Below are positions 1 to 64,000 of a DNA stretch of 64,000 bases, piece after piece (position 1 is the first letter of the stretch; every line of letters begins with the position of its first letter). The notes beneath the pieces are model-generated. The model saw only the letters and a program-made list of their open reading frames with translations. It was not told where the DNA came from and did no database searches. Source of the stretch: Burkholderia sp. S171 (GTDB lineage Bacteria > Pseudomonadota > Gammaproteobacteria > Burkholderiales > Burkholderiaceae); NCBI RefSeq assembly GCF_009766085.1, contig NZ_LMUF01000030.1, positions 311,632 to 375,631 on the forward strand, read 5' to 3'. The position numbers and the translations under genes were made by a program.

Positions 1-150
1 GCCTGTGACGCCACCGCCTGTGACGCCACCGCCTGTGACGCCACCGCCTGTGACGCCACCGCCCGTGACGCCACCACCCGTTGTGCCACCGCCCGTCACG
101 CCACCATCCGTGACTCCGCCACCCACGTCACCGCCGCCCGTGACTTCATC
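1..150 (+). repeat. 15-bp tandem repeat encoding PPVTP
   Basis: A 15-bp unit (ccgcctgtgacgcca) is repeated about ten times, the first four copies nearly identical and the later ones diverged. It encodes a Pro-Pro-Val-Thr-Pro linker in the autotransporter that runs through it. The array probably continues upstream of the window. Unit length is a multiple of three, so copy-number change would alter linker length without breaking the frame. Confidence 0.9.
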
Positions 151-1138
151 ACCAACGCCCCCGATCCAGACTGACCCGACGCCGCTCTATCGAATCGAGG
201 TACCGATCTACGCAGAGATTTCATCGCTTGCGCGCGAACTCGGCATACAGCAGATCGGCACGTTTCACGACCGCGCCGGCGACCAATCGCAGCTGAACGA
301 GACCGGTGCGTTGCGTGCAGCGTGGAGCCGTGTCTGGGGCAACCGGACGATCACAAGCAGCGACACGGGCGTCGATCCGCATTTCAACGGCGCAATTGGC
401 GGCATGCAAATCGGTCAGGATCTCTACGCCAGTACCACCGCCGATGGGCATCGGGACCACTACGGATTTCTGCTCGGCGTGGCGCGCGCATCAGGCGATG
501 TGAGCGGTTTCGCGCTCGGCATGCCGACCGTGCAGGCGGGCAGCCTGAGTATCGATGCCGGGAGCATCGGCGCTTACTGGACGCACATCGGCGCGGGTGG
601 CTGGTACACCGATACCGTCGTGATGGGTAGCACGTTGACGATCAAACCGTCGTCGAACGACGGCATCAGCCCGACCACGCATGGCCGGTCGATAGCGGGA
701 TCCATTGAGGCCGGCGTGCCGTTTCCCTTGGGCGAAGGATTGAGCATCGAACCGCAGGCGCAAGTGATCTGGCAACACGTGGGAATCGACGATCTCAACG
801 ACGGCATTTCAAGCGTCGCCTTCACCAATCCCAACAGCGTCGCCGCCCGCCTCGGCGTGCGGCTGACGGGGCGGATGCAAGCACTGGGCGTGACGATGCA
901 ACCGTATGCAGGCGTGAATCTCTGGCGCTACTTCAATGCCACGAGCCACGTGACGTTCGACGGTACGACTGACATTCCGGCGCAATCATCGTCGACGATT
1001 GCCGGTATGGCAGCCGGGGTCGCTGTGAACCTGAGCGCACGAGGCAGCGTCTTCATAAGCCTGCATTACGCGATGAACGCAAGCGGAGCCCGCCGCGAGA
1101 CGCTAGGCGGGAACGCAGCGGTACGCTGGCGCTGGTGA
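2..1138 (+). CDS. Autotransporter, C-terminal part (5'-truncated by window)
   Basis: The reading frame is open from the first bases, so the gene starts upstream. The visible part has a Pro/Thr-rich linker of about 50 residues followed by roughly 280 residues typical of an autotransporter beta-barrel domain: alternating hydrophobic beta-strand segments, an early region with RELGIQQIGTFHDR, and the last residues RWRW, ending on an aromatic as outer-membrane barrels do. Known family role: the barrel inserts into the outer membrane and displays or releases the N-terminal passenger, which is not in the window. A proline-rich rigid linker before the barrel is common in pertactin-like proteins. Confident about the domain, not about passenger function. 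Confidence 0.85.
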   Translation, partial: PVTPPPVTPPPVTPPPVTPPPVTPPPVVPPPVTPPSVTPPPTSPPPVTSSPTPPIQTDPTPLYRIEVPIYAEISSLARELGIQQIGTFHDRAGDQSQLNETGALRAAWSRVWGNRTITSSDTGVDPHFNGAIGGMQIGQDLYASTTADGHRDHYGFLLGVARASGDVSGFALGMPTVQAGSLSIDAGSIGAYWTHIGAGGWYTDTVVMGSTLTIKPSSNDGISPTTHGRSIAGSIEAGVPFPLGEGLSIEPQAQVIWQHVGIDDLNDGISSVAFTNPNSVAARLGVRLTGRMQALGVTMQPYAGVNLWRYFNATSHVTFDGTTDIPAQSSSTIAGMAAGVAVNLSARGSVFISLHYAMNASGARRETLGGNAAVRWRW

Positions 1139-1195
1139 GGCGCCTGTGAGCGTCGATGCACAGCGACGCACATCGAATAACAAAGCTAAACACGA

Positions 1196-1711
1196 CTACT
1201 GCAGATTGCCCCAGCGCGCGACAGCCGGTTCCGCCGATGCCCACTTCCAGCCACCGCTATTGTCATTGCCCTTGCAGGCCTGCGCGAGGAACCAGTCCTG
1301 ATGCGCGTCCGGCTTGTCGCCATCCGCGACCGAGAACGCGAACTCTCGGCAGGTGGCCAGCGCGCTGCTGAATTCACGCAGCACACGCACGTCGCCGTGG
1401 CCGTTCTCCACCGGCAGCGTGTGTTTTACGCGCCACGGTTTTGTATCGCCGATAGGGAGATCGCCCGCGGTCGTCGCAATGGCGATTTGCTGGTCGCTGT
1501 GCAGGCGTTTCATCAGGCGATTGACGGCTTCGTCGGTAGCAGCCTGGACCGCGATACCCACGCCGAAACCGATGGCCGGATTAGTCGTCACCACGCCCGT
1601 GGATATGCCCGCAGCCGCACCGGCCGCAGCACCGATGGACGAACAGCCGCTAACCAGAACGCAGCTTGCCGCCACGCCCGCCGCGAGCATCAAGCCGAAC
1701 CCGGGCCTCAT
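1196..1711 (-). CDS. Putative lipoprotein, glycine-zipper-like, paralogue of the upstream gene
   Basis: Start taken at the ATG whose codon overlaps the TGA of the upstream gene (ATGA), giving 171 aa. The N-terminus has a signal sequence ending in a lipobox (LVSGCSS), then an Ala/Gly-rich helix of the glycine-zipper kind (SIGAAAGAAAG). The C-terminus, with WKWASAEPAVARWGNLQ, is closely similar to that of the gene upstream (WKWASAEPATPRWGALQ), so the two arose by duplication. Role unknown; likely anchored in the outer or inner membrane leaflet. Translationally coupled to its neighbour. Confidence 0.8.
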   Translation of the reverse strand: MRPGFGLMLAAGVAASCVLVSGCSSIGAAAGAAAGISTGVVTTNPAIGFGVGIAVQAATDEAVNRLMKRLHSDQQIAIATTAGDLPIGDTKPWRVKHTLPVENGHGDVRVLREFSSALATCREFAFSVADGDKPDAHQDWFLAQACKGNDNSGGWKWASAEPAVARWGNLQ

Positions 1712-2262
1712 TGCAACGCACCCCAGCGCGGCGTGGCGGGTTCCGCCGACGCCCACTTCCAGACCTGGCCGTCACGGCAGATGGACGCAACATAAAAACC
1801 GCTGTCCGCCGGTTGATCCTTGGTGGCATCGGTATCGACGGAGAATACGATCTCCTTGCAGTCGAGCGTCCCGGTGCTGATGGTCCGGCTCACGGTCACG
1901 CGGCCTTTCTCGTCCGGCTCGATAGGCACGCTATGCACCGCGAACCACGGCGCCACCGCGCCGACGGCAAGTGGTCCGGCCGCTCCCGCGATCCGGTCCT
2001 GCGTATAGGTGTGCATCACGCGCTCGCTGTACTGCACGCCGGCTTTGGCGGCAGCAACGGCGCCTAGGCCGATGCCGGTTGCCACCGCGGCATTGCGGGT
2101 CACACTGCCTGCGATTGCGGCGCCGGCGACACCGGCGCCTGCCACGGCGCCTTCGCTATAGAGCGAGCTACAACCTGAAAGTGCGGAGCACGCGAGCGCT
2201 CCGACCAGAAGCGTTGCCAGTGCGACGACGTTGGGGGGACGCCGGTAAATCGTTTTCTGCAT
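1708..2262 (-). CDS. Putative lipoprotein with glycine-rich segment
   Basis: Starting at 2262, where an AGGAAGG ribosome binding site precedes the ATG, the product is 184 aa: MQKTIYRR..., a hydrophobic signal segment, lipobox LSGCSS, an Ala/Gly-rich stretch (about residues 35-75) and a C-terminal domain with a conserved Cys (LDCKEI) and the shared ending WKWASAEP. First gene of a two-gene operon with its paralogue. A weak sigma-54-like site lies about 80 bp upstream. No function recognised. Confidence 0.8.
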   Translation of the reverse strand: MQKTIYRRPPNVVALATLLVGALACSALSGCSSLYSEGAVAGAGVAGAAIAGSVTRNAAVATGIGLGAVAAAKAGVQYSERVMHTYTQDRIAGAAGPLAVGAVAPWFAVHSVPIEPDEKGRVTVSRTISTGTLDCKEIVFSVDTDATKDQPADSGFYVASICRDGQVWKWASAEPATPRWGALQ

Positions 2263-2342
2263 GGTGCTGTACCTTCCTCGCCTTTCTTTATTCTTTCGAT
2301 AACGGCTACCGGCTTGCTTGTGCGGGCACTGAAGGAACACTA

Positions 2343-2358
2343 AGCAATCGGAGCGCCC
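2343..2358 (-). promoter_or_regulatory. Weak sigma-54 promoter candidate before the lipoprotein pair
   Basis: Minus-strand reading GGGCGCTCCGATTGCT keeps the GG and GC dinucleotides and their spacing, plus TTGCT, but departs from TGGCACG at three places. It would start transcription about 70 nt before the 2262 ATG. Supported mainly by the stronger sites nearby. Confidence 0.4.
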
Positions 2359-2543
2359 GCGCATTTTGAAGGACGCAGCGAAATGAAGGGCAAAGAAATT
2401 TGCAAGAAATTGCAAATGCGGGGAACGTGGTGCGGAAAATGAAAACTGCCGGTGACAATCTCGCGGTCGAGTGAGTCGATGAGCCGCATCAGGGCCCATT
2501 GACTTCATCGACTTCATAAGCCTTATCGCGGCATTAGAGCGAT

Positions 2544-3632
2544 CTAGCTGTCCGCGCTTGTCGACGTTGACGCGTCTCCGTCGCCGCCTTCGTTCTCATA
2601 AGTGCCGAGGCGGTTGTACAGCGTCTTTAGGCTCACGCCGAGCGCCTTCGCGGCGCGACGTTTATCTCCCCCGCAATGCTTGAGCGTGCCGAGGATGATT
2701 TGTTTCTGCGCATCGGCGAGCGGCGTGCCGACCCACACGTTCATTGCGTCGCCTTGCGTGACCGGTTTTTTAACGCGCGAGGCCAGATGCGGATGCGCAA
2801 TCTCCACGGTTTTCTCAGCCAGGATGAACGCGCGATACACCGTGTTCTTCAACTCGCGCACATTGCCCGGCCATGAGTACGTGCGCAGCATGTCGAGCGC
2901 GCGTTTGCTGAAGGACTTGTTCGTCCCTTCTTGCGCGTTCATCTCGGAGAGGAAGTGCTGCGCGAGAAATTCGCGGTCGGTATCGCGTTCACGCAGCGGC
3001 GGCGCACGCAGCGGAAATACGGCGAGCCGATACATCAGGTCCTCTCGCAAGCCGTTCTCCTTCACCGCCACGATAGGGTCGCGATTGGTCGCCGCGATCA
3101 CGCGGACATCGGAGTGAATCAGGTCGCTGCCGCCCACGCGAAAGAACGTGCCTGTTTCCAGCGCACGCAGCAACTTGACTTGCCGAACCGGTGACATCTC
3201 CGTCACTTCATCAAGGAACAGCGTGCCGCCGTTCGCATGTTCGAAGTAACCGAGGCGTCCCTGCACGGCGCCCGTGAAGCTGCCTTTCTCGTGGCCGAAG
3301 AGTTCGGGTTCGATAAGGTTATCGGGAATCGCGCCGCAATTCACGGCGACGAACGGGGCGTCACGGCGGGCGCTTTGATCGTGGATCGTGCGGGCGATCA
3401 GTTCCTTGCCCGTCCCCGATTCACCGATGATCAACGCGGTGGCATCGGTGGCGGCCACGCGCTCGATCTGCGAGTACAACTCCATCATCACCGGCGATGA
3501 ACCGTACAGAAGTCCATACGATTTCAGCCCGGCAATTTCACCGGCGTTGCGTTTTTTTTGCGATGGCGTGTCGCCGGAGGCGACGGCCGGCGAGTCCAGA
3601 TCGATTGACGCCATGAGTCTTTTGTCCTGCAA
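2544..3632 (-). CDS. Sigma-54-dependent activator without a receiver or sensor domain
   Basis: A 362-aa bacterial enhancer-binding protein of the PspF-like short type. After about 45 unremarkable residues comes the AAA+ sigma-54 interaction domain: Walker A GESGTGKE (70-77), the sigma-54 loop GSFTGA (117-122), Walker B GGTLFLDE (135-142) and REDLMYRL (196-203). A Fis-type helix-turn-helix with SLKTLYNRL closes the protein. Known role: ATP-driven opening of sigma-54 promoter complexes from an upstream enhancer. No input domain is present, so control must be by expression level or a partner protein. The recognition helix is identical to that of the 5604 activator. An internal ATG (residue 7) is an alternative start. 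Confidence 0.93.
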
Positions 3633-4147
3633 ATGTTATTCGGGCGACAGCTCAGCCGCTGGGGGAAGACGAGGCGGCGCCGCAGGCCGAGGCGGTCACC
3701 GCCAGTCGGATGGCAGGCCCGTTGTGACTGCCGCTCGGGTGGGCGAAGCATCGTTCGACGGGCACTAGTTCGGTTGTTTCGCGAACCGGCGCTTGCATGC
3801 GGCTTATCTCATAAACCGTATTTAACCATCCGTAACGACTTAGCGCCAATGTGCTTTGCATGAGCTTTGGCCTTTCGTTGTCCTTTGTCGTTGACTTTGC
3901 GCGGCAATTAAATCCGCGTATCTCCATACGAATTGGAAATATTGGCCAGAGGCGGAAAGCTTCACCGATGCCGCCGGAAAATTACGTGTGCCGGGCGTAA
4001 TTGTTACGTGTTTGACGTGGCCCTCAGCCGCTGCGCTTTGCAGATAATCGACGTTTTGCCGTAGCGGCATACGTATTGAACGGGATGGCACGAAACCTGC
4101 GACTGGGGTGGCATCTGCAATGAAAGGCCGGTTTCCGGCACCAAGCC
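3633..4147. other. 515-bp intergenic region between activator and membrane-protein operon
   Basis: Divergent spacer. It holds a good sigma-54 site at 4086-4101. Further upstream (3970-4005) is an inverted ATTACG...CGTAAT pair and a twice-repeated TTACGTGT, which is a possible enhancer. A 69-codon minus-strand ORF (3652-3861) is present but has no clear ribosome binding site. Confidence 0.6.
4086..4101 (+). promoter_or_regulatory. Sigma-54 promoter candidate for the 4148-5221 genes
   Basis: TGGCACGAAACCTGCG: the -24 element TGGCACG is exact, spacing is exact, and the -12 element is CTGC instead of TTGC. Predicted transcription start near 4112, 36 nt before the first ATG. Confidence 0.65.
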
Positions 4148-4480
4148 ATGGAAGATTCCCTTCACTTCGAGATTCCCGTGCAACCGCGTGTGCGCCCCGT
4201 CCGTCGGGCTCGTGCGCCGCAGCGCGCGGCCGAGCGTCCGGAACTACTGACGGCCGAACCGATCAATCTTTATCACTGGGCCGCCGTCGCGCTGGTGACT
4301 GCGCTGATGTGCGTGGTGATGGCTTGCGCTGCCGGCACACCCGCACTGGCGCGGGCAGCGAGCGTCACGAGTGTCGTGTTTGCTTCGCTCGGTAGCGTGC
4401 TTGTGCTGGGCGCCATGCTGCGCGGGATGCGGCTGCGGCGTTCGGAACATCGGACGCCACTCAAGACGCGGACGCCGTGA
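4148..4480 (+). CDS. Small inner-membrane protein with two predicted TM segments
   Basis: 110 aa. An N-terminal charged, arginine-rich segment of about 38 residues (cytoplasmic by the positive-inside rule) is followed by two hydrophobic helices, roughly residues 44-64 (WAAVALVTALMCVVMACAA) and 72-94, and a short basic tail. No family recognised. It is the first gene after a sigma-54-type promoter and precedes a DUF883 protein, so it is probably part of the same envelope-stress group. Its ribosome binding site is weak. Confidence 0.65.
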   Translation: MEDSLHFEIPVQPRVRPVRRARAPQRAAERPELLTAEPINLYHWAAVALVTALMCVVMACAAGTPALARAASVTSVVFASLGSVLVLGAMLRGMRLRRSEHRTPLKTRTP

Positions 4481-4578
4481 TGCGGGTGCAGAAGTCGTCG
4501 CGTCCGGCGGCCGATCATGAGGCCAATTTATCAAACGTACGAAACGTATCAGACGTCAATGGCAAGGGGTTTCATAAC

Positions 4579-4896
4579 ATGAGTCAAACCACCGTCCAAA
4601 TGTCCTTGGGCAAGCAAAAGATCATCGAAGACATCAAGGTGTTGCTGAACGATTCGGAAGAACTCGTGCGGCTGAGCGCGTCGTTGCCGGCTGAAGGCGT
4701 GGACGCGTTGCGCACGCGTTTGCGTGACCATGTCGATGCAGCGCGCAATGCGCTTGAAGCAGCACAATCGAATGCGCAGGAGCGATACCGCGCCAGTCTG
4801 GACGGCACGGTGCAATACACGCGCGACAACCCCTGGCAAGCGCTTGGCATTGCAGCAGGGATCGGGTTTCTGGCGGGCATCCTGGTTTCGCGCTAA
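4579..4896 (+). CDS. DUF883 (ElaB/YqjD-type) membrane-anchored protein
   Basis: Start placed at 4579, preceded by AAGGGG; 105 aa. The body is a long amphipathic helix or coiled coil (residues about 10-75) and the end is a single hydrophobic C-terminal anchor (ALGIAAGIGFLAGILVSR), the layout of the ElaB/YqjD/YgaM family. Known family members are tail-anchored inner-membrane proteins that bind ribosomes in stationary phase and are RpoS-controlled in E. coli. Here the gene follows a sigma-54-type promoter one gene upstream, an interesting change of regulator. Confidence 0.88.
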   Translation: MSQTTVQMSLGKQKIIEDIKVLLNDSEELVRLSASLPAEGVDALRTRLRDHVDAARNALEAAQSNAQERYRASLDGTVQYTRDNPWQALGIAAGIGFLAGILVSR

Positions 4897-4951
4897 CCGG
4901 TCACCTATAACCGCTACAACCGTTATAACCGCGACAAACGGAGGGATCACA

Positions 4952-5221
4952 ATGGCACGACCCAAACTCGGCCTGTTCGGTGCGTTGTTCGCGATAGGCA
5001 GCGTCTTAGCCTGGCGATGGGCGCAGGCACAGCGCGACGCTCCAAAACGCGGTGCGCGTGAATTGAACCGCTGGGAAGACGAGGGCGGCAAGGTCGTCGC
5101 GCCGGCAAGCGCTTCGGCCGCGTCTGTTGCTACGCCCGTGGCGCCGGTCAAGCCATCGAACGGCTTGGGCAACGGCGCGCTGGGTGGCACACCGGACGCA
5201 TGGCACTTTCCGCATAGCTGA
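4952..5221 (+). CDS. Small single-TM hypothetical protein
   Basis: 89 aa from an ATG with a GGAGGGAT ribosome binding site. Residues 5-23 (KLGLFGALFAIGSVLAWRWA) form a membrane segment. The rest is soluble, charged then Ala/Pro/Val-rich. It lies 55 bp after the DUF883 gene on the same strand and is probably co-transcribed. No family recognised. Confidence 0.7.
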   Translation: MARPKLGLFGALFAIGSVLAWRWAQAQRDAPKRGARELNRWEDEGGKVVAPASASAASVATPVAPVKPSNGLGNGALGGTPDAWHFPHS

Positions 5222-5603
5222 TTCATAGCTGATTCACAGGTGATCGAGAGCAGGTTTTGCCACGCCCATGGGGCGCATTAGCCAATCTCAACACGCGACC
5301 GGAACATCAGAACCAAGCGGCCAGGCAGACTATTCGAAACGCACGCCCAGGCGTGCGTTTCATCTTGATAAAGCCTTATAATCGAATCACCTACAGTAAT
5401 AAGTTCGCTATATGGCAATAATTGCGCGATGCAGTCAGGCGCCATTCGCGAAACCGGAAAGACTTTCATCTTTCGGCGTGCTTGAGTTTCTCTCAGTGCC
5501 CATTCGGCCTGGCGGCGTACTGCTTTCATAGCACCGTCCCAGAGACCTCCACGACGCTTTCTGCGCCGTGTGACCCTCAACGCTTTGGATAAATTCGAGA
5601 CGC
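5222..5603. other. 382-bp intergenic region before the response regulator
   Basis: Contains a relatively AT-rich stretch (5370-5420). A TGGCA...TTGC pair near 5413 has the wrong spacing for sigma-54. A minus-strand ORF crosses the region but lacks a ribosome binding site. No supported element. Confidence 0.5.
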
Positions 5604-7007
5604 ATGCCACACGTATTGATTGTCGATGACGATCCCAGTACCCGCGAGGCACTAGCCGCGATCATCGGCGAAGACGGACTGACTACCGCGACGGCGGGTG
5701 ATCTGCGCGAAGCGCGGATTCAGCTCGTGCGCCAGACGCCGGACGTCGTGTTCACCGACCTCAAGCTGCCCGATGGTTCGGGCGTCGATCTGTTCGAGGA
5801 CCTCGATCCCCGATCCGGCGTGGAAATCATCGTCATTACCGGCCACGCGACGGTGGAGTCGGCGGTCAGTGCGCTCAAGATGGGCGCAACGGACTACCTC
5901 GTCAAACCCATCAACATGCAGCGCGTCAAGGCAATCCTGAGCCGCCTGCCGCGTCCTGGCGACCTCAAGGCCGAGATCGGCACCTTGCGTGGCGAGCTGC
6001 GCCGCATGGGCCGCTTTGGCCTGATGCTCGGCAATTCGCCGGCCATGCAAACGGTCTACGACCAGGTCGGGCGAGTGGCGCCCACGGCGGCGTCGGTATT
6101 GCTGATCGGTGAGTCGGGTACGGGCAAGGAAGTTGCCGCGCAGACGCTTCACGAGCTGAGCCTGCGCCGCAAGCATTCGTTTATTGCCGTGAACTGCGGA
6201 GCGATCTCGCCGAACCTGATCGAGTCCGAGATGTTCGGGCATGAGCGTGGCTCGTTCACCGGGGCGGATCGTCAGCACAAGGGTTACTTCGAACGCGCGA
6301 ACGGCGGCACGCTGTTCCTCGATGAAATCACCGAGATGCCGATCGAGTTGCAGGTGAAACTCCTGCGCGTGCTCGAGACCGGCATGTTCATGCGGGTGGG
6401 TACGACGAAAGAACTTGAGACCGACGTGCGCCTGATTGCCGCGACGAATCGTGATCCGGAGCAGGCTGTGCATGAAGGCAAGTTGCGCCTTGACCTGTAT
6501 CACCGGCTCAACGTTTTCCCGATTAACCTGCCGCCGTTGCGCGAGCGCGGCACGGACGTGGAGTTGCTCGGCCAGGCGTTTCTCGACGAGCTCAATTCAC
6601 GCTACAACACCAAGAAGACGTTTCCGGCTCCGGTGCGCGACATGCTCGCGTCGTATCCGTGGCCGGGTAATGTGCGCGAGCTGAAGAACTACGTGCAGCG
6701 CGCGTACATCATGTCGGGCGCCGAGTCGGACAGTACTGCGACCGTGCCGCTGCAGATCTCGATGGCGAAGCCATCGGCGGGAACGGCCGTCACTATTCCC
6801 TTCGGCACTTCGCTTGCGGAAGCGGACCGGCAGTTGATCCTCGCCACGCTTGAGCAATGCGGCGGCGTGAAGACGCGTGCAGCGGAAATTCTTGGCATCA
6901 GCCTGAAGACGCTCTACAACCGGCTGGTTGAATATGGCGATGACGCCGCGAACAAAGCGGCGCTAAGCGAAGCCAGTGAAGTAGGTGATGCCGACGCCGG
7001 GCGATGA
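5604..7007 (+). CDS. NtrC-type response regulator (REC-AAA+-Fis HTH)
   Basis: 467 aa. The receiver domain (1-120) has the acidic pocket D8-D10, phosphoacceptor D52 (FTDLKLPD), T79 and K101. The AAA+ domain has Walker A GESGTGKE (169-176), GSFTGA (216-221) and Walker B GGTLFLDE (234-241). The C-terminal Fis-type HTH contains SLKTLYNRL. Known role: phosphorylation by a sensor kinase drives oligomerisation and activation of sigma-54 promoters. No histidine kinase gene lies in the window, so it is an orphan. The AAA+ and HTH parts resemble the receiver-less activator at 2544, suggesting descent from one ancestor and possibly a shared DNA site. Confidence 0.95.
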   Translation: MPHVLIVDDDPSTREALAAIIGEDGLTTATAGDLREARIQLVRQTPDVVFTDLKLPDGSGVDLFEDLDPRSGVEIIVITGHATVESAVSALKMGATDYLVKPINMQRVKAILSRLPRPGDLKAEIGTLRGELRRMGRFGLMLGNSPAMQTVYDQVGRVAPTAASVLLIGESGTGKEVAAQTLHELSLRRKHSFIAVNCGAISPNLIESEMFGHERGSFTGADRQHKGYFERANGGTLFLDEITEMPIELQVKLLRVLETGMFMRVGTTKELETDVRLIAATNRDPEQAVHEGKLRLDLYHRLNVFPINLPPLRERGTDVELLGQAFLDELNSRYNTKKTFPAPVRDMLASYPWPGNVRELKNYVQRAYIMSGAESDSTATVPLQISMAKPSAGTAVTIPFGTSLAEADRQLILATLEQCGGVKTRAAEILGISLKTLYNRLVEYGDDAANKAALSEASEVGDADAGR

Positions 7008-7366
7008 GCTCTAGCGGTAACATCGCTGGCCTAATGGCTGGTAGCGGCTAAGGATTGGCCTTGTAGTGCGCACTGAGTGAGTCAAACTCAAACGCCCGTC
7101 TCATTGGGACTTCGAAAGATGTCCGCTTTGGACGGGCGATTTTCGTTGGTGCGCGCGAACGCAGCGCCGATAATGTCATCAGGCTTCCAGGTTGAGCGTT
7201 CCAAACACTTAAACCCGGGGCATGGCCCTTGCTGTGATTGAATGGCTTGGCTCGTGGGCGGTCCGTTCCCTTGGCCGCAGGAGTTCGAGCCGAGAGTCCT
7301 TGGCCGGATCGGCCGCTGCGCGCGATCCGAACGAGTGTCATCATCAAAAGATCCAGGGAGCCCGCC
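7008..7366. other. 359-bp intergenic region with a sigma-54-like site
   Basis: Includes the palindrome AGTGCGCACT near 7065, and the hairpin-forming TGTCC...GGACG near 7120-7135. A sigma-54-like site lies at 7218-7233. No coding capacity supported. Confidence 0.5.
7218..7233 (+). promoter_or_regulatory. Sigma-54 promoter candidate for the proline-rich small gene
   Basis: GGGCATGGCCCTTGCT matches the -24/-12 consensus at GGCA, G7 and TTGCT with exact spacing; mismatches are T1 to G and C6 to T. Predicted start about 7245, roughly 120 nt before the ATG at 7367. Confidence 0.5.
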
Positions 7367-7651
7367 ATGACCGATCTCGCCTCGCTTCAACGCCATCCCC
7401 GAAACGTTTTGCATGTGTGGCAAGTGTTGCGCGTTTCACGATCGCCGCATTTGATGCCGGTCCACGCGCAGACGCCGCAGCCGCCTGACCCGCCTTTTAA
7501 TCCCGACACACCGCCGTCGCCGTCACCGCAAGAACCCCCGGACACCATTCCCGATCCGACCCGCGAGCCGCCGTCACCGCCGAGTCAGCCAATTGGCGAT
7601 CCGCCTCCGGGACCAAACGAAACGCCGCATGTCTCGGGCACGTTGCACTGA
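7367..7651 (+). CDS. Proline-rich hypothetical protein
   Basis: 94 aa, chosen start has AGGGAG seven bases upstream. The first 35 residues are ordinary and moderately hydrophobic. From about residue 36 the protein is almost entirely Pro, Asp, Ser, Glu and Gln (PPDPPFNPDTPPSPSPQEPP) and is predicted to be disordered. No signal peptide is clear. Disordered low-complexity proteins next to otsA suggest a desiccation role, but this is inference. Confidence 0.6.
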   Translation: MTDLASLQRHPRNVLHVWQVLRVSRSPHLMPVHAQTPQPPDPPFNPDTPPSPSPQEPPDTIPDPTREPPSPPSQPIGDPPPGPNETPHVSGTLH

Positions 7652-7818
7652 AGCCGCGGGTAAGCGGGGCCTTTGAACATATTTCATCGTCGCTGTAGGC
7701 ATTACAACGTATTAGGCAAGAATGACCGGATATGAGCACCGGGTCGGGTCATTTTTGCTGAATTTTGTTGGCAATCCGCCGCCGAATGCTTCTCCGACGG
7801 CCTTCTTCTGGAGGCACC

Positions 7819-8082
7819 ATGAGGCACCCCGCACTCCGTCGCTCAGCACGCCATTCATCGAAGCGTGAGGCGCGGCCCGATCCAGCCAAACTGATTCCAC
7901 CCGAGGCCGCCGCTGTTCCGGCCGACCCGGCCAGTTCAGGCGATCCGCAATCCCAGCATGACCCGGCTGCGCAGAACCGCCCCGCGCCGGGCGTACCGCC
8001 GGACGGCGACCATAACCAGGGTGGTATTCGGAAAGAAGGGCTCGATTACCAGCGGGATCTCGGGTCCGAGCAGGACGCTTGA
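7819..8082 (+). CDS. Hydrophilic, disordered hypothetical protein
   Basis: 87 aa from an ATG preceded by GGAGGC. It is basic at the start (MRHPALRRSARHSSKREARP), then rich in Pro, Ala, Asp, Gln and Gly, and ends with an acidic tail. No hydrophobic core and no recognised domain. Same strand as the proline-rich gene and otsA. Confidence 0.6.
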   Translation: MRHPALRRSARHSSKREARPDPAKLIPPEAAAVPADPASSGDPQSQHDPAAQNRPAPGVPPDGDHNQGGIRKEGLDYQRDLGSEQDA

Positions 8083-8221
8083 CTCGGGTTGAATCGCGTT
8101 TGAAGTAGCCGGATTGCGCCTTCGTGCCACCATGAAAATTTTCTGCGTGGCGCGTGATGGCCGCGTGTTTTCGTTCGTCTGTCACATTTATACACAATTT
8201 TTATTTTCCAAATTGTAAAAA

Positions 8222-8237
8222 AGGCACGTGTCTTGCA
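8222..8237 (+). promoter_or_regulatory. Sigma-54 promoter of otsA
   Basis: AGGCACGTGTCTTGCA differs from TGGCACG-N4-TTGCW only at the first base. Predicted transcription start about 8249, 43 nt before the otsA ATG. An inverted repeat ACAATTT...AAATTGT sits directly upstream (about 8193-8215). Confidence 0.78.
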
Positions 8238-8291
8238 TTGCTATTCCGATCAATTCGAACGAGCAACGACAACTGATGAGGTGAAGCAGTA

Positions 8292-9734
8292 ATGAGCAGA
8301 TTGATCGTGGTATCGAATCGTGTCGCGCCGATCCAGGAAGGCAAACCGGCTGCAGGCGGTTTGGCGATCGGCGTTCTGGACGCGCTGAAGGAGACAGGCG
8401 GTGTGTGGTTCGGCTGGAGCGGCGAGATTGTGGGTGAGGCCTCGGCGCCGGTCATCGAGAAGCGTGGCAACGTGACGTATGCGACCGTCGGGCTGACCCG
8501 GCGGGATTACGACCAGTATTACCGCGGCTTTTCCAATGCCACGTTGTGGCCGACATTTCACTATCGCAACGACCTGTCGCGCTTCGACCGTGAGGAATAT
8601 GCCGGTTACGCGCGAGTGAATGAGGCGCTGGCCAAGCAGCTCAAGCCGCTGCTCGAACCCGACGACATCATCTGGGTGCACGACTATCACCTGCTGCCGT
8701 TCGCGCAGGAATGCCGGGCGGCGGGCATCAAGAATCCGATCGGTTTTTTCTTGCACATCCCGTTTCCCGTGCCCGAGATCCTGCGGACGGTGCCACCGCA
8801 CGAAGAACTGATCAAGGCGATGTGCAGTTACGACATCGTGGGTTTCCAGACCGAGGCGGACAAGCAGTCGTTTGTCGATTACATCGAGCGCGGGCATTTG
8901 GGGCATCTCAGCGAAGACGGGATGCTGCAGGCGCATGGGCGCATGTTGAAGGTCGGGGCGTATCCCATCGGCATTTATCCGGACGCCATTGCAAAGGTCG
9001 CCGAGCAATTTTCGAATCGCAAGCCGGTCAAGAGCCTGCGCGATAGTCTGCGCGGGCGCAAGTTGATCATGAGCGTCGACCGGCTCGATTATTCGAAAGG
9101 GCTTGCCGAGCGTTTCCAGGCGTTCGAACGTTTGTTGTTGCACGCGCCGGGATGGCACGGGCGGGTATCGATGGTGCAGATCGCGCCGCCAACGCGCTCG
9201 GACGTGCAGACGTATCAACGCATTCGCCAGAACCTGGAAGGGGAGGCTGGACGGATCAACGGCCGTTTTGCGCAGCTCGACTGGACGCCGATCCAGTATT
9301 TGAACCGCAAGTACGATCGCAGTTTATTGATGGCGTTGTTCCGGTTGTCGCAGGTCGGGTATGTCACGCCGTTGCGCGACGGGATGAACCTCGTGGCAAA
9401 GGAATATGTGGCGTCGCAGGATCCGGCCGATCCGGGCGCCTTGGTGTTGTCGCAGTTTGCCGGCGCGGCGGATCAGTTGCCGGGCGCGCTGGTCGTCAAT
9501 CCGTTCGACTTGTCGCAGATGTCCGAGGCATTGGAGCGGGCGTTGTCGATGCCGCTTGCGGAACGCCAGGCACGTCACACGGACATGATGGCGCCGTTGC
9601 GCGAGAACAATCTGTCGGTCTGGCGTGACTCGTTCCTGTCTGATTTGCGCAGCGTCGCGACGGCTGCGTCGGCCACGAAGAAAGCGGTGCGGCAAGTGAC
9701 GGAGGCGAAACGCCCGGCGCGCGCAGTGAGCTAA
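8292..9734 (+). CDS. otsA: Alpha,alpha-trehalose-phosphate synthase (UDP-forming)
   Basis: 480 aa, a full-length GT20 glycosyltransferase. Transfers glucose from UDP-glucose to glucose-6-phosphate to give trehalose-6-phosphate, in the cytoplasm. Seen: the N-terminal SNRVAP and AAGGLA loop, HDYHLLPFA, GFFLHIPFP, the SVDRLDYSKG segment and the DGMNLVAKEY donor-site motif. The ribosome binding site is GAGGTGAAG. No otsB phosphatase is adjacent; instead a terminator follows directly, so dephosphorylation must be encoded elsewhere. Upstream is a near-perfect sigma-54 promoter, unusual since otsA is best known as an RpoS-dependent osmotic and desiccation gene. Confidence 0.97.
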   Translation: MSRLIVVSNRVAPIQEGKPAAGGLAIGVLDALKETGGVWFGWSGEIVGEASAPVIEKRGNVTYATVGLTRRDYDQYYRGFSNATLWPTFHYRNDLSRFDREEYAGYARVNEALAKQLKPLLEPDDIIWVHDYHLLPFAQECRAAGIKNPIGFFLHIPFPVPEILRTVPPHEELIKAMCSYDIVGFQTEADKQSFVDYIERGHLGHLSEDGMLQAHGRMLKVGAYPIGIYPDAIAKVAEQFSNRKPVKSLRDSLRGRKLIMSVDRLDYSKGLAERFQAFERLLLHAPGWHGRVSMVQIAPPTRSDVQTYQRIRQNLEGEAGRINGRFAQLDWTPIQYLNRKYDRSLLMALFRLSQVGYVTPLRDGMNLVAKEYVASQDPADPGALVLSQFAGAADQLPGALVVNPFDLSQMSEALERALSMPLAERQARHTDMMAPLRENNLSVWRDSFLSDLRSVATAASATKKAVRQVTEAKRPARAVS

Positions 9735-9774
9735 GTGCGCAGTCTTGTATCGAGTTAAACCGTAAGACGAATTG

Positions 9775-9809
9775 AGCCCCGCGCCGATCAAACGCCGCGG
9801 GGCTTTTTT
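9775..9809 (+). terminator. Rho-independent terminator of otsA
   Basis: A 9-bp GC-rich stem (AGCCCCGCG / CGCGGGGCT) with a 12-nt loop is followed by TTTTTT. Confidence 0.9.
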
Positions 9810-9829
9810 ATGGGTGACGTCGATGAGGG

Positions 9830-9845
9830 CGGAACGGGACTTGCG
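9830..9845 (+). promoter_or_regulatory. Sigma-54 promoter candidate for the acidic protein
   Basis: CGGAACGGGACTTGCG keeps GG, ACG and TTGC with exact spacing; three mismatches. Predicted start about 9857, 21 nt before the ATG at 9878. It sits just after the otsA terminator, so this gene needs its own promoter. Confidence 0.52.
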
Positions 9846-9877
9846 TCGCTGAAGGGACGTTTAGTCAGGAGGTGATC

Positions 9878-10225
9878 ATGAGTGGAAGCACATTGGACCC
9901 GGATGAAGAAGGTGGCGTGGAGGTGGGCAAAGGACATGGAACCGGCGCATTGGGGCCGAGCGATTCGTCCGATAGCGGCTCGGATGTGCAGGGCGAGAAG
10001 CGTTATCCGGGCGATATCGAGGACGAACTCGACGCGCACGCTGTCGGTCAGTCCGCCGGGGAACTGAACAGCGACACGGACCGGTATGGAACGGGCGAGA
10101 TGGCGTCCGCCGATGGTGACAACAATCTTGAGCCCGACTCGGACATCCTGCCGGACGGCGTGGAAGACGAGGCGCGCGCGATAGACGATGAAACTGCCGA
10201 CCCGGCCAGCGACGAAGACCTTTAG
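9878..10225 (+). CDS. Highly acidic hydrophilic protein
   Basis: 115 aa, start chosen because of a perfect AGGAGGTGAT Shine-Dalgarno. Very rich in Asp, Glu, Gly and Ser with no hydrophobic core (GGVEVGKGHGTGALGPSDSS), no Cys, few aromatics. I recall similar Burkholderia proteins being labelled 'chemotaxis protein', but nothing visible supports that. The composition resembles hydrophilins, which protect against desiccation. It sits between otsA and the BrkB gene, flanked by terminators on both sides. Confidence 0.75.
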   Translation: MSGSTLDPDEEGGVEVGKGHGTGALGPSDSSDSGSDVQGEKRYPGDIEDELDAHAVGQSAGELNSDTDRYGTGEMASADGDNNLEPDSDILPDGVEDEARAIDDETADPASDEDL

Positions 10226-10248
10226 AACCTTTCCGGAAACAGTGGCTG

Positions 10249-10284
10249 AAAAATGGCGCGCCCGTCCGGGCGCGCCATTTTGCG
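10249..10284 (+). terminator. Terminator after the acidic protein gene
   Basis: Perfect hairpin with stem aaaaTGGCGCGCCC / GGGCGCGCCAtttt and loop GTCC; A-rich before and T-rich after, so it may work in both directions. Confidence 0.85.
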
Positions 10285-10411
10285 TTTAAGGAAAGTAATA
10301 AGAAATACTAATCACCGAGGCGAAACAAACAACGCCAATCCGGGAGGCCACGGCCAAACCTCAAATCCGCGCTACCATCGCGAAAAGCAAAACTTGCGGG
10401 AGCGCCCAGCC

Positions 10412-11293
10412 TTGAACACTGCAGCAAAAGACCAAAGACTGAAGTCTTTCTGGTCGTGGATCCAGGACCCGATCGTCGGGTGGTCGCAGGACCACGGGCT
10501 GATGTTTTCAGCGGCGATCGCGTTTTTTGCTGCTTTCTCGCTGGCGCCGACGCTGGTGATCATCATCGCGGTGGCGAGCATTTTCTTCGGCGCGGATGCG
10601 GTCCAGGGGCGTCTGTTCGGCGAAATCGCGGGGATAGTGGGCGCCGACGCCGCGCATGGCCTGGAAGCGATCGTCGCCAACGCCTGGCATGCGGATATCG
10701 CGACGCGCACGGCGATCTTGTCGGGCGTGGGCGTGTTGATCGGAGCCTCGGCGACCTTTTCGTCGCTCTATACGGCGCTCAACGTGATCTGGCCTGCGCC
10801 CGTCACGAGCACTCGGGCCAGCATCATTGCCCTTCTGCGGGTCCGCGCCATTTCCTTCGCGTTCGTTCTGGGCGCGGCCTTGCTGATTGTTGCGTTGCTC
10901 GTACTCGATGCCCTCGTGGTCCTGGTTGGTCAGTGGGTGCTTGGCACGAACGGGCCGTCCTTCCTGATCGCGGCAATAGCGCAACGAGCCATTTCCCTGG
11001 TGATGATGGTGCTCGCGTTCGCGGTGCTGCTCAAATTCCTGCCCCGCGCGCGCATGCAATGGCGCGATGCCGCACTCGGCGCGGCGACCGCCGCGGTTTT
11101 GTTCGAAGGAGGAAAGCGGCTCTTCGCGTTCTATCTGCAGCACGCGGGCACCGCGAATACGTTCGGTGCGGCCGGGTCGTTCGCGATCATCCTGATGTGG
11201 TTGTACTACTCGGCGGCGGTGTTCCTGCTGGGCGCGGAAGTGTCGGCCATGGTCGCGCGAAGACGCACGCAACGAACTTCCGGCTGGCGATAA
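10412..11293 (+). CDS. YihY/BrkB family inner-membrane protein, TTG start
   Basis: The only start with a ribosome binding site (GCGGGAG, 9 nt upstream) is a TTG at 10412, giving 293 aa, the usual family length. Earlier frame codons run back into the preceding terminator and are not credible. About six hydrophobic helices are visible (first at FSAAIAFFAAFSLAPTLVII), with the family's FSAAIAFFAAFSLAP and GAAGSFAIILMWLYYSA segments. YihY/BrkB proteins are poorly understood inner-membrane proteins, once thought to be RNase BN and linked to serum resistance in Bordetella. Followed by a terminator shared with convergent rpoN2. Confidence 0.9.
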   Translation: MNTAAKDQRLKSFWSWIQDPIVGWSQDHGLMFSAAIAFFAAFSLAPTLVIIIAVASIFFGADAVQGRLFGEIAGIVGADAAHGLEAIVANAWHADIATRTAILSGVGVLIGASATFSSLYTALNVIWPAPVTSTRASIIALLRVRAISFAFVLGAALLIVALLVLDALVVLVGQWVLGTNGPSFLIAAIAQRAISLVMMVLAFAVLLKFLPRARMQWRDAALGAATAAVLFEGGKRLFAFYLQHAGTANTFGAAGSFAIILMWLYYSAAVFLLGAEVSAMVARRRTQRTSGWR

Positions 11294-11330
11294 AAAACGC
11301 CCGTCGACGTAGTCGAGGGGCGTTTTTTTG
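11293..11330 (+). terminator. Bidirectional terminator between BrkB gene and rpoN2
   Basis: Stem AAAAAACGCCC / GGGCGTTTTTTT with a loop of about 15 nt; runs of A and T on both sides suit both converging genes. Confidence 0.85.
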
Positions 11331-11368
11331 CAGCCTGTTTTACAGCCTTTGAAACCGTATCGTCTACA

Positions 11369-12853
11369 TCAGCCGCGACGCAACTCCGCCGGCGGCACCT
11401 TCATCAAATGGCGATACTTCGCCACCGTCCGGCGCGCCACGATCACCCCCTGATCTGCAAGCATCTTGGCGAGGCTCACATCGGATAGCGGATCGGTGCT
11501 GCTCTCCTTCGCGATCATTTCCTTCAGCAGGGCACGCACGGCGGCAGCTGAGCAAGTACCGCCGCTTTCAGTGCTGAGTTCGCGCGGGAAGAAGTGCTTG
11601 AACTCGAAAATGCCCCGCGGCGTGGACATGTACTTGTTGCCCGTCGCGCGCGAGATGGTCGACTCGTGGAGTTCGAGTTCGTCGGCCACATCGCGCAATA
11701 CCAGCGGTTTCAATGCGATTTCACCGTAATCGAAGAACGCCTTCTGATGTGACACGATGCATTCCGCCACGCGCTGGATCGTCGTGAAGCGTTGCTGCGC
11801 GTTGCGGATCAGCCAGCGCGCTTCCTGCAATTGTTGAGCAAGCGGCGAGCGGCTTGCGCCCGCCGATTGCGCGAACAGTTCGGCGTACATGCGATGAATG
11901 CGCGCACGGGGCAGCACGGCGGGGTTGATCGTTACGACCCAATTCTTTTTCACCTGCCGCACGATCACGTCGGGCACTACGTAGTTATCTTCCGCAGCGC
12001 CGTAGTTCGCGCCCGGTTTGGGATCGAGTTTGCGCACGAGCGCGCAGGCAATGCGCAGTTCTTCCGCGCTGCAGCCAATCTTCTTCTGCAACTCGGCCTG
12101 CTCGCGACGCGCGAGCCGCTCGAGATGATGGGTGACGATCTCAAGCGCGACCGCGCGTCCCGGAGTTTCGGCGTCGAGCGCGTCGAGTTGCAGCGACAAA
12201 CATTCGGACAAGTTACGCGCGCCCACGCCCGGCTTGTCGAGCGATTGCACAAGCTTCAAAGCGATATTGAGTTCATCTTCTGAAAGCGCTGGCTCTATGT
12301 CCACGAGCTCCGACAGCTCCTGCAAATCCTGCCGCAAGTAACCGTCATCATCGAGTGCTTCGATAATGAGCTGCGCCACTGCACGGTCGCGATCATTGAT
12401 GGGATAGAGCCGCAACGTGTCATGCAGCGTTTCATGCAGCGAGGGTTCAATGCGTACCCAGTCGGCCGGGTCGGAGCCTTCGCCATCGCCGTTATTGCGC
12501 GTCGACGTCCGGCCGAACGGATCGGATGAAAACTCGTTCATCGAGTCCTCATGCGACTGCGAGTCGCTGCTGTCCGAAGTGTCGGCGCTACTTTCGGTAC
12601 TCATGGGCGCGTCCACAGGCGCAGTTTGATCGACGGGCGCAGGCGTGTCGGCCATGGAGTTGCCGTTGTCGGTGGACAGCGCATTGTCTTCCGCCTGCGT
12701 CTCGTCGTATTCGAGGAACGGGTTCGTATCAAGCGCGTTGCGCAATTCCTGCTGAAACTCAAGCGATGACAGTTGCAGCAGACGAACCGATTGCTGGAGG
12801 CGCGGCGTGAGCGCAAGACTTTGCTTGGTGCGTAGTTCGAGGGAAGGCGGCAT
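11369..12853 (-). CDS. rpoN2: RNA polymerase sigma-54 factor (second-copy type)
   Basis: 494 aa. Region I (about 1-50) carries the Gln/Leu-rich activator-response segment (TPRLQQSVRLLQLSSLEFQQ). Region II (about 50-130) is acidic. The core-binding region follows, then the HTH (VADELELHESTISRAT) and the RpoN box ARRTVAKYR (473-481) that reads the -24 element. The flanking genes are a BrkB protein and a BON protein, not lptB, hpf or ptsN as at the standard rpoN locus, so I infer that this is the second rpoN known in many Burkholderia. A near-perfect sigma-54 promoter precedes it, implying autoregulation. The '2' in the symbol rests on context alone. Confidence 0.93.
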   Translation of the reverse strand: MPPSLELRTKQSLALTPRLQQSVRLLQLSSLEFQQELRNALDTNPFLEYDETQAEDNALSTDNGNSMADTPAPVDQTAPVDAPMSTESSADTSDSSDSQSHEDSMNEFSSDPFGRTSTRNNGDGEGSDPADWVRIEPSLHETLHDTLRLYPINDRDRAVAQLIIEALDDDGYLRQDLQELSELVDIEPALSEDELNIALKLVQSLDKPGVGARNLSECLSLQLDALDAETPGRAVALEIVTHHLERLARREQAELQKKIGCSAEELRIACALVRKLDPKPGANYGAAEDNYVVPDVIVRQVKKNWVVTINPAVLPRARIHRMYAELFAQSAGASRSPLAQQLQEARWLIRNAQQRFTTIQRVAECIVSHQKAFFDYGEIALKPLVLRDVADELELHESTISRATGNKYMSTPRGIFEFKHFFPRELSTESGGTCSAAAVRALLKEMIAKESSTDPLSDVSLAKMLADQGVIVARRTVAKYRHLMKVPPAELRRG

Positions 12854-12895
12854 TGCGTGTTGTTCCTCATGTTAGGACTTTCGTGGGTCCTTAAG

Positions 12896-12911
12896 AGCAA
12901 CAGTCATGCCA
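12896..12911 (-). promoter_or_regulatory. Sigma-54 promoter of rpoN2
   Basis: Minus-strand TGGCATGACTGTTGCT differs from TGGCACG-N4-TTGCW only by C6 to T. Predicted start about 12884, 31 nt before the rpoN2 ATG. It implies that sigma-54 transcribes its own second gene. Confidence 0.77.
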
Positions 12912-13029
12912 TGCGCGCGCCCGTGCGCGTGAGCGCTAGGTTTCAAGACGATTTTCATTCACCGGCGGCGCGCACGGGGGTTCGTCCAGCAGGCAAATGC
13001 GCGCACTTTTTACACGGGTTCGGGCAAAA

Positions 13030-13082
13030 GCACTGCGTATATGAAGATGTGTTTTACCTCGGCCGATGAAGGTAAACAGTGC
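13030..13082. promoter_or_regulatory. Candidate shared enhancer (nested inverted repeat)
   Basis: GCACTG (13030-13035) pairs with CAGTGC (13077-13082), and inside it TTTACCT (13053-13059) pairs with AGGTAAA (13070-13076). The element lies about 85 bp upstream of the BON promoter and about 120 bp upstream of the rpoN2 promoter, the normal range for an activator site. Which protein binds is unknown. Confidence 0.45.
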
Positions 13083-13166
13083 GTGGACAAAATTCTGGGT
13101 AAGCGTTGCAGCACAGGGTCGAAACGGGGATTTCAATGTCACATTTGCCGATTGTCGTAGACGGTC

Positions 13167-13182
13167 CGGCACGCTCTTTGCG
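13167..13182 (+). promoter_or_regulatory. Sigma-54 promoter of the BON gene
   Basis: CGGCACGCTCTTTGCG matches GGCACG-N4-TTGC exactly; only the outermost bases differ. Predicted start about 13194, leaving a leader of about 145 nt. Confidence 0.75.
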
Positions 13183-13254
13183 TCTGACCTATTACTACTC
13201 GCAGGGTCTTGGCGCTGCGGGTATGAAAACGAGCAGGGCTTTGCAGCAAAGATG

Positions 13255-13313
13255 CTGCGGCCGTACGAGGCGGCCTACGCTCAACTAACACAGCGGCAAT
13301 GCCGCAGTTTTTT
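13255..13313 (+). promoter_or_regulatory. Leader hairpins before the BON gene, possible attenuator
   Basis: GGCCG/CGGCC (13259-13275) and GCGGC-AAT-GCCGC (13293-13305) followed by TTTTTT can form local stems. CTGCGG (13255-13260) can instead pair with CCGCAG (13302-13307), which would exclude the U-tract hairpin. The stems are short, so this is tentative. Confidence 0.35.
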
Positions 13314-13337
13314 AAACCAACTAGAAGGAGAATTACT

Positions 13338-13670
13338 ATGAAGTCGACCCAAATCCTGAAGGCAGCCGGCAGTATCGCGTGTGTCGTGTTTGCGCTTAAC
13401 GTCAGTGCACAAACCGCTACAACGTCGACAGGCGCCTCCACGTCAATGGGTACCAAGGTCGATGACACGGCAGTCACGACCAAGGTCAAGGCCGAATTGC
13501 TGGGCGCGAAGAATGTCAAGTCCACGCATATCCATGTGAAGACGCGTGCGGGCGTGGTGTCGCTGACGGGTACGGTGCCGTCGGCAGAAGACAAGAGCGG
13601 CGCGGAAGACGTGGTGTCGAAGGTGGACGGCGTGTCGTCGGTGCGCAATCACTTGAAGATCGTAGAGTAA
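13338..13670 (+). CDS. Periplasmic BON-domain (OsmY-like) protein
   Basis: 110 aa from an ATG with AGAAGGAG. A signal peptide ends about SAQ (residues 1-25), a short Thr/Ser linker follows, and one BON domain fills residues about 40-110 (DDTAVTTKVKAELLG...VVSLTGTVPSAEDKSGAEDVV...VRNHL). BON domains are thought to bind phospholipid surfaces. OsmY in E. coli is osmotically induced and RpoS-dependent. Here the gene has a sigma-54 promoter and a strong terminator, so it is transcribed alone. Confidence 0.92.
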   Translation: MKSTQILKAAGSIACVVFALNVSAQTATTSTGASTSMGTKVDDTAVTTKVKAELLGAKNVKSTHIHVKTRAGVVSLTGTVPSAEDKSGAEDVVSKVDGVSSVRNHLKIVE

Positions 13671-13692
13671 GATTGGCGCAAGACGGGCTGGT

Positions 13693-13732
13693 ACAAAACG
13701 GGCAGCGTGGTTGCTGTCCGTTTTGTTTGTAT
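13693..13732 (+). terminator. Terminator of the BON gene
   Basis: 14-bp hairpin ACAAAACGGGCAGC / GCTGTCCGTTTTGT with loop GTGGTT (one G-T pair), then TTTGT. Confidence 0.88.
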
Positions 13733-13871
13733 CTCGTTGGAAGTTGGGCAGCGGTATGAAGTAGTTAATAAGAAGTACGAATAGTTGCAGTCTGGATGCA
13801 GTCCATCACTCATAACGGACCTGGTCTTCGCTAATCCCGATGAACCAGTTCCCCAGGGAAAGGAGATTTCC

Positions 13872-14189
13872 ATGAATCAATCGAAAAAGTTTGCGTTGCT
13901 AGGCGCTTTGGCTCTCGCGCTTTCAGGTCCTGCGCTGGCGCAATCGGCTGGAGGCTCGTCAGGTGGGCCGACGGCTGGGGCAGGCGCGAGCGAAGTTGGC
14001 GGGCACGCTGGCGCTACCGCCGCGCCTACAGAAGGCGGTATGGCGGCTTCCGGGAGCATGGGCATGAGCAAGAAGGGCACGCACGGAACGACCCTGCACA
14101 AGCAGAACAAGGCGACGCATCTTCGGGGCGCGTCGGCGGCTGCGGCGGCCTCGGCAATGGGTACCAACGACAAGGGTTCACCGCAGTAA
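13872..14189 (+). CDS. Exported Gly/Ala-rich hypothetical protein
   Basis: 105 aa with a strong AAAGGAGA ribosome binding site. A clear signal peptide (MNQSKKFALLGALALALSG, cleavage after ALA) precedes a mature part made of Gly, Ala, Ser, Thr and Met with a basic, His/Lys-containing C-terminal third (KKGTHGTTLHKQNKATHLRG). Likely periplasmic and disordered. I see no sigma-54 site upstream. Followed by its own terminator. Confidence 0.8.
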   Translation: MNQSKKFALLGALALALSGPALAQSAGGSSGGPTAGAGASEVGGHAGATAAPTEGGMAASGSMGMSKKGTHGTTLHKQNKATHLRGASAAAAASAMGTNDKGSPQ

Positions 14190-14224
14190 GCTGCGGTACC
14201 GGTCTTGGCTCGGGGCGTACAGGA

Positions 14225-14259
14225 ACCCGCCGGCTGCGGTAGCAGTCGGCGGGTTTTTT
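14225..14259 (+). terminator. Terminator after the Gly/Ala-rich gene
   Basis: 12-bp stem ACCCGCCGGCTG / CAGTCGGCGGGT with loop CGGTAG (one G-T pair) followed by TTTTTT. Confidence 0.9.
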
Positions 14260-14342
14260 CTGGTTTCCATCGTTGGATTTATACGCATAAAAATCAATAT
14301 GGATACCGAATGATTATGCGAATTTCTAGGTGTGAATGTAAA

Positions 14343-14373
14343 AAGCCGATGCGCCTTTCGGCGCATCGGCTTG
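14343..14373 (-). terminator. Terminator of the PA2169-family gene
   Basis: Perfect 13-bp stem AAGCCGATGCGCC / GGCGCATCGGCTT with a 4-nt loop; on the minus strand it is followed by a T run, suiting the gene that ends at 14395. Confidence 0.88.
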
Positions 14374-14394
14374 CTTTCAACGAGTGACCGGTGA

Positions 14395-14847
14395 TTATGG
14401 CTTGGCGGCTGCGTATTGGTCGCGCAGATCGCGAATACGGTCGTGATTTTCGATTACGCCCTGGTACTGGCGCTCAACCACGGCGCGTACATCGGCCGGC
14501 AATTCCTTGTCCAGCGCGTCGCGATAGTTTTTCTTCGCCACATCTTCCCCGCGCTCGCATTCCTCGAGGATTGCGTGATCGCTACGGTTGGTTACCGCCG
14601 ACTTTATGTCCACCCAGCCGCGATGCAGTGCTCCACCCACCGTGCCGCCGGTTTGCGGTTTTCCGCCCAGCCGCTGGACCACGTCCTGTAACTCATGCGC
14701 CCCGCGTGCACAATCTTCCGCGCGGCCTGTAAACAGTTGCTTTAGCGTCGCGTCCTTGGTGTCTTCAGCGGCCTTCCGGAAGCCCTTCTCGCCGTCCTTC
14801 GACGTTTCAACCAGATCGTTCAGTACCGATACGATGTTAGTGCTCAT
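14395..14847 (-). CDS. PA2169-family (DUF2383) four-helix-bundle protein
   Basis: 150 aa with AAAGGAGG ahead of the ATG. The sequence is helical throughout and matches the PA2169/DUF2383 ferritin-like pattern: SVLNDLVETSKDGEKGFRKAAED at the start, ECERGEDVAKKNYRDAL in the third helix. Known relatives (including YciF-type proteins) are stress-induced; their function is not established. A sigma-54-like promoter lies upstream, divergent from the promoter at 15043. Confidence 0.9.
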   Translation of the reverse strand: MSTNIVSVLNDLVETSKDGEKGFRKAAEDTKDATLKQLFTGRAEDCARGAHELQDVVQRLGGKPQTGGTVGGALHRGWVDIKSAVTNRSDHAILEECERGEDVAKKNYRDALDKELPADVRAVVERQYQGVIENHDRIRDLRDQYAAAKP

Positions 14848-14919
14848 ATGAACCTCCTTTGAGTGATCGAAGATGGCCCGCGGTCCTCTGATTTCCCGGA
14901 TCGCGGTCCAAAAGAGAGT

Positions 14920-14935
14920 CGCAACAGCTGTGCCC
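14920..14935 (-). promoter_or_regulatory. Sigma-54 promoter of the PA2169-family gene
   Basis: Minus-strand GGGCACAGCTGTTGCG matches GGCAC and TTGC with exact spacing; mismatches at T1, G7 and the last base. Predicted start about 14908, 61 nt before the ATG. Confidence 0.63.
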
Positions 14936-15042
14936 GATCCGAGCTCGATACTCGCGCATTCGATTGCAAAGTGCGGATGGTTTTGGGGTTAGCGGCCTGT
15001 CATCGCTTTCTTAATTGCCTCCTAAGAAGTAGGGGCAGCTTG

Positions 15043-15058
15043 TGGCACGTGCTTTGCT
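15043..15058 (+). promoter_or_regulatory. Exact-consensus sigma-54 promoter
   Basis: TGGCACGTGCTTTGCT fits TGGCACG-N4-TTGCW at every position. Predicted start about 15070, 23 nt before the ATG at 15093. It rules out the earlier in-frame ATG at 15042, which would lie upstream of the transcript. Confidence 0.87.
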
Positions 15059-15092
15059 AAAAGACACCCAAAAATTGAATGTCGGAGAAGTA

Positions 15093-15341
15093 ATGACCGT
15101 TAAAACCCGCGAGTTTCTTGTATTTGTTGCCATCGTCACATCTGCGATCGTGCTGCAATTGCGTCAGCACAGTATTGATGAGAGTCTCGCGGCCACGCGT
15201 GGGCAATCGATGCACGAAAGTCTCTGCTACCCAGCGGTTTCAGCATTGAGAAGGGGGCCCCTGCGCGCGAGTTGCGAGCCGGCGAACGACGTGCGAGGCA
15301 CACGTGTCCAGCCGAAGATAAGAGTTCAACTTTGGGTGTAA
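15093..15341 (+). CDS. Small hypothetical protein with N-terminal membrane segment
   Basis: 82 aa; the ATG at 15093 has GGAGAAG and follows a perfect sigma-54 promoter. Residues 6-23 (REFLVFVAIVTSAIVLQL) form a membrane or signal segment. The rest is basic and contains two Cys. No family recognised. The perfect promoter and downstream hairpin argue that this is a real gene. Confidence 0.65.
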   Translation: MTVKTREFLVFVAIVTSAIVLQLRQHSIDESLAATRGQSMHESLCYPAVSALRRGPLRASCEPANDVRGTRVQPKIRVQLWV

Positions 15342-15366
15342 TTCATAGTGTTCCGAAACAACAAAG

Positions 15367-15399
15367 TAAATCAGGCCGCTCACAGAGCGGCCTGATTTA
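15367..15399. terminator. Bidirectional terminator hairpin
   Basis: Perfect 14-bp stem TAAATCAGGCCGCT / AGCGGCCTGATTTA with a 5-nt loop, between converging genes. Its T tracts are short. Confidence 0.75.
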
Positions 15400-15423
15400 C
15401 ATCAACGCGTGAACTACCCAAAC

Positions 15424-16029
15424 TTACGCACGCGGTTCCGCGAATTCCCGAACCGGCTCCGGTGGCTTGACCGGATCGAAATCGGCCCAGCGTCCGTTTC
15501 GCCATTGACCCGTTGCACGCTCGACTTCCATGCCGCCCGCATCGCGAAGAATGGCTGCTGCCTGCGCCTGCAATTCCGGGCCAACATGAACCGCGACTAC
15601 AACGCCGGAATGCCTCGCGTCGAGGGCGTTAGCCGAGCCATGATTTTCGGTGGTGGTCGCATCGGCGGCCGGGCGCTTGCCGGACCGCGCATGGCTCATT
15701 GCGCCCGCTAGCGATCCGACATACGCGCCTGCCCCGGCTGCGAGCACGGCGGCCAGCCAAGGCGTTTTGAACAATACGAAAACACCTGCACCCACAATTG
15801 CGCCGAGCACCGCGCCAATCGTGGCACCTTTGCCCGCTCCCTTGCCTGCGTCCTTCGCACCGGCATCGGCGTAGTGGTCTCCGCCTGTTTCAAGGCGCGC
15901 ATGCTGGCCGCTCGGGGCGACGTAAAAGAGCGTGACATCTTCTTCGAGAAATCCACCTGCAAAAAGACGCTGCGCTGCGACTTCGGCTTTGGGAAAGGTT
16001 TGAAACCGTCCTGCAATGATCAGGGACAT
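15424..16029 (-). CDS. Glycine-zipper membrane protein of stress-protein type
   Basis: 201 aa from the ATG at 16029 (GGAGGTC upstream). An N-terminal soluble alpha/beta part (MSLIIAGRFQTFPKAEVAAQ...EDVTLFYVAPSGQHA) resembles the general-stress YflT-like fold. It is followed by a Gly-rich double membrane segment (GKGATIGAVLGAIVGAGVFVLF...AAVLAAGAGAYVGSLAGA) and another alpha/beta stretch (GVVVAVHVGPELQAQAAAIL). Last gene of the probable 17740-15424 operon. Exact function unknown. Confidence 0.75.
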   Translation of the reverse strand: MSLIIAGRFQTFPKAEVAAQRLFAGGFLEEDVTLFYVAPSGQHARLETGGDHYADAGAKDAGKGAGKGATIGAVLGAIVGAGVFVLFKTPWLAAVLAAGAGAYVGSLAGAMSHARSGKRPAADATTTENHGSANALDARHSGVVVAVHVGPELQAQAAAILRDAGGMEVERATGQWRNGRWADFDPVKPPEPVREFAEPRA

Positions 16030-16097
16030 GAGGACCTCCGGGAAGCGATTGTTTCGATGAACCGCGTCAATGAACCGATGACGGACGAAGCGCGTGG

Positions 16098-16454
16098 TCA
16101 ATCCGGTTCCATGCCCGCCACGCGGAACAGTCCGCTACGTAATACGACGCTCTCTCCGCCATTGCTGTCAAGCGCTTCGGCGCAGACCGAGCGGATTCGC
16201 GCGCAGCCTCGTTCGAACGCCTGGAGCAAATCGTCCTCCCGCGCCGACGCAGCGCCGAAATGATCCTCGAGTGCTTCGGCGGAAATGGAACACACCACCG
16301 CTTGGCCGTCGATCAGCGCGACGAAATGAACGGCGAGATCGTCGCCGTCATAGGTGGGCGCCGCGTCGGAAAACTGGATGTGCATGGTCGAGTCCTCATA
16401 GGCTGGCCGAGGTTGCGGAACGATAGAGGCGAGCGAAGCGGAAGCGGTCGTCAT
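16098..16454 (-). CDS. DUF1488 family protein
   Basis: 118 aa from the ATG that overlaps the upstream stop (ATGA) and is preceded by GAAGGGAG inside the upstream gene. An alternative start at 16385 would begin directly at the DUF1488 domain (MHIQFSDAAPTYDGDDLAVHF...SAEALEDHFGA). DUF1488 proteins are small and uncharacterised. The coupling to the DUF4142 gene makes the longer form plausible, but its first 23 residues are low-complexity. Confidence 0.85.
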   Translation of the reverse strand: MTTASASLASIVPQPRPAYEDSTMHIQFSDAAPTYDGDDLAVHFVALIDGQAVVCSISAEALEDHFGAASAREDDLLQAFERGCARIRSVCAEALDSNGGESVVLRSGLFRVAGMEPD

Positions 16455-17134
16455 GATGTCACTCCCTTCAGCTTGGCGAGCTGCTGCGCCATTGCATAGT
16501 GATGCTTGATAATAGGAAGCGCCTTGGCGGCAACATTTTTGAGTGGCGCATTATTGCCGTCCTTGCTCTCGGTGCTGAATACCGCCACTGCTTTCCGATG
16601 GCCGCCCACCGCCACCTGTACGATGTAAGCCTTGTCGAAGTCTTTGCCATGCAACGACTCCAGGCTTCCCGTCACCGATGCATCCGCGCTCGCCGCCGCC
16701 GTGATGCCTTGCCGCTTTGCAACAACATCGAGGTTGCGCGCAAGACGGGTGTGATCCGCGATCATCCGTTGCGCAAAGCTCTTGACGTCCGCATCCGACG
16801 AATTCGTCAACGCCAGCTTGCTGGCCGCAATTTCGGTTGCGCCCGCAGTGCCGGCGTCCTGCACGAACTGTTGATCGGCCGGCGATAATTTGGCCGGGGA
16901 AGGCGAGGAGGCCGCCATGGGCGCAGGCGTCGCCGCTCCGTCCGACCCGGGACGTGCCGGCGCCACGGCATTGTTGTTTTGCGCGCTTGCATTCATCGAC
17001 GCAAAACTTGCACCGAGCGTGAGCGCTGCGAGCGCTGCGAACACACCAACGCTGCGCCGCGACATTGGGAGCGCTATCCCAAGACCCAAAGCGTGCAAAC
17101 CTTGGCGACTATCCGTCAGCATCGATTTTGTCAT
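16451..17134 (-). CDS. DUF4142 periplasmic protein
   Basis: 227 aa from the ATG at 17134 (GGAGAA upstream). A long N-terminal region with signal segment (SVGVFAALAALTLGASFASMNASAQ), an Ala/Pro/Ser linker, then the DUF4142 ferritin-like four-helix domain (FVQDAGTAGATEIAASKLAL...KSFAQRMIADHTRLARNL...). The function is unknown. An earlier ATG lies within a duplicated 13-bp element (ATTGTCTATGGAG, two copies at about 17145-17176) that also supplies the ribosome binding site. Confidence 0.87.
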   Translation of the reverse strand: MTKSMLTDSRQGLHALGLGIALPMSRRSVGVFAALAALTLGASFASMNASAQNNNAVAPARPGSDGAATPAPMAASSPSPAKLSPADQQFVQDAGTAGATEIAASKLALTNSSDADVKSFAQRMIADHTRLARNLDVVAKRQGITAAASADASVTGSLESLHGKDFDKAYIVQVAVGGHRKAVAVFSTESKDGNNAPLKNVAAKALPIIKHHYAMAQQLAKLKGVTS

Positions 17135-17185
17135 TCGGTTCTCCATAGACAATCGGGACTCCATAGACAATAGGGAATCCTCCGC

Positions 17186-17740
17186 TCAAGCGGCTTTCTT
17201 CCGCTCGCTGAGCGCTTCGATAATGACTTTGTTGAACGCGGGAAGATCGTCTGGCTTGCGACTCGTGATGAGATTGCGATCGCGATGCACTTCCTCATCG
17301 ACCCATGTGCCGCCGGCATTGCGGATATTGTCCTGCAGCGTCGGCCAGCTCGTCAGCGTCCGGCCCGAGACAATGCCCGCGGAGATCGGCAGCCAGCCGC
17401 CATGGCAGATCACGGCGATGGGTTTGCCGTCCTTATCGAATTGCTTCACGATGCTTTGCGCCTTCGCATCCACGCGGATTGCGTCGCCGTTGACCACGCC
17501 TCCCGGCAACACGACTGCGTCGTAATCGGATGCACGCGTCTGGTCGAAGGTGGCGTCGACCTTGACCTTGTCGCCCTTGTCGGTGTGCACGAAGCCCTGG
17601 ATCTGTCCCGGCTTTTGCGAGATCACATGCACTTGGGCGCCGGCAGCTTTCAGCGCCTTTTGCGGTTCGACCAGTTCGGCTTGCTCGAAGCCATCGACAG
17701 CGAGAATTGCGACCTTGTAACCGTTGAGAGAATCAGCCAT
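17186..17740 (-). CDS. DJ-1/PfpI family protein (YhbO-like)
   Basis: 184 aa with AAGGAG before the ATG. The fold's catalytic set is visible: E19 in DGFEQAEL, the nucleophile elbow with C112-H113 in AVICHGGWLP, and the late HRDRNLITSRKPDDLPAF. Known family members act as chaperones, proteases or protein deglycases in stress; E. coli YhbO is RpoS-dependent. It heads an operon with DUF4142, DUF1488 and glycine-zipper genes and has a strong sigma-54 site 66 bp upstream. Confidence 0.93.
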   Translation of the reverse strand: MADSLNGYKVAILAVDGFEQAELVEPQKALKAAGAQVHVISQKPGQIQGFVHTDKGDKVKVDATFDQTRASDYDAVVLPGGVVNGDAIRVDAKAQSIVKQFDKDGKPIAVICHGGWLPISAGIVSGRTLTSWPTLQDNIRNAGGTWVDEEVHRDRNLITSRKPDDLPAFNKVIIEALSERKKAA

Positions 17741-17805
17741 GAAATACGCTCCTTAGTGCATTGAACCAACCGGCTCCGGTGTACGGAGCCACGCTCGTTC
17801 AATTC

Positions 17806-17821
17806 AGCAAAGGGTGTGCCT
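17806..17821 (-). promoter_or_regulatory. Sigma-54 promoter of the pfpI-DUF4142-DUF1488 operon
   Basis: Minus-strand AGGCACACCCTTTGCT differs from consensus only at T1 and G7, with exact spacing. Predicted start about 17794, 54 nt before the ATG. Confidence 0.72.
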
Positions 17822-17868
17822 ACAAGACTGTAATGCGGGGCTATATGACGGGAATAGAGAGGCCGGTG

Positions 17869-19236
17869 TCAGGCGGTCGCGGGCGTCTTGCCGCGCGAAA
17901 TGCGCAGCAGGCTGACCATGGCCGCTGCGGCTGCAAAACCTGCCGCGACAACCAGCGTAATGGTCGTGCCGTGCTGCGGTGCAATGCCGAAGATCAGCGC
18001 GACCAGTGCCGCGCCGAGCGTTTGCCCTGAGAGTCGCGCGGTGCCAAGCATGCCGCTTGCCCCGCCGCTTCTATGACGCGGCGCCGACGACAGCATCTGG
18101 CGATTGTTAGGCGACTGGAACAAACCGAAGCCCAGGCCGCACACCGCCATGCGCCACGCGATGTCGACGGGCGCGGGATGCGCGCCGGTGGTCGCGAGTA
18201 GCAGCAAGCCGAGCGTCATGATGGCCAGCCCGATGCCGCCGAGTACACCCGCTGAATATCGATCGGACAGCATGCCGGCCAGTGGCGCGATGAATACGAT
18301 CACCAGCGGCCACGGCGTCATCAGAAAGCCTGTCAGGACCTGGCTCATGCCAAAGGTGTTCTGCAGCAGGAACGGCAGCGAGACGAAGGTCAGCATCTGC
18401 GCGGTGAACGAACAGAAGGACGTGATGATGGACAGTGCGAACACCGGGATTCGCAGCAGATCGATAGGCAAGAGCGGCGCGGTTTGCGTCAGTTGCCGCC
18501 GCACGAAAAAGTATCCGATCAAACCGGCCACGAGAAACTCCGCGAGCACGTACGAACGATGTTCTCCGTGGCCGAGCCCATCGACCGCGGTGATCGCAAG
18601 GCCGAACACCGCCGCGTTCATCAACGCGCTGAGATAGTCGTAGGGTTGCCGGTGTCCCCGCGTGCGCGGTAACGCTTTCCAGCCGGCCGTGTAGGCAGCA
18701 ATGCCGATGGGCACGTTGATCGCGAAGAGCCACGGCCACGGTGCAATCGCGAGAACGCCGGACGCCACCGTGGGCCCTATGACCGACGAGATCGCCACCA
18801 CGGAGGCGTTGATGCTGACGCCGCGGCCCAGATGCTCCGTGGGATAGATCATGCGCACCAGGGCTGTGTTGACGCTCATGATGCCCGCCGCGCCGAATCC
18901 TTGAATTACCCGTGCAACGGCAAGCGAGGTCAGCGACCCGGACAGCGCGCAGCCGAACGACGCAATGGTGAACAGCGCGAGTCCCGACATGTAGACCCGC
19001 CGGTAACCAATCCGGTCGCCGAGCGAGGCGAGCGGCAGCAGCGAGACCGTGATGGCGAGCTGATACGCGTTGACGACCCAGATCGAGTCGGCGGGACTGG
19101 CGTTCAGGTTGCGGGCGATGGTGGGAAGCGCGACGTTGGCGATGGCGCCGTCGAGCACGGCGAGCGTAATGCCGAGGGCTACGACCAGGATGGCCCAATA
19201 GCGCTGGGGAAGGGGAAGGCCTTGGTCTGCGTCCAT
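17869..19236 (-). CDS. MFS drug transporter, DHA2 type
   Basis: 455 aa with 12 to 14 hydrophobic helices. The DHA2 signature is visible: helix 1 LAVLDGAIANVALPTIA (motif D1), GDRIGYRRVYMSG after helix 2 (motif A), RVIQGFGAAGIMSVNTALV (motif B) and GPTVASGVLAIAPWPWLFAINVPIG (motif C). Known role: proton-driven export of quaternary ammonium compounds or other drugs (SmvA/EmrB-like). The substrate cannot be told from sequence. It lies upstream of pfpI on the same strand, but the sigma-54 promoter separates them. Confidence 0.92.
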   Translation of the reverse strand: MDADQGLPLPQRYWAILVVALGITLAVLDGAIANVALPTIARNLNASPADSIWVVNAYQLAITVSLLPLASLGDRIGYRRVYMSGLALFTIASFGCALSGSLTSLAVARVIQGFGAAGIMSVNTALVRMIYPTEHLGRGVSINASVVAISSVIGPTVASGVLAIAPWPWLFAINVPIGIAAYTAGWKALPRTRGHRQPYDYLSALMNAAVFGLAITAVDGLGHGEHRSYVLAEFLVAGLIGYFFVRRQLTQTAPLLPIDLLRIPVFALSIITSFCSFTAQMLTFVSLPFLLQNTFGMSQVLTGFLMTPWPLVIVFIAPLAGMLSDRYSAGVLGGIGLAIMTLGLLLLATTGAHPAPVDIAWRMAVCGLGFGLFQSPNNRQMLSSAPRHRSGGASGMLGTARLSGQTLGAALVALIFGIAPQHGTTITLVVAAGFAAAAAMVSLLRISRGKTPATA

Positions 19237-19383
19237 CGATAGGGAAGAAAAGGGGAGCGCCGAAGTGTAAGGCTCGCGCCTTTCAGACGGTTTACTTCCT
19301 TCAAAACGGGTTCAGGACGCGTTCAAAACGCACAGGGCCGCGCGACGCCGTGCGAGCGTGTGTGCGCGACCCCGATCCGGCGC

Positions 19384-19887
19384 TTATTTCAACTGATACA
19401 GCCCCGTATACGTAGCCGAATCGATTTCGTTGAGATGCGTCATGAAACGCGCGACCGCGTTGGTCGCCGAGACATCGAGCGGCAAGTGATCCGCTTTCAG
19501 CGCGTGAATCCGGAAAATGTACCGGTGCGGTTTGTCGCCGCGAGGGGGCGCTGTGCCGCCGAAACCGACCGTGCCATAGTCGTTGCGCATTTGCAGCGCA
19601 CCGGCGGGCAGCAGGCTGCCGTCGGCCTTGCCGGCGTTCTGCGGCAGCGAGCGGGTGTCCACCGGAATATTCACCACGATCCAGTGCCAGAAGCCGCTGC
19701 CGGTGGGCGCGTCGGGGTCGTAGACGGTGAGCGCGAGGCTCTTGGCTTCGGGCGGCACGCCGTCCCATTGCAGCGCGGGCGAGAGGTTTTCGCCGTCTAC
19801 GCCGAATGCTTGCTGATCGAACTCATGATTCTTCGAAAGATATCCGTTGGCCGCGAATTCATCGGACCAAATGCGAAAGTCAGCCAT
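19384..19887 (-). CDS. YbhB/YbcL family (PEBP-like) protein
   Basis: 167 aa. The phosphatidylethanolamine-binding protein fold is shown by YDPDAPTGSGFWHWIVVNIP, NDYGTVGFGGTAPPRGDKPHRY and the HxY-type pocket residues. Bacterial members are cytoplasmic or periplasmic proteins of unclear function, sometimes described as Raf kinase inhibitor-like. No signal peptide here. Divergent from the diguanylate cyclase at 20180. Confidence 0.93.
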   Translation of the reverse strand: MADFRIWSDEFAANGYLSKNHEFDQQAFGVDGENLSPALQWDGVPPEAKSLALTVYDPDAPTGSGFWHWIVVNIPVDTRSLPQNAGKADGSLLPAGALQMRNDYGTVGFGGTAPPRGDKPHRYIFRIHALKADHLPLDVSATNAVARFMTHLNEIDSATYTGLYQLK

Positions 19888-20179
19888 GGCAACGTGTCTC
19901 CTTTGCTAGGTTTTAAGCGGTTTGATATCCCGGCGCCTGGCCGGCTTTCAATCATTCGCCCGGGCGTAAATAGACTGCAAGACGGCCGCAAAACGGCCAC
20001 TTTACGTGCGGCCACCAGCGCCTGCGCGCAGCAAACATGCCTGAAGTCCTCCATTGTTGCTCACGGCCGCAGTGAGCGCGTTCCCCCTGATTATTTCCTT
20101 CCAGCTTTCTTCCGCCACGTCTGCGCATAAAATGGCGGAACTGAACCATATCAAGCTAGATCATCGGAAAAGGATGGAC

Positions 20180-21670
20180 ATGCCGAACAACCAGGGGCGC
20201 GTTTTGCAGAGCATGGCGGCGGCATCGACGACTGCGTCAAACGCGCCGGCGGACGATGCCGATATGTTCGACCTCGCGCCCGTTTCGCTTTGGCTCGAGG
20301 ATTTCAGCGCCGTGCGCGAGGTGTTCGAAGGCTGGCGCGCACAGGGCGTGGTCGACCTGCGCGCTTTCCTGCTTGAAGACTTGACGCGGATTGCCGAGTG
20401 CTCGTCGCGCATCCGGCTGATCAAGGTCAACCGGCGCACGCTCACGCTGTTCGGCGCGAAGGATATCGACCATCTGGTACGTAATCTGGGCGCTGTTTTC
20501 CGCGACGACATGCTGCTCACCCACGTAGATGAACTCGAACAACTCTGGTCCGGAAAACCGGCGTTTGTGAGCAAGACGGTGAACTACGCGCTCGACGGCA
20601 AGCGGCTCGACGTATTGCTGAAAGCGGTGATCCTGCCCGGCCACGAAGCAACCTGGGACCGCGTGCTGGTGACCGTGGAAGACATTACGGAACTGGAAGA
20701 TGTGCGCCGCAAGGCCGCGCTGAGCGAACTGTATGCGCGCGGCCTGTTCGAGCATTCGCCGGTTTCGCTGTGGGTTGAAGACTTCAGTTCCGTGAAGGCG
20801 CTGCTGGACGATATACGGGAACGCGGGATTGTCGACTTCCGGACATTCACGAATGTTCATCCGGAATTTGTCGAGCGCTGCATGCAGGAAATTCACGTGC
20901 TCGATGTCAATCAGCACACGCTGACCATGTTCGGCGCACCGGACAAAGGCGCGTTGCTCTCACGTCTGGGCGACGTTTTTCGCGACGAGATGGTGGGACA
21001 TTTCCAGGAACAACTTATCGATCTATGGGAGAACCGCCTGTTCCACCAGCGCGAGGTCGTCAACTATTCGCTGGAAGGGCAGCAGTTGCATGTGCATCTG
21101 CAATTCTCGGTATTTCCCGGCCACGAAGCCGATTGGGATCTCGTCCTCGTCGCGCTCACCGACATCACCGCGCGCAAGAAAGCGGAGGCGTACCTGGAGT
21201 TTCTCGGCAAGCACGACGCGCTGACGAAACTCAAGAACCGCTCGTTTTACATCGATGAAATGAACCGGCTGGAGCGCAAAGGCCCGTTCCCGGTGACCGC
21301 CGTGGCCGTAGACCTGAACGGTCTCAAGACCGTCAACGATCAACTCGGCCACGCCGCCGGCGACGCGCTATTGCGGCGCGCCGGCGAAGTCCTCGGCAAG
21401 GCGGTCGAAAAGCCGAGCCATGCTGCGCGCATTGGCGGCGACGAGTTCGTGCTGCTCCTGCCCGGCGTGGACGAACGCGGTGGCGCCGCGGTAATCGACA
21501 GCATCCGGCAACTGCTCGAGGTCAACAACCAGTTCTATTCGGGCATGCCCTTGAGCTTTGCGATGGGCGCAGCCACCGCGCAGGACGGCGAGCGGCTGGA
21601 AATCATGCTCCAACGTGCCGACGCCGCCATGTACGCCGAAAAGCGTGCTCACTACGGCGCGCCTGGCTAA
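20180..21670 (+). CDS. Diguanylate cyclase with two duplicated PAS-like sensor domains
   Basis: About 496 aa from the ATG preceded by AAAAGGATGG; earlier ATGs at 20132 and 20174 are possible. Two tandem sensor repeats of about 145 residues share APVSLWLEDFSAV / SPVSLWVEDFSSV, VNRRTLTLFGA / VNQHTLTMFGA and VFRDDM / VFRDEM. A GGDEF domain follows with an intact RIGGDEF active site (coded near 21433). No RxxD inhibitory site precedes it (the residues there are KPSH), so product inhibition is probably absent. No membrane segment: a soluble cytoplasmic enzyme making c-di-GMP from GTP in response to an unknown ligand. Confidence 0.93.
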   Translation: MPNNQGRVLQSMAAASTTASNAPADDADMFDLAPVSLWLEDFSAVREVFEGWRAQGVVDLRAFLLEDLTRIAECSSRIRLIKVNRRTLTLFGAKDIDHLVRNLGAVFRDDMLLTHVDELEQLWSGKPAFVSKTVNYALDGKRLDVLLKAVILPGHEATWDRVLVTVEDITELEDVRRKAALSELYARGLFEHSPVSLWVEDFSSVKALLDDIRERGIVDFRTFTNVHPEFVERCMQEIHVLDVNQHTLTMFGAPDKGALLSRLGDVFRDEMVGHFQEQLIDLWENRLFHQREVVNYSLEGQQLHVHLQFSVFPGHEADWDLVLVALTDITARKKAEAYLEFLGKHDALTKLKNRSFYIDEMNRLERKGPFPVTAVAVDLNGLKTVNDQLGHAAGDALLRRAGEVLGKAVEKPSHAARIGGDEFVLLLPGVDERGGAAVIDSIRQLLEVNNQFYSGMPLSFAMGAATAQDGERLEIMLQRADAAMYAEKRAHYGAPG

Positions 21671-21699
21671 GCGCGGCTTATTTTCGGGTCACGTTCGGG

Positions 21700-22182
21700 T
21701 TACTTCGTCACTTCGTCGATCCCCTGGGTCAGCGCCGGACACGCTTCGCCGATCTCTTTTGCGTACTCGGTGGGGTTGTTGGTTTTCATCGCCGCGAAGC
21801 GATCGACCGTGGATTGCGCTTCCTTGTAGCCGAGATTCCACTCGCCCTCGAAATCGGGCGCGGCGGGAAAACTCTTGCGCGTCATGGCCTTGAACCGGTC
21901 GATCTTCACGCGATCGATGTGGCAAATATCGGCGGCTCCCCGTGCAATGTTGGCGCTCGTGCGCACGCCTTCGGCCGCGAGACTTTGCGGTGACGGCGGT
22001 TGCACCGCGGGATGGCCCGGCGGCAGTGCCTGAGCGGGAAACGGCTGTTGGGTGGGCGCGTTTTGTGCGTTAGCGTTTAATGACACGGCACACGCGCCAC
22101 CCATTACGCATGCAATAAGGGTCGGCTTGACCATCGAATGGATGGCCGATACAACGCGGGCCAGAGCTTGCTTGTGAATCAT
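21700..22182 (-). CDS. Exported hypothetical protein
   Basis: 160 aa from the ATG with AAGGA upstream; a second possible start is residue 17 of this form. A signal sequence (MVKPTLIACVMGGACAVSLNANAQ), a Pro/Gln-rich linker, and a C-terminal helical domain with two conserved-looking Cys (ADICHIDRVKIDRFKA, IGEACPALTQG). Probably periplasmic. No family recognised. Confidence 0.72.
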   Translation of the reverse strand: MIHKQALARVVSAIHSMVKPTLIACVMGGACAVSLNANAQNAPTQQPFPAQALPPGHPAVQPPSPQSLAAEGVRTSANIARGAADICHIDRVKIDRFKAMTRKSFPAAPDFEGEWNLGYKEAQSTVDRFAAMKTNNPTEYAKEIGEACPALTQGIDEVTK

Positions 22183-22330
22183 TCGGTTCCTTGTGGGGCG
22201 CGCTGCAGGGGTCTGCAAAATCCTGCGGAAGTATAGCGAAAACGGGACGAAACCCCTTGAAACAAGGGTTTTTGTGAAGAATTCGCATGCTAAAATATTT
22301 GTTAACCTAAGGCGCTCTGCACATTAAACG

Positions 22331-23008
22331 ATGAAAAAGGCAAGCAAAGTTGCAGCGCCGGTTCGGTCGGGCAAGCCCCCCGACAAACGAAAATACGACC
22401 CTGAACAAACCAAGCGAAACATTATCGACATCGCCACCGAGGAGTTCGCGGCGATGGGTCTCACTGGTGCACGGGTCGACGCCATCGCGGAGCGCACCAA
22501 TACAACGAAACGCATGTTGTATTACTACTTCGGCAGCAAGGAAGGGTTGTACGAAGCGGTCATTGAAGAGGCGTACGGCAAGATCCGCGCGCTTGAACAG
22601 TCTCTACAACTCGATACCATGGACCCGCGCGAGGGCTTGCGCGACCTGGTGGAATTCACGTTCGATTTCCACGACAAACACCGCGATTTCGTCCGCCTCG
22701 TGACCATCGAGAACATTCATGGCGCGAAGTACATCGGCCAGTTGAAGACGTTCAGGGCGCGCAACGCGAGCGCGGTGAAAACGATCGCAGACCTGATCGC
22801 TCGCGGCGTTGCGGCGCGGCATTTTCGTGGCGATGTCGATCCACTCGACCTGCATCTGCTTATCAGTTCGCTGTGTTTTCATCGCGTCGCGAACCGGCAT
22901 ACGTTCACCGTCGCTTTCGGGCGCGATCCATCCGGGACGAGGTCGCGGGATCGGCATCGCGAGATGGTTGTCGACGCCGTCATGCGGTTCATGCGGCGCT
23001 CAAACTGA
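22331..23008 (+). CDS. TetR family transcriptional regulator
   Basis: 225 aa. A basic N-terminal arm of about 22 residues, then the TetR HTH (EQTKRNIIDIATEEFAAMG...GARVDAIAERTNTTKRMLYYYFGSKEGLYEAVIE), then a helical ligand domain (EFTFDFHDKHRDFVRLVTIENIHGAKYI). Family members are ligand-released repressors. The upstream sequence contains a GTTAAC-centred palindromic stretch near 22301 that could be its operator. Its target is not obvious from neighbours. Confidence 0.92.
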   Translation: MKKASKVAAPVRSGKPPDKRKYDPEQTKRNIIDIATEEFAAMGLTGARVDAIAERTNTTKRMLYYYFGSKEGLYEAVIEEAYGKIRALEQSLQLDTMDPREGLRDLVEFTFDFHDKHRDFVRLVTIENIHGAKYIGQLKTFRARNASAVKTIADLIARGVAARHFRGDVDPLDLHLLISSLCFHRVANRHTFTVAFGRDPSGTRSRDRHREMVVDAVMRFMRRSN

Positions 23009-23127
23009 GCGCGGTTGCACTACGCCGAGAAGCAAGCCGAGAGTGGATTAAGTCCACTGCCCACGCCCCGATCCCTGACGCCTGACCTATGCTTGAATCA
23101 TGGCAGTCGACCGGAATGGAGGACGTC

Positions 23128-23295
23128 ATGGAGGGTTTAGCGAATATCCTCGTTGGTCTCGCGGCACTGGCCGCGCTCGCGATTGCGGTGCTCGCGCACG
23201 ACTGGCGTGACGAATTCCGCGAGCGTATGCTGCGTCGCCGCAGCCATGCAAATTATGGCACCTTGCGCGACTGGTGGCTTCGGCACAGGCACTGA
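23128..23295 (+). CDS. Small single-pass membrane protein
   Basis: 55 aa with GGAGGACGTC before the ATG. Residues 1-22 (MEGLANILVGLAALAALAIA) form one membrane helix; the tail is basic with several Arg and Trp. No family recognised. Confidence 0.6.
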   Translation: MEGLANILVGLAALAALAIAVLAHDWRDEFRERMLRRRSHANYGTLRDWWLRHRH

Positions 23296-23323
23296 GCGCC
23301 TGCGCGAGCTGCGCGTGACGTTC

Positions 23324-23713
23324 CTACGAGCGGTCTTTCCCGAACGGATGAGCCGGTTTCCATTGCGGGACCATGCGCGGCATGGGTGCAATGGACGTCG
23401 CTGGGTCGGGAGTGAGTTCGGGCGCGGTATCGAGTGGCCGGTGGCCGGCTTCGTGCGCATCGATCTGCAGATACAGCCGATGAACCGTCTGGATCTGCGT
23501 GTGGGAAAGATGCGAATTTCGCGCGACAAGCGCAAGCCGCTCGCGCCAGTAAGTAGGCGGCATGATGGGGCACAACGCGTCGTCGATCAATGAACGCCGC
23601 AGCACCAGTTCGAGGTGCGTCAACTCCTGGTCTGCGAATAGCGCAGAGGGCGCGCCTTGCAGTTTCATGTCGATGGTTGAGTCCATCAATGCGTAACGGC
23701 AGCGCGGAAACAA
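23324..23713 (-). CDS. Hypothetical protein
   Basis: Up to 129 aa; a start at 23686 (MDSTIDMKLQG) is also possible and neither has a good ribosome binding site. The middle is helical (DQELTHLELVLRRSLIDDALCPIMPP...LSHTQIQTVHRLYLQIDAHEAG), the tail Pro-rich. No domain recognised. Confidence 0.5.
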   Translation of the reverse strand: MFPRCRYALMDSTIDMKLQGAPSALFADQELTHLELVLRRSLIDDALCPIMPPTYWRERLALVARNSHLSHTQIQTVHRLYLQIDAHEAGHRPLDTAPELTPDPATSIAPMPRMVPQWKPAHPFGKDRS

Positions 23714-23756
23714 ACTTTAGCGAACGCCCGGTCGGGACAAACCCTTAACAGGCGGC

Positions 23757-24155
23757 CTATTGAACGGGTCGCGCCACCGCCCGGTCCAGATCGGCGCGCG
23801 CCCGGTTCACCTTGCGCTCCCAAGCCGCTATGTTCAGCTGATCCGTGCCCTTTTTCCGGGCGCGGGCCAACTCCGCTTCCCAGTCACGCAACCGGTTCCT
23901 GGCCTCGGCCACGGCACTGTCGTGCCGTCTCAACGCGTCTGCACGTTTTTGCGCAATCGCGTCGGGCGTGCATTCGGCGTTGGTCTTGTTGAGTTCGGCT
24001 TGCAGGGCGTCGAGTTGCGCTGAGTTGTCCTGGTTCAGCGCCGTAGCCATCTGCCTTTCGAGAGTCTGGCGATGGGCATCGCAGGCATCGGTTTCCTGCG
24101 AGGCGTGAGCGGTCGACAAACACAGGCTTAAGGCGACGACGGCAAGCAATTTCAT
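23757..24155 (-). CDS. DUF1090 family periplasmic protein
   Basis: 132 aa from the ATG at 24155. A signal peptide (MKLLAVVALSLCLSTAHA) precedes a long, highly charged helical region with one Cys pair (ETDACDAHRQTLERQM, TNAECTPD), typical of DUF1090 (YqjC-like). In E. coli, yqjC sits with the DUF883 gene yqjD. Function unknown. Upstream is a short direct repeat TTGGGCAGGG, two copies near 24180-24200. Confidence 0.85.
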   Translation of the reverse strand: MKLLAVVALSLCLSTAHASQETDACDAHRQTLERQMATALNQDNSAQLDALQAELNKTNAECTPDAIAQKRADALRRHDSAVAEARNRLRDWEAELARARKKGTDQLNIAAWERKVNRARADLDRAVARPVQ

Positions 24156-24375
24156 AGCGGAATCCGTGGCTGACGAGATTGGGCAGGGTTGGGCAGGGGA
24201 CAAACGGTATTTAACCTGTACAAGGTGTCCGCTTATTCGGCTGGACGGTTTATTGAATAACGATCGTGCATCCCTTCGTCCCGGCCAAGGTCGGCGTATT
24301 TTAACGAGTTTATGGGGACCGAAGGGGCCAATACGACGGCCATGCGTCCGGTCACTCACGCTAAGTCGCATCATG

Positions 24376-24391
24376 CGGAACGCGTCTTGCG
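24376..24391 (+). promoter_or_regulatory. Sigma-54 promoter candidate for the 24435 gene
   Basis: CGGAACGCGTCTTGCG has the same pattern as the 9830 site (CGGAACG-N4-TTGCG), with exact spacing. Predicted start about 24403, 32 nt before the ATG. Confidence 0.42.
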
Positions 24392-24434
24392 CGAGATTGC
24401 TGGAACTGTTCACATTTTTGCGAGGAACACGCCG

Positions 24435-24665
24435 ATGCGTTTCGATTACAAAGGTTTTCACATCGACTGTCGCTCACGACACGATCAAGATGGCTTGTAT
24501 TACGCGCAAGCTCGCATGATCCGCATGTCGGCGGACGACGCGCATCCGGAAAAGCACGAGTCAGGCGACATCGACGCATTCGATAATGACGGCGATGCCA
24601 TCGCGTGCGCACGTGCATGGGCGCTCGACTGGTGCGACGAGCACGAAGCCGCAGGGCGGGCCTGA
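24435..24665 (+). CDS. Small hypothetical protein
   Basis: 76 aa with GAGGAA upstream. Rich in Asp, His and Ala, with an N-terminal beta-like segment (MRFDYKGFHIDCRSRHDQDG) and a helical acidic end (ACARAWALDWCDEHEAAG). No signal peptide. No family recognised. It precedes another small gene by 44 bp on the same strand. Confidence 0.65.
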   Translation: MRFDYKGFHIDCRSRHDQDGLYYAQARMIRMSADDAHPEKHESGDIDAFDNDGDAIACARAWALDWCDEHEAAGRA

Positions 24666-24709
24666 AGTCGTCGTCATGCTAGGATCGCGTCCTGCCAACG
24701 GGAGAAGCC

Positions 24710-24913
24710 ATGCGTTATATGCACAATGAACATGTCATCGACGTGTTCGTCGAACAACGCGGCGGCCGCTGGGACTGGTCCGTGCAGGCGGGCAGCTTGC
24801 CGTTGAAGACGAATGCGGGCGAGATGGCGCCGACCAGCAATGTCGCCGAGAACGAAGCGCTTTATTGGGCGAAGCGGGAGTTGAACCGCCGCTTTCCGGT
24901 TGAGCCGGAGTGA
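24710..24913 (+). CDS. Small hypothetical protein
   Basis: 67 aa with GGGAGAAG before the ATG. A compact alpha/beta-looking sequence (NEHVIDVFVEQRGGRWDWSV...AENEALYWAKRELNRRF) without membrane segment. Probably co-transcribed with the 24435 gene. Not recognised. Confidence 0.68.
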   Translation: MRYMHNEHVIDVFVEQRGGRWDWSVQAGSLPLKTNAGEMAPTSNVAENEALYWAKRELNRRFPVEPE

Positions 24914-24984
24914 CAGGTTATGGGTTCGAGTTTGCTCGCGAGTATTATCTGGCGCTGCTGTTCAACGCGCCGGTAATGCGGGCT

Positions 24985-25011
24985 TAAAGTTCCTTGTATC
25001 GGCGCCGTTAG
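24985..25011 (+). promoter_or_regulatory. Sigma-28 (FliA)-like promoter, copy 1
   Basis: TAAAGTTC, 11 nt, GCCGTTAG; the enteric FliA consensus is TAAAGTTT-N11-GCCGATAA. The ATG of the first small paralogue begins 7 nt after the -10 element, so the transcript should be leaderless or nearly so. Confidence 0.72.
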
Positions 25012-25018
25012 TGTTGGC

Positions 25019-25192
25019 ATGGATACCAAAGACCCCACCCCAGAAGCCTCCCGCGATCTCATCCGAGCTGCGGGCGAAACGCTCGAACTGATCTGCCGCC
25101 TGCGTGGGGTTGATATCGAAGATCTCTCCGATGACGAGCTTGGCGAGTTCTTTTCCAATGCACTGGGCGATGACATTATCGGCCCCTGGTGA
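25019..25192 (+). CDS. Small acidic protein, paralogue 1 of 3
   Basis: 57 aa. The core ETLELICRLRGVDIEDLSDD followed by ELGEFFSNALGDD recurs in the two genes that follow, so this is a small family duplicated in tandem. Predicted all-helical and strongly acidic, no signal peptide, one Cys. No Shine-Dalgarno is possible because the FliA-like promoter ends 7 nt before the ATG. I do not recognise the family; co-regulation with flagellar late genes is inferred from the promoter alone. Confidence 0.7.
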   Translation: MDTKDPTPEASRDLIRAAGETLELICRLRGVDIEDLSDDELGEFFSNALGDDIIGPW

Positions 25193-25278
25193 TTGGGACG
25201 GACTACGGGAACACGGTGTCGCGCTGTGAATCTGTTTTGGATAACAGTGCGTCGTTCTTGAGGTTTTTAGCGAGGCAT

Positions 25279-25305
25279 TAAAGCTCGCTTGAGCCGTGCC
25301 GTTAT
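25279..25305 (+). promoter_or_regulatory. Sigma-28 (FliA)-like promoter, copy 2
   Basis: TAAAGCTC, 11 nt, GCCGTTAT, again ending exactly 7 nt before an ATG (25313). Its spacing and position repeat those of copies 1 and 3. Confidence 0.7.
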
Positions 25306-25312
25306 TGCGCTC

Positions 25313-25504
25313 ATGAAACTCGACAAACTCGCTTATACCGATACCCGTAGCGCACTCAATGCCGCCGACGAAGCGTTGGAATTGCTTTGCCGCCTGAGGC
25401 AGATTCCGCTCGACAGTTTGTCGGACGCGGAATTGGGCGAGTTCTTTTTCAATGCGCTTGAAGACGAGCTGGGCGGTGGCGCTTATCCTGGCGGGCGAAT
25501 TTAA
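25313..25504 (+). CDS. Small acidic protein, paralogue 2 of 3
   Basis: 63 aa. Core DEALELLCRLRQIPLDSLSD then AELGEFFFNALEDE, aligning residue for residue with the paralogues at 25019 and 25684; the C-terminus is a Gly-rich tail (LGGGAYPGGRI) that differs. It lacks a ribosome binding site, consistent with a leaderless message. Unknown function. Confidence 0.7.
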   Translation: MKLDKLAYTDTRSALNAADEALELLCRLRQIPLDSLSDAELGEFFFNALEDELGGGAYPGGRI

Positions 25505-25649
25505 TTTTTTACAGCGATGCGAGCGGCGCTCGCAATCAGCGTCATGCGTTTTACATGATGCACCGGGCACGGATTGCTTGCGACGTATTACCTTGGCCTG
25601 TCAGGATCCGGCTTGGCGCGGCTCGTCGAAAATATCGTGCATTTGGGTC

Positions 25650-25676
25650 TAAAGTTTTGTCAGCAGAGGCCGTTAG
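25650..25676 (+). promoter_or_regulatory. Sigma-28 (FliA)-like promoter, copy 3
   Basis: TAAAGTTT (exact -35), 11 nt, GCCGTTAG; 7 nt to the ATG at 25684. The best of the three matches. Confidence 0.75.
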
Positions 25677-25683
25677 CGGATGC

Positions 25684-25860
25684 ATGGACACAACCAACCC
25701 CACCGCCACCGCGTTTCGAAACCTCGTCATTGCTGCTGACGAGACGCTCCACGTGCTTTGCCGCCTGCGCGGTATTACGATCGACGATTTGTCGGAGGAC
25801 GCGCTGGAAGCATTTTTCTTCCAGGCACTCGATGACGAATTCTGGATCGGCGCGCGGTAA
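25684..25860 (+). CDS. Small acidic protein, paralogue 3 of 3
   Basis: 58 aa. Core DETLHVLCRLRGITIDDLSE then DALEAFFFQALDDE. Conserved across the three copies: CRLR, a hydrophobic-acidic LS(D/E), a bulky FF pair and AL-x-(D/E)D. Conservation of the core with variable ends suggests a folded binding surface, perhaps for a protein partner. Unknown family. Confidence 0.7.
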   Translation: MDTTNPTATAFRNLVIAADETLHVLCRLRGITIDDLSEDALEAFFFQALDDEFWIGAR

Positions 25861-25961
25861 GTTGCGGTAAAACGCGGTAAGTAGCAGAGGGCACTGGTAT
25901 CCGCCGGCATCGACCGGCGGCTTCTTCGTTTCTTCCTCGCTTCCTCGCTTCCTTCCCCCAT

Positions 25962-26222
25962 CTACGCCAGCAGGTCTGGCCGTGCTGTAAAGCGCGGATC
26001 GGCTAGCCACGCAACAAACTCGTCGCGCCACTGCTCGAAAGCGTTCTCGTCCAGGTCGAATATTTCATCGACATGACCGGCGTCGCGCAAGTAGGCGCCC
26101 AGCACCTGTCGCCCGTCCCAATAAGCAACCGCGAAATCGGTCAGGTCCGCGGTCATGCCGCGTGGCTGATCGGTCAGCAGCATCCTGAGTTGAGCCTTGA
26201 AAACGCTATAGGTCGTGGCCAT
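25962..26222 (-). CDS. Hypothetical protein
   Basis: 86 aa, beginning MATTYSVFKAQLRMLLTDQ. Alpha/beta composition with several Trp and an acidic middle (DAGHVDEIFDLDENAFEQWRDEFVAWL). No signal peptide or membrane helix. Not recognised. Convergent with the small paralogue cluster. Confidence 0.6.
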   Translation of the reverse strand: MATTYSVFKAQLRMLLTDQPRGMTADLTDFAVAYWDGRQVLGAYLRDAGHVDEIFDLDENAFEQWRDEFVAWLADPRFTARPDLLA

Positions 26223-26448
26223 GGCGGATCCCGAAGAAGAATCGACACCCTGCGAGGCGAAACAGGGCCCGCTAAGAGTAGCGCTTTCCGAGGCCTTCGT
26301 GCGTGTGGAAGAGTGGGGTAGGTCGCTTAGGCGTGCGGTTTAACGGCGTCGTTGTCGGGATGCTGGAAATGCCGCACAGCGGCATCTGCGGCAAGGTTCG
26401 ATTGGGTTGACGCCGGACGACATTTAAGTTACTTGCATTTCTTGCTGC

Positions 26449-26469
26449 TACCCATAATAATTATGGGTA
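26449..26469. promoter_or_regulatory. Perfect 21-bp palindrome, probable operator of the toxin-antitoxin pair
   Basis: TACCCATAAT-A-ATTATGGGTA, ten perfectly paired bases around one central A, AT-rich against its surroundings. It overlaps the toxin start codon. The most likely reader is the HTH antitoxin encoded downstream. Confidence 0.7.
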
Positions 26470-26783
26470 TGGTTTCCAGCCCCACGCCCTTCCGACTGAG
26501 CGATCAAAGCTTGAGGCGCCTGATAAGCGACGCAGCTAAAGACACGTCCAGAGTGTTCTTCACGTCGCACTCGAAGAAGCGAATGAAGGAGCGGAAAATT
26601 TCGCCGACTCAAGTGTATGACTGCCTGCGCAATGGCCTGGTGACAGAGCCCGCGCACACGAACATTCATGGGCACTCGCAATGCACGCTTACGAGGCGAA
26701 ATGCCGGCGACGACGTTCGGGTGGCTGTCGCACTCGAGCGCGCTGAGAATGGCGAATGGGTTGTTGTATTGACTGTTTTTTGA
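26469..26783 (+). CDS. DUF4258 protein, probable toxin of a TA pair
   Basis: 104 aa from the ATG at 26469; an ATG at 26463 within the palindrome is two codons earlier. The DUF4258 core is FFTSHSKKRMKERKISPTQVYDCL, then ...HGHSQCTLTRRNAGDDVRVAVALE and a closing beta strand WVVVLTVF. DUF4258 proteins are RelE/MqsR-like small proteins often paired with HTH proteins. Toxin-first order, 8 bp before its partner, fits mqsRA/higBA-type modules. The toxin role is inferred from family and context. Confidence 0.78.
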   Translation: MVSSPTPFRLSDQSLRRLISDAAKDTSRVFFTSHSKKRMKERKISPTQVYDCLRNGLVTEPAHTNIHGHSQCTLTRRNAGDDVRVAVALERAENGEWVVVLTVF

Positions 26784-26791
26784 GGTGGACG

Positions 26792-27226
26792 ATGTACCAC
26801 TACACAGAGATCGGGCTTCAGAACGTGTGGCTGGAAAACGGCTACAACGAGCGGAAGACTCCATACGGAAAGGCTATTTCAATTGAGGACGCTGATGGAC
26901 TGCACAAAGCCATCGGGCGGGCGGTGGCTTGCAAGAGTCATCTGACGGGCGCTGAATTCAGATTTCTGCGCAAGGAGATGGATTTGTCCCAGCACGGCGT
27001 TGCGGATCTCCTTGGCACGTCAGAGCAGACTGTCGCGTTGTGGGAGCGGCGCGGCAAGATTCCGAAGACCGCAGACCGTATGATTCGGGCGATCTATTTG
27101 GAATCGGTTGATGGCAATGTAAAGCTGAAAGAACTCATTGGTCGCATCGCTGATCTGGACCGCAAGGAAGATCAACGAATGGTGTTCCATGACACAGATG
27201 CGGGATGGTTTCCGCGAGCGGCATAG
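26792..27226 (+). CDS. HTH-type antitoxin (YgiT/MqsA-like C-terminal domain)
   Basis: 144 aa with GAGGTGG upstream. The C-terminal half has an Xre-type HTH (LTGAEFRFLRKEMDLSQHGVADLLGTSEQTVALWERRGKIPKTADRMIRAIYL). The N-terminal half (YHYTEIGLQNVWLENGYNERKT) lacks the CxxC zinc motifs of MqsA. Presumed to bind and neutralise the DUF4258 protein and repress the operon via the palindrome at 26449-26469. Confidence 0.83.
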   Translation: MYHYTEIGLQNVWLENGYNERKTPYGKAISIEDADGLHKAIGRAVACKSHLTGAEFRFLRKEMDLSQHGVADLLGTSEQTVALWERRGKIPKTADRMIRAIYLESVDGNVKLKELIGRIADLDRKEDQRMVFHDTDAGWFPRAA

Positions 27227-27252
27227 CTAGGCCGTCGAGCCCCGCTCAAGGT

Positions 27253-27357
27253 GTCAAAGTAAGAGACGTTACCGTCGAACAGTTGGCGGCGTTTGAGCAT
27301 TTCAAACTGCGCCCTTATCAGATCGAGGCGGTTCGACGCGTGTCGAATTTTTGGTAA
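27253..27357 (+). pseudogene. Possible helicase or restriction-subunit remnant
   Basis: An open frame without start codon ends in EHFKLRPYQIEAVRRVSNFW and a stop. LRPYQIEAV looks like the Q-motif start of SF2 helicases (type I/III restriction R subunits). Only about 35 residues remain. Tentative. Confidence 0.3.
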
Positions 27358-27383
27358 TCGTTGGGTGTTGCTGGGAACTGAGA

Positions 27384-27458
27384 TGGTCCCCCCGGCAGGA
27401 ATCGAACCTGCATCTAGCGCTTAGGAGGCACTTGTTCTATCCATTGAACTACGGGGAG
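27384..27458 (-). tRNA. tRNA-Arg (anticodon CCT)
   Basis: The minus strand folds as a full cloverleaf: acceptor CTCCCCG with CGGGGGG, D arm GTTC...GAAC, anticodon stem AGTGC/GCGCT with loop CTCCTAA (anticodon CCT, reading AGG), T arm GCAGG-TTCGATT-CCTGC, discriminator A and an encoded CCA. tRNA-Arg genes are common integration targets, and remnants of mobile DNA lie on both sides. Confidence 0.95.
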
Positions 27459-27701
27459 ATGGATATTTCAGCGGGTGGGCTCAAGCCTTGAAGATGATGG
27501 CTTTGGCGCCGCCCAGTGTGCGTTTTCGGCTGGTTTGCTTCTTCCTAAGTGAAGCGCCGTGACGCACTGTGAATCCGGATTTCTCAACTTGGCTGCTACG
27601 CTTTTGCTACGGAACGGTGCTTTTGGCGACTTGACCTTATAGCAACAGGTAGCAATCCCAAGCAGATCGACCTTGCTGTTTAACGATTTCGAGCAAAGAA
27701 C
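27459..27701. other. Spacer with clustered TTGCTAC-type short repeats
   Basis: GCTACG and TTGCTAC occur near 27593-27612, and TAGCAAC and GTAGCAA near 27640-27653, in inverted orientation. Such clusters resemble integrase arm-binding sites but are short; no gene. Confidence 0.35.
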
Positions 27702-27884
27702 GTGACCTCGATCTTACCCGTCGGTGAACGCTGGCGAGCATGGATCCGGCGCAGCGGGCAGAGTATATCAAAGACGTTTAAAACGAAAGTCGCGGCTCAA
27801 GCGCGAGAGCGGGGAAGCGGGGAAGCGGGGAAGCGCAATCAACAAGGGTCGCAATGCTGTCGATACCAACACCGCCACCCTTAG
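27702..27884 (+). pseudogene. Truncated phage-type integrase N-terminus
   Basis: GTG-started frame coding TSILPVGERWRAWIRRSGQ and then SISKTFKTKVAAQARE. The pattern (I-P-x-G-x-RWRA-x-IRR-x-G ... S-KTF-x-TK-x-x-A-x-A) is the arm-binding start of tyrosine recombinases. The frame then runs into an 8-bp tandem repeat and stops; no catalytic domain remains. It lies 250 bp from tRNA-Arg. Confidence 0.6.
27811..27834. repeat. 8-bp tandem repeat GGGGAAGC x3
   Basis: Three perfect copies. The unit is not a multiple of three, so its expansion would shift the integrase frame and may be what broke it. Confidence 0.8.
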
Positions 27885-27932
27885 GCCGCCAATAACCAGG
27901 TAAAGGCAGACGGGGCTACGCAAAGAGAACCG

Positions 27933-29132
27933 TCAAGTTGGTTCGGGTGCGTCCTTCGTCGCGCCCACCGCCTCATCGCCCGTAGACACCGCCAACACCA
28001 CCCGATTTCGTCCCATCGCCTTGGCCGAATAGAGCGCTGCGTCGGCCCGCGCCATCAAATTTGCCAGCAGCTCATTCGCTTGATATTCATCCACGCCAGC
28101 ACTGAACGTGCACGTCACTTCTCCACAAGGTACTTCTAACGTCGATGCAGCCAGATGCAGTCGCAAACTGTTCACCAACGTCATCGCGTCCGCCCGGGTT
28201 GTCTCAGGGAACAATATTGCAAACTCTTCCCCGCCAAGCCGCCCAAAAATGTCTCCTCGCCGGATGCCCTGCGACACTATCGAAGAAAAGTGAGCGAGCG
28301 CGCGGTCTCCGGCCGCATGGCCGTGAACGTCATTGACTGCTTTGAAGTTATCGATATCGAGGATTGCGACCGCGAAGCGGGATTTCGCGCGGTTACTACG
28401 CTCCAGTTGCGACTCGGCTTGCGCCATAAACTCGCGCCGCACGAGCGCACCGGTCAACTCATCAATAGCCGCCAACCGCTCCATCCTCTCCGCCATGCGG
28501 TCATAGGCCAGCATGAGCGCGCCGATAGAGAGGCAAGGCAGGGTGACAATGCCGAGCGCGAGGAACGCAATGGTCAGTGGCGTCGGCTCGAGAAACCGCG
28601 TGTGATGCTCCCAGCCGAAGCCAGCGGCAAGTCCACGTGCAACATGAACGAGCCCGCCGAGCGCGGCGATAATCGCGACGAATTGATAACTGTATCCCGG
28701 TCGATGCAACGGCCTCCTCGTGTAGGTAATCCACCCCACGGACAACCGAACGTAGGCGAGAAAAGCGGACATCAGCACAACCCGGGCAGCGGCGTTCGGC
28801 GAAAGCGCGGTCCAGTAAATAACGCCAATCACCAGCATCGTGAAAGCAGCGACTTCGTGAACCCTCGAAGGTCGAAGGCCGAAGAAGAGTCGGCAACCTT
28901 GTAGTACAAGAAACGCGGCGCTGGCGAATAGCAGACTCGCGACCACGATGGTTAGCTGTGTCGGCGAAATGTCATCCAGAGCCAGCGCGGCGAATGCCGC
29001 CACAATCAGGACGTTTGCAGCTATCCAGCGAAACAATCCGGGTATCCCGGACCGCACCAGCGAGCCAAATACGACTACGCTGATCGCGCCGGACATAATT
29101 CCGACAACGTAAAGTGCGACGGGACTGAACAT
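27933..29132 (-). CDS. Membrane-bound diguanylate cyclase
   Basis: 399 aa from the ATG at 29132; a longer form from 29207 is open. The N-terminal half has about seven hydrophobic helices (MASE-like sensor), beginning SPVALYVVGIMSGAISVVVF. The GGDEF domain follows: DIDNFKAVNDVHGHAAGD, RRGD inhibitory site, then RLGGEEFAILFPE with intact GGEEF. Makes c-di-GMP and should be product-inhibited through RRGD, unlike the enzyme at 20180. Confidence 0.93.
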   Translation of the reverse strand: MFSPVALYVVGIMSGAISVVVFGSLVRSGIPGLFRWIAANVLIVAAFAALALDDISPTQLTIVVASLLFASAAFLVLQGCRLFFGLRPSRVHEVAAFTMLVIGVIYWTALSPNAAARVVLMSAFLAYVRLSVGWITYTRRPLHRPGYSYQFVAIIAALGGLVHVARGLAAGFGWEHHTRFLEPTPLTIAFLALGIVTLPCLSIGALMLAYDRMAERMERLAAIDELTGALVRREFMAQAESQLERSNRAKSRFAVAILDIDNFKAVNDVHGHAAGDRALAHFSSIVSQGIRRGDIFGRLGGEEFAILFPETTRADAMTLVNSLRLHLAASTLEVPCGEVTCTFSAGVDEYQANELLANLMARADAALYSAKAMGRNRVVLAVSTGDEAVGATKDAPEPT

Positions 29133-29585
29133 AGGTTTCAGTGAGCAAGGTGACTGAAAAGATTCGCGCGAGTCGAATAGGTTGAGCGCCTGACACTCTC
29201 GTTTCAAGGTTGCACGAAGGTGCTGAACGACGACGCCCGCGGCTCAGATAATACGCTCTGGCACCAAATATTCACAAAAATGCAATGCGTTGCCGCATTC
29301 TCGCGCGATGGCATAGTGGCAAGTCGCTCGCGAGGCTGGAAGCAGCAGCATTCAGCCGACGCGTTCCGCTCGAATTTTTGCAGGTAAGCCGCCGAGCCGA
29401 GGCCGCTTCTGGCTGTTAGCTGTTTTTATAGCGTTGGCTCAGCGTCAAGCGGGCAAGGGGAGTTTGTGCGACCGGTTTGTGCGATCTCCCGAATCCGGTC
29501 TGCTACAGAAGTGCTTGAGAAAAGCGGGGATATCCGCAGGGATGCCGCGATTCGGGGAATCGGGAACACCCCACAAAGCAACAAA
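29133..29585. other. Intergenic region, nothing recognised
   Basis: About 450 bp between the diguanylate cyclase and the 29586 gene. No convincing ORF, hairpin terminator or promoter seen. Confidence 0.5.
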
Positions 29586-29870
29586 CTAAAGCGCCGACCG
29601 GTCGCCGCACACGAGCGGCGCGGTCCCACGACTGCTGCCGGTCGCAAAACCCGAGATCAAGGTCAACGCCGTTCTCAACATATCGTCGGACACCGTGCTG
29701 TCTTTTGGCCGTGCGAATGGTTTGATCGATTTGTCCGTGCACTCATTGCCCATGACTCGGTCGTTCGCGGGCGCTGCGCTGCGGATGACGTTATCGGCGG
29801 CGACATTGGCGAATGCGCACCCGCTGGCCGCTAAAGCGAACGCAGCAACCCAGTATTTCGTCTTTTTCAT
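29586..29870 (-). CDS. Exported small hypothetical protein
   Basis: 94 aa with GAGAGAGGG before the ATG. Signal peptide MKKTKYWVAAFALAASGCAFA (a lipobox-like SGC is also possible), then a polar domain with two further Cys (NECTDKSIKPF, VCGDRSAL) that could form a disulfide. No family recognised. Confidence 0.68.
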   Translation of the reverse strand: MKKTKYWVAAFALAASGCAFANVAADNVIRSAAPANDRVMGNECTDKSIKPFARPKDSTVSDDMLRTALTLISGFATGSSRGTAPLVCGDRSAL

Positions 29871-30028
29871 ACCCTCTCTCACCGGTCGATTAACAAGCAC
29901 GACTGCTGATTATCGTTGCTACTTCATAGCAGGGTCAACGTGATCACGCCACAACCCGCCGCATTAAACCATTCGTCTGGAATAAGCTGCCACTTCGTCC
30001 GATAATACAAACGTCCCTGACCTTCGCC

Positions 30029-30829
30029 ATGACTGAACTCGAAACCTCTGTCATCGTGTTCTTGTGCCTGCTCGCGGCCACGGGGCTGGGTGTTTTCGTG
30101 CGCCCGTTGCTGCCTGAAGAACACAAGGCGCACGAAACCGTGCAGTTGCTGAAACTGGTGGTCGGCATGCTGGTTACGTTCGCGGCGCTTGTGCTGGGTT
30201 TGCTGACGGCATCGTCGAAAGCGGTATTCGATACCACCACCACCGACATCCGCACCTATGCCGCAGCGCTGATCCAGCTCGACAACAGCTTGCGCGAATA
30301 CGGCCCGGATACCGGCGCTGCCCGCCGGGTTCTGCGCGCCTACACGGCGGCCGCGATCGCGTCCACCTGGGCGCAGGAACCGCCGCCTCCTGGCGACTAT
30401 TATCAGAAAACACTGCCGAGCTACGGCACCGATAACCTCGATAGCCGCGTACTGGGCGCCATGCTTGAACGGGCGCAACGATACACGCGAGAGTTGAAGC
30501 CGCCTGACGAGTTGCACCAGAAGCTCGCCGAAGAAGCGCTTGGCCGGTTTGACCGGCTGATCCAGCAACGCTGGAAAATCGTGGAGGAGGCACGTGGTTC
30601 GGCTTCTTCGCCGTTCGACCGGATTCTCGTCTTCTGGCTGCTCGTCATCTTCCTTTGCTTTGGCCTGATCGCTCCACGTAACGCACTGGCGATGGTTACG
30701 ATCATGCTCGGGGCGTTATCGATAGCGTCCACAGTGCTCGTGATCCTCGATCTCGACACACCGTTTGCGGGCACCATCGTCGTGCCGAGCCAGTCCATGC
30801 GCGATGCGCTGGGTTACCTCAACCGTTGA
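30029..30829 (+). CDS. DUF4239 (bestrophin-like) membrane protein
   Basis: 266 aa. Helices at the N-terminus (SVIVFLCLLAATGLGVFV; LVVGMLVTFAALVLGLLTASS) and two near the C-terminus (ILVFWLLVIFLCFGLIA; MVTIMLGALSIASTVLVILDL) flank a soluble helical domain of about 130 residues. The segment LVLGLLTASSKAVFDT is typical of DUF4239, sometimes called bestrophin-like. Transport function unproven. Confidence 0.9.
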   Translation: MTELETSVIVFLCLLAATGLGVFVRPLLPEEHKAHETVQLLKLVVGMLVTFAALVLGLLTASSKAVFDTTTTDIRTYAAALIQLDNSLREYGPDTGAARRVLRAYTAAAIASTWAQEPPPPGDYYQKTLPSYGTDNLDSRVLGAMLERAQRYTRELKPPDELHQKLAEEALGRFDRLIQQRWKIVEEARGSASSPFDRILVFWLLVIFLCFGLIAPRNALAMVTIMLGALSIASTVLVILDLDTPFAGTIVVPSQSMRDALGYLNR

Positions 30830-30890
30830 AACTCTGAAACGCTCAACGCCCGGCGCTTAACCACTTTTAGCCACTCGTCCAACTTATCCG

Positions 30891-31625
30891 ATGCCATCCA
30901 CGCTATACACTGACCCGCGCCTCGTCGCGCTGTACGACACGCTGAACCCCTTCGCCGCCGACACCGACTTCTACCTCGCGCTGGCCGCAGGCAAGCAGCG
31001 CGTAATCGATCTCTGTTGCGGAACGGGTTTGCTCGCGTGTGAATTGGCGGCGCGGGGGCATCGGGTGATTGCAGTCGATCCCGCGCCCGAGATGTTGCAG
31101 GTGGCGCGGCATCGACCGAACGGCGACCGCGTCCAGTGGATTGAAGGCGATGCTCGCGCGCTCGCCTTGCTGCCGCCCGCCGACCTGCTGATCATGACGG
31201 GCCACGTCGCGCAGGTGCTCCTCGACGACACCGCGTTCCTCAATACGCTCAAAGCCGTCCGCTACGCGTTGCGCGACGGCGGCACCCTGGCGTTCGAGAG
31301 CCGCAATCCGGCCGCGCGAGCGTGGGAATCCTGGACGCCTGCGCAATCGCACAGGCTGATCGATGTGCAGGGGGGCGGCGAGGTGGAGGTGTGGCAGGAC
31401 GACGTAAGCGGAAGCCCGGAGTCGGGCATTCGCTTCAACACGTATTATCGATTCAAGGCGACAGGCGAGACGCTGATGTCCGCGAGCGAACTGCGCTTTC
31501 GCACTCAGGAGGAACTCGCCGCGCAACTCGAGGCCGCGGGGTTTCGCCACCTCGGATGGCAAGGCGGTTGGGATGGTGCAGCGGTATCGGCGGCGAGCCG
31601 GGAACTGATTGTGGTCGCGCGCTGA
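30891..31625 (+). CDS. Class I SAM-dependent methyltransferase
   Basis: 244 aa. Motif I VIDLCCGTGLLACELAARG (about 38-56), acidic motif II end VIAVDPAPEML, motif III QWIEGDARAL and motif IV LLIMTGHVAQVL are all present. The C-terminal half would form the substrate lid. The substrate is unknown; the family includes small-molecule methyltransferases. 61 bp after the DUF4239 gene, possibly same transcript. Confidence 0.92.
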   Translation: MPSTLYTDPRLVALYDTLNPFAADTDFYLALAAGKQRVIDLCCGTGLLACELAARGHRVIAVDPAPEMLQVARHRPNGDRVQWIEGDARALALLPPADLLIMTGHVAQVLLDDTAFLNTLKAVRYALRDGGTLAFESRNPAARAWESWTPAQSHRLIDVQGGGEVEVWQDDVSGSPESGIRFNTYYRFKATGETLMSASELRFRTQEELAAQLEAAGFRHLGWQGGWDGAAVSAASRELIVVAR

Positions 31626-31681
31626 ACGGGCGCGAAATCAGGCTGAAACGACCCAACACAACGACCGATTTTGCAGCCGGA

Positions 31682-31864
31682 TCAGAACTCGACTGCCACG
31701 AAATCGTCTTTGCCGACGTCGCATAATGGACAACGCCACGTGTCCGGGATATCAGCGAAACGGGTTCCGGCCGCAATGCCGTCTTCCGGCAAACCGTCTT
31801 CTTCGTTGTATATCCAGCCACAAATCAGGCAAACCCAGCTTTTATATTCTAAAACTTCACTCAC
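31682..31864 (-). CDS. Rubredoxin, probable GTG start
   Basis: 60 aa when started at the GTG at 31864; the open frame reaches further upstream but rubredoxins have this length. Both iron-binding knuckles are intact: CLICG and CPLCD, with WIYNEEDGLPEDGI and DIPDTWRCP between them. Carries one electron on an Fe(Cys)4 centre, usually to an alkane hydroxylase or oxygen-reducing partner; none is adjacent. Confidence 0.93.
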   Translation of the reverse strand: MSEVLEYKSWVCLICGWIYNEEDGLPEDGIAAGTRFADIPDTWRCPLCDVGKDDFVAVEF

Positions 31865-32230
31865 GACAGACTCTTTCTTCTCGTTCGACAAAATATAGAT
31901 AAATATTCCACGCGGCGGCGATAACCCGAAAGTTCGCCTTCCGGATTGCGCCCGCGTGCGGCCGCCGAAACATTCGGCGACCCGCATAGTACCGGATTGT
32001 CAGAATGTGTCATCGAAGTGGAACAGATCCGGGGCAGGGCGACAGCATGGATCTGCGTGATTTCTTATGCTCGGTGTATCCTCTCCCCGGCGGTTTTTGA
32101 GTCCCTTGCGTGTCGTCCGGCGGGCTGCGTCCTGTCTCTGCCGCGTCGATCACGCCACGCGTGTCGCACGAACCGTTTTGGCTTGCCTGGATGTTGATCC
32201 GGCAGCCGCATTCTTCTGGGAGCGAAAAAA

Positions 32231-32638
32231 ATGATGTTCAAGAAACTGTTGTCGGGAGCGGTGTTGTCGAGCGTTTTCCTTGTAGCCGTTGCGGTGCACG
32301 CGCAACAAGCCCGGGTGTTTTTTGTCGAGCCGAAGGACGGTGCTACCGTCACGAGTCCGGTGCATGTGGTATTCGGTCTGGAAGGCATGGGGCTCGCGCC
32401 GGCCGGCGATACGGATCCGCAAAAAGGCCACCACCATCTGTTGATCGACGCAGGCCCGATGCAAAAGGGTCTCGTGATTCCAATGAACGATAAATCGCTG
32501 CATTTTGGCAAGATGCAGACGGAAGCGGACGTGAAGCTGCCCCCGGGCGATCACACGCTGACCCTGCAATTCGGCGACGGCGCACACCAGTCGTTTGGAC
32601 CAGAAATGAGTCAGACGATCAAAATTCACGTGAAATAA
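32231..32638 (+). CDS. DUF4399 periplasmic protein
   Basis: 135 aa. Signal peptide MMFKKLLSGAVLSSVFLVAV...HAQ, then a compact beta-rich domain with HHHLLIDAG and the closing FGPEMSQTIKIHV, typical of DUF4399. The HHH cluster hints at metal binding, which is a guess. Stands alone before a terminator. Confidence 0.9.
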   Translation: MMFKKLLSGAVLSSVFLVAVAVHAQQARVFFVEPKDGATVTSPVHVVFGLEGMGLAPAGDTDPQKGHHHLLIDAGPMQKGLVIPMNDKSLHFGKMQTEADVKLPPGDHTLTLQFGDGAHQSFGPEMSQTIKIHVK

Positions 32639-32698
32639 CGGCTCTCGTGCCGGAATTCATCGGTTGGCGTCGGGCCGCTCTGGTCTTGGCGCTCATCT

Positions 32699-32728
32699 CA
32701 AAAACGCGGCGCGGCCGCGTTTTTTTTG
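32699..32728 (+). terminator. Terminator after the DUF4399 gene
   Basis: Stem AAAACGCGGC / GCCGCGTTTT with loop GCG followed by a T run. Confidence 0.88.
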
Positions 32729-32838
32729 CAGCTTTTCGGGCACCTCGCCTTGTCCTGATGGCATAGGGCGTCCAAGCGCGCCGGTCAAGACCGGTACAAT
32801 GGCCGCTTCCAGTATTTGCACTTTTCCGGCTGCCTCCC

Positions 32839-34773
32839 ATGTCGCTTTATTCCATTTCGAACGCGCAACTCGCGTTCGGCCACGTTGCGTTGCTCGATCA
32901 CGCTGACTTTTCACTCGAAGCGGGCGAACGCGTCGGCCTGATCGGCCGTAACGGCGCGGGCAAGTCGTCGCTGCTGAAGATCATCGCCGGGCTGACCAAG
33001 CCGGACGACGGCCTTATCACGCGGCAAAACGAGCTCACGACCGTCTACGTGCCGCAGGAACCTGAGTTCGACCTGGAGGCGTCGGTGTTCGACGTCGTCG
33101 CGTCCGGCTTGTCCCATGAGCGGGAGCTGCTCGACGAATATGACGTCGTGGCGCACAAGCTTGCCGATACCCCCGAAGGTCCCGAGCACGACGACCTGCT
33201 GCATCGCATGAACGCGCTGCAGTCCTCGCTCGACTTGCACGATGCGTGGAGCTGGCAAACTCGCGTGGCGACCACGCTGCAGCAGATCGGGCTGGATGGC
33301 GACATCCGTTCGGGCGCGCTTTCGGGCGGCATGAAAAAGCGCGTGGCGCTGGCCCGCGCGCTGGTCGTGCAACCGGACGTGCTGCTCCTGGACGAACCGA
33401 CTAACCACCTCGACTTCGACGGCATTCGCTGGCTGGAAGAGATGCTGGTCACGTTGCGCACGGGTTTGCTGTTCATCACCCACGACCGGGCTTTCCTCGA
33501 CAAGGTCGCGACTCGCATCGTGGATCTGGATCGCGGACGCTTGCTGTCGTATCCAGGTAATTACAGCGCGTACCAGACGCGAAAGGCGCAGCAGCTTGAG
33601 ATCGAACAGGTCGAAGCGGCCAAGTTCGACAAGTTGCTGGCGCAGGAAGAAGTGTGGATTCGCAAAGGCGTGGAGGCGCGGCGTACGCGCAGCGTTGGGC
33701 GTATCGCGCGGCTGGTAGAAATGCGCAACGAGCGCGCCGAACGGCGCAACGTGCAGGGCAACGTGAAGCTTGATGTGGGCCAAGGCGAGCGCTCGGGCAA
33801 GATCGTTTCGGAACTGACCGATGTGACGAAGAAATACGGCGACCGAACGATCGTCGACAACTTCAGCGCCACCGTCATGCGCGGCGACAAGTTCGGGTTC
33901 ATCGGTCCGAACGGCGCGGGCAAGACCACGCTGCTCAAGATGATCCTGGGCGAACTCGCACCGGACGAAGGCACGGTGCGCACCGGCACGAACACGCAGG
34001 TAGCGTATTTCGACCAGATGCGCGCGCAGCTCGACCTCGACAAGACGCTCGCCGACACCATCAGCCCAGGCAGTGAATGGGTCGAGGTGAACGGCGTGAA
34101 GAAGCACGTCATGAGTTATCTCGGCGACTTCCTGTTCGCACCGGAGCGCGCGCGTTCGCCTGTGCGTTCGCTGTCGGGCGGGGAACGCAACCGCTTGCTG
34201 CTCGCACGTCTGTTTGCGCGACCTGCGAACGTGCTGGTGCTGGACGAGCCGACCAATGACCTGGATATCCAGACGCTCGAATTGCTGGAAGAACTGCTCA
34301 CCGATTACGACGGCACGGTGCTGCTGGTGAGCCATGATCGCCAGTTCCTGGACAACGTCGTGACCTCGGTCTTTGCGTCGGAAGGCGGAGGCATGTGGCG
34401 CGAATATGTCGGCGGTTTCACCGACTGGCAGATCCAGCGCGAACGTGCCGAGCGAATCGCTCTCGACGCCGCCCGTGACACGGCCAAGCAAGCGAAGAAG
34501 GAAGACGGCCCTAAAGACAGTGGCACCGGCCGCAATTCGCAGCGCTCGAACAAATTGCCGTACAAGGAAGTACGTGAGCTGGAAGCGCTGCCCGCGCAGA
34601 TCGCCGCGCTCGAAGCCGAGCAAAAGTCGATTGCAGCGAGGCTCGAAGACGGGTCGGTGTACGCGAAAGATCCGAAAGAAGGTACGCGGCTGAGTGCACG
34701 GCACGCGGCTATCGACGAGGAATTGCTGGTCGCGCTCGAGCGCTGGGAAGAACTGGAAGCAAAGCGCAAGTAA
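32839..34773 (+). CDS. uup: ABC-F family ATPase Uup
   Basis: 644 aa. Two ABC domains: Walker A GRNGAGKSS and GPNGAGKTT, signatures LSGGMKKR and LSGGERNR, Walker B LLLDEPTNHLD and LVLDEPTNDLD. An interdomain linker, and a C-terminal coiled-coil extension of about 90 residues (PYKEVRELEALPAQIAALE), distinguish Uup from EttA and YheS. No membrane domain. Known role: ribosome-associated ABC-F protein also linked to transposon excision and branched DNA binding. Confidence 0.95.
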   Translation: MSLYSISNAQLAFGHVALLDHADFSLEAGERVGLIGRNGAGKSSLLKIIAGLTKPDDGLITRQNELTTVYVPQEPEFDLEASVFDVVASGLSHERELLDEYDVVAHKLADTPEGPEHDDLLHRMNALQSSLDLHDAWSWQTRVATTLQQIGLDGDIRSGALSGGMKKRVALARALVVQPDVLLLDEPTNHLDFDGIRWLEEMLVTLRTGLLFITHDRAFLDKVATRIVDLDRGRLLSYPGNYSAYQTRKAQQLEIEQVEAAKFDKLLAQEEVWIRKGVEARRTRSVGRIARLVEMRNERAERRNVQGNVKLDVGQGERSGKIVSELTDVTKKYGDRTIVDNFSATVMRGDKFGFIGPNGAGKTTLLKMILGELAPDEGTVRTGTNTQVAYFDQMRAQLDLDKTLADTISPGSEWVEVNGVKKHVMSYLGDFLFAPERARSPVRSLSGGERNRLLLARLFARPANVLVLDEPTNDLDIQTLELLEELLTDYDGTVLLVSHDRQFLDNVVTSVFASEGGGMWREYVGGFTDWQIQRERAERIALDAARDTAKQAKKEDGPKDSGTGRNSQRSNKLPYKEVRELEALPAQIAALEAEQKSIAARLEDGSVYAKDPKEGTRLSARHAAIDEELLVALERWEELEAKRK

Positions 34774-35094
34774 GCCGGTCCTCGGGATCGGCGTCTTCCC
34801 CATATCGAAAAAATTGTCGGAAACAGTAAAATACGTCGCGTTTTCGGGCGCACGGCCTTGAGGAAAAATCACCGAAGGCGCCGCTGCGGTTACACCGTGG
34901 TGACACCTTGTAGTGAAACGCTATAGTCCAAGCGAGAGGCCGTCGCGGTTTCGAGTTAATAACGCGCAATCCGGCGCGGCCGGCTCAGGCGCGGTTGGCC
35001 GGGTTGGCCCGCTATGTTCACGCATTCGCCGGTTGTCCGGCTGGCCGTTGCCATCAGGCTGCGGCCGCCCGGACCGCCGGACCCACGTCCAGAC
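34774..35094. other. 321-bp region between uup and parE
   Basis: No clear terminator or ORF. It must carry the parE promoter; a TGACAC...TATAGT pair (34900-34926) is too weakly spaced to call. Confidence 0.4.
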
Positions 35095-37110
35095 ATGTCC
35101 ACGAAAAAACCCAGCGCCGCCGACAGCGGCAAGAACAGCGGATACAGCGAAGCATCGATCAAGGTGCTCAAGGGTCTCGAGCCGGTCAAGCAACGGCCCG
35201 GCATGTACACCCGTACCGAAAATCCGTTGCACATCATTCAGGAAGTCATCGACAACGCCTCCGACGAGGCGCTCGGCGGCTACGGCAAGCAGATCACGGT
35301 CACGCTGCACGTAGATCATTCGGTGTCTGTCGAAGACGATGGACGCGGTATCCCGTTCGGCATGCATCCGGAAGAAGGCGTGCCGGTCGTCGAGATCGTG
35401 TTCACGCGCCTGCACGCGGGCGGCAAGTTCGATAAGGCCGCCGGCGGTGCGTATACGTTTTCGGGCGGCCTGCACGGCGTGGGGGTCTCGGTCACGAACG
35501 CGTTGTCCACACGGATGGACGTGACCGTGTGGCGTGACGGCAAGGTTGCCGATCTCGGCTTTTCGAATGGCGATGTCGTAAAGCCGCTCGAAACCCGTGC
35601 GATGAATCGCGGTGAAAAGAAGTCAGGGACCCGTGTCACCGCCTGGGCCAATCCGAAATATTTCGATTCGCCGAACCTGCCAGTCGGCGAATTGCAGCGG
35701 CTGTTGCGCTCCAAAGCGGTCTTGCTGCCGGGCGTGGAAGTCGTGCTCATCAACGAAAAAACCGGCGAACGGCAAACCTGGAAGTATGAGGACGGCTTAC
35801 GCGGTTATCTTCTCGAAGGCATGGGCGGCAGCGACTTGCTCATCCCCTTGTTCGAAGGCGAGCGGTTCGCGGGCAATGCGAAGTCGAGCGAGGAAACCTT
35901 CGCGGAAGGCGAGGGCGCAACGTGGGTCGTCGCGTGGAGCGAAGAAGGCCCGTTATTGCGCGAGTCGTACGTCAACCTGATTCCGACGCCCGCTGGCGGC
36001 ACGCATGAATCCGGTCTTCGCGACGGATTGTTCCAGGCGGTCAAGAGCTTCGTCGAACTGCACAACCTCCAGCCCAAGGGCGTGAAGCTGCTGGCCGAAG
36101 ACGTGTTCGCCCGGGTGTCGTTCGTGTTGTCGGCGAAGGTACTGGATCCGCAGTTTCAAGGGCAGATCAAGGAGCGCCTCAATAGCCGCGACGCGGTGAA
36201 ACTCGTGTCGTCGTTTACGCGGCCCGCGCTCGAACTGTGGTTGAACCAGCACGTGGAGTACGGCAAGAAACTCGCGGAACTGGTGATCCGGCAGGCCCAG
36301 GCGCGCACGCGCGCCGGGCAGAAGATCGAAAAGCGCAAGAGCTCGGGTGTGGCGGTGCTGCCGGGCAAGCTGACCGATTGCGAATCGACGGATATCTCGC
36401 GCAACGAACTCTTCCTGGTCGAGGGCGATTCGGCTGGCGGCTCCGCGAAGATGGGTCGCGACAAGGAGTTCCAGGCCATTCTGCCGTTGCGCGGCAAGGT
36501 GCTGAACACGTGGGAAACCGAACGTGACCGGCTGTTCGCGAACAACGAAGTGCACGACATTGCGGTGGCGATCGGCGTGGATCCGCACGGTCCGGACAGC
36601 CTGGACCAGAAAGCCGATCTCTCGAATCTGCGCTACGGCAAGATCTGCATCCTGTCGGACGCTGACGTGGACGGCTCGCACATCCAGGTCCTGCTGCTCA
36701 CGCTGTTCTTCAAGCACTTCCCGCAGCTGATCGAGCAGGGCAATGTGTGCATCGCGCGGCCGCCGCTGTTTCGCGTCGACGCCCCCGCGCGCGGCAAGAA
36801 GCCGGCGCAAAAGCTCTACGCGCTCGATGAAGGTGAACTCGAGGCGATTCTGGACAAGCTGAGGAAGGACGGCGTGCGCGAGACGCAATGGTCGATCAGC
36901 CGTTTCAAGGGGCTGGGCGAGATGAGCGCGGAGCAGTTGTGGGACACCACGATGAACCCGGACACGCGCCGGCTGCTACCGGTTCAAGTCGGTGATCTCG
37001 GTTTTGACGACACGGTCACACGCATGACGATGCTGATGGGCAAGGGCGAAGCGGCGTCACGGCGCAGTTGGCTCGAGGAGAAGGGCAACGAAGTTGAAGC
37101 CGATATTTGA
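35095..37110 (+). CDS. parE: DNA topoisomerase IV subunit B
   Basis: 671 aa from the ATG at 35095. GHKL ATPase: EVIDNASDEALGGYG, DDGRGIPFGMHPEEG, GGLHGVGVSVTNAL. Transducer domain, then TOPRIM: FLVEGDSAGGSAKMGRDK and LSDADVDGSHIQVLL with the acidic metal ligands. Directly followed (92 bp) by parC, and ParE spacing in the TOPRIM region (short, no GyrB insert) fits. Works with ParC to unlink daughter chromosomes. Confidence 0.96.
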   Translation: MSTKKPSAADSGKNSGYSEASIKVLKGLEPVKQRPGMYTRTENPLHIIQEVIDNASDEALGGYGKQITVTLHVDHSVSVEDDGRGIPFGMHPEEGVPVVEIVFTRLHAGGKFDKAAGGAYTFSGGLHGVGVSVTNALSTRMDVTVWRDGKVADLGFSNGDVVKPLETRAMNRGEKKSGTRVTAWANPKYFDSPNLPVGELQRLLRSKAVLLPGVEVVLINEKTGERQTWKYEDGLRGYLLEGMGGSDLLIPLFEGERFAGNAKSSEETFAEGEGATWVVAWSEEGPLLRESYVNLIPTPAGGTHESGLRDGLFQAVKSFVELHNLQPKGVKLLAEDVFARVSFVLSAKVLDPQFQGQIKERLNSRDAVKLVSSFTRPALELWLNQHVEYGKKLAELVIRQAQARTRAGQKIEKRKSSGVAVLPGKLTDCESTDISRNELFLVEGDSAGGSAKMGRDKEFQAILPLRGKVLNTWETERDRLFANNEVHDIAVAIGVDPHGPDSLDQKADLSNLRYGKICILSDADVDGSHIQVLLLTLFFKHFPQLIEQGNVCIARPPLFRVDAPARGKKPAQKLYALDEGELEAILDKLRKDGVRETQWSISRFKGLGEMSAEQLWDTTMNPDTRRLLPVQVGDLGFDDTVTRMTMLMGKGEAASRRSWLEEKGNEVEADI

Positions 37111-37202
37111 CGCTTTCATGCTTCGGTGCATGTGACGCCCGACCTGACGCTGATGCTGTATGCACACTCTGAACTTCGTCAACGCATAACACTGGAAATC
37201 TG

Positions 37203-39515
37203 ATGGACGATCTCTTCGCGGACCAAGAAGCCGCGCCCGAAGGCGAAAAACTGACGCTCGGCGATTACGCCGAGCGTGCGTATCTCGACTATGCGGTGAG
37301 CGTGGTCAAAGGCCGGGCGCTGCCCGACGTCTCCGATGGCCAGAAACCCGTGCAGCGCCGCATCCTGTTCGCGATGAACGAGATGGGCCTCGCCAACAAC
37401 GCCAAGCCGGTGAAGTCGGCTCGCGTGGTGGGTGACGTGCTGGGTAAATACCATCCGCACGGCGATCAGTCGGCCTACGACGCGCTCGTGCGTCTCGCGC
37501 AGGCGTTTTCGATGCGCTATCCGTTGATCGACGGGCAGGGCAACTTCGGCTCGCGTGACGGTGACGGCGCGGCCGCCATGCGTTACACGGAAGCGCGTCT
37601 CACCCCGATCGCGAAATTGCTGCTGGATGAAATCGACATGGGTACCGTCGATTTCATGCCGAACTACGACGGTTCGTTCCAGGAACCGAAGCTTTTACCC
37701 GCGCGCCTGCCGTTCGTGCTGCTGAACGGCGCGTCGGGTATTGCCGTGGGGATGGCGACCGAGATTCCTTCGCACAATCTGCGTGAAGTCGCGGCGGCCG
37801 CGGTTGCGATGATCCGCGATCCGAAGATCGATCATGCACGGCTGGTCGAGCTGATTCCCGGTCCGGATTTTCCGGGCGGCGGCCAGATTATTTCGACTCA
37901 GGCCGAGATTGCGGCGGCTTATGAAACTGGCCGCGGCAGCCTGAAGGTGCGGGCGCGCTGGAAGATCGAAGAGATGGCGCGCGGTCAGTGGCAACTGGTC
38001 ATCACGGAATTGCCGCCGAGCACGTCGGGCCAGCGGGTGCTCGAGGAGATCGAGGAACTGACGAACCCGAAGATCAAGCTCGGCAAGAAAGCGCTGAGTC
38101 CCGATCAGTTGCAGACCAAGCAGACGCTGCTCGCCTTGCTCGACACGGTTCGCGACGAATCCGGCCGCGACGCGCCGGTGCGGCTTGTGTTCGAGCCGAA
38201 GTCGAGCCGTATCGATCAGACCGAGTTCGTGAATTCGCTGCTCGCGCACACGAGCCTGGAGTCGAATGCATCGATCAACCTGGTGATGATCGGTGCGGAC
38301 GGCCGGCCGCGCCAGAAAAGCATTGGCGAGATCCTGCACGAATGGGTCGGCTTCCGCTTCACGACGGTTACGCGCCGCACGCAGCACCGGTTGGGGAAGG
38401 TGAACGACCGGATTCATATTCTTGAAGGGCGGATGATCGTCTTTCTGAATATCGATGAAGTGATTCGTGTCATCCGCGAAGCCGACGATCCGAAGCAAGC
38501 GCTGATGGACAGGTTCAACCTCAGCGAGCGTCAGGCCGACGACATTCTTGAAATCCGTTTGCGGCAACTGGCGCGGCTCGAAGCAATCAAGATCGAGCAG
38601 GAACTGAAGGAATTGCGCAGCGAGAAGGAAAAGCTCGAAGAATTGCTCAACAGCGACGCTTCCATGAAACGGCTGCTGATCAAGGAGATCGAAGCCGACG
38701 CCAAGCAATATGGCGACGATCGCCGCACGTTGATCCAGCCGGAAAAGCGGGCGACGTTCGAGGTGCGCGTGGTCGACGAGCCGGTGACGGTGGTGGTGTC
38801 GCAGAAGGGCTGGGTGCGGGCGTTGAAGGGGCATGGTCTCGATCCCGCCAGCTTCCAGTTCAAGGCCGGCGACGGTATTTACGCCGCGTTCCAGGCGCGT
38901 ACGCCGGACATGCTGATCGCGTGGGGCAGCAATGGGCGCGTGTACTCCGTGCCGGTCGCGATCCTGCCGGGCGGGCGCGGCGACGGCGTGCCGGTCACGT
39001 CCCTGATCGAACTCGAGTCGGGGTCGCACCTGCTGCATTATTTTGCCGCTTCGGTTGAGCAGCCGTTGCTGCTGGCATCGAGTAACGGCTTTGGTTTCAT
39101 GGCCAAGCTGGGCGACATGGTGAGCCGGGTGAAGGCGGGCAAGTCGTTCATGACCATCGACGAAGGCGCGACGCCGCTCACGCCCATGCCGGTGCTGCCA
39201 AGCGCCAAGAAGGTCGCGTGCTTGTCGAGTAATGGGCGCCTGCTGGTATTTGAAATCGACGAGATGAAGACCTTGTCGGGCGGCGGCCGTGGTGTCATTT
39301 TGATGGCGCTCGATCCGAAGGAGACGTTGCGGCAGGCGCTGGCTATCGACGCACGCGGGCTGGTGCTGATCGGCACGGGCCGGGGCGGCAAGGCACGTGA
39401 CGAGAAACTTGGCGGGGCGGCCCTGGAAGCGCACGTAGGCAAACGGGCGCGCAAAGGCCGTGCGCCCGAGTCCACCATCAAGGTGACGGAGTTGCGGCCG
39501 GTGTTCGAAGGCTGA
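37203..39515 (+). CDS. parC: DNA topoisomerase IV subunit A
   Basis: 770 aa. Catalytic Tyr128 in [10 protein letters not shown], the winged-helix [12 protein letters not shown], and a C-terminal beta-pinwheel region ([18 protein letters not shown]..., [11 protein letters not shown]). The quinolone-determining positions equal to E. coli S80 and E84 are Gln89 and Asp93 here. Gln at this place occurs in other lineages I know of, so it may be natural, but it can matter for drug binding. Forms the heterotetramer with ParE. Confidence 0.96.
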
Positions 39516-39543
39516 TAACCGATGCGCAAGTACGCGTAATAAC

Positions 39544-39582
39544 GCGCCCCGGGTTGGCTAAGCCGGCCCGGGGCGTTTGTTT
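39544..39582 (+). terminator. Terminator of parEC
   Basis: 8-bp stem GCCCCGGG / CCCGGGGC around a 13-nt loop, then GTTTGTTT. Confidence 0.8.
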
Positions 39583-39754
39583 ACCTTGAAAATACTTGAA
39601 CTGGCTCCGTCTCGCTGAGTCGAACGCCCAAACCTTATAGAAACTGAAAAGACGGCGGGCGAGGTGGCGGATAAGCGCTTGGGCGATTACTTGGTCGATT
39701 AAGCGCTTGGCCCGGCAGTTAGAACCGGTGATTCACCTGCATTTAGGAACGTTA

Positions 39755-40213
39755 ATGAATAAAGCGATTGAAGTAGCGCTGTTCCTGCACTTGTTGGGAG
39801 TGGCGGTCTGGATTGGCGGGATGATTTTTGCTCACTTCTGTCTGCGGCCGGCAATAGCGGATTTGTCGCCGCAATTGAGATTGCCGCTATGGGAGTCGGT
39901 ATTCGCTCGATTTTTCAACTGGGTGGCGGCATCGGTGCTGGTGATTTTGCTGACCGGCGGCTTTTTGTTGACGCAATTCGGCGGCGCCCACGCGGCGTTG
40001 CCGTTACACACCATGGCAGGTCTCGGCATCGTGATGATGCTGATTTTCGGCCATATCCGCTTTGGCGTATTCCCGAAAATCCGCCGTGCCGTGCAATCGC
40101 AAAACTGGCCGGATGGCGCGAGAGCGGTGGGTACCATCAGAAGGCTGGTGCTGGTCAATATCGTGCTGGGCGTGGTGACAATCGGCGCGGCGGTTTTATC
40201 GCGGGGAATGTAG
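39755..40213 (+). CDS. CopD-like membrane protein
   Basis: 152 aa from the ATG with AGGAA upstream. Four hydrophobic helices: EVALFLHLLGVAVWIGGMIF, NWVAASVLVILLTGGFLLT, AGLGIVMMLIFGHIRFGVF and LVNIVLGVVTIGAAVLS. Helix 1 with LHLLGVAVWIGG and helix 3 with His match the CopD/haem-binding DUF families (copper resistance D). Transport of copper is unproven here. Confidence 0.8.
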   Translation: MNKAIEVALFLHLLGVAVWIGGMIFAHFCLRPAIADLSPQLRLPLWESVFARFFNWVAASVLVILLTGGFLLTQFGGAHAALPLHTMAGLGIVMMLIFGHIRFGVFPKIRRAVQSQNWPDGARAVGTIRRLVLVNIVLGVVTIGAAVLSRGM

Positions 40214-40288
40214 CGCGTTATTGCACAAACCGTCGCAGAAACGAATGACGGATTGCAGCGGTCAGTCTCAGCATTTCATTCCGTGTTT

Positions 40289-40319
40289 GAAGGTATTCCG
40301 GGTCATGGTCAATACCTTC
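40289..40319. promoter_or_regulatory. Inverted repeat before the large autotransporter
   Basis: GAAGGTATT and AATACCTTC, nine perfectly paired bases separated by 13 nt, 46 bp before the ATG at 40365. Likely a dimeric repressor or activator site. Confidence 0.55.
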
Positions 40320-40364
40320 GCGACGGTCTAGAGTGCTGGGATTTAATCGTCCGGGAAATGGGCA

Positions 40365-43300
40365 ATGCGTGCTTCGATCGTGTCAGCAAGAGGATGCCCG
40401 CGTTGTTCGTTGTCCGGATCTAAAACCGGGCATGGCTGGCTGGGCGCTTTAATCATTCGAATATCCATTCTGATCCTGGTCAATTGCGTTGCTGAGCAAG
40501 CTCGTGCAACCGATCTTGAAAGTTCTCAGACCGGCTATGCATTGACTCCCGCTGGCAACCCGTACAACGTCATTGCCGGCGCGGATATTGATACCACTGC
40601 GCAGGCCACCATTGGGATTTACGGGAGTTCCATCCGTCCAGCCACATGGGTACTGACTAATAACGGGACTGTCACGGGGGGTTATAACGCGGCTGAGTTC
40701 GACAGCCCCGTCGTGCTTGTCAATAATGGATCAATGATTAGCAGGGCCACCACGTCCATCGCTCTATTCGGCGGCGGTGATGTGACCAATTCGGCTGGTT
40801 CCACGATCGTGGGCCGGCTAGATGGCATCTACGCTAATAGCGCAACCAGCTCGGTGACCAATGGCGGAGACATTGGCGGCTCGGCACCGGATATAACGAA
40901 AGCCCAGTCGGGCGTTCACTTGCCGAGTGGGGGGGCGGTGACCAATCTCGCCACTGGAAGAATCGCGGCTTATGGTCCGGGCATTCTCGCTAATTCGGCG
41001 ACGACGGTCCAGAACGCCGGGCTGATTACTTCGTTGAATGGTACGGCTATCGATTTGACAGTTGGAGCAACCGGAACGGGCAGCGTGGTTTCCAATAGCG
41101 GCACCATCGTCGGGCAAGGGGGCACGGCGATTCTCTTCGGCCCGGACGACAACACGCTCATCCTGGCGGGCACCTCAGCGATTACCGGTATTGTCGATGC
41201 GAGTGCGCATGGCGTATCCACAACCAATACGCTGATTCTTGATGGTACCAGTGCGGGAAGATTCGATATGTCGAGCCTGGGCTCGACCGAGCAATATCGT
41301 GGCTTCAACATCCTGCAAAAGAACGATCCGGGCATTTGGACTTTCACCGGCACCAATGTCGCCGCGCAGACATGGCTCGTGAGCGGCGGAGGCGTGGAGA
41401 TGGCAGGGCACTTGAGCGGCAGTCTCATGGCGACACCGGGGGCAACGGGGCTCGATATCGAGGTAGTGTCCGGCGGCGGGATTTTCGATTCGTCGGGAAG
41501 CGCAGTGTCGGTCAATAATTCGAGCCGTGTAGTCAATAGTGGATCAATAAGTAGCAGTGCAGATGGTGCCGCCGCGGTGGTCGCGAACGGTGCGGGAACG
41601 AGCATTAGCAACGCAGGTTCTATTGCAGCGACCGGCGGGAACGCAGCCGCGATTACGATCAATGCGTTAACCGGCGCGGCGAGTTTGACGAACGAGCGGG
41701 GTGGATCGATTACGAGTGCAGCGGGCGATGCCGTGCAGGCTGGTTCGAATGTTTCGATTATCAACTCAGGTTTCATTGCGGCGACGAGTGGGAACGGCGC
41801 CGGGATTACGATCGGTGCACCAACGGGCCCTACGACGCTTCAGAACAAACAAGGTAGATCGATTAAAAGTGCAGCGGGTGTCGCTGTACAGGCTGGTTCG
41901 AATGTCTCACTCTATAACGCCGGAACCTTGATCGGAAATGGCGCCGCGGTTAGTTTTACAGGGTCGAATAATCGACTGACGCTCGACAGCGGCAGTCAGA
42001 TATCAGGCGACCTCGATGGCGGAAGCGGTTCGGCGAATGCGCTGGTCTTACAGGGTTCGGGAACACTGTCCAGTCGCACCTACGGCTTTTCCACGCTCGC
42101 GATGCAAGGCGGTGACTGGACCGTGTCCAGTTCCGTTCAGATAGGTAGCTCAAGCGCAATCGAAAGTGGCACCTTGAGGCTGACGGGTGCCTTGACCAGC
42201 CCGGTGATAACCGTCGCTCCGGGAGCCACCCTAACTGGAACCGGAACCTTGAATGGTGCGCTCACGGTGCAAGGCGTCATTGCACCGGGCGTGACGAGCA
42301 CCGCGACAACAACAGGTCTTCAGCCTTTGGCGATCGGCACGCTGTCAGTCGCCGGCTCATACATCCAGACCGCCGGCAGCCGCTACGAAGCCAATGTTTC
42401 GCCGCAAGGAATCGACCTCATCAGCGTCGATGGCACCGCAACGCTACAGGGTGGCACAGTACAAGCACGGTTGCGCGCCGGATTGTTCACGCCAACTGAC
42501 ACGTACAAGATAATTAGTACAACTTCTGGTCTAAACGGAACTTTCTCGGGCATCACAACGGTTAACCCATTTGACTCGCCATCGTTAGTCTACGACGCGA
42601 ACAATGCATACATTCACGTACAACGCGGCTTCCAGTTCGCCGGTGGCACGCCGAACCAGATAGCGGTCGAGGCGGCGCTCGATCACGGTGTAGCAGGCAT
42701 CGGCACGGGGGCTCTGCCAACTCGCGACTTTCTGTCCGTCGCGGGTGACCTGGTGAACCTCGAAGGTTCATCGGCTTACGCAGCGCTCGACCAACTGGGC
42801 GCGGAAGCCTATACGGCGTTCCCAAACGCACATTTCGAAGCCGCGCGGCTGGGCATGGATGCAATCGATACAAGATTGACCGTGGCACGTACCGCGGGTG
42901 CATGTGCTGCAGGCGAGGCGACTGCATTGTCTGCAAGCGGGGAGCGGGCATGTTCGTGGATCACCGTGCTCGGCAGCACTGGCAAGACAGGCGGGTATGA
43001 CACGTGGCTTAGCCAGCAAACAAGTCTGGCGGGCGTGATATCCGGCATCGACTATCGCGTCGCGCCGAAGCTCACGCTGGGAGCCGCGTTGGTCGCTATC
43101 CACGGTAATACGTCAACCGACACGCTGCCTGTACACGGCCAATTCGATAGCTATCAGGGTGCGCTGTACGGCAGTTACGCGCCGGGAGCTTATTGGATCA
43201 ACGCCACGATTGGCTATGCGCGCAATGACGATGAAATGAAACGTTCCCTCTTTTTCACCGATACCCCGCGCACAGCGCTTGGAAACGCTGATGGAAACCA

Positions 43301-43778
43301 GTACTTCGCATCGCTACGTAACGGGGTGGATCTGCCAATAGCAAAATTCGGTGTATTCACGCCGTTCGTGGCGCTTGAAATGCAGAGCGTGGAGAGTCCT
43401 GGATTTACTGAAACCGGAGCAGACTCGGTGAATCTGGCCGTCTCCGGGAATACGACGAATTCAATGCGGTCGCTACTCGGTGCTCAATGGCGCAAAGACG
43501 TCGATTGGCTTGGCCGCGCCTTGAGCTTGAACGGGCAACTGGCCTGGGCTCATCAATATGGCACGCAGACACAAGCGATTAACGCGCGCTTCGAAGGCGC
43601 AAGCGATAGTGGTTTTACAGTTCACGGCAGCGGACCGGCGCGAGATATGACACAGGTCGGTCTTGGAGCGCGAGTGGAATTGGGTCGGCAAATCCACGCC
43701 TTTTTGCGCTATGACGGTGAATTCGGCGGCGGTGGGCACACACACGCGGGAAGCGCAGGCGTCGATTACCGGTGGTGA
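40365..43778 (+). CDS. Autotransporter adhesin-like protein with internal repeats
   Basis: 1137 aa. An extended signal region (hydrophobic core IIRISILILVNCVA, cleavage probably after QARA). A passenger of about 770 residues rich in Gly, Ser, Thr, Asn and Ala forms beta-helix-like repeats (TNNGTVTGGYNA, VNNGSMIS, ITNSG-type turns). Two copies of a 51-residue unit (41718 and 41871 mark equal points) share SAAG-x-AVQAGSNVS. The autotransporter barrel (about 870-1137) ends VDYRW. Known for this class: secreted across the outer membrane as adhesin, protease or biofilm factor; no protease triad is visible. Confidence 0.9.
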   Translation: MRASIVSARGCPRCSLSGSKTGHGWLGALIIRISILILVNCVAEQARATDLESSQTGYALTPAGNPYNVIAGADIDTTAQATIGIYGSSIRPATWVLTNNGTVTGGYNAAEFDSPVVLVNNGSMISRATTSIALFGGGDVTNSAGSTIVGRLDGIYANSATSSVTNGGDIGGSAPDITKAQSGVHLPSGGAVTNLATGRIAAYGPGILANSATTVQNAGLITSLNGTAIDLTVGATGTGSVVSNSGTIVGQGGTAILFGPDDNTLILAGTSAITGIVDASAHGVSTTNTLILDGTSAGRFDMSSLGSTEQYRGFNILQKNDPGIWTFTGTNVAAQTWLVSGGGVEMAGHLSGSLMATPGATGLDIEVVSGGGIFDSSGSAVSVNNSSRVVNSGSISSSADGAAAVVANGAGTSISNAGSIAATGGNAAAITINALTGAASLTNERGGSITSAAGDAVQAGSNVSIINSGFIAATSGNGAGITIGAPTGPTTLQNKQGRSIKSAAGVAVQAGSNVSLYNAGTLIGNGAAVSFTGSNNRLTLDSGSQISGDLDGGSGSANALVLQGSGTLSSRTYGFSTLAMQGGDWTVSSSVQIGSSSAIESGTLRLTGALTSPVITVAPGATLTGTGTLNGALTVQGVIAPGVTSTATTTGLQPLAIGTLSVAGSYIQTAGSRYEANVSPQGIDLISVDGTATLQGGTVQARLRAGLFTPTDTYKIISTTSGLNGTFSGITTVNPFDSPSLVYDANNAYIHVQRGFQFAGGTPNQIAVEAALDHGVAGIGTGALPTRDFLSVAGDLVNLEGSSAYAALDQLGAEAYTAFPNAHFEAARLGMDAIDTRLTVARTAGACAAGEATALSASGERACSWITVLGSTGKTGGYDTWLSQQTSLAGVISGIDYRVAPKLTLGAALVAIHGNTSTDTLPVHGQFDSYQGALYGSYAPGAYWINATIGYARNDDEMKRSLFFTDTPRTALGNADGNQYFASLRNGVDLPIAKFGVFTPFVALEMQSVESPGFTETGADSVNLAVSGNTTNSMRSLLGAQWRKDVDWLGRALSLNGQLAWAHQYGTQTQAINARFEGASDSGFTVHGSGPARDMTQVGLGARVELGRQIHAFLRYDGEFGGGGHTHAGSAGVDYRW

Positions 43779-43899
43779 CTGACGCCCGGAAACCTGATGC
43801 AACATACCTGAGCGTTCCTCGCGCTGCGCGCACGTGAATTGAGTCCGACTGCCAAACGCAGCCCCGCCTGTCTTCGCGTGCGAATCGACCCACACGGGA

Positions 43900-46305
43900 T
43901 CAATCCACGGCATTAGACGGGGCTTCCCCCAACGGCAGGGCCGCTACGTCCGCCATCAGCCCCAGGCCGCAGACTCCAAACCGGTCGAGTAGCGCCTGCA
44001 CACCGTCTGCCGGAACCGCGCGAGAAAAGAGAAAGCCTTGTGCCTCGATCGGCCCAAGCCGGGACAACCATGCAACCTGCTCCTCGGTTTCGGTCCCTTC
44101 AACCACAACTGTCAATCCCAGCGACCGGGCGAGATTAACGATTGCAGACACCATCACGCAGACGCTGCGATCGTGTGGAATAGCCTGGATAAATGACCGG
44201 TCGACTTTCAGCGTATCGACGGCAAAACGGTTTAGATAAGACAGCGACGAATATCCGGTACCGAAATCATCCAGTGCGATCCTGACGCCGAGCCGCTTCA
44301 ACGCCGAAATCTTTTCCGCGACGATATCCGGAAATTCCATCATCACAGTTTCGGTAATCTCGAGTTCGAGTTTGCCCGGCGCAATACCGCTTTCGCGAAT
44401 AGCGGCCGCTACCGTCTCAAGCAAATCCCCACGCCAGAACTGCACTGCCGAGATATTCACCGCGAGCGACAACCCGTCATACCCTTGACGCTGCCAGATG
44501 GCCAATTGCCGGCAAGCTGTATGAATCACGAAGTCACCGATAGGCACGATCAGTCCCGTCGATTCCGCGACCGGAATGAACTCGTTAGCGGGAATCAGAC
44601 CGTGCTGCGGATGATTCCATCGCGCCAACGCTTCGAAACCTGTGATACATCGCCGGGTCAGATCGATCTTTGGCTGATAAGCGAGGAACAATTGATCCTG
44701 AGCCAAAGCGACGCGTAATTGCTGTTCCCACTTCATCAAATGATCGGCGCGATGCGATAACTGCGGCGAATAGAATTGATAGCAGTTCTTGCCCGCATCC
44801 TTCGCGCTGTACATGGCCAAGTCGGCCTTCTTCAGCAAGTCGATTTCGCTCTCGCTCGACACTGAATACAACGCAATGCCAATGCTCGCGTGCAACACGA
44901 AGGCGCTGCCGCGCACGTCGAAAGGCGTCGCGAACATATGCGAAACCGCTTCCGCCAGTTCAACCGCTTGCCGCTCGACGTCGGCGCCCTTGACCACCAC
45001 GACGAATTCGTCGCCGCCAATGCGCGACAGCGTGCCATTGTCGCTGACCGTTTCCGCCAGCCTCGACGCGGTCATCTGCAAGACGATGTCGCCGGCGTTA
45101 TGGCCGAGGGTGTCGTTGACGGTCTTGAAGTTGTCGAGATCGATGAAAAGCAGCGCAAGATGGCCGACGTTCTCCGGCTTGGCAACGTCGTGACGCAGCA
45201 TTTGCAGCGTGGAATAACGGTTTCGCAGACCGGTCAGCAAATCGTATTCAACCAGATGCGTCATCTCGCGCTCACGCCCGAGCAGCTTGCCGATCAACCC
45301 GGTCGCTACCGCAAAAAATCCGAGCATGGCGAGCGAGATGAAGGTCGCCATCAACAGATAAACACGCCGCGTGTGATTGAAGTCGGTGAATTCCTCGGCC
45401 TGCGACAGCCCGACAAGCACACCGAGCGGATAGCCATCTATGTGCCGATACGAAACGATGCGCGTGACGTTGTCGATCGGATCGACATAGATGCCGGATG
45501 CGTGCTCGGAGGTCGGGTACACGCCGCTTGCCGTGAACGCGCCTTGCGGGGCGGCGCCACCGTTGGCCGTTTTGATCGGAAGTCCTTCGGGTTTGCCGGA
45601 CGCCGTGCTTGCACCCACGCCGGTGCTGCGTGCGAGCACCGAGCCGTTGTCCGAAATCACGGCGACCACGCCGTCGCGTCCGATCGACGCCACGTTGTAG
45701 AAGTCGCTCGTGAAGTAGCTGGGATCCTCCGACACCACCACGACGCCCGCGAACGAGCCGTCGGGATGGTTCAGGCGGCGCGTGATCTGCAGCGTCCATT
45801 GCCGGGAGACGCGGCCCAGGACGGGCTTGCTGATGTAGAGCAGGTCGTCGTTGGAAAGCGCGTGAATCCGGAAATGTTCGCGATCGGAAAGATCGACAGG
45901 TTTCGATATGGCGCCCGTCGTGGACCCGATCAGCATGCCGTGTTCATCGATCAACGAGACTTGCACCAACGTGTCGCTCTGCACCACGCCTTTTTCAACC
46001 GTGCTCGCGAGGTTGAACTGTCCAGGGGTCTTTTCGAACTCGTATTTGACGAAACGCGTGATCTGGTCGACTTGGTGAATGGCTTTGATCGTGTGCTGCT
46101 CGAGCGCGGACGAAAGAATGGCCGCTGAGGCCATTGACGCGTGCGTGGCGGCATCGCGCTCAACCGACAGGCGCGCGAAGATCACCGTCCACAGCAGGAC
46201 GAGCACGAGCGCGCCCAACGCCGGAATGGCGAACAATGCGCGGCGCCGTCGCGGAAAATCCGCTTGTTTCATGTCGCGTGGCGCTTTGGGCCGTGATCGA
46301 TTCAT
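43900..46305 (-). CDS. GGDEF-EAL protein with periplasmic Cache sensor
   Basis: 801 aa from the ATG at 46305; earlier (46368) and later (46272) starts are possible. A TM helix (LFAIPALGALVLVLLWTVIF), a periplasmic double-Cache-like sensor of about 270 residues, a second TM (LLMATFISLAMLGFFAVATG), a GGDEF domain with intact SRIGGDEFVV, then an EAL domain with GFEALARWNHP, LELEITETVMM, DDFGTGYSSLSYL and LKVDRSFIQ. Both active sites look intact, so it could make or break c-di-GMP depending on signal. Confidence 0.94.
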   Translation of the reverse strand: MNRSRPKAPRDMKQADFPRRRRALFAIPALGALVLVLLWTVIFARLSVERDAATHASMASAAILSSALEQHTIKAIHQVDQITRFVKYEFEKTPGQFNLASTVEKGVVQSDTLVQVSLIDEHGMLIGSTTGAISKPVDLSDREHFRIHALSNDDLLYISKPVLGRVSRQWTLQITRRLNHPDGSFAGVVVVSEDPSYFTSDFYNVASIGRDGVVAVISDNGSVLARSTGVGASTASGKPEGLPIKTANGGAAPQGAFTASGVYPTSEHASGIYVDPIDNVTRIVSYRHIDGYPLGVLVGLSQAEEFTDFNHTRRVYLLMATFISLAMLGFFAVATGLIGKLLGREREMTHLVEYDLLTGLRNRYSTLQMLRHDVAKPENVGHLALLFIDLDNFKTVNDTLGHNAGDIVLQMTASRLAETVSDNGTLSRIGGDEFVVVVKGADVERQAVELAEAVSHMFATPFDVRGSAFVLHASIGIALYSVSSESEIDLLKKADLAMYSAKDAGKNCYQFYSPQLSHRADHLMKWEQQLRVALAQDQLFLAYQPKIDLTRRCITGFEALARWNHPQHGLIPANEFIPVAESTGLIVPIGDFVIHTACRQLAIWQRQGYDGLSLAVNISAVQFWRGDLLETVAAAIRESGIAPGKLELEITETVMMEFPDIVAEKISALKRLGVRIALDDFGTGYSSLSYLNRFAVDTLKVDRSFIQAIPHDRSVCVMVSAIVNLARSLGLTVVVEGTETEEQVAWLSRLGPIEAQGFLFSRAVPADGVQALLDRFGVCGLGLMADVAALPLGEAPSNAVD

Positions 46306-46651
46306 GGGTTTGGTCAGTCCATGGACCCTGTGACGGGTTGAGCCGGTAATGCGTCCGGAACAACACAAATGGGTGTCGGCATTGCTGAAGCGCGTTCAAT
46401 GCCGGTGAGGCGGGGCATTATTGCCGATTCCCGATAAATCCGGGCCATCGTTCGAATTATTTGCAGCCCCTCTTTCCAGGTTAGGGCCGACGGGCGCGTC
46501 AAGCACGCTTTCATTTCGATTTCGATGGTTTTGGTGTTGCCGCTTTTAGAACTCCGTTCGGCGTTGACCCGGGTTGACCGGTGCCGCTGGTTATCCAGTC
46601 TCCCCCGCGTGAGGCTGATTTCCATAATGGCGGCTGAGCCAGATAATACCA
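46306..46651. other. 346-bp intergenic region
   Basis: Only a short direct repeat (GGTTGACC-like, near 46570) is seen; no ORF with a ribosome binding site. Confidence 0.4.
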
Positions 46652-46852
46652 ATGACAACCCGCTTAGATATTACTGAAGGCGACTCATTTAAGGAAGCGT
46701 GGCGGCGAGGCGAAGTATCGAGGTATACACGGATAGGCTGGGACGCTTATCTGGAGGGGCTTTGGACGGGCGGCGTTCGTTTCGTCAATGTGAATTTAAG
46801 CGAACAAAAATGCGGTAATTTGTATCCCGACGCCAAGTGGCATCGGGATTAA
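46652..46852 (+). CDS. Small hypothetical protein, uncertain
   Basis: 66 aa, MTTRLDITEGDSFKEAWRRG..., ending KCGNLYPDAKWHRD. Plausible amino-acid make-up, lower GC than neighbours, but no ribosome binding site before the ATG. Not recognised. Confidence 0.4.
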   Translation: MTTRLDITEGDSFKEAWRRGEVSRYTRIGWDAYLEGLWTGGVRFVNVNLSEQKCGNLYPDAKWHRD

Positions 46853-46911
46853 GAGCAAGACTAAAATTCGTTGCAGCGATTTATGCTTCTTAAGCGTTTA
46901 ACGCGGCGGTT

Positions 46912-47376
46912 TCAGCTCACTTCCGCAATCAATTCAATTTCGACGCACGCGCCAAGCGGAATTTGCGCTACGCCAAATGCCGAGCGTGCATGTTTGCCGG
47001 CCTCACCGAAAATATCGGCTATCAACTCGGACGCGCCATTGGTCACCAGATGCTGCTCGGTGAACTCGAACGTGGAGTTGACGAGGCTCATTACCTTCAC
47101 GATGCGCGTCACCTTATTCAGGTCACCGACATGCGCGTGCAGCGTCGCGATCAGGTCGATGGCGATGGAGCGTGCGGCGGCGCGGCCTTCCTCGGTCGTG
47201 AGCGTAGCGCCCAGTTTGCCTGCCCACACCTTGCCGTCCTTCTTCGCGATGTGGCCGGACAGATAAACCGTGTTGCCGCTTTGCGCACTCATCACGTAGG
47301 CGGCGGCGGGCGCGCCGGCTGTCGGCAATTCGATGCCGAGTTCCTTCAGCTTGTCGTAGACGTTCAGTTGGGCCAT
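46912..47376 (-). CDS. RidA family protein (YjgH-like)
   Basis: 154 aa, longer than canonical RidA (about 130). Seen: GNTVYLSGHIAKKDGKVWAG, TTEEGRAAARSIAIDLIATLHA, VNSTFEFTEQHLVTNGASELIADIFGE, and HARSAFGVAQIPLGACVEIELIAEV. The catalytic Arg of true enamine deaminases (R105 in RidA) is replaced here in the IPLGA context, though R in HARSA is near. Likely binds or hydrolyses small imines; next to an aminotransferase gene, which fits removing reactive PLP-enzyme products. Confidence 0.92.
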   Translation of the reverse strand: MAQLNVYDKLKELGIELPTAGAPAAAYVMSAQSGNTVYLSGHIAKKDGKVWAGKLGATLTTEEGRAAARSIAIDLIATLHAHVGDLNKVTRIVKVMSLVNSTFEFTEQHLVTNGASELIADIFGEAGKHARSAFGVAQIPLGACVEIELIAEVS

Positions 47377-47460
47377 GGGGTATTCCCTAAAAATGGAAAG
47401 GATGACGCGAGAGCGCGCCGAGGCAGACGTCCCGCCGCGGCCCGCTTTAATGCAACGAGA

Positions 47461-48669
47461 TCAGACCAGCGCGCGGATCAGCGCACCGAGCTTGGCGACA
47501 CCTTCGTCGATTTTCGCCGGCGGCACGGTCACGAACGACAGGCGCAGCGTGTTGTGTTCTGCTTCATTCGCGAAGAACGGACCGCCCGGCACGAACGCGA
47601 CGTGCTGCTCGATTGACTGCTCGAGCAGCTTCATTGTATCGATGTGCTTATTGGCGTGTTTCGGAAGCTTGACCCACACGAACATGCCACCCTCCGGACG
47701 GTTCCATTCAACGCCCGCCGGCATGTGCTGTTCGAGCGACGCCAGCATGGCCGCGCATTGATCACGATACAGCGCGCGGATCTTCGGGATATGCGTCTCG
47801 AGAAAGCCGTCCTTGACGACCTCGTGCACGATGCGCTGCGTGAGGCTCGGCGTATGCAGGTCGGTTGCCTGCTTCGCCTGCACCAGCTTGAAGTGCAACT
47901 CTTCGGGCGCAATGATGTAACCCACGCGCATGCCGGGCGACAGGACCTTCGAGAACGAACCCAGGTGCACGATGTGATCGGGCGCCATCGACAGCATGGT
48001 CGGCAGCGGTGTGCCGGCGTAGTCGAGTGCGGCGTACGGATCGTCCTCAATCACCGGGAAGCCTGCGCGTTGCGCAAACGCGGCCAGCGCAGTGCGGCGT
48101 TCCAGCGACAGGCGACGGCCCGTCGGATTCTGGAAATTCGGCTGCGCGTACAAGAGGCGAGCATCGGCCGTCAGCGCGGCGTCGAGCGAGGACGGGATCA
48201 AGCCGTGCTCGTCGGTCGGGACTTGCACGTAGTTTGGCTCGTACATTGAAAAAGACTGCAGCGCGCCGAGATACGTAGGCGTTTCGACCAGTACGCGGCT
48301 GGCGGGATCGATCAGCACCTTGCCGAGCAGGTCGAGCGCTTGTTGCGAGCCGGTTGTGATCAGCACTTGCGATGGCCGGATCGACGCGCCGTTGACCGAG
48401 TAGCGTTGCGCGACCCATTCGCGCAGCGGCAGATAACCTTCGGTGGCGCTGTATTGCAGTGCGGCGGCGGGGCTGTCGCGCAGGATGCGGTCACACGCCA
48501 CGCGCATTTCTTCAACTGGAAACGTAGCCGGCGACGGCAATCCGCCCGCGAACGAAATGACCTCGGGCCGCTCGGTGACCTTCAGGATTTCGCGAATGGC
48601 CGAACTGGTGAGCTTTCTCGCACGTTCGGAAAGCTGCCACGGCTTGGCTTGAAGGTCGGCTTGATTCAT
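47461..48669 (-). CDS. PLP-dependent class I/II aminotransferase
   Basis: 402 aa, fold type I. The PLP lysine is in LGSFSKVLSPGMRVGYI; other sites are TTGSQQALDLLGKVLI, YAQPNFQNPTGRRLSLERR and VIEDDPYAALDY. The pattern is that of 2-aminoadipate/LysN-like and MocR-related aminotransferases without a DNA-binding domain. Substrate unknown. 84 bp upstream of ridA on the same strand, probably one operon. Confidence 0.93.
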   Translation of the reverse strand: MNQADLQAKPWQLSERARKLTSSAIREILKVTERPEVISFAGGLPSPATFPVEEMRVACDRILRDSPAAALQYSATEGYLPLREWVAQRYSVNGASIRPSQVLITTGSQQALDLLGKVLIDPASRVLVETPTYLGALQSFSMYEPNYVQVPTDEHGLIPSSLDAALTADARLLYAQPNFQNPTGRRLSLERRTALAAFAQRAGFPVIEDDPYAALDYAGTPLPTMLSMAPDHIVHLGSFSKVLSPGMRVGYIIAPEELHFKLVQAKQATDLHTPSLTQRIVHEVVKDGFLETHIPKIRALYRDQCAAMLASLEQHMPAGVEWNRPEGGMFVWVKLPKHANKHIDTMKLLEQSIEQHVAFVPGGPFFANEAEHNTLRLSFVTVPPAKIDEGVAKLGALIRALV

Positions 48670-48874
48670 GGGGTCCTCGGTTGGTCTCGGTAAGCGGTTC
48701 TAATGCGTTTGCGGGTTGATAAATACTGCACGATGTTCTGAATAAGGTCCTGCGTACTGCGTGCAATCCATTGCAATCGGGGTACGGCGGCAGACGCTTA
48801 TTATGGCGTGCCCGATGCTCCGGTGGCGGCGGTCGATTGTCAAACCAGCACAGCTACGAAGCACGCCGGATGGT

Positions 48875-49732
48875 CTAGCGCTGGTCTTCCTGCATTGTTT
48901 CGTCTTGCGCCGGCTCGGCCGTTTCCTCGGGCGCGTCCGTGTCATTCGCTGCGGTTGCGTCCTCAGTCTTCTTGCTCTTCGCGCGCTTGCGGGCCGGCTT
49001 GGCTGGCGTGATCTCCGCCTGTTTTGCCGCATCGATTGATTCCGCCGATTCCCCCAGCGTAACAATGGAGGCATCCGCCAGTTCAAACTCCGCGACGAGT
49101 ACCGGCGCACCCGCCGTCACCTCGACCTGCATCAGATGCGACACACCGAGCCATGCCAGTTGCTCGGAGATCAGGTGCGCACGCGGATGAAATCCCGTCA
49201 GCGACTTCAGTGCGATACCCGTTTCCGGTAACGATTCGCTCGGATGCTGCGGCGTGTCCCACTGGATCAGCGATGGCAAAAGCCCGTCGCCGGCATCCTG
49301 CCACGCGGGGAAAGCGCCATCGGCGGGAATGGTGAGATTCCATGCGTTCCCGCCGCGCGTCATGGCCACCACTGCCGGGATACGCTCCGGGTACTGCGCC
49401 TGCCAGCGCGTCAGCAGCTTCGGCCGGTTCACCCGCACAACCCAATGCACGAGTTGCGGACCGGCGTCGAGACGTAAGCGCTGCGCCGGGTCGTCCAGAG
49501 CAAAGAGGCGAGGCCGTGGCGTATCAATAACAGCAGCATCCGGGTCGATCGCGATCACCTCGAGATACGCGCCACCCCACAGATTCAGCAGGCGGTTATG
49601 CGTGCGCATCAGCGGATGCGCACCGCCGCCGGTCATCTCGACGCCCAGTTTCGCGGCGATAAAGTCCGCGCCTTCTTCCAACGTGCGGGCGGCGATAACG
49701 AGGTGATCGAGTTGCAGCGGATAAGCGGTCAT
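48875..49732 (-). CDS. VOC/glyoxalase-like domain protein with disordered tail
   Basis: 285 aa. Residues 1-235 carry a glyoxalase_3-type fold: LDHLVIAARTLEEGADFIAAKLG at the start and ...GGAHPLMRTHNRLLNLWGGAYLEVIAID. The last 45 residues form a low-complexity tail, basic (KPARKRAKSKK) then acidic (APEETAEPAQDE). The metal and substrate are unknown. Divergent from the MocR-type gene, which may regulate it. Confidence 0.87.
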   Translation of the reverse strand: MTAYPLQLDHLVIAARTLEEGADFIAAKLGVEMTGGGAHPLMRTHNRLLNLWGGAYLEVIAIDPDAAVIDTPRPRLFALDDPAQRLRLDAGPQLVHWVVRVNRPKLLTRWQAQYPERIPAVVAMTRGGNAWNLTIPADGAFPAWQDAGDGLLPSLIQWDTPQHPSESLPETGIALKSLTGFHPRAHLISEQLAWLGVSHLMQVEVTAGAPVLVAEFELADASIVTLGESAESIDAAKQAEITPAKPARKRAKSKKTEDATAANDTDAPEETAEPAQDETMQEDQR

Positions 49733-50055
49733 AGTGCACGAATAGCGTGAAGGAAAATTGCCCGGACAACGCCGGCTAAGCTCGTCAGCATACCCGTTCC
49801 GCTTGGCCGTGCCGCTGCGTTAGCCATCTGGCCGGGTATTTGGCCAGACGATCGGCGCACAACCGGCAGACAACTCGAAGCGGCCGAAAACCGGTCCGGA
49901 ACGCCCTCTGCAACGGTGAAAGCGCATGAAACGGGTGCAAAAACCGCCAAGTTTACCCATCGTCCCAGTCTTAAATGTATCGGCAACGACCGTAACAGTA
50001 ACGGTACAATCGATCCGATACTCTGCGGTACAGTCATCGAACGCATTCAATCCCG
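49733..50055. promoter_or_regulatory. Divergent region with CGGTACA direct repeats
   Basis: CGGTACA occurs at 50002-50008 and 50026-50032, 24 bp apart and in the same orientation, about 50 and 25 bp before the MocR-type gene. Also ACCGT...ACGGT near 49990-50005. MocR-type proteins are known to bind direct repeats, so this may be autoregulatory. Confidence 0.45.
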
Positions 50056-51510
50056 ATGGAACCTGACATGTCAGTCCCGCTCGACCAGATTCCCGCGCCG
50101 CACGGCGCGCCTCAACTGACGCTCGTCGACCAGTTGGTCCAGTGGGGCCGGCGCCGTATTGACGAACGGGTGTTTCGTCCCGGCATGCGTATGCCGTCCA
50201 TCCGCAAACTCGCGGTGGACAAGGGCGTGTCGCGCTTCACGGTGGTCGAGGCGTACGAACGGCTAGTCGCGCACGGTTATCTCGACTCGCGGCGCGGCTC
50301 CGGGTTTTTCGTGCGCGACCGGACCAGTTCCAACGATTCCCACGTCCACCCGACACTGGCCACTGAGCGCGCACCGGTGCCTAGCACCATCGATGTGGTC
50401 TGGCTGCTGCGCAACATGCTGCATACGTCGAGTCCGGCGAAAGGGCCGGGCATCGGTTATCTGCCTTCCAGCTGGCTGAATGGCGAACTGCTGACCGGCG
50501 CGCTGCGCTCGATGAGCCGGCAAAGCGGTGCGCAAATGCTCGGCTTTGGCTCGGCGCAAGGATTCCTGCCGCTGCGTCAGCAAATCCAGACTCGGCTGGA
50601 AGAGCTGGAAATAGGTGCGTCGACGGAGCAAATCGTGATGGTGTCGGGCGTGACGCAGGCTATTGACCTGATCGCGCGGGTCTTCGTCAAACCCGGCGAC
50701 ACGGTCATAGTTGGCGACCCCGCCTGGTTCCAGATGTTCGGCCGCTTCGTGGCGCAGGGCGCGCGGCTTGTCGGCATGCCTTACACGCCGGATGGGCCCG
50801 ATCTCGACGCGCTCGAAGCCATGGTCCAGACCTGGCGCCCGAAGATGCTCGTGATCAATTCCGTGCTGCAGAATCCCACCGGCACGTCGCTGACCGCGGC
50901 GCAGGCGTTTCGCATCCTGCAACTCGCGGAAACCTACGATTTCATCGTCGTGGAAGACGATATCTACGGTGATCTCTGCCCGACCAATTTCCCCGCGACG
51001 CGCCTCGCGAGCCTCGACCAACTGAAGCGGGTGATTTTCCTCAACAGTTATTCGAAGACGCTCGCGCCGAACCTGCGCGTGGGTTATGTCGCCGCGGCGC
51101 CTGAAGTGGCGAATGCTATTGCCGATCAGAAAATGCTGGTCGGCATGACGAGCCCCGAACTTAACGAGCGCGTGCTGTACAAAGTGCTCACCGACGGCCA
51201 CTACCGGCGTCACGTCGAACGGCTGCGTGCAAAACTGGACGGGGTCCGGGAGAAAACCGTCCGGATGTTCGAAAAAGTCGGCTACAAGCCGTATCTGGTG
51301 CCATCGGCGGGCATGTTTTTATGGGCCGATACCGGCGTGGACTCCGAGGGGCTCGCCGCCGCCGGACACGAAGCCGGCTTCTTGCTGACGCCCGGCAGCC
51401 TGTTTTCCCCGCATCAACTTCCCAGCACGTGGATGCGCTTCAACATCGCGAATTGCGGCGATCCGGGCCTGCCCGCGATGCTCTCCGCCTACTCGGATCG
51501 CGTCGGGTAG
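50056..51510 (+). CDS. MocR-type regulator (GntR HTH fused to aminotransferase domain)
   Basis: 484 aa; a start four codons later (50068) is possible. The N-terminal winged HTH ([50 protein letters not shown]) is GntR type. A linker leads to a full fold-type I domain with [27 protein letters not shown] and the PLP lysine in [15 protein letters not shown]. Known role: PLP-sensing regulators of vitamin B6, GABA or taurine genes. Target here unknown; the divergent VOC gene is a candidate. Confidence 0.93.
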
Positions 51511-51565
51511 CGCTGCCGCAGCACGCTCAAGTGCAATCAAGAGGTGCCGCGAGGCGGTTCGACCT

Positions 51566-51593
51566 CTTGAAATTATCGCGGGCGACCTCATGT
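51566..51593 (+). promoter_or_regulatory. Heat-shock (sigma-32) promoter of htpG
   Basis: CTTGAAA, 13 nt, CCTCATGT; the consensus is CTTGAAA-N11-16-CCCCATNT. Predicted start near 51600, an 87-nt leader. Confidence 0.8.
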
Positions 51594-51686
51594 TTCGCAG
51601 AATTCGCGCGATGCATTCCGGCTGCAGGGTGCATCGCCGCCGTTAAAAAAACCCGTCAACATCAGACACAACCAGAGGAACCGACC

Positions 51687-53594
51687 ATGGCACAAGAAAC
51701 CATGAGCTTTCAGGCAGAAGTGAAACAACTTCTGCACCTGATGATCCATTCGCTTTACAGCAACAAGGAAATTTTCCTTCGCGAGCTGATTTCGAACGCA
51801 TCGGACGCGGCGGACAAGCTGCGTTTTGAAGGTATCGAAAATAGTGCGCTGTACGAGAACGATCCGGATCTGCGTATTCGCATTTCGTACGATAAAGCGG
51901 CGCGCACCGTGACTATCGACGACAACGGCATTGGCATGAGCCGCGACGAAGCGATCTCGAATCTCGGTACGATCGCGCGCTCGGGCACGAAGGAATTCTT
52001 CTCGAAACTCTCCGGCGACCAGCAGAAAGACGCTGCGTTGATCGGCCAGTTTGGCGTGGGCTTTTACTCGGGTTTCATTGTCGCCGACAAGATCACGGTT
52101 GAAACGCGTCGCGCCGGTTTGCCAGCAAGCGAAGGCGTGCGCTGGGAAAGCGCCGGCGAAGGCGATTTCGTCGTCGAACAGATCGAGCGCGCGCAACGCG
52201 GTTCGAGCATCACGCTGCATCTGCGCCCGGAAGAAGACGAGTTCCTCTCCACGCACAAGCTGAAGTCGATCATCCAGAAGTATTCGGATCACGTCGCGCT
52301 GCCCATCCTGATGAAGCAGGAAGAGTGGGACGCAGAGAAGTCCGAGATGGTCACGAAGGACGAAGACGAGACGGTGAACCAGGCGAGCGCGCTCTGGACG
52401 CGTCCGAAGAGCGAGATCACCGACGAGCAATACAAGCAGTTCTATCAGCACCTTTCCCACGATCACGACGATCCGCTCGCATGGACCCACAACCGCGTGG
52501 AAGGCCGTAGCGAATACACGCAGTTGCTGTACGTGCCGAAGCACGCACCGTTCGATATGTGGAACCGCGATCACAAAGGCGGACTGAAGCTGTATGTGAA
52601 GCGCGTGTTCATCATGGACGACGCGGAACAACTCGTGCCGGCGTATTTGCGCTTCGTGAAGGGCGTGGTCGATTCGGCCGATTTACCGCTGAATGTATCG
52701 CGTGAAATCCTGCAGGAAAGCCGCGATGTGAAGGCAATCCGCGAAGGCGTGACGAAGCGCGTTTTGTCGATGCTGGAAGAAGTGGCATCGTCGTCGGCAG
52801 AAGCGACGGATGACGCCGAGAAAGCCAAGTACGACACCTTCTGGAAAGAGTTCGGCCAGGTGTTCAAGGAAGGTATTGGCGAGGATTATGGCAATCGCGA
52901 GCGTATTGCCAAGCTCGTGCGGTTTGCATCGACGCAATCGGATTCGTCGTCGGAACAGACCGTGGCGCTCGCGGATTACGTCTCGCGCATGAAGCCCGAG
53001 CAGACGAAGATCTATTACGTCACGGCTGACACTTGGCGGGCCGCGAAGAACAGCCCGCATCTTGAAGTGTTCCGCAAGAAGGGCGTGGAAGTGCTGCTGC
53101 TGACGGATCGTGTCGATGAATGGATGCTGTCGTTCCTCAACGAATTCGATGGCAAGCCGCTGCAAAGCGTGGCGCGCGGCGACCTGGATCTGGGTGCGCT
53201 GAACGACGAAGAAAAGCAGGCGCAGGAGAAGGTCGGCGAAGAGTTGAAGCCGCTGGTGGAAAGCATGAAGGCCGCGCTGGAAGGCAAGGCTAAAGATGTG
53301 CGCCTGACGTTCCGCCTGACCGATTCGCCGACGTGTCTTGTAGCCGATGACGGCGACATGAGCGGTTACTTGCAGCGCATGCTGAAGCAAGCCGGTCAGG
53401 CAGCGCCGCAGATGCAGCCGATCCTGGAGGTGAATCCGGAGCATCCGCTGGTCAAGAAGCTTCACGCCGATGACGCGAACTTCGGCGACTGGTGTCATCT
53501 GCTCTTCGATCAAGCCATGTTGGCCGAAGGCGGCACGCTCGAAGATCCTGCGAGCTTTGTAAAGCGGACTAACGCGTTGTTGCTGGCGCGATAA
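51687..53594 (+). CDS. htpG: Chaperone HtpG (Hsp90)
   Basis: 635 aa from the ATG with AGAGGAA. GHKL ATPase: [45 protein letters not shown]. Middle domain: the catalytic Arg loop in [18 protein letters not shown]-terminal dimerisation domain ends the protein. Acts as a cytoplasmic ATP-driven chaperone. A sigma-32 promoter precedes it and a strong terminator follows. Confidence 0.97.
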
Positions 53595-53615
53595 GTCAGC
53601 GTTCGGAAGAAGTTA

Positions 53616-53653
53616 AAAAACGCGCTGCCAGGAAACTGGCAGCGCGTTTTTTA
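53616..53653 (+). terminator. Terminator of htpG
   Basis: 17-bp perfect stem AAAAAACGCGCTGCCAG / CTGGCAGCGCGTTTTTT with loop GAAA. Confidence 0.95.
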
Positions 53654-53688
53654 TTGCAGGTCATTCATAGGTTCAGCGACATCGCGAT

Positions 53689-53946
53689 TTACTTTGCCTT
53701 GCGTTCCTTGTTGGCTTGCGCGACGACCGACGCCGCTAGCGTCTTGGTGTCCTTTGAATATTTGTCGCTGTGAAGAACCTGTCCGGCCTTATGTTCCATC
53801 TCTGCGCCCGTTTGATTCTTCGTATGCGTTTGCGATAACGCCGACGCAGCGAGGCTCTTTGCAATCACCGACGCCTTCGGGTCGTGCAGCGTATGCGACG
53901 CCAGCGTGGCGACGACCTTTGACGTTTGTTTTGTATTGACCGACAT
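53689..53946 (-). CDS. Small helical hypothetical protein
   Basis: 85 aa with AGAGGAAAC upstream. Lys/Ala/Ser/Thr-rich and helical, with no hydrophobic segment; two similar halves around (KVVATLASHTLHDPK / KTLAASVVAQANKERK). Similar proteins are, to my knowledge, common and unannotated in this group. A sigma-54-like site is 30 bp upstream. Confidence 0.75.
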   Translation of the reverse strand: MSVNTKQTSKVVATLASHTLHDPKASVIAKSLAASALSQTHTKNQTGAEMEHKAGQVLHSDKYSKDTKTLAASVVAQANKERKAK

Positions 53947-53975
53947 GTGTTTCCTCTCATGCTTTATAGATAGCC

Positions 53976-53991
53976 CGCAACAAGATTGCCG
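53976..53991 (-). promoter_or_regulatory. Sigma-54 promoter candidate for the 53689 gene
   Basis: Minus-strand CGGCAATCTTGTTGCG keeps GGCA and TTGC at correct spacing; four mismatches overall. Predicted start about 53964, 18 nt before the ATG. Confidence 0.4.
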
Positions 53992-54102
53992 TGAGCGCCG
54001 GTCCGTCGTTTATTGACCGGCCGGTTCGTCAGTTTCTCGTGAGCGCACGCCGACATCTATACGAATCCTCCTATATACGCGTCTGGTTTTATAATCTCGC
54101 GC

Positions 54103-54672
54103 ATGCCAAAAGCTCCTCTTGCCGGTACTCAAGCCTGGCGCGACCGTCCGCTTCCCACCTTCACCGCCCATCAGAAAGACTGGCTCACGCGCGGCGGTTC
54201 GCTGACCGCCCATTTGCGTGAACTGGGCGATGTCACCGTCGATGTCACCCGCGAGACGGTCGGGCAACCGTGGCTAGATGAAGCCGCGGCGCTGGACATC
54301 ACGCCGCGCACGCCGGTATGGATCCGCGAAGTCGTGTTGAATGTGAACGGCGTGCCGTTCGTCGCGGCGCACAGCGTGGTGCCGCTCTATGCCAGTTCGG
54401 GCGTGTGGCAAGCCATGCGTCGATTGAGGACGCGTCCGCTTGCAGAGTTGCTATATAGCGATAGCAGCGTGTGGCGCTCGCCGCTCACGAGCAGAAGGAT
54501 CGATGCGCGCGATCCGCTATACAAGCTGGCAGCTCGACAAATACTGCATGAGAAACCGCATTCCTTTGTCGCGCGCCGTTCGGTGTTCATACGACTGGAC
54601 GCGCCGTTGATGGTGACGGAATGCTTCCTGCCAGCGCTTTGGACCTTCCTCGATCGTCGCGAAAAATGCTGA
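54103..54672 (+). CDS. ubiC: Chorismate--pyruvate lyase
   Basis: 189 aa. UbiC fold with the invariant [22 protein letters not shown] (Arg in the active site) and a C-terminal [26 protein letters not shown] with the catalytic Glu. Removes pyruvate from chorismate to give 4-hydroxybenzoate, the first step of ubiquinone synthesis. The htpG-ubiC neighbourhood is familiar from Burkholderia. Overlaps the next gene by 7 bp. Confidence 0.94.
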
Positions 54673-55139
54673 AAGGCTTTCCACCTATCGCCGATGAAAA
54701 CACGCACACGCTGGTTCTCGGCAGCTTTCCCGGCGTGGCATCGCTTGTAGCGACGCAGTATTACGCGCATCCGCGTAACCAGTTCTGGCGGCTGGTAGGG
54801 ACGGTGATCGGCGAGCCATTGCACGAGCTTCCCTACGATGAACGTGTGCTCAAGCTACTGGCACACGGCATCGGCTTATGGGACGTGCTCGCGGCTTGCG
54901 AGCGCGAAGGCAGCCTCGACACCGCGATACGCCACGCCAACCCCAACGATTTCGCCGCATTTCGCCTTCATGCGCCGCGACTCAAAAAGCTCTGCTTCAA
55001 CGGTAAAACTTCCGGGCGTTTCGAGCCCGTGATCCGCGCGGCGGGCTTCGAAACCCTGGTCCTGCCGTCGTCGAGTCCGGCGAATGCTATCCTCTCGTTC
55101 GATCAAAAATTGCGCTTCTGGCGCGACATCCTGAAATGA
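54666..55139 (+). CDS. DNA-deoxyinosine glycosylase (UDG superfamily)
   Basis: 157 aa from the ATG that overlaps the ubiC stop. Seen: [30 protein letters not shown] (active-site motif and base-binding Asn), [18 protein letters not shown], and [19 protein letters not shown], the pattern of family 6 (HDG) enzymes. Known role: excision of hypoxanthine from deaminated adenine. Translationally coupled to ubiC and to the next gene (ATGA). Confidence 0.92.
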
Positions 55140-56059
55140 CCCAATTAATCAAACGCGCGTCGGCGGAAGCTCGCGCGTTCGGCAGCAAGCGTGAAAACAA
55201 GCAAGACAAGAAGCACGGCAAGCGCTCGAAGCGCGAGCGCGGCGACAATCTTGACCGCGATCTCGACGACGCGCCACGCATCGATGTCCCCCGCAAGCCG
55301 CGTTTCGCGCCCGTGACGTTCTCAGAAGAGGGCGGTGTGCGTTTCCTGCATTTCGGCACCGAATGGGTGCAGGGCGCGATGCGCCTGAAGAAGCCGAATC
55401 ACATCGAGCTTGAATACGCTCAGCAGATGATGGCGTGGTTGTTGTTCATCGAAACGCCGAAGCGCATCGTGCAACTCGGACTCGGCTCCGCCGCGCTGAC
55501 CAAGTTCGCCCACGCGTTCCTGAAGCGCGCGAAGGTGGAAGCGGTGGAGCTGAATCCGTCCGTCGTGATAGCGGCGCGCACGATGTTCGAGTTGCCGAAT
55601 GACGACGCGCGCCTGACCGTCCACGAGCAGGACGCGTGGGACTTCGTCAACGACCGTGCGAATCACGGGACCATCGGCGCATTGCAGATCGATGTCTACG
55701 ATGCCACCGCGCGGGGCCCCGTGCTGGACAGCACCTCGTTCTATCGTGCGTGCCGGGCTTGCCTGACGGCACCGGCGGGCGTGGTAACGGTCAATCTGTT
55801 CGGCGATCATCCGAGCTTCGTGCGCAATATGAAGCGCCTGAGCGAAGCCTTCGATGGCCGCGTGATCGCGCTGCCTGAAGTCCATGACGGCAATCGCATT
55901 GCCATCGCGTTCGCGGGTCCGGAACTCGACGTGCCGTACGCGCAACTCGAAAAGCGGGCGAAACTGATCGAGAAGGAATTGAAGCTGCCGGCGCGTCAAT
56001 GGGTGAAGGGGCTGGCGATCAGCGCCAGCGCGGACGACGCAACCAGCTTCTCTATCTGA
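55136..56059 (+). CDS. Spermidine synthase-like protein
   Basis: 307 aa, overlapping the glycosylase by 4 bp. An N-terminal charged extension of about 60 residues (REN KQDKKHGKRSKRERGD-like) precedes a Rossmann methyltransferase-type core: IVQLGLGSAALTKFAHAFL (motif I), VEAVELNPSVVIAAR, and IDVYDATARGP. The catalytic Asp of true polyamine aminopropyltransferases cannot be confirmed, so it may be a relative. The substrate is unknown. Confidence 0.85.
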   Translation: MTQLIKRASAEARAFGSKRENKQDKKHGKRSKRERGDNLDRDLDDAPRIDVPRKPRFAPVTFSEEGGVRFLHFGTEWVQGAMRLKKPNHIELEYAQQMMAWLLFIETPKRIVQLGLGSAALTKFAHAFLKRAKVEAVELNPSVVIAARTMFELPNDDARLTVHEQDAWDFVNDRANHGTIGALQIDVYDATARGPVLDSTSFYRACRACLTAPAGVVTVNLFGDHPSFVRNMKRLSEAFDGRVIALPEVHDGNRIAIAFAGPELDVPYAQLEKRAKLIEKELKLPARQWVKGLAISASADDATSFSI

Positions 56060-56356
56060 TCAGCAAGGGTCCAAGCTAAAGCGCCCAAAACGACATAGGA
56101 CGGCGAACCCGCCGTCTGAACGGACAAAGCGCAGACAAAACGCCAACAGAGCGCCAACAGAGCACAGCCGAAGAAACGAAGACATTACAACTGGCTGTTC
56201 TCCGTCATTACGGTTCGGGTTCGCCCTGCTTGACCCGCTTTTCTGCGTCCATATACTCCACGTGTTATTTCGGGGCGCTATAAGACTGATGTTTTGCCGC
56301 GAGACCCGCGTCAGGCCCAGTCAAGCAGCAATTTCAAAAGAAAAGAGGAGAGCGTC
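56060..56356. other. 297-bp intergenic region with a hairpin and short repeat
   Basis: GACGGCG-AACC-CGCCGTC near 56100 forms a stem without a T run; GCGCCAACAGA occurs twice near 56140-56165. No ORF. Confidence 0.45.
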
Positions 56357-56611
56357 ATGGCTCAAGAGGCGGTGACCGCCAGTGGTCAAGTTCGCAACAA
56401 GCGGTGGCTCTGGCTGCTGATTCTTCCGTGGATCGGCGTGGTCTGGGTGCCGTTTTACAACAAGATCGAGCCTGTGCTCATGGGCTTTCCGTTTTTCTAT
56501 TGGTACCAGTTGCTCTGGGTACTGATCAGCGCGGTGATTACGGCCGTGGTCTATCTGAAGACCAAGCCTATCCACGATGTTCCCAAGCTCACGCCGGGGA
56601 GCCCGCGATGA
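56357..56611 (+). CDS. DUF3311 small membrane protein
   Basis: 84 aa with AAGAGGAGAG upstream. Two membrane helices (WLWLLILPWIGVVWVPF; FYWYQLLWVLISAVITAVVY). DUF3311 proteins are the small partner of sodium/solute symporters, and the next gene, which overlaps by ATGA, is such a symporter. Confidence 0.92.
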   Translation: MAQEAVTASGQVRNKRWLWLLILPWIGVVWVPFYNKIEPVLMGFPFFYWYQLLWVLISAVITAVVYLKTKPIHDVPKLTPGSPR

Positions 56612-58161
56612 TGAACTCCACAGCAACCTTCGTCTTCGTCCTGTTTTTTGTCGGCGTGACGATCCTGGGTTTTGTCGCTGCTCACTGGCGCAAGGCCGAT
56701 CTCGGACAACTCGATGAATGGGGCCTGGGCGGCCGTCGCTTCGGCACGATCGTCACGTGGTTCCTGCTGGGCGGCGACCTTTATACGGCGTACACGTTCG
56801 TCGCGGTTCCCGCACTCGTGTTCGGCGCGGGCGCGACCGGCTTTTTCGCGTTGCCGTACACCATCCTGATCTATCCGTTCGCCTTCGTGGTGTTCCCGAA
56901 GCTCTGGGCGATCTCGAAGAAGTTCGGCTACGTTACCGCGGCTGACTTCGTGCACGCTCGCTACAACAGCCGCATGCTGGCGTTGGCCATTGCCGTGACG
57001 GGGATTGTTGCGACCATGCCGTACATCGCGTTGCAGCTGGTCGGTATTGAAGTGGTGATCGGTGCGCTCGGTTTCGATACAACGGGCTTCGTCGGCGATC
57101 TGCCGTTGATCATTGCGTTCGCGATTCTCGCGGCCTACACGTACACGTCAGGCCTGCGCGCGCCGGCCATGATCGCGGTCGTGAAGGACGTGCTGATCTA
57201 CATTGTGATCATCGCTGCAATTATCGTCATTCCGGCGCAGCTCGGCGGTTTCGGCGCAATCTTCGCCCATGTCGATCCGGCGAAGATCCTGCTGAAGGCG
57301 CCGGATGCGTCGAGCCTGAACGGTTACAGCGCGTACGCCACGCTGGCGGTCGGATCGGCGCTTGCGCTGTTCCTGTATCCGCACTCGGTGACGGCGGTGT
57401 TGTCGTCGAAGTCGGGTAACACGATCCGCCGCAACATGGCGCTGCTGCCGGCGTATTCGCTGGTGCTCGGTTTGCTCGCGTTGCTGGGTTACATGGCGCT
57501 GGCATCGGGCGTGAAGGACATGCCGGAATTCGCCCCGTACTTCAAGGCGTACGGTTCGAACTTCGCCGTCCCGGCACTGTTCCTGCACTTCTTCCCGTCG
57601 TGGTTCGTGGGCGTGGCGTTTGCCGCTATCGGTATTGGCGCGCTGGTTCCGGCGGCCATCATGTCGATCGCAGCGGCCAACCTGTACACGCGCAACGTGC
57701 ACAAGGAGTTCGTGAACACGAACATGACGCCGGAGCAGGAGACTAATGTCGCCAAGCTGGTGTCGCTGCTGGTGAAGGTGGGCGCGGTTGTGTTTATCCT
57801 GGCATTGCCGCTGACCTACGCTATCCAGTTGCAACTGCTCGGCGGGATCTGGATTATCCAGACGCTGCCGGCACTGGTGCTCGGCCTGTACACGCGGGTT
57901 CTGGATCACCGTGGCTTGCTGCTCGGCTGGGCTGCCGGCATTGCAACGGGTACGTGGATGGCGGTATCGCTAAAACTGGCTGGCTCGATCTTCACGATCC
58001 ACCTGTTCGGCTATGCGATTCCCGGTTACGCCGCGGTCTGGGCGCTGGTCGTGAACCTGGTGGTATCGATCGTGGTGAGCATTGCCGTGCGTGTGATTGG
58101 TCTCAAGCGCTCGGACGACCGTACGAGTCCTGAGGATTATCTCGACGTCGCGGAAACCTGA
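56608..58161 (+). CDS. Sodium:solute symporter (MctP-like)
   Basis: 517 aa; ATG ATG start overlapping the DUF3311 stop. Thirteen or so hydrophobic helices of the SSS fold: WGLGGRRFGTIVTWFLLGGDLYTAYTF near the start, GYVTAADFVHARYNSR, YTSGLRAPAMIAVVKD and AIGIGALVPAAIMSIAAANLYTRN. With a DUF3311 partner this is the MctP-type monocarboxylate (lactate, pyruvate, acetate) uptake group. Substrate inferred, not shown. Confidence 0.92.
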   Translation: MMNSTATFVFVLFFVGVTILGFVAAHWRKADLGQLDEWGLGGRRFGTIVTWFLLGGDLYTAYTFVAVPALVFGAGATGFFALPYTILIYPFAFVVFPKLWAISKKFGYVTAADFVHARYNSRMLALAIAVTGIVATMPYIALQLVGIEVVIGALGFDTTGFVGDLPLIIAFAILAAYTYTSGLRAPAMIAVVKDVLIYIVIIAAIIVIPAQLGGFGAIFAHVDPAKILLKAPDASSLNGYSAYATLAVGSALALFLYPHSVTAVLSSKSGNTIRRNMALLPAYSLVLGLLALLGYMALASGVKDMPEFAPYFKAYGSNFAVPALFLHFFPSWFVGVAFAAIGIGALVPAAIMSIAAANLYTRNVHKEFVNTNMTPEQETNVAKLVSLLVKVGAVVFILALPLTYAIQLQLLGGIWIIQTLPALVLGLYTRVLDHRGLLLGWAAGIATGTWMAVSLKLAGSIFTIHLFGYAIPGYAAVWALVVNLVVSIVVSIAVRVIGLKRSDDRTSPEDYLDVAET

Positions 58162-58218
58162 TCCTGATTTGATCGGGAAAAACGGGCAATCTAACCCCGT
58201 TCTGACCCGAAAGCTGGT

Positions 58219-58256
58219 AAAACGCCCGTAACGGATGTTGCGGGCGTTTCGTTTTT
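58219..58256 (+). terminator. Terminator of the DUF3311-symporter operon
   Basis: Stem AAACGCCCG / CGGGCGTTT with a 12-nt loop, then CGTTTTT. Confidence 0.85.
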
Positions 58257-58314
58257 CGGCGCCCGGTTCATCAAGCTTTTGCCCGTCTTTTGCCCGTCAA
58301 CTCATCGGAACCGC

Positions 58315-59424
58315 ATGTCCTCGACCGATACGACCCGGCCTCACCGTAGCCAGGCACGGCGCGCCCTGCATGTGCTTGGCTCGCCGTATTTCCGTTATCG
58401 CTACGCCAAATACCTGCACGCGGTGCGTGTGGCGCTGGCCATGCTCGCGTCGATCGCGCTGACCTCGGGTATCAATATTCCGCATGGCGAATGGTCATCG
58501 GTGACCCTTCTCGTGGTGATCGGCGGCTTGCAGCATCACGGCAATATTCGCAAGAAGGCAGCGGAGCGCGCGGTGGGTACGCTGCTTGGCGCGTCGTTGG
58601 GGCTGGGGCTGATCCTGCTGCAATCGGCGACCCATTCGACCATGGTCACGTACGTGCTCCTAGCGGTAATAGCGGGCGTCTGCGCGTATCACGCCATCGG
58701 CAAGCCGGGGTATATCGCGCTGCTGACGGCCATTACGACGATCATCGTCGCGGGACACGGCGACCTGTCCATCGAAGTCGGCCTGTGGCGCACCTTGACG
58801 GTGCTAATCGGGATTGTGATTGCGCTCGCGTTTTCGTTCGTGCTACCGCAATACGCCACTTATTCGTGGCGCTACCGGCTCGCCGACAACATGCGCGACA
58901 GCGCGCGGATTTACGGCGCAATCATGGAAGGACGGCCGATATCCGCCGACACCCTGACCAAGCGCTTTCTCACGATGAACGCACGGCTGGTGAGCTCGCG
59001 TTCATTGCTGGCGTCGGTGGGAAAAGAAATCGGCGTGCCGGTCGCGGTGCTCGACGACATCCAGCGCCAGCACAGGTCAATTCTCAGTGCGCTGGAAATG
59101 ATGGCGGCAGCCATGCCGGCCGCCGCGCCGGGATTTGCCGGGAGCCCTCACGCGGACGAGCGCGCGGTGCGCCACACGTTGCTGCTGGTTGCCCGCGCGT
59201 TGCGTTTTGGGCGCGTGGGGTTGCTGCACGCCGCGACCGGGTCTGCCGCAGCGGCCGTGCGACTGGAACAGACGGCGAATATCGCGGCGAGCCTCGCACC
59301 CGAACTGCAGGGACCGTACTGGCTCGCGCAACGGCTGGCGGAACAGGTCGACCGATTGCGCTTGCGGCTGATCGAGATCGAGCGGCAGTGGAACATCGAG
59401 GGCGCGCAACCGTTTCATCGATGA
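58315..59424 (+). CDS. FUSC family membrane protein
   Basis: 369 aa from the ATG with CGGAA. Six hydrophobic helices in the first half, including VALAMLASIALTSG, WSSVTLLVVIGGLQHHGNIRKKAAERAVGTLLGASLG and GLWRTLTVLIGIVIALAFSFVLP. The RAVGTLLGASLG segment is the FUSC (fusaric acid resistance/YccS/AaeB) signature. A soluble helical C-terminal half follows. Probably an exporter of aromatic acids; substrate unknown. Confidence 0.9.
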   Translation: MSSTDTTRPHRSQARRALHVLGSPYFRYRYAKYLHAVRVALAMLASIALTSGINIPHGEWSSVTLLVVIGGLQHHGNIRKKAAERAVGTLLGASLGLGLILLQSATHSTMVTYVLLAVIAGVCAYHAIGKPGYIALLTAITTIIVAGHGDLSIEVGLWRTLTVLIGIVIALAFSFVLPQYATYSWRYRLADNMRDSARIYGAIMEGRPISADTLTKRFLTMNARLVSSRSLLASVGKEIGVPVAVLDDIQRQHRSILSALEMMAAAMPAAAPGFAGSPHADERAVRHTLLLVARALRFGRVGLLHAATGSAAAAVRLEQTANIAASLAPELQGPYWLAQRLAEQVDRLRLRLIEIERQWNIEGAQPFHR

Positions 59425-59456
59425 GCGGGTGAGCATCTTCCGCTCCGAGCGGTTCG

Positions 59457-59873
59457 CTATCCTTCGAGGTCGTCCATCACGGTCACCATCCACGGGATGC
59501 CGAATCGATCGGACACCATACCGAATCCACTTGTCCAGAACGTCCGTTGCCATGCCATCCGGACGTTGCCGCCCTCGCTGAGTGCCTCAAACATTTTCTG
59601 GCCGGATTCGATGTCGTCGGCGGCTATCGAAATGCTGAAACCCGAGAAAACCTGCGGTGCGGCGTTCACGCCATCGGACGCCATGATCAGGCTTTGCCCT
59701 ATCCGGAATGTCGCGTGCATGACCTTGTCCAGCCATTCGGGCGTGGCGTTCACGCCTTCGGGAGAATCCTTGAAATGGAGGATGGACAAGGTTTCCGCGC
59801 CGAGCGCTTTTTGGTAGAACGCGAGCGCTTCTTCGGTGCGGCCGTTGAAGAACAAATAGGGTTCGAGACGCAT
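59457..59873 (-). CDS. VOC family protein, PhnB-like
   Basis: 138 aa from the ATG with AGGAGTT. Typical start MRLEPYLFFNGRTEEALAFYQKALGAE, middle MHATFRIGQSLIMASDG, and end WQRTFWTSGFGMVSDRFGIPWMV. PhnB-like VOC proteins have a glyoxalase fold; the usual metal His are not all visible, and function is unknown. Confidence 0.92.
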   Translation of the reverse strand: MRLEPYLFFNGRTEEALAFYQKALGAETLSILHFKDSPEGVNATPEWLDKVMHATFRIGQSLIMASDGVNAAPQVFSGFSISIAADDIESGQKMFEALSEGGNVRMAWQRTFWTSGFGMVSDRFGIPWMVTVMDDLEG

Positions 59874-59969
59874 TGGCAACTCCTGGTAAATCGGGCAACT
59901 TCGCCGCCCGTGCCAAAAGTCTAGCCCACGCCGGAGGGCTAAAAACGCACCCCGCAGCCTCGATCCGCA

Positions 59970-60004
59970 TAAAAAAAGGCGTCGGCGCAATAGCGCCGAA
60001 GCCC
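59970..60004 (-). terminator. Terminator of tal
   Basis: Stem GGC-G-TCGGCGC / GCGCCGA-A-GCC with loop AATA; on the minus strand it is followed by seven T. Confidence 0.85.
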
Positions 60005-60042
60005 GTTTTCAGACGCGAAATACAGGTGTTGCAACCGCGAAA

Positions 60043-60996
60043 TTATTTCAACGCTTCGATCAGTTTTTCGAGCTTGACTGCATCGGCCGCGAACGCGCGG
60101 ATGCCTTCTGCGAGCTTTTCGGTTGCCATTGCGTCGTCGTTGACGAGGAAGCGGAAGCTCGATTCATCGACTTCGATCTTGCTTACCTGATCGTTCGCGA
60201 CCGCTTCCGGCGACAGCTTGCGCTCAACCTTGTCATTGCTCTCGGCGAGCTTTTGCAGCAGATCCGGGCTGATGGTCAGCAGGTCACAGCCGGCCAGTTC
60301 GGTGATCTGGCTGACGGTGCGAAAGCTCGCGCCCATCACTTCGGTCTTGTAGCCGAACTTCTTGTAGTACGCGTAGATCTTGCGCACAGACTGCACGCCC
60401 GGATCGTTCGCGCCACCCATTTTGACTGCGTCCCAATCGGCGCCTGCCGACTTCTTGTACCAGTCATAGATGCGGCCGACGAACGGCGAGATCAGCTGCG
60501 CACCGGCGTCGGCTGCGGCCGCGGCTTGCGCGGTCGAGAACAGCAGCGTCATGTTGCAGTGGATGCCTTCCTTCTGCAGCACTTCCATTGCGCGGATGCC
60601 TTCCCATGTCGATGCCAGCTTGACGAGGATGCGCTTGCGGTCAATGCCCGAGTCCTCATACAGCTTGATGATGTCGTGACCCTTCGCAATGGAACCTTTG
60701 ATGTCGAACGACAGGCGCGCGTCCACTTCGGTCGATACACGGCCCGGGACGATCTTCAGGATTTCCTTGCCGAAAGCGATCAGCAACTGGTCGATGATCT
60801 GACCCATCGGCTTGCTCGCGTGTTCCTTGACGGTCTTCTCGAGCAGCGGTTTGTAGGCATCGTTCTGGACGGCCTTGAGGATCAGCGACGGATTCGTGGT
60901 CGCGTCTTGCGGCTTGAACTCGTCGAGTTGCTGGAAGTTGCCGGTATCGGCGACGACGGTGGTGTATTGCTTGAGCTGGTCGAGAGCGGTGGTCAT
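60043..60996 (-). CDS. tal: Transaldolase B type
   Basis: 317 aa. Catalytic Schiff-base Lys126 in [24 protein letters not shown] at the N-terminus with the active Asp, and [24 protein letters not shown]. Transfers dihydroxyacetone between sugar phosphates in the pentose phosphate pathway (sedoheptulose-7-P + glyceraldehyde-3-P). Stands alone with its own terminator. Confidence 0.97.
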
Positions 60997-61290
60997 ATCT
61001 GGTCTTCGGCGCGTTATGCCGTTGTCAAAGATGCGGAGTGCCCGCGGGTGAAAGGGTTTTGCGAGGCCGCCGGTGCTGGTGCTGCGCCAATGCTGCTGGC
61101 GAGCGGCTCGCCCAAGATTGCCATTCTATTCCTGCCGCGCCATTTGGCGCAGAGAACGCGGTGGTTCGCGGCTGGGGATGTGCAAAACGCATACCCCTGT
61201 CTCGTGCGCAATTCCAATGCCAGAGCCCAGCATCGACACACGCCCCATTACACGTGGTTCGCGTGACCATTTTGCGTCGATACGATCAAT

Positions 61291-62478
61291 CTACGCCCGC
61301 CGCGCGTTGAGCACAATCTGCGTGACGACGCCCGCTACCAGGCCCCAGAACGCCGAGCCTATCGACAGCAGCGTCAGTCCCGACGCGGTAACCATGAACG
61401 TGACGAGGGCGGCTTCCCGCTGGCGCGGGTCGCTCATCGCGTTGGTGAGACCGCCCATGATCGAGCCGAACAAGGCCAGCGCGGCGACTGAGACGACCAG
61501 CGCTTTCGGCATCGACGCGAACAAGGCGGAGATGGTTGCACCGAACACGCCGGCCAGGAGATAGAAAATTCCGCACCAGACGGCGGCCATGTAGCGCTTC
61601 GATGGGTCTTCGTGGGCTTCGGGGCCAGTGCAGATGGCGGCGGTGATCGCGGCCAGGTTGATGCCGTGCGAGCCGAACGGCGCGAGCACAAGCGACGCAA
61701 GGCCGGTTGTCGCGATCAGCGGTGCGGACGGCGTGTCATAACCGTCCGCGCGCAGCACGGCGATGCCGGGAACGTTCTGCGAGGCCACCGCGACCACGAA
61801 CAGCGGTATGCCGATACTGATGACCGCCGCGAGCGAGAAGTGCGGCAGCGTGAAAACGGGATGGGCGAGCGCGACGTGGAACTGGCTGAAGTCGAGCAAA
61901 CCGAGCGACCCGGCCGCCACGATGCCGACCACGAGCGTCATGAGGATGGCATAGCGGGGCGCGAGGCGTTTCACGATCAGATAGGTGAAGAACATCGCCA
62001 GGACGAGGGCGGTCTGGAACTGCGCGGCCTTGAATATCTCGATGCCGATCTCGAACAGGATGCCTGCCAGCAGGGCGGCGGCAATGCTGGCGGGGATTTT
62101 TCGCATGAGCGTATCAAACCAGCCGGTCAAGCCCACGATGGTGAGCAACACCGCGCAGACCACGAACGCGCCGATGGCGTCCGGGTACGCCACGTTCGGG
62201 AGCGATGTTACGAGCAGGGCGGCGCCGGGCGTCGACCAGGCGGCAACGATCGGCGCGCGAAACTTGAGCGAAAGGCCGATCGTGCACAACGCCATGCCAA
62301 TGGAAAGAGCCCAGATCCAGGAGGAAATCTGCGCATCGGAGAGATGGGCGGCGCGCCCGGCCTGGAACATGAGGACGAGCGCACTGGTATAGCCCGTCAT
62401 CATGGCGACGAATCCGGCAACAAGCGCGGAGACGGAGGAATCGGCGAAGGGGCGGAGGGTCGTGGCGGGCGGATTCAT
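61291..62478 (-). CDS. benE: Benzoate/H+ symporter family protein
   Basis: 395 aa with about 12 hydrophobic helices. Seen: MTGYTSALVLMFQAGRAAHLSDAQISSWIWALSIGM, ALLVTSLPNVAYPDAIGAFVVCAVLL, and SHGINLAAITAAICTGPEAHEDPSKRY, all typical of BenE. Likely proton-driven uptake of benzoate or related acids; no benzoate catabolic genes are near, so substrate is uncertain. Confidence 0.9.
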   Translation of the reverse strand: MNPPATTLRPFADSSVSALVAGFVAMMTGYTSALVLMFQAGRAAHLSDAQISSWIWALSIGMALCTIGLSLKFRAPIVAAWSTPGAALLVTSLPNVAYPDAIGAFVVCAVLLTIVGLTGWFDTLMRKIPASIAAALLAGILFEIGIEIFKAAQFQTALVLAMFFTYLIVKRLAPRYAILMTLVVGIVAAGSLGLLDFSQFHVALAHPVFTLPHFSLAAVISIGIPLFVVAVASQNVPGIAVLRADGYDTPSAPLIATTGLASLVLAPFGSHGINLAAITAAICTGPEAHEDPSKRYMAAVWCGIFYLLAGVFGATISALFASMPKALVVSVAALALFGSIMGGLTNAMSDPRQREAALVTFMVTASGLTLLSIGSAFWGLVAGVVTQIVLNARRA

Positions 62479-62561
62479 GCGAAATCCTGGAAAGGCGATC
62501 GCAGATCGTACTGGCCGGACTGAATTAAGGGCAGTGACAGTCTGAAAAAAAATCGCCGTGC

Positions 62562-62573
62562 CACTTTAAAGTG
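62562..62573. promoter_or_regulatory. CACTTTAAAGTG palindrome upstream of benE
   Basis: Perfect 12-bp palindrome about 84 bp before the benE ATG; possible operator. Confidence 0.4.
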
Positions 62574-62662
62574 ATGTGGATAAAACGGGCAAAGGGGGCG
62601 GTATAAACCCTTGAGTGCGGATTGAGCCGCGCGAGGGAAAGGCTCCGCGTAACGCGCGTGAG

Positions 62663-63838
62663 CTATTTAGAAAGCGCTCGCATCGCGCTTTCAAGTCCGC
62701 CAAGCGTCAACCCAAACATCCGACCGCCCAATATTTGCCGAATAATCGACACCGATTGCCGATATTCCCACAGCCTCTCAGGCTCAGGATTGAGCCAGGC
62801 GAAATGGGGGAACTGATCGGCGAGCCGTCTTAGCCAGACCGCGCCGGCTTCGGCGTTGTTATATTCAACCGATCCACCGGGTTGAACGACCTCGTAGGGA
62901 CTCATGGTTGCATCGCCGACAAAAATCAGCTTTGTGTCCGGCGAATATTTGTGCAGGACATCAAACGTGGCGGTGCGCTCGCCATGCCGTCTCCGGTTGT
63001 TTTTCCAGAGATAGTCATAAACGCAGTTGTGGAAGTAGAAAAACTCCAGATGCTTGAACTCGGATTTCGCCGCGGAAAAGAGTTCTTCAACGCGCTTGAT
63101 GTGGTCGTCCATCGACCCGCCTACATCCAGCAGCATCAGGACTTTCACCTTATTGTGACGCTCCGGCACCATCTTTATATCTAGCCAGCCAGCATTGGCG
63201 GCGGTACTGCGAATGGTGTCGGGGAGATCGAGTTCATCGGCGGCGCCTTCGCGCGCGAAACGCCGCAAGCGCCGCAATGCCACTTTGATATTGCGCGTTC
63301 CGATCTCGACCTGATCGTCGTAATCCTTGTACGCGCGTTCATCCCAGACCTTGACGGCCGTTCGATTTCCTGCGGAATCCCCGCCAATCCGAATCCCTTC
63401 CGGATTAAACCCGCCATTGCCGAACGGCGACGTCCCGCCTGAACCAATCCACTTACTGCCGCCTTCGTGCCGTTCATTTTGTTCTTCGAGGAGCTCTTTC
63501 AGCCGTTCCATCAACTTGTCGATACCGCCAAGCGCTTCTATCTGGCGTTTTTCCTCGGGCGTGAAATCCCGCTCCAGCCGTTTCTTGAGCCAGTCGAGCG
63601 GCACATCGAACGCGTTTTCATCGAGTGTCGCGATGCCGTTGAAATAGGCGCCGAACGCCTGATCGAATTTATCGAAGTATTTCTCGTCCTTGATCAGCGT
63701 CATGCGCGCGAGAAAATAGAACTCGTCAATAGACGGCCCGATTACCTGAGCCTTGAGCGCTTCAAGCAGCGTCAGGTATTCCTTGACCGAAACCGGTAGC
63801 TTGGCGCCGCGCAGAGAATAGAAAAAGTCGATCAGCAT
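62663..63838 (-). CDS. VWA domain protein, CoxE-like
   Basis: 391 aa. An N-terminal helical domain (LIDFFYSLRGAKLPVSVKEYLTLLEAL), a Gly-rich linker, and a von Willebrand factor A domain with MIDAS loop LLDVGGSMDDH (D-x-G-x-S, with G in place of the first S). The rest of the domain includes EFFYFHNCVYDYLWKN and FVGDATMSPYEV. CoxE-like proteins work with MoxR AAA+ ATPases in metalloenzyme maturation; none is in the window, but it may lie beyond. Confidence 0.9.
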   Translation of the reverse strand: MLIDFFYSLRGAKLPVSVKEYLTLLEALKAQVIGPSIDEFYFLARMTLIKDEKYFDKFDQAFGAYFNGIATLDENAFDVPLDWLKKRLERDFTPEEKRQIEALGGIDKLMERLKELLEEQNERHEGGSKWIGSGGTSPFGNGGFNPEGIRIGGDSAGNRTAVKVWDERAYKDYDDQVEIGTRNIKVALRRLRRFAREGAADELDLPDTIRSTAANAGWLDIKMVPERHNKVKVLMLLDVGGSMDDHIKRVEELFSAAKSEFKHLEFFYFHNCVYDYLWKNNRRRHGERTATFDVLHKYSPDTKLIFVGDATMSPYEVVQPGGSVEYNNAEAGAVWLRRLADQFPHFAWLNPEPERLWEYRQSVSIIRQILGGRMFGLTLGGLESAMRALSK

Positions 63839-63866
63839 GCCGGGCTCCTTGCCCCAATCAGTCGCG

Positions 63867-64000
63867 CTACGAGTTGCGCGACGAGTCGAACCGCGCTTCG
63901 AGTTTCGCGCGCAAATTCGCGCGCACGGCCGGCCACTCGGACTCGATAATCGAAAACACCACGGTATCGCGGTAAATGCCGTCCCGGCCGATCTGGTGAT
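63867..64000 (-). CDS. GNAT acetyltransferase, C-terminal end (cut by window)
   Basis: 44 codons on the minus strand up to a TAG: HQIGRDGIYRDTVVFSIIES then EWPAVRANLRAKLEARF. The HQIGRDGIYRDTVVFSII motif is characteristic of RimJ/RimL-type GNAT family ends. The start lies beyond the window. Confidence 0.8.
   Translation of the reverse strand, partial: HQIGRDGIYRDTVVFSIIESEWPAVRANLRAKLEARFDSSRNS

What the first reader, a model, noticed from the sequence alone, without database searches (positions are those of the whole stretch)
2343..24391. A clustered RpoN2 regulon of stress-type genes
Seen: matches to the sigma-54 -24/-12 consensus with exact spacing, positioned 20-150 nt before starts, at 4086, 7218, 8222, 9830, 12896, 13167, 14920, 15043, 17806 and more weakly 2343 and 24376. 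They serve otsA, DUF883, BON, PA2169, PfpI-DUF4142-DUF1488 and small hydrophilic genes. Known: homologues of several of these are RpoS-controlled in enterics. Inference: this lineage has handed a general-stress/desiccation programme to a second sigma-54 and two local activators. I know of no description of such a cluster as a unit.
Basis: partly seen in the sequence, partly recalled or inferred. Interest (0 to 1): 0.92.

Follow-up and report, generated by a model that had tools for sequence, protein, structure and literature searches.

The report
Stress regulon of a second sigma-54
In this Caballeronia-like soil bacterium, a second sigma-54 gene sits among stress-type genes such as trehalose synthesis, many of them preceded by conserved matches to the sigma-54 promoter sequence, so this spare sigma factor and two neighbouring activators likely run a stress programme of their own.

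Summary
The observation largely holds. Nine of the eleven listed sites are supported; 2343 lies inside a reading frame and 24376 is weak and untested. The window's five best matrix scores are all in this cluster, which has 8 sites of at least 12 bits where a sample of the genome predicts 0.92. In up to 80 relatives the sites stay while the leaders diverge (rpoN2 80 of 80, PfpI 54 of 56, otsA 34 of 37; shuffles about 1%), with exact spacing. In Paraburkholderia the activator/otsA half lies apart from rpoN2, yet sites persist. The response-regulator activator occurs in all 25 RpoN2 genomes tested outside Caballeronia, within 25 kb of rpoN2 in 11. Unlinked Ku carries a site in 18 of 21 genomes. 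Published work in Burkholderia pseudomallei found no katE expression in an rpoN2 mutant, so one stress target is known; I found no description of the regulon. Not shown: that RpoN2 rather than RpoN1 uses the sites, that the two activators act here, or that RpoS was replaced. Three of 15 genomes without RpoN2 have an otsA site.

The parts
11369..12853 (-). rpoN2, second sigma-54 factor (494 aa)
   Evidence: Pfam AID, CBD, DBD all matched; one of two in the genome; own clade; NCBIfam best model NF009118
12896..12911 (-). -24/-12 site before rpoN2 (TGGCATGACTGTTGCT), predicted autoregulation
   Evidence: 18.2 bits; >=12 bits in 80 of 80 relatives of both genera, shuffles 1%
2544..3614 (-). enhancer-binding protein without receiver domain
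   Evidence: Pfam Sigma54_activat, HTH_8; GSFTGA at residue 111; 81-85% identical in 11 of 11 Paraburkholderia-group genomes
5604..7007 (+). NtrC-type response-regulator enhancer-binding protein
   Evidence: Pfam Response_reg, Sigma54_activat, HTH_8; GSFTGA at 216; in 14 of 14 RpoN2 genomes of ten other genera, within 25 kb of rpoN2 in 11, and in 11 of 11 Paraburkholderia-group genomes, on another contig
4086..4101 (+). -24/-12 site before the 4148-DUF883-4952 genes
   Evidence: 12.7 bits; >=12 in 29 of 33 relatives, shuffles 1%; before DUF883 in 6 of 9 Paraburkholderia-group loci
4148..4480 (+). small unknown gene, first of the DUF883 set
   Evidence: no Pfam hit; matches in 35 of 80 loci
4579..4896 (+). 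DUF883 gene (ElaB/YqjD-like; that relation is recalled)
   Evidence: Pfam DUF883, DUF883_C
7218..7233 (+). -24/-12 site before small gene 7367-7651
   Evidence: 14.7 bits; 6 of 7 usable relatives; similar site after the response-regulator gene in 8 of 11 Paraburkholderia-group loci
8222..8237 (+). -24/-12 site before otsA
   Evidence: 16.1 bits; 34 of 37 relatives; 9 of 10 Paraburkholderia-group loci where otsA is not near rpoN2
8292..9734 (+). otsA, trehalose-6-phosphate synthase
   Evidence: Pfam Glyco_transf_20; TIGR02400 above cut-off
9830..9845 (+). -24/-12-like site before 9878 and BrkB genes
   Evidence: 8.6 bits only; >=12 in 6 of 56; but GCGGAAC and CTTGCG are conserved blocks in the alignments
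9878..11293 (+). small acidic gene 9878-10225 and BrkB-family membrane gene
   Evidence: no Pfam hit for 9878; Virul_fac_BrkB
13167..13182 (+). -24/-12 site before BON gene
   Evidence: 12.2 bits; >=12 in 46 of 78 relatives (33 of 43 Caballeronia group), shuffles 1%
13338..13670 (+). BON-domain gene (OsmY-like)
   Evidence: Pfam BON; NCBIfam OsmY model matched below its cut-off
14920..14935 (-). -24/-12 site before PA2169-family gene
   Evidence: 10.6 bits; >=12 in 19 of 71, but GGCACR and TGC aligned in all 13 rows shown
14395..14847 (-). PA2169-family four-helix-bundle gene
   Evidence: Pfam DUF2383; TIGR02284 above cut-off
15043..15058 (+). -24/-12 site before small gene 15093-15341
   Evidence: 19.0 of 19.1 bits; 23 of 25 relatives
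17806..17821 (-). -24/-12 site before the PfpI-DUF4142-DUF1488-15424 genes
   Evidence: 14.5 bits; 54 of 56 relatives in both genera
15424..17740 (-). PfpI, DUF4142, DUF1488 and a glycine-zipper-like gene, predicted operon
   Evidence: Pfam (the glycine zipper is below cut-off); same order in both genera
   Evidence: 8.9 bits here; >=12 in 21 of 35 Caballeronia-group relatives, 2 of 10 Paraburkholderia-group

Best explanation
The region is a cluster of stress-type genes around a second sigma-54 gene, many of them preceded by conserved -24/-12 sites, and it is likely a stress regulon driven by RpoN2 together with the two neighbouring enhancer-binding proteins. Shown: the sites, their conservation and exact spacing, and the recurrence of sigma factor, activator and sites across genera. 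Inferred: RpoN2 binds these sites as a closed complex; the response-regulator activator, phosphorylated by an unlinked kinase, and its receiver-less partner open it with ATP; the site before rpoN2 makes a positive feedback loop, so the set comes on as a switch. Inferred too: the products (trehalose synthase, BON, PA2169, PfpI, DUF883, and unlinked Ku) protect resting or drying cells.
For: Density above the genome's own background. Sites conserved upstream of site genes and not of neighbours: response regulator 0 of 36, other activator 1 of 37, MFS 0 of 36, TetR 0 of 35, the 15424 gene 0 of 67 (the full list is in the report). Spacing: GGCAY-N5-YTGC in 263 of 316 leaders of seven site genes, 2 at N4, 0 at N6, 22 at N8; 6 of 388 control leaders at N5. 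Sites kept where otsA and the activators are on another contig than rpoN2. The response-regulator activator is present in 14 of 14 RpoN2 genomes from ten other genera, 11 of them within 25 kb of rpoN2, and in 11 of 11 Paraburkholderia-group genomes. Twelve 18-20 kb pieces from ten further genomes hold 81 sites against 17.0 in shuffles. Unlinked Ku has a site in 18 of 21 Caballeronia-group genomes, shuffles 0.6%; Ku and ligD lie in the RpoN2 cluster of Burkholderia multivorans. [quoted passage not shown] pseudomallei rpoN2 mutant while nitrogen and amino acid use was unchanged (PMC4745423).
Against: Two genomes without RpoN2 but with a close otsA (G149, G147) have its site, and G075 has one too (3 of 15), so RpoN1 may serve it. 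The activator occurs without RpoN2 in 4 of 8 genomes. The recognition box of both sigma factors is the same. Of 22 genomes with RpoN2, 9 have no otsA site within 250 bases, among them all three tested of group g35. PA2169 and 9878 sites pass the score cut in only 19 of 71 and 6 of 56. No shared activator-binding motif was found, and my control for that search was faulty. Relatives are not independent of one another. No expression data for this species.
Confidence: 0.7

Rival explanations
1. The sites are true sigma-54 promoters but are used by RpoN1, or by both sigma factors alike; rpoN2 is near them only because it is one more target, and the local activators set the specificity.
For: Same recognition box; otsA site present in two close genomes without RpoN2; activator present without RpoN2 in 4 of 8 genomes.
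Against: RpoN2 and the activator co-occur in 14 of 14 genomes of ten genera and are close in 11; loss of rpoN2 alone removed katE expression in B. pseudomallei (PMC4745423).
Confidence: 0.22
2. The genes are sigma-54 targets for nitrogen or carbon starvation like ordinary NtrC-type targets, and 'stress' is only the label of the families.
For: Both activators belong to the NtrC class; other strong sites of the genome precede porins (by eye) and zinc-peptidase genes.
Against: Cluster content (trehalose, BON, PA2169, PfpI, DUF883; Ku and ligD in Burkholderia) is not nitrogen-related; the B. pseudomallei rpoN2 mutant used nitrogen and amino acids normally (PMC4745423, abstract).
Confidence: 0.15
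3. Chance: in a GC-rich genome a short consensus matches by accident and the reader picked the matches near starts.
For: The loose consensus over the window is at chance level, 87 against 80.8; two of eleven listed sites do not hold; one other 20-kb piece of the genome is as dense (L135).
Against: Conservation, spacing and genome-background tests.
Confidence: 0.02

Closest known systems
Burkholderia pseudomallei RpoN2 and katE (PMC4745423)
   Same: Second sigma-54 on the second chromosome; a stress gene, katE, depends on it and has a predicted RpoN box; katE is BPSS2214 and rpoN2 BPSS2218 (tags from PMC13192269)
   Different: One stress target shown; no cluster of promoters, activators or conservation in the parts I read
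Duplicated rpoN in Ralstonia solanacearum (PMC4371752, passages)
   Same: rpoN2 on the second replicon, not redundant with rpoN1
   Different: The title and passages give roles to rpoN1, not rpoN2; no stress regulon
RpoS general stress regulon of enterics (recalled)
   Same: Homologues such as otsA, osmY (BON) and elaB/yqjD (DUF883) are RpoS targets there
   Different: Here the sites are -24/-12, a promoter type that needs an ATP-driven activator
RpoN1/RpoN2 pairs of Xanthomonas (PMC7970052, listing and abstract start) and Rhodobacter (PMC3162934, passages)
   Same: Two sigma-54 with partly separate roles
   Different: Linked there to motility, virulence and growth, or described by promoter differences, not to a stress cluster
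RpoN of Campylobacter jejuni (PMC3196706, listing and abstract start)
   Same: Sigma-54 contributes to stress resistance where stress sigma factors are missing
   Different: Not a dedicated second copy in a stress cluster

Membership tests
sigma-54 factor (RpoN) | activator-interacting, core-binding and DNA-binding domains with the ARRTVAKYR box | tested here: met
   TIGR02395 above cut-off
sigma-54 factor (RpoN) | orthologue of the genome's other copy, RpoN1 | tested here: not met
   separate clade, support 100/99 for its 11 rows; NCBIfam is mixed: best NF009118 passed, NF004595 passed, NF004598 not passed
sigma-54 promoter | GG at -25/-24 and GC at -13/-12, fixed spacing | tested here: met
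sigma-54 promoter | transcript 5' end about 12 bases after the GC, lost in an rpoN mutant | not testable with these tools
   no expression data
bacterial enhancer-binding protein | AAA+ domain with GAFTGA-type loop and Fis-type HTH | tested here: met
   GSFTGA in both
bacterial enhancer-binding protein | binding site upstream of the target promoters | tested here: inconclusive
   only a GTAA-N3-TTAC palindrome before gene 4148 (97% of 33 relatives); control faulty
general stress regulon | induced by unrelated stresses through one sigma factor | not testable with these tools
   gene content only

The most novel reading that the evidence does not exclude
Much of the Burkholderiaceae runs a general stress and resting-cell programme through a dedicated second sigma-54 with its own activator pair: an ATP-gated, autoregulated switch that took over targets held by RpoS elsewhere, including trehalose synthesis, BON proteins and double-strand-break joining by Ku.
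Probability: 0.4. Interest if true: 0.88.

Novelty: new variant of a known kind. Interest (0 to 1): 0.72.

Why it matters
Two rpoN copies are common in beta-proteobacteria with several replicons (PMC4371752, passage), but I found few roles for the second copy in them. A conserved set of sites with two named activators makes its role testable in a few strains. In B. thailandensis RpoS rises only modestly in stationary phase, and the authors name RpoE and RpoN as possible players (PMC12322963, passages); this is a concrete candidate. In an insect-symbiont strain one of three otsA copies is raised 12-fold in the host, and otsA matters for early colonisation (PMC10100943, passages); whether it is this otsA was not checked.

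Tried and rejected
Sites 2343 and 24376: dropped. Rfam search of the first 26 kb: one match far below its cut-off, no known RNA. Shared activator-binding motif: none; the reversed-sequence control was symmetric and therefore useless. First Ku scan ignored strand and gave 6 of 21; corrected to 18 of 21 (the other three score 11.9, 11.1 and 9.6; Ku of an outside genus, L284, has none). The BON leader (13193-13337) folds somewhat better than shuffles (z -2.8; 3 of 200 as good) and has a terminator-like hairpin; not pursued. Assigning sites to RpoN2 or RpoN1 by sequence: not possible, same box. Loss of sites with loss of RpoN2: not clean. Extra sigma-54 copies of G041 and G057, from other families, were not counted as RpoN2: the first falls outside the clade, the second is a long branch at its base. 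Protein-database, structure and fold searches were not used. Literature: ten searches.
Full report
What the window is. RpoN2 is up to 98% identical to that of Caballeronia species near C. sordidicola; the genome has 8.49 Mb in 78 contigs and two sigma-54 genes. The window's copy is 49% identical to the other. In a tree of 35 sigma-54 proteins it groups with copies from Caballeronia, Paraburkholderia and large plasmid records of Burkholderia (11 rows, 100/99), apart from the RpoN1 type; the root is a midpoint, and one long-branched row (G057) sits at the base. NCBIfam's best model is the subfamily NF009118, well above its cut-off; one RpoN model is passed and another is not.

The sites against chance. 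A loose consensus over the whole window is not enriched (87 against 80.8), so the claim rests on strength and place. With an approximate matrix (recalled consensus TGGCACG-N4-TTGCW) the five best scores of 64 kb all fall in the cluster upstream of genes. GGCACN5TTGC occurs 113 times in the genome (control 88); 6 are within 11 kb here, where 0.19 are expected per 14.2 kb. The stricter GGCAYGN4TTGCW occurs 40 times (control 21), 4 of them within 8 kb here; 0.07 expected per 14.2 kb. I left out of that sample four pieces fetched because of their hits; one, L135, has 7 sites of 13 bits or more in 20 kb, so this is not the only dense place.

Conservation. I took 80 loci round rpoN2 (43 of the Caballeronia group, 37 of the Paraburkholderia group), found matches to the window's genes, and scored 250 bases upstream wherever the match began within 25 residues of the start (counts worked back from the printed fractions). 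With a site of at least 12 bits: rpoN2 80 of 80, PfpI 54 of 56, otsA 34 of 37, 4148 29 of 33, 15093 23 of 25, 7367 6 of 7, BON 46 of 78, PEBP 21 of 35, PA2169 19 of 71, 9878 6 of 56. Shuffles gave 0-2%. Genes without a claimed site: 15424 0 of 67, DUF1488 1 of 68, 7819 0 of 37, other activator 1 of 37, MFS 0 of 36, response regulator 0 of 36, DUF883 0 of 36 (it follows 4148), 4952 2 of 36, TetR 0 of 35, 1196 0 of 33, 13872 0 of 21, 21700 0 of 12, DUF4142 2 of 10, 1708 1 of 10, BrkB 0 of 7, GGDEF 0 of 5. In alignments of up to 13 rows the -24 and -12 blocks stand out in leaders that have otherwise diverged, including PA2169 and 9878 (output of 38 was cut; block lists). Spacing is exact: GGCAY-N5-YTGC in 263 of 316 leaders of seven site genes, against 2 at N4, 0 at N6 and at most 22 (N8) at any other spacing from N2 to N9; nine control genes gave 6 of 388 at N5.

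Synteny and a split regulon. rpoN2, BON, PA2169, 15424, DUF1488, DUF4142 and PfpI keep their order in most loci of both genera; the two activators, DUF883, otsA, MFS and PEBP are near rpoN2 mainly in the Caballeronia group. In 11 of 11 Paraburkholderia-group genomes both activators exist as a neighbouring divergent pair at 89-90% and 81-85% identity, with otsA near in 10 of 11, on another contig than rpoN2 (contig lengths); in P. xenovorans rpoN2 is on the 3.36-Mb chromosome 2 and the pair on a 4.9-Mb contig. There otsA has its site in 9 of 10, DUF883 in 6 of 9, and a site follows the regulator gene in 8 of 11; controls: regulator 0 of 11, other activator 0 of 11, 4952 0 of 11, MFS 0 of 10, 7819 0 of 10, 1196 0 of 7, PEBP 2 of 10. 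Caballeronia reads as if the rpoN2 module had been set between otsA and MFS of this second module (inference).

Wider family. Of 90 genomes of the family drawn by the tool, 44 have an RpoN2 match of 520 bits or more, in 11 genera by my count; 19 have only lower matches and 27 none. In 14 of 14 RpoN2 genomes that I tested from ten genera the response regulator is present, and in 11 it lies within 25 kb of rpoN2; of 8 genomes without RpoN2, 4 have it. Twelve pieces of ten of these genomes, chosen for holding rpoN2 or the activators, have 81 sites against 17.0 in shuffles. The RpoN2 regions of a B. cenocepacia and a B. multivorans plasmid record have 12 sites each in 29 kb against about 1; in B. 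multivorans 11 of the 12 stand within about 150 bases upstream of an annotated gene by my reading, in a cluster with BON, DUF4142, DUF892, Ku, ligD, PfpI, DUF1488 and treY. There the activator pair lies about 19 kb from rpoN2, at 60% and 51% identity.

Targets away from the cluster. Ku in this genome lies on another contig; a site stands 97 bases before it, and in 18 of the 21 Caballeronia-group genomes with Ku, this one included (23 searched). Of 36 strict genome-wide sites outside the cluster I looked at the frames after 28 and, picking by eye, sent 10 to Pfam: Na/H exchanger, glutathione transferase, nucleotidyl transferase of the GlgC/GlmU kind, zinc alcohol dehydrogenase, transglycosylase-associated protein, DUF2252, zinc peptidase, AI-2E transporter, and two without a hit. 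These are candidates only.

Against the reading. Sites within 250 bases of the best otsA: 13 of 22 genomes with RpoN2 (13 of the 17 whose otsA is over 70% identical), 3 of 15 without, and 0 of 10 paralogues. Two of the three exceptions (G149, G147) are close relatives without RpoN2; G147 keeps only remnants of the gene. All three tested genomes of group g35 have RpoN2 and no otsA site. So the promoter type is firm, the sigma factor is inferred.

Literature. PMC4745423: abstract, section 3.3 and the first part of the discussion (rpoN2 mutant of B. pseudomallei, nitrogen and amino acid use unchanged, no katE expression, RpoN box predicted). Passages only: PMC13192269, PMC12322963, PMC4371752, PMC3162934, PMC10100943, PMC12117332, PMC2753556. 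PMC5979394: a term look-up without hits. Others: listings. In my ten searches I saw no paper describing the cluster, its promoters or its activators; most subscription papers are not held.

Noticed in passing
window 13193-13337: The BON leader folds better than shuffles (z -2.8) and holds a hairpin followed by six T; part of it is conserved in near relatives. Possible leader RNA or attenuator.
   Followed up: partly
L135 (G000:C11:314001-334000): Another dense run of strong sigma-54 sites (7 of 13 bits or more in 20 kb), before ATP-grasp-like, transporter-like and lysine-rich frames (named by eye).
   Followed up: partly
L133, L134 (G000:C2:165001-205000): Four strong sigma-54 sites in 26 kb, two of them before porin-like genes (named by eye).
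   Followed up: partly
G034, G035: Small Caballeronia-group genomes: G034 has an intact RpoN2 while its RpoN1 match is broken by stops; G035 has only the RpoN1 type.
   Followed up: no
G147:C2:2607218-2607523: Two short remnants of rpoN2 in a genome without the gene that still has the otsA site.
   Followed up: no
L312, L315, L316, L317, L320, L322 upstream of rpoN2: In other genera the site before rpoN2 is often TGGTACG or TGGTATG rather than TGGCACG.
   Followed up: no
window 3997-4007: Palindrome GTAA-N3-TTAC upstream of gene 4148, present in 97% of 33 relatives, between the two divergent genes; possible activator site.
   Followed up: partly
G041:C5:135911-144625 (L176, L177): In a genome of another family an extra sigma-54 gene lies 6 kb from a 57% identical relative of the response-regulator activator, though that sigma factor falls outside the RpoN2 clade.
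   Followed up: partly
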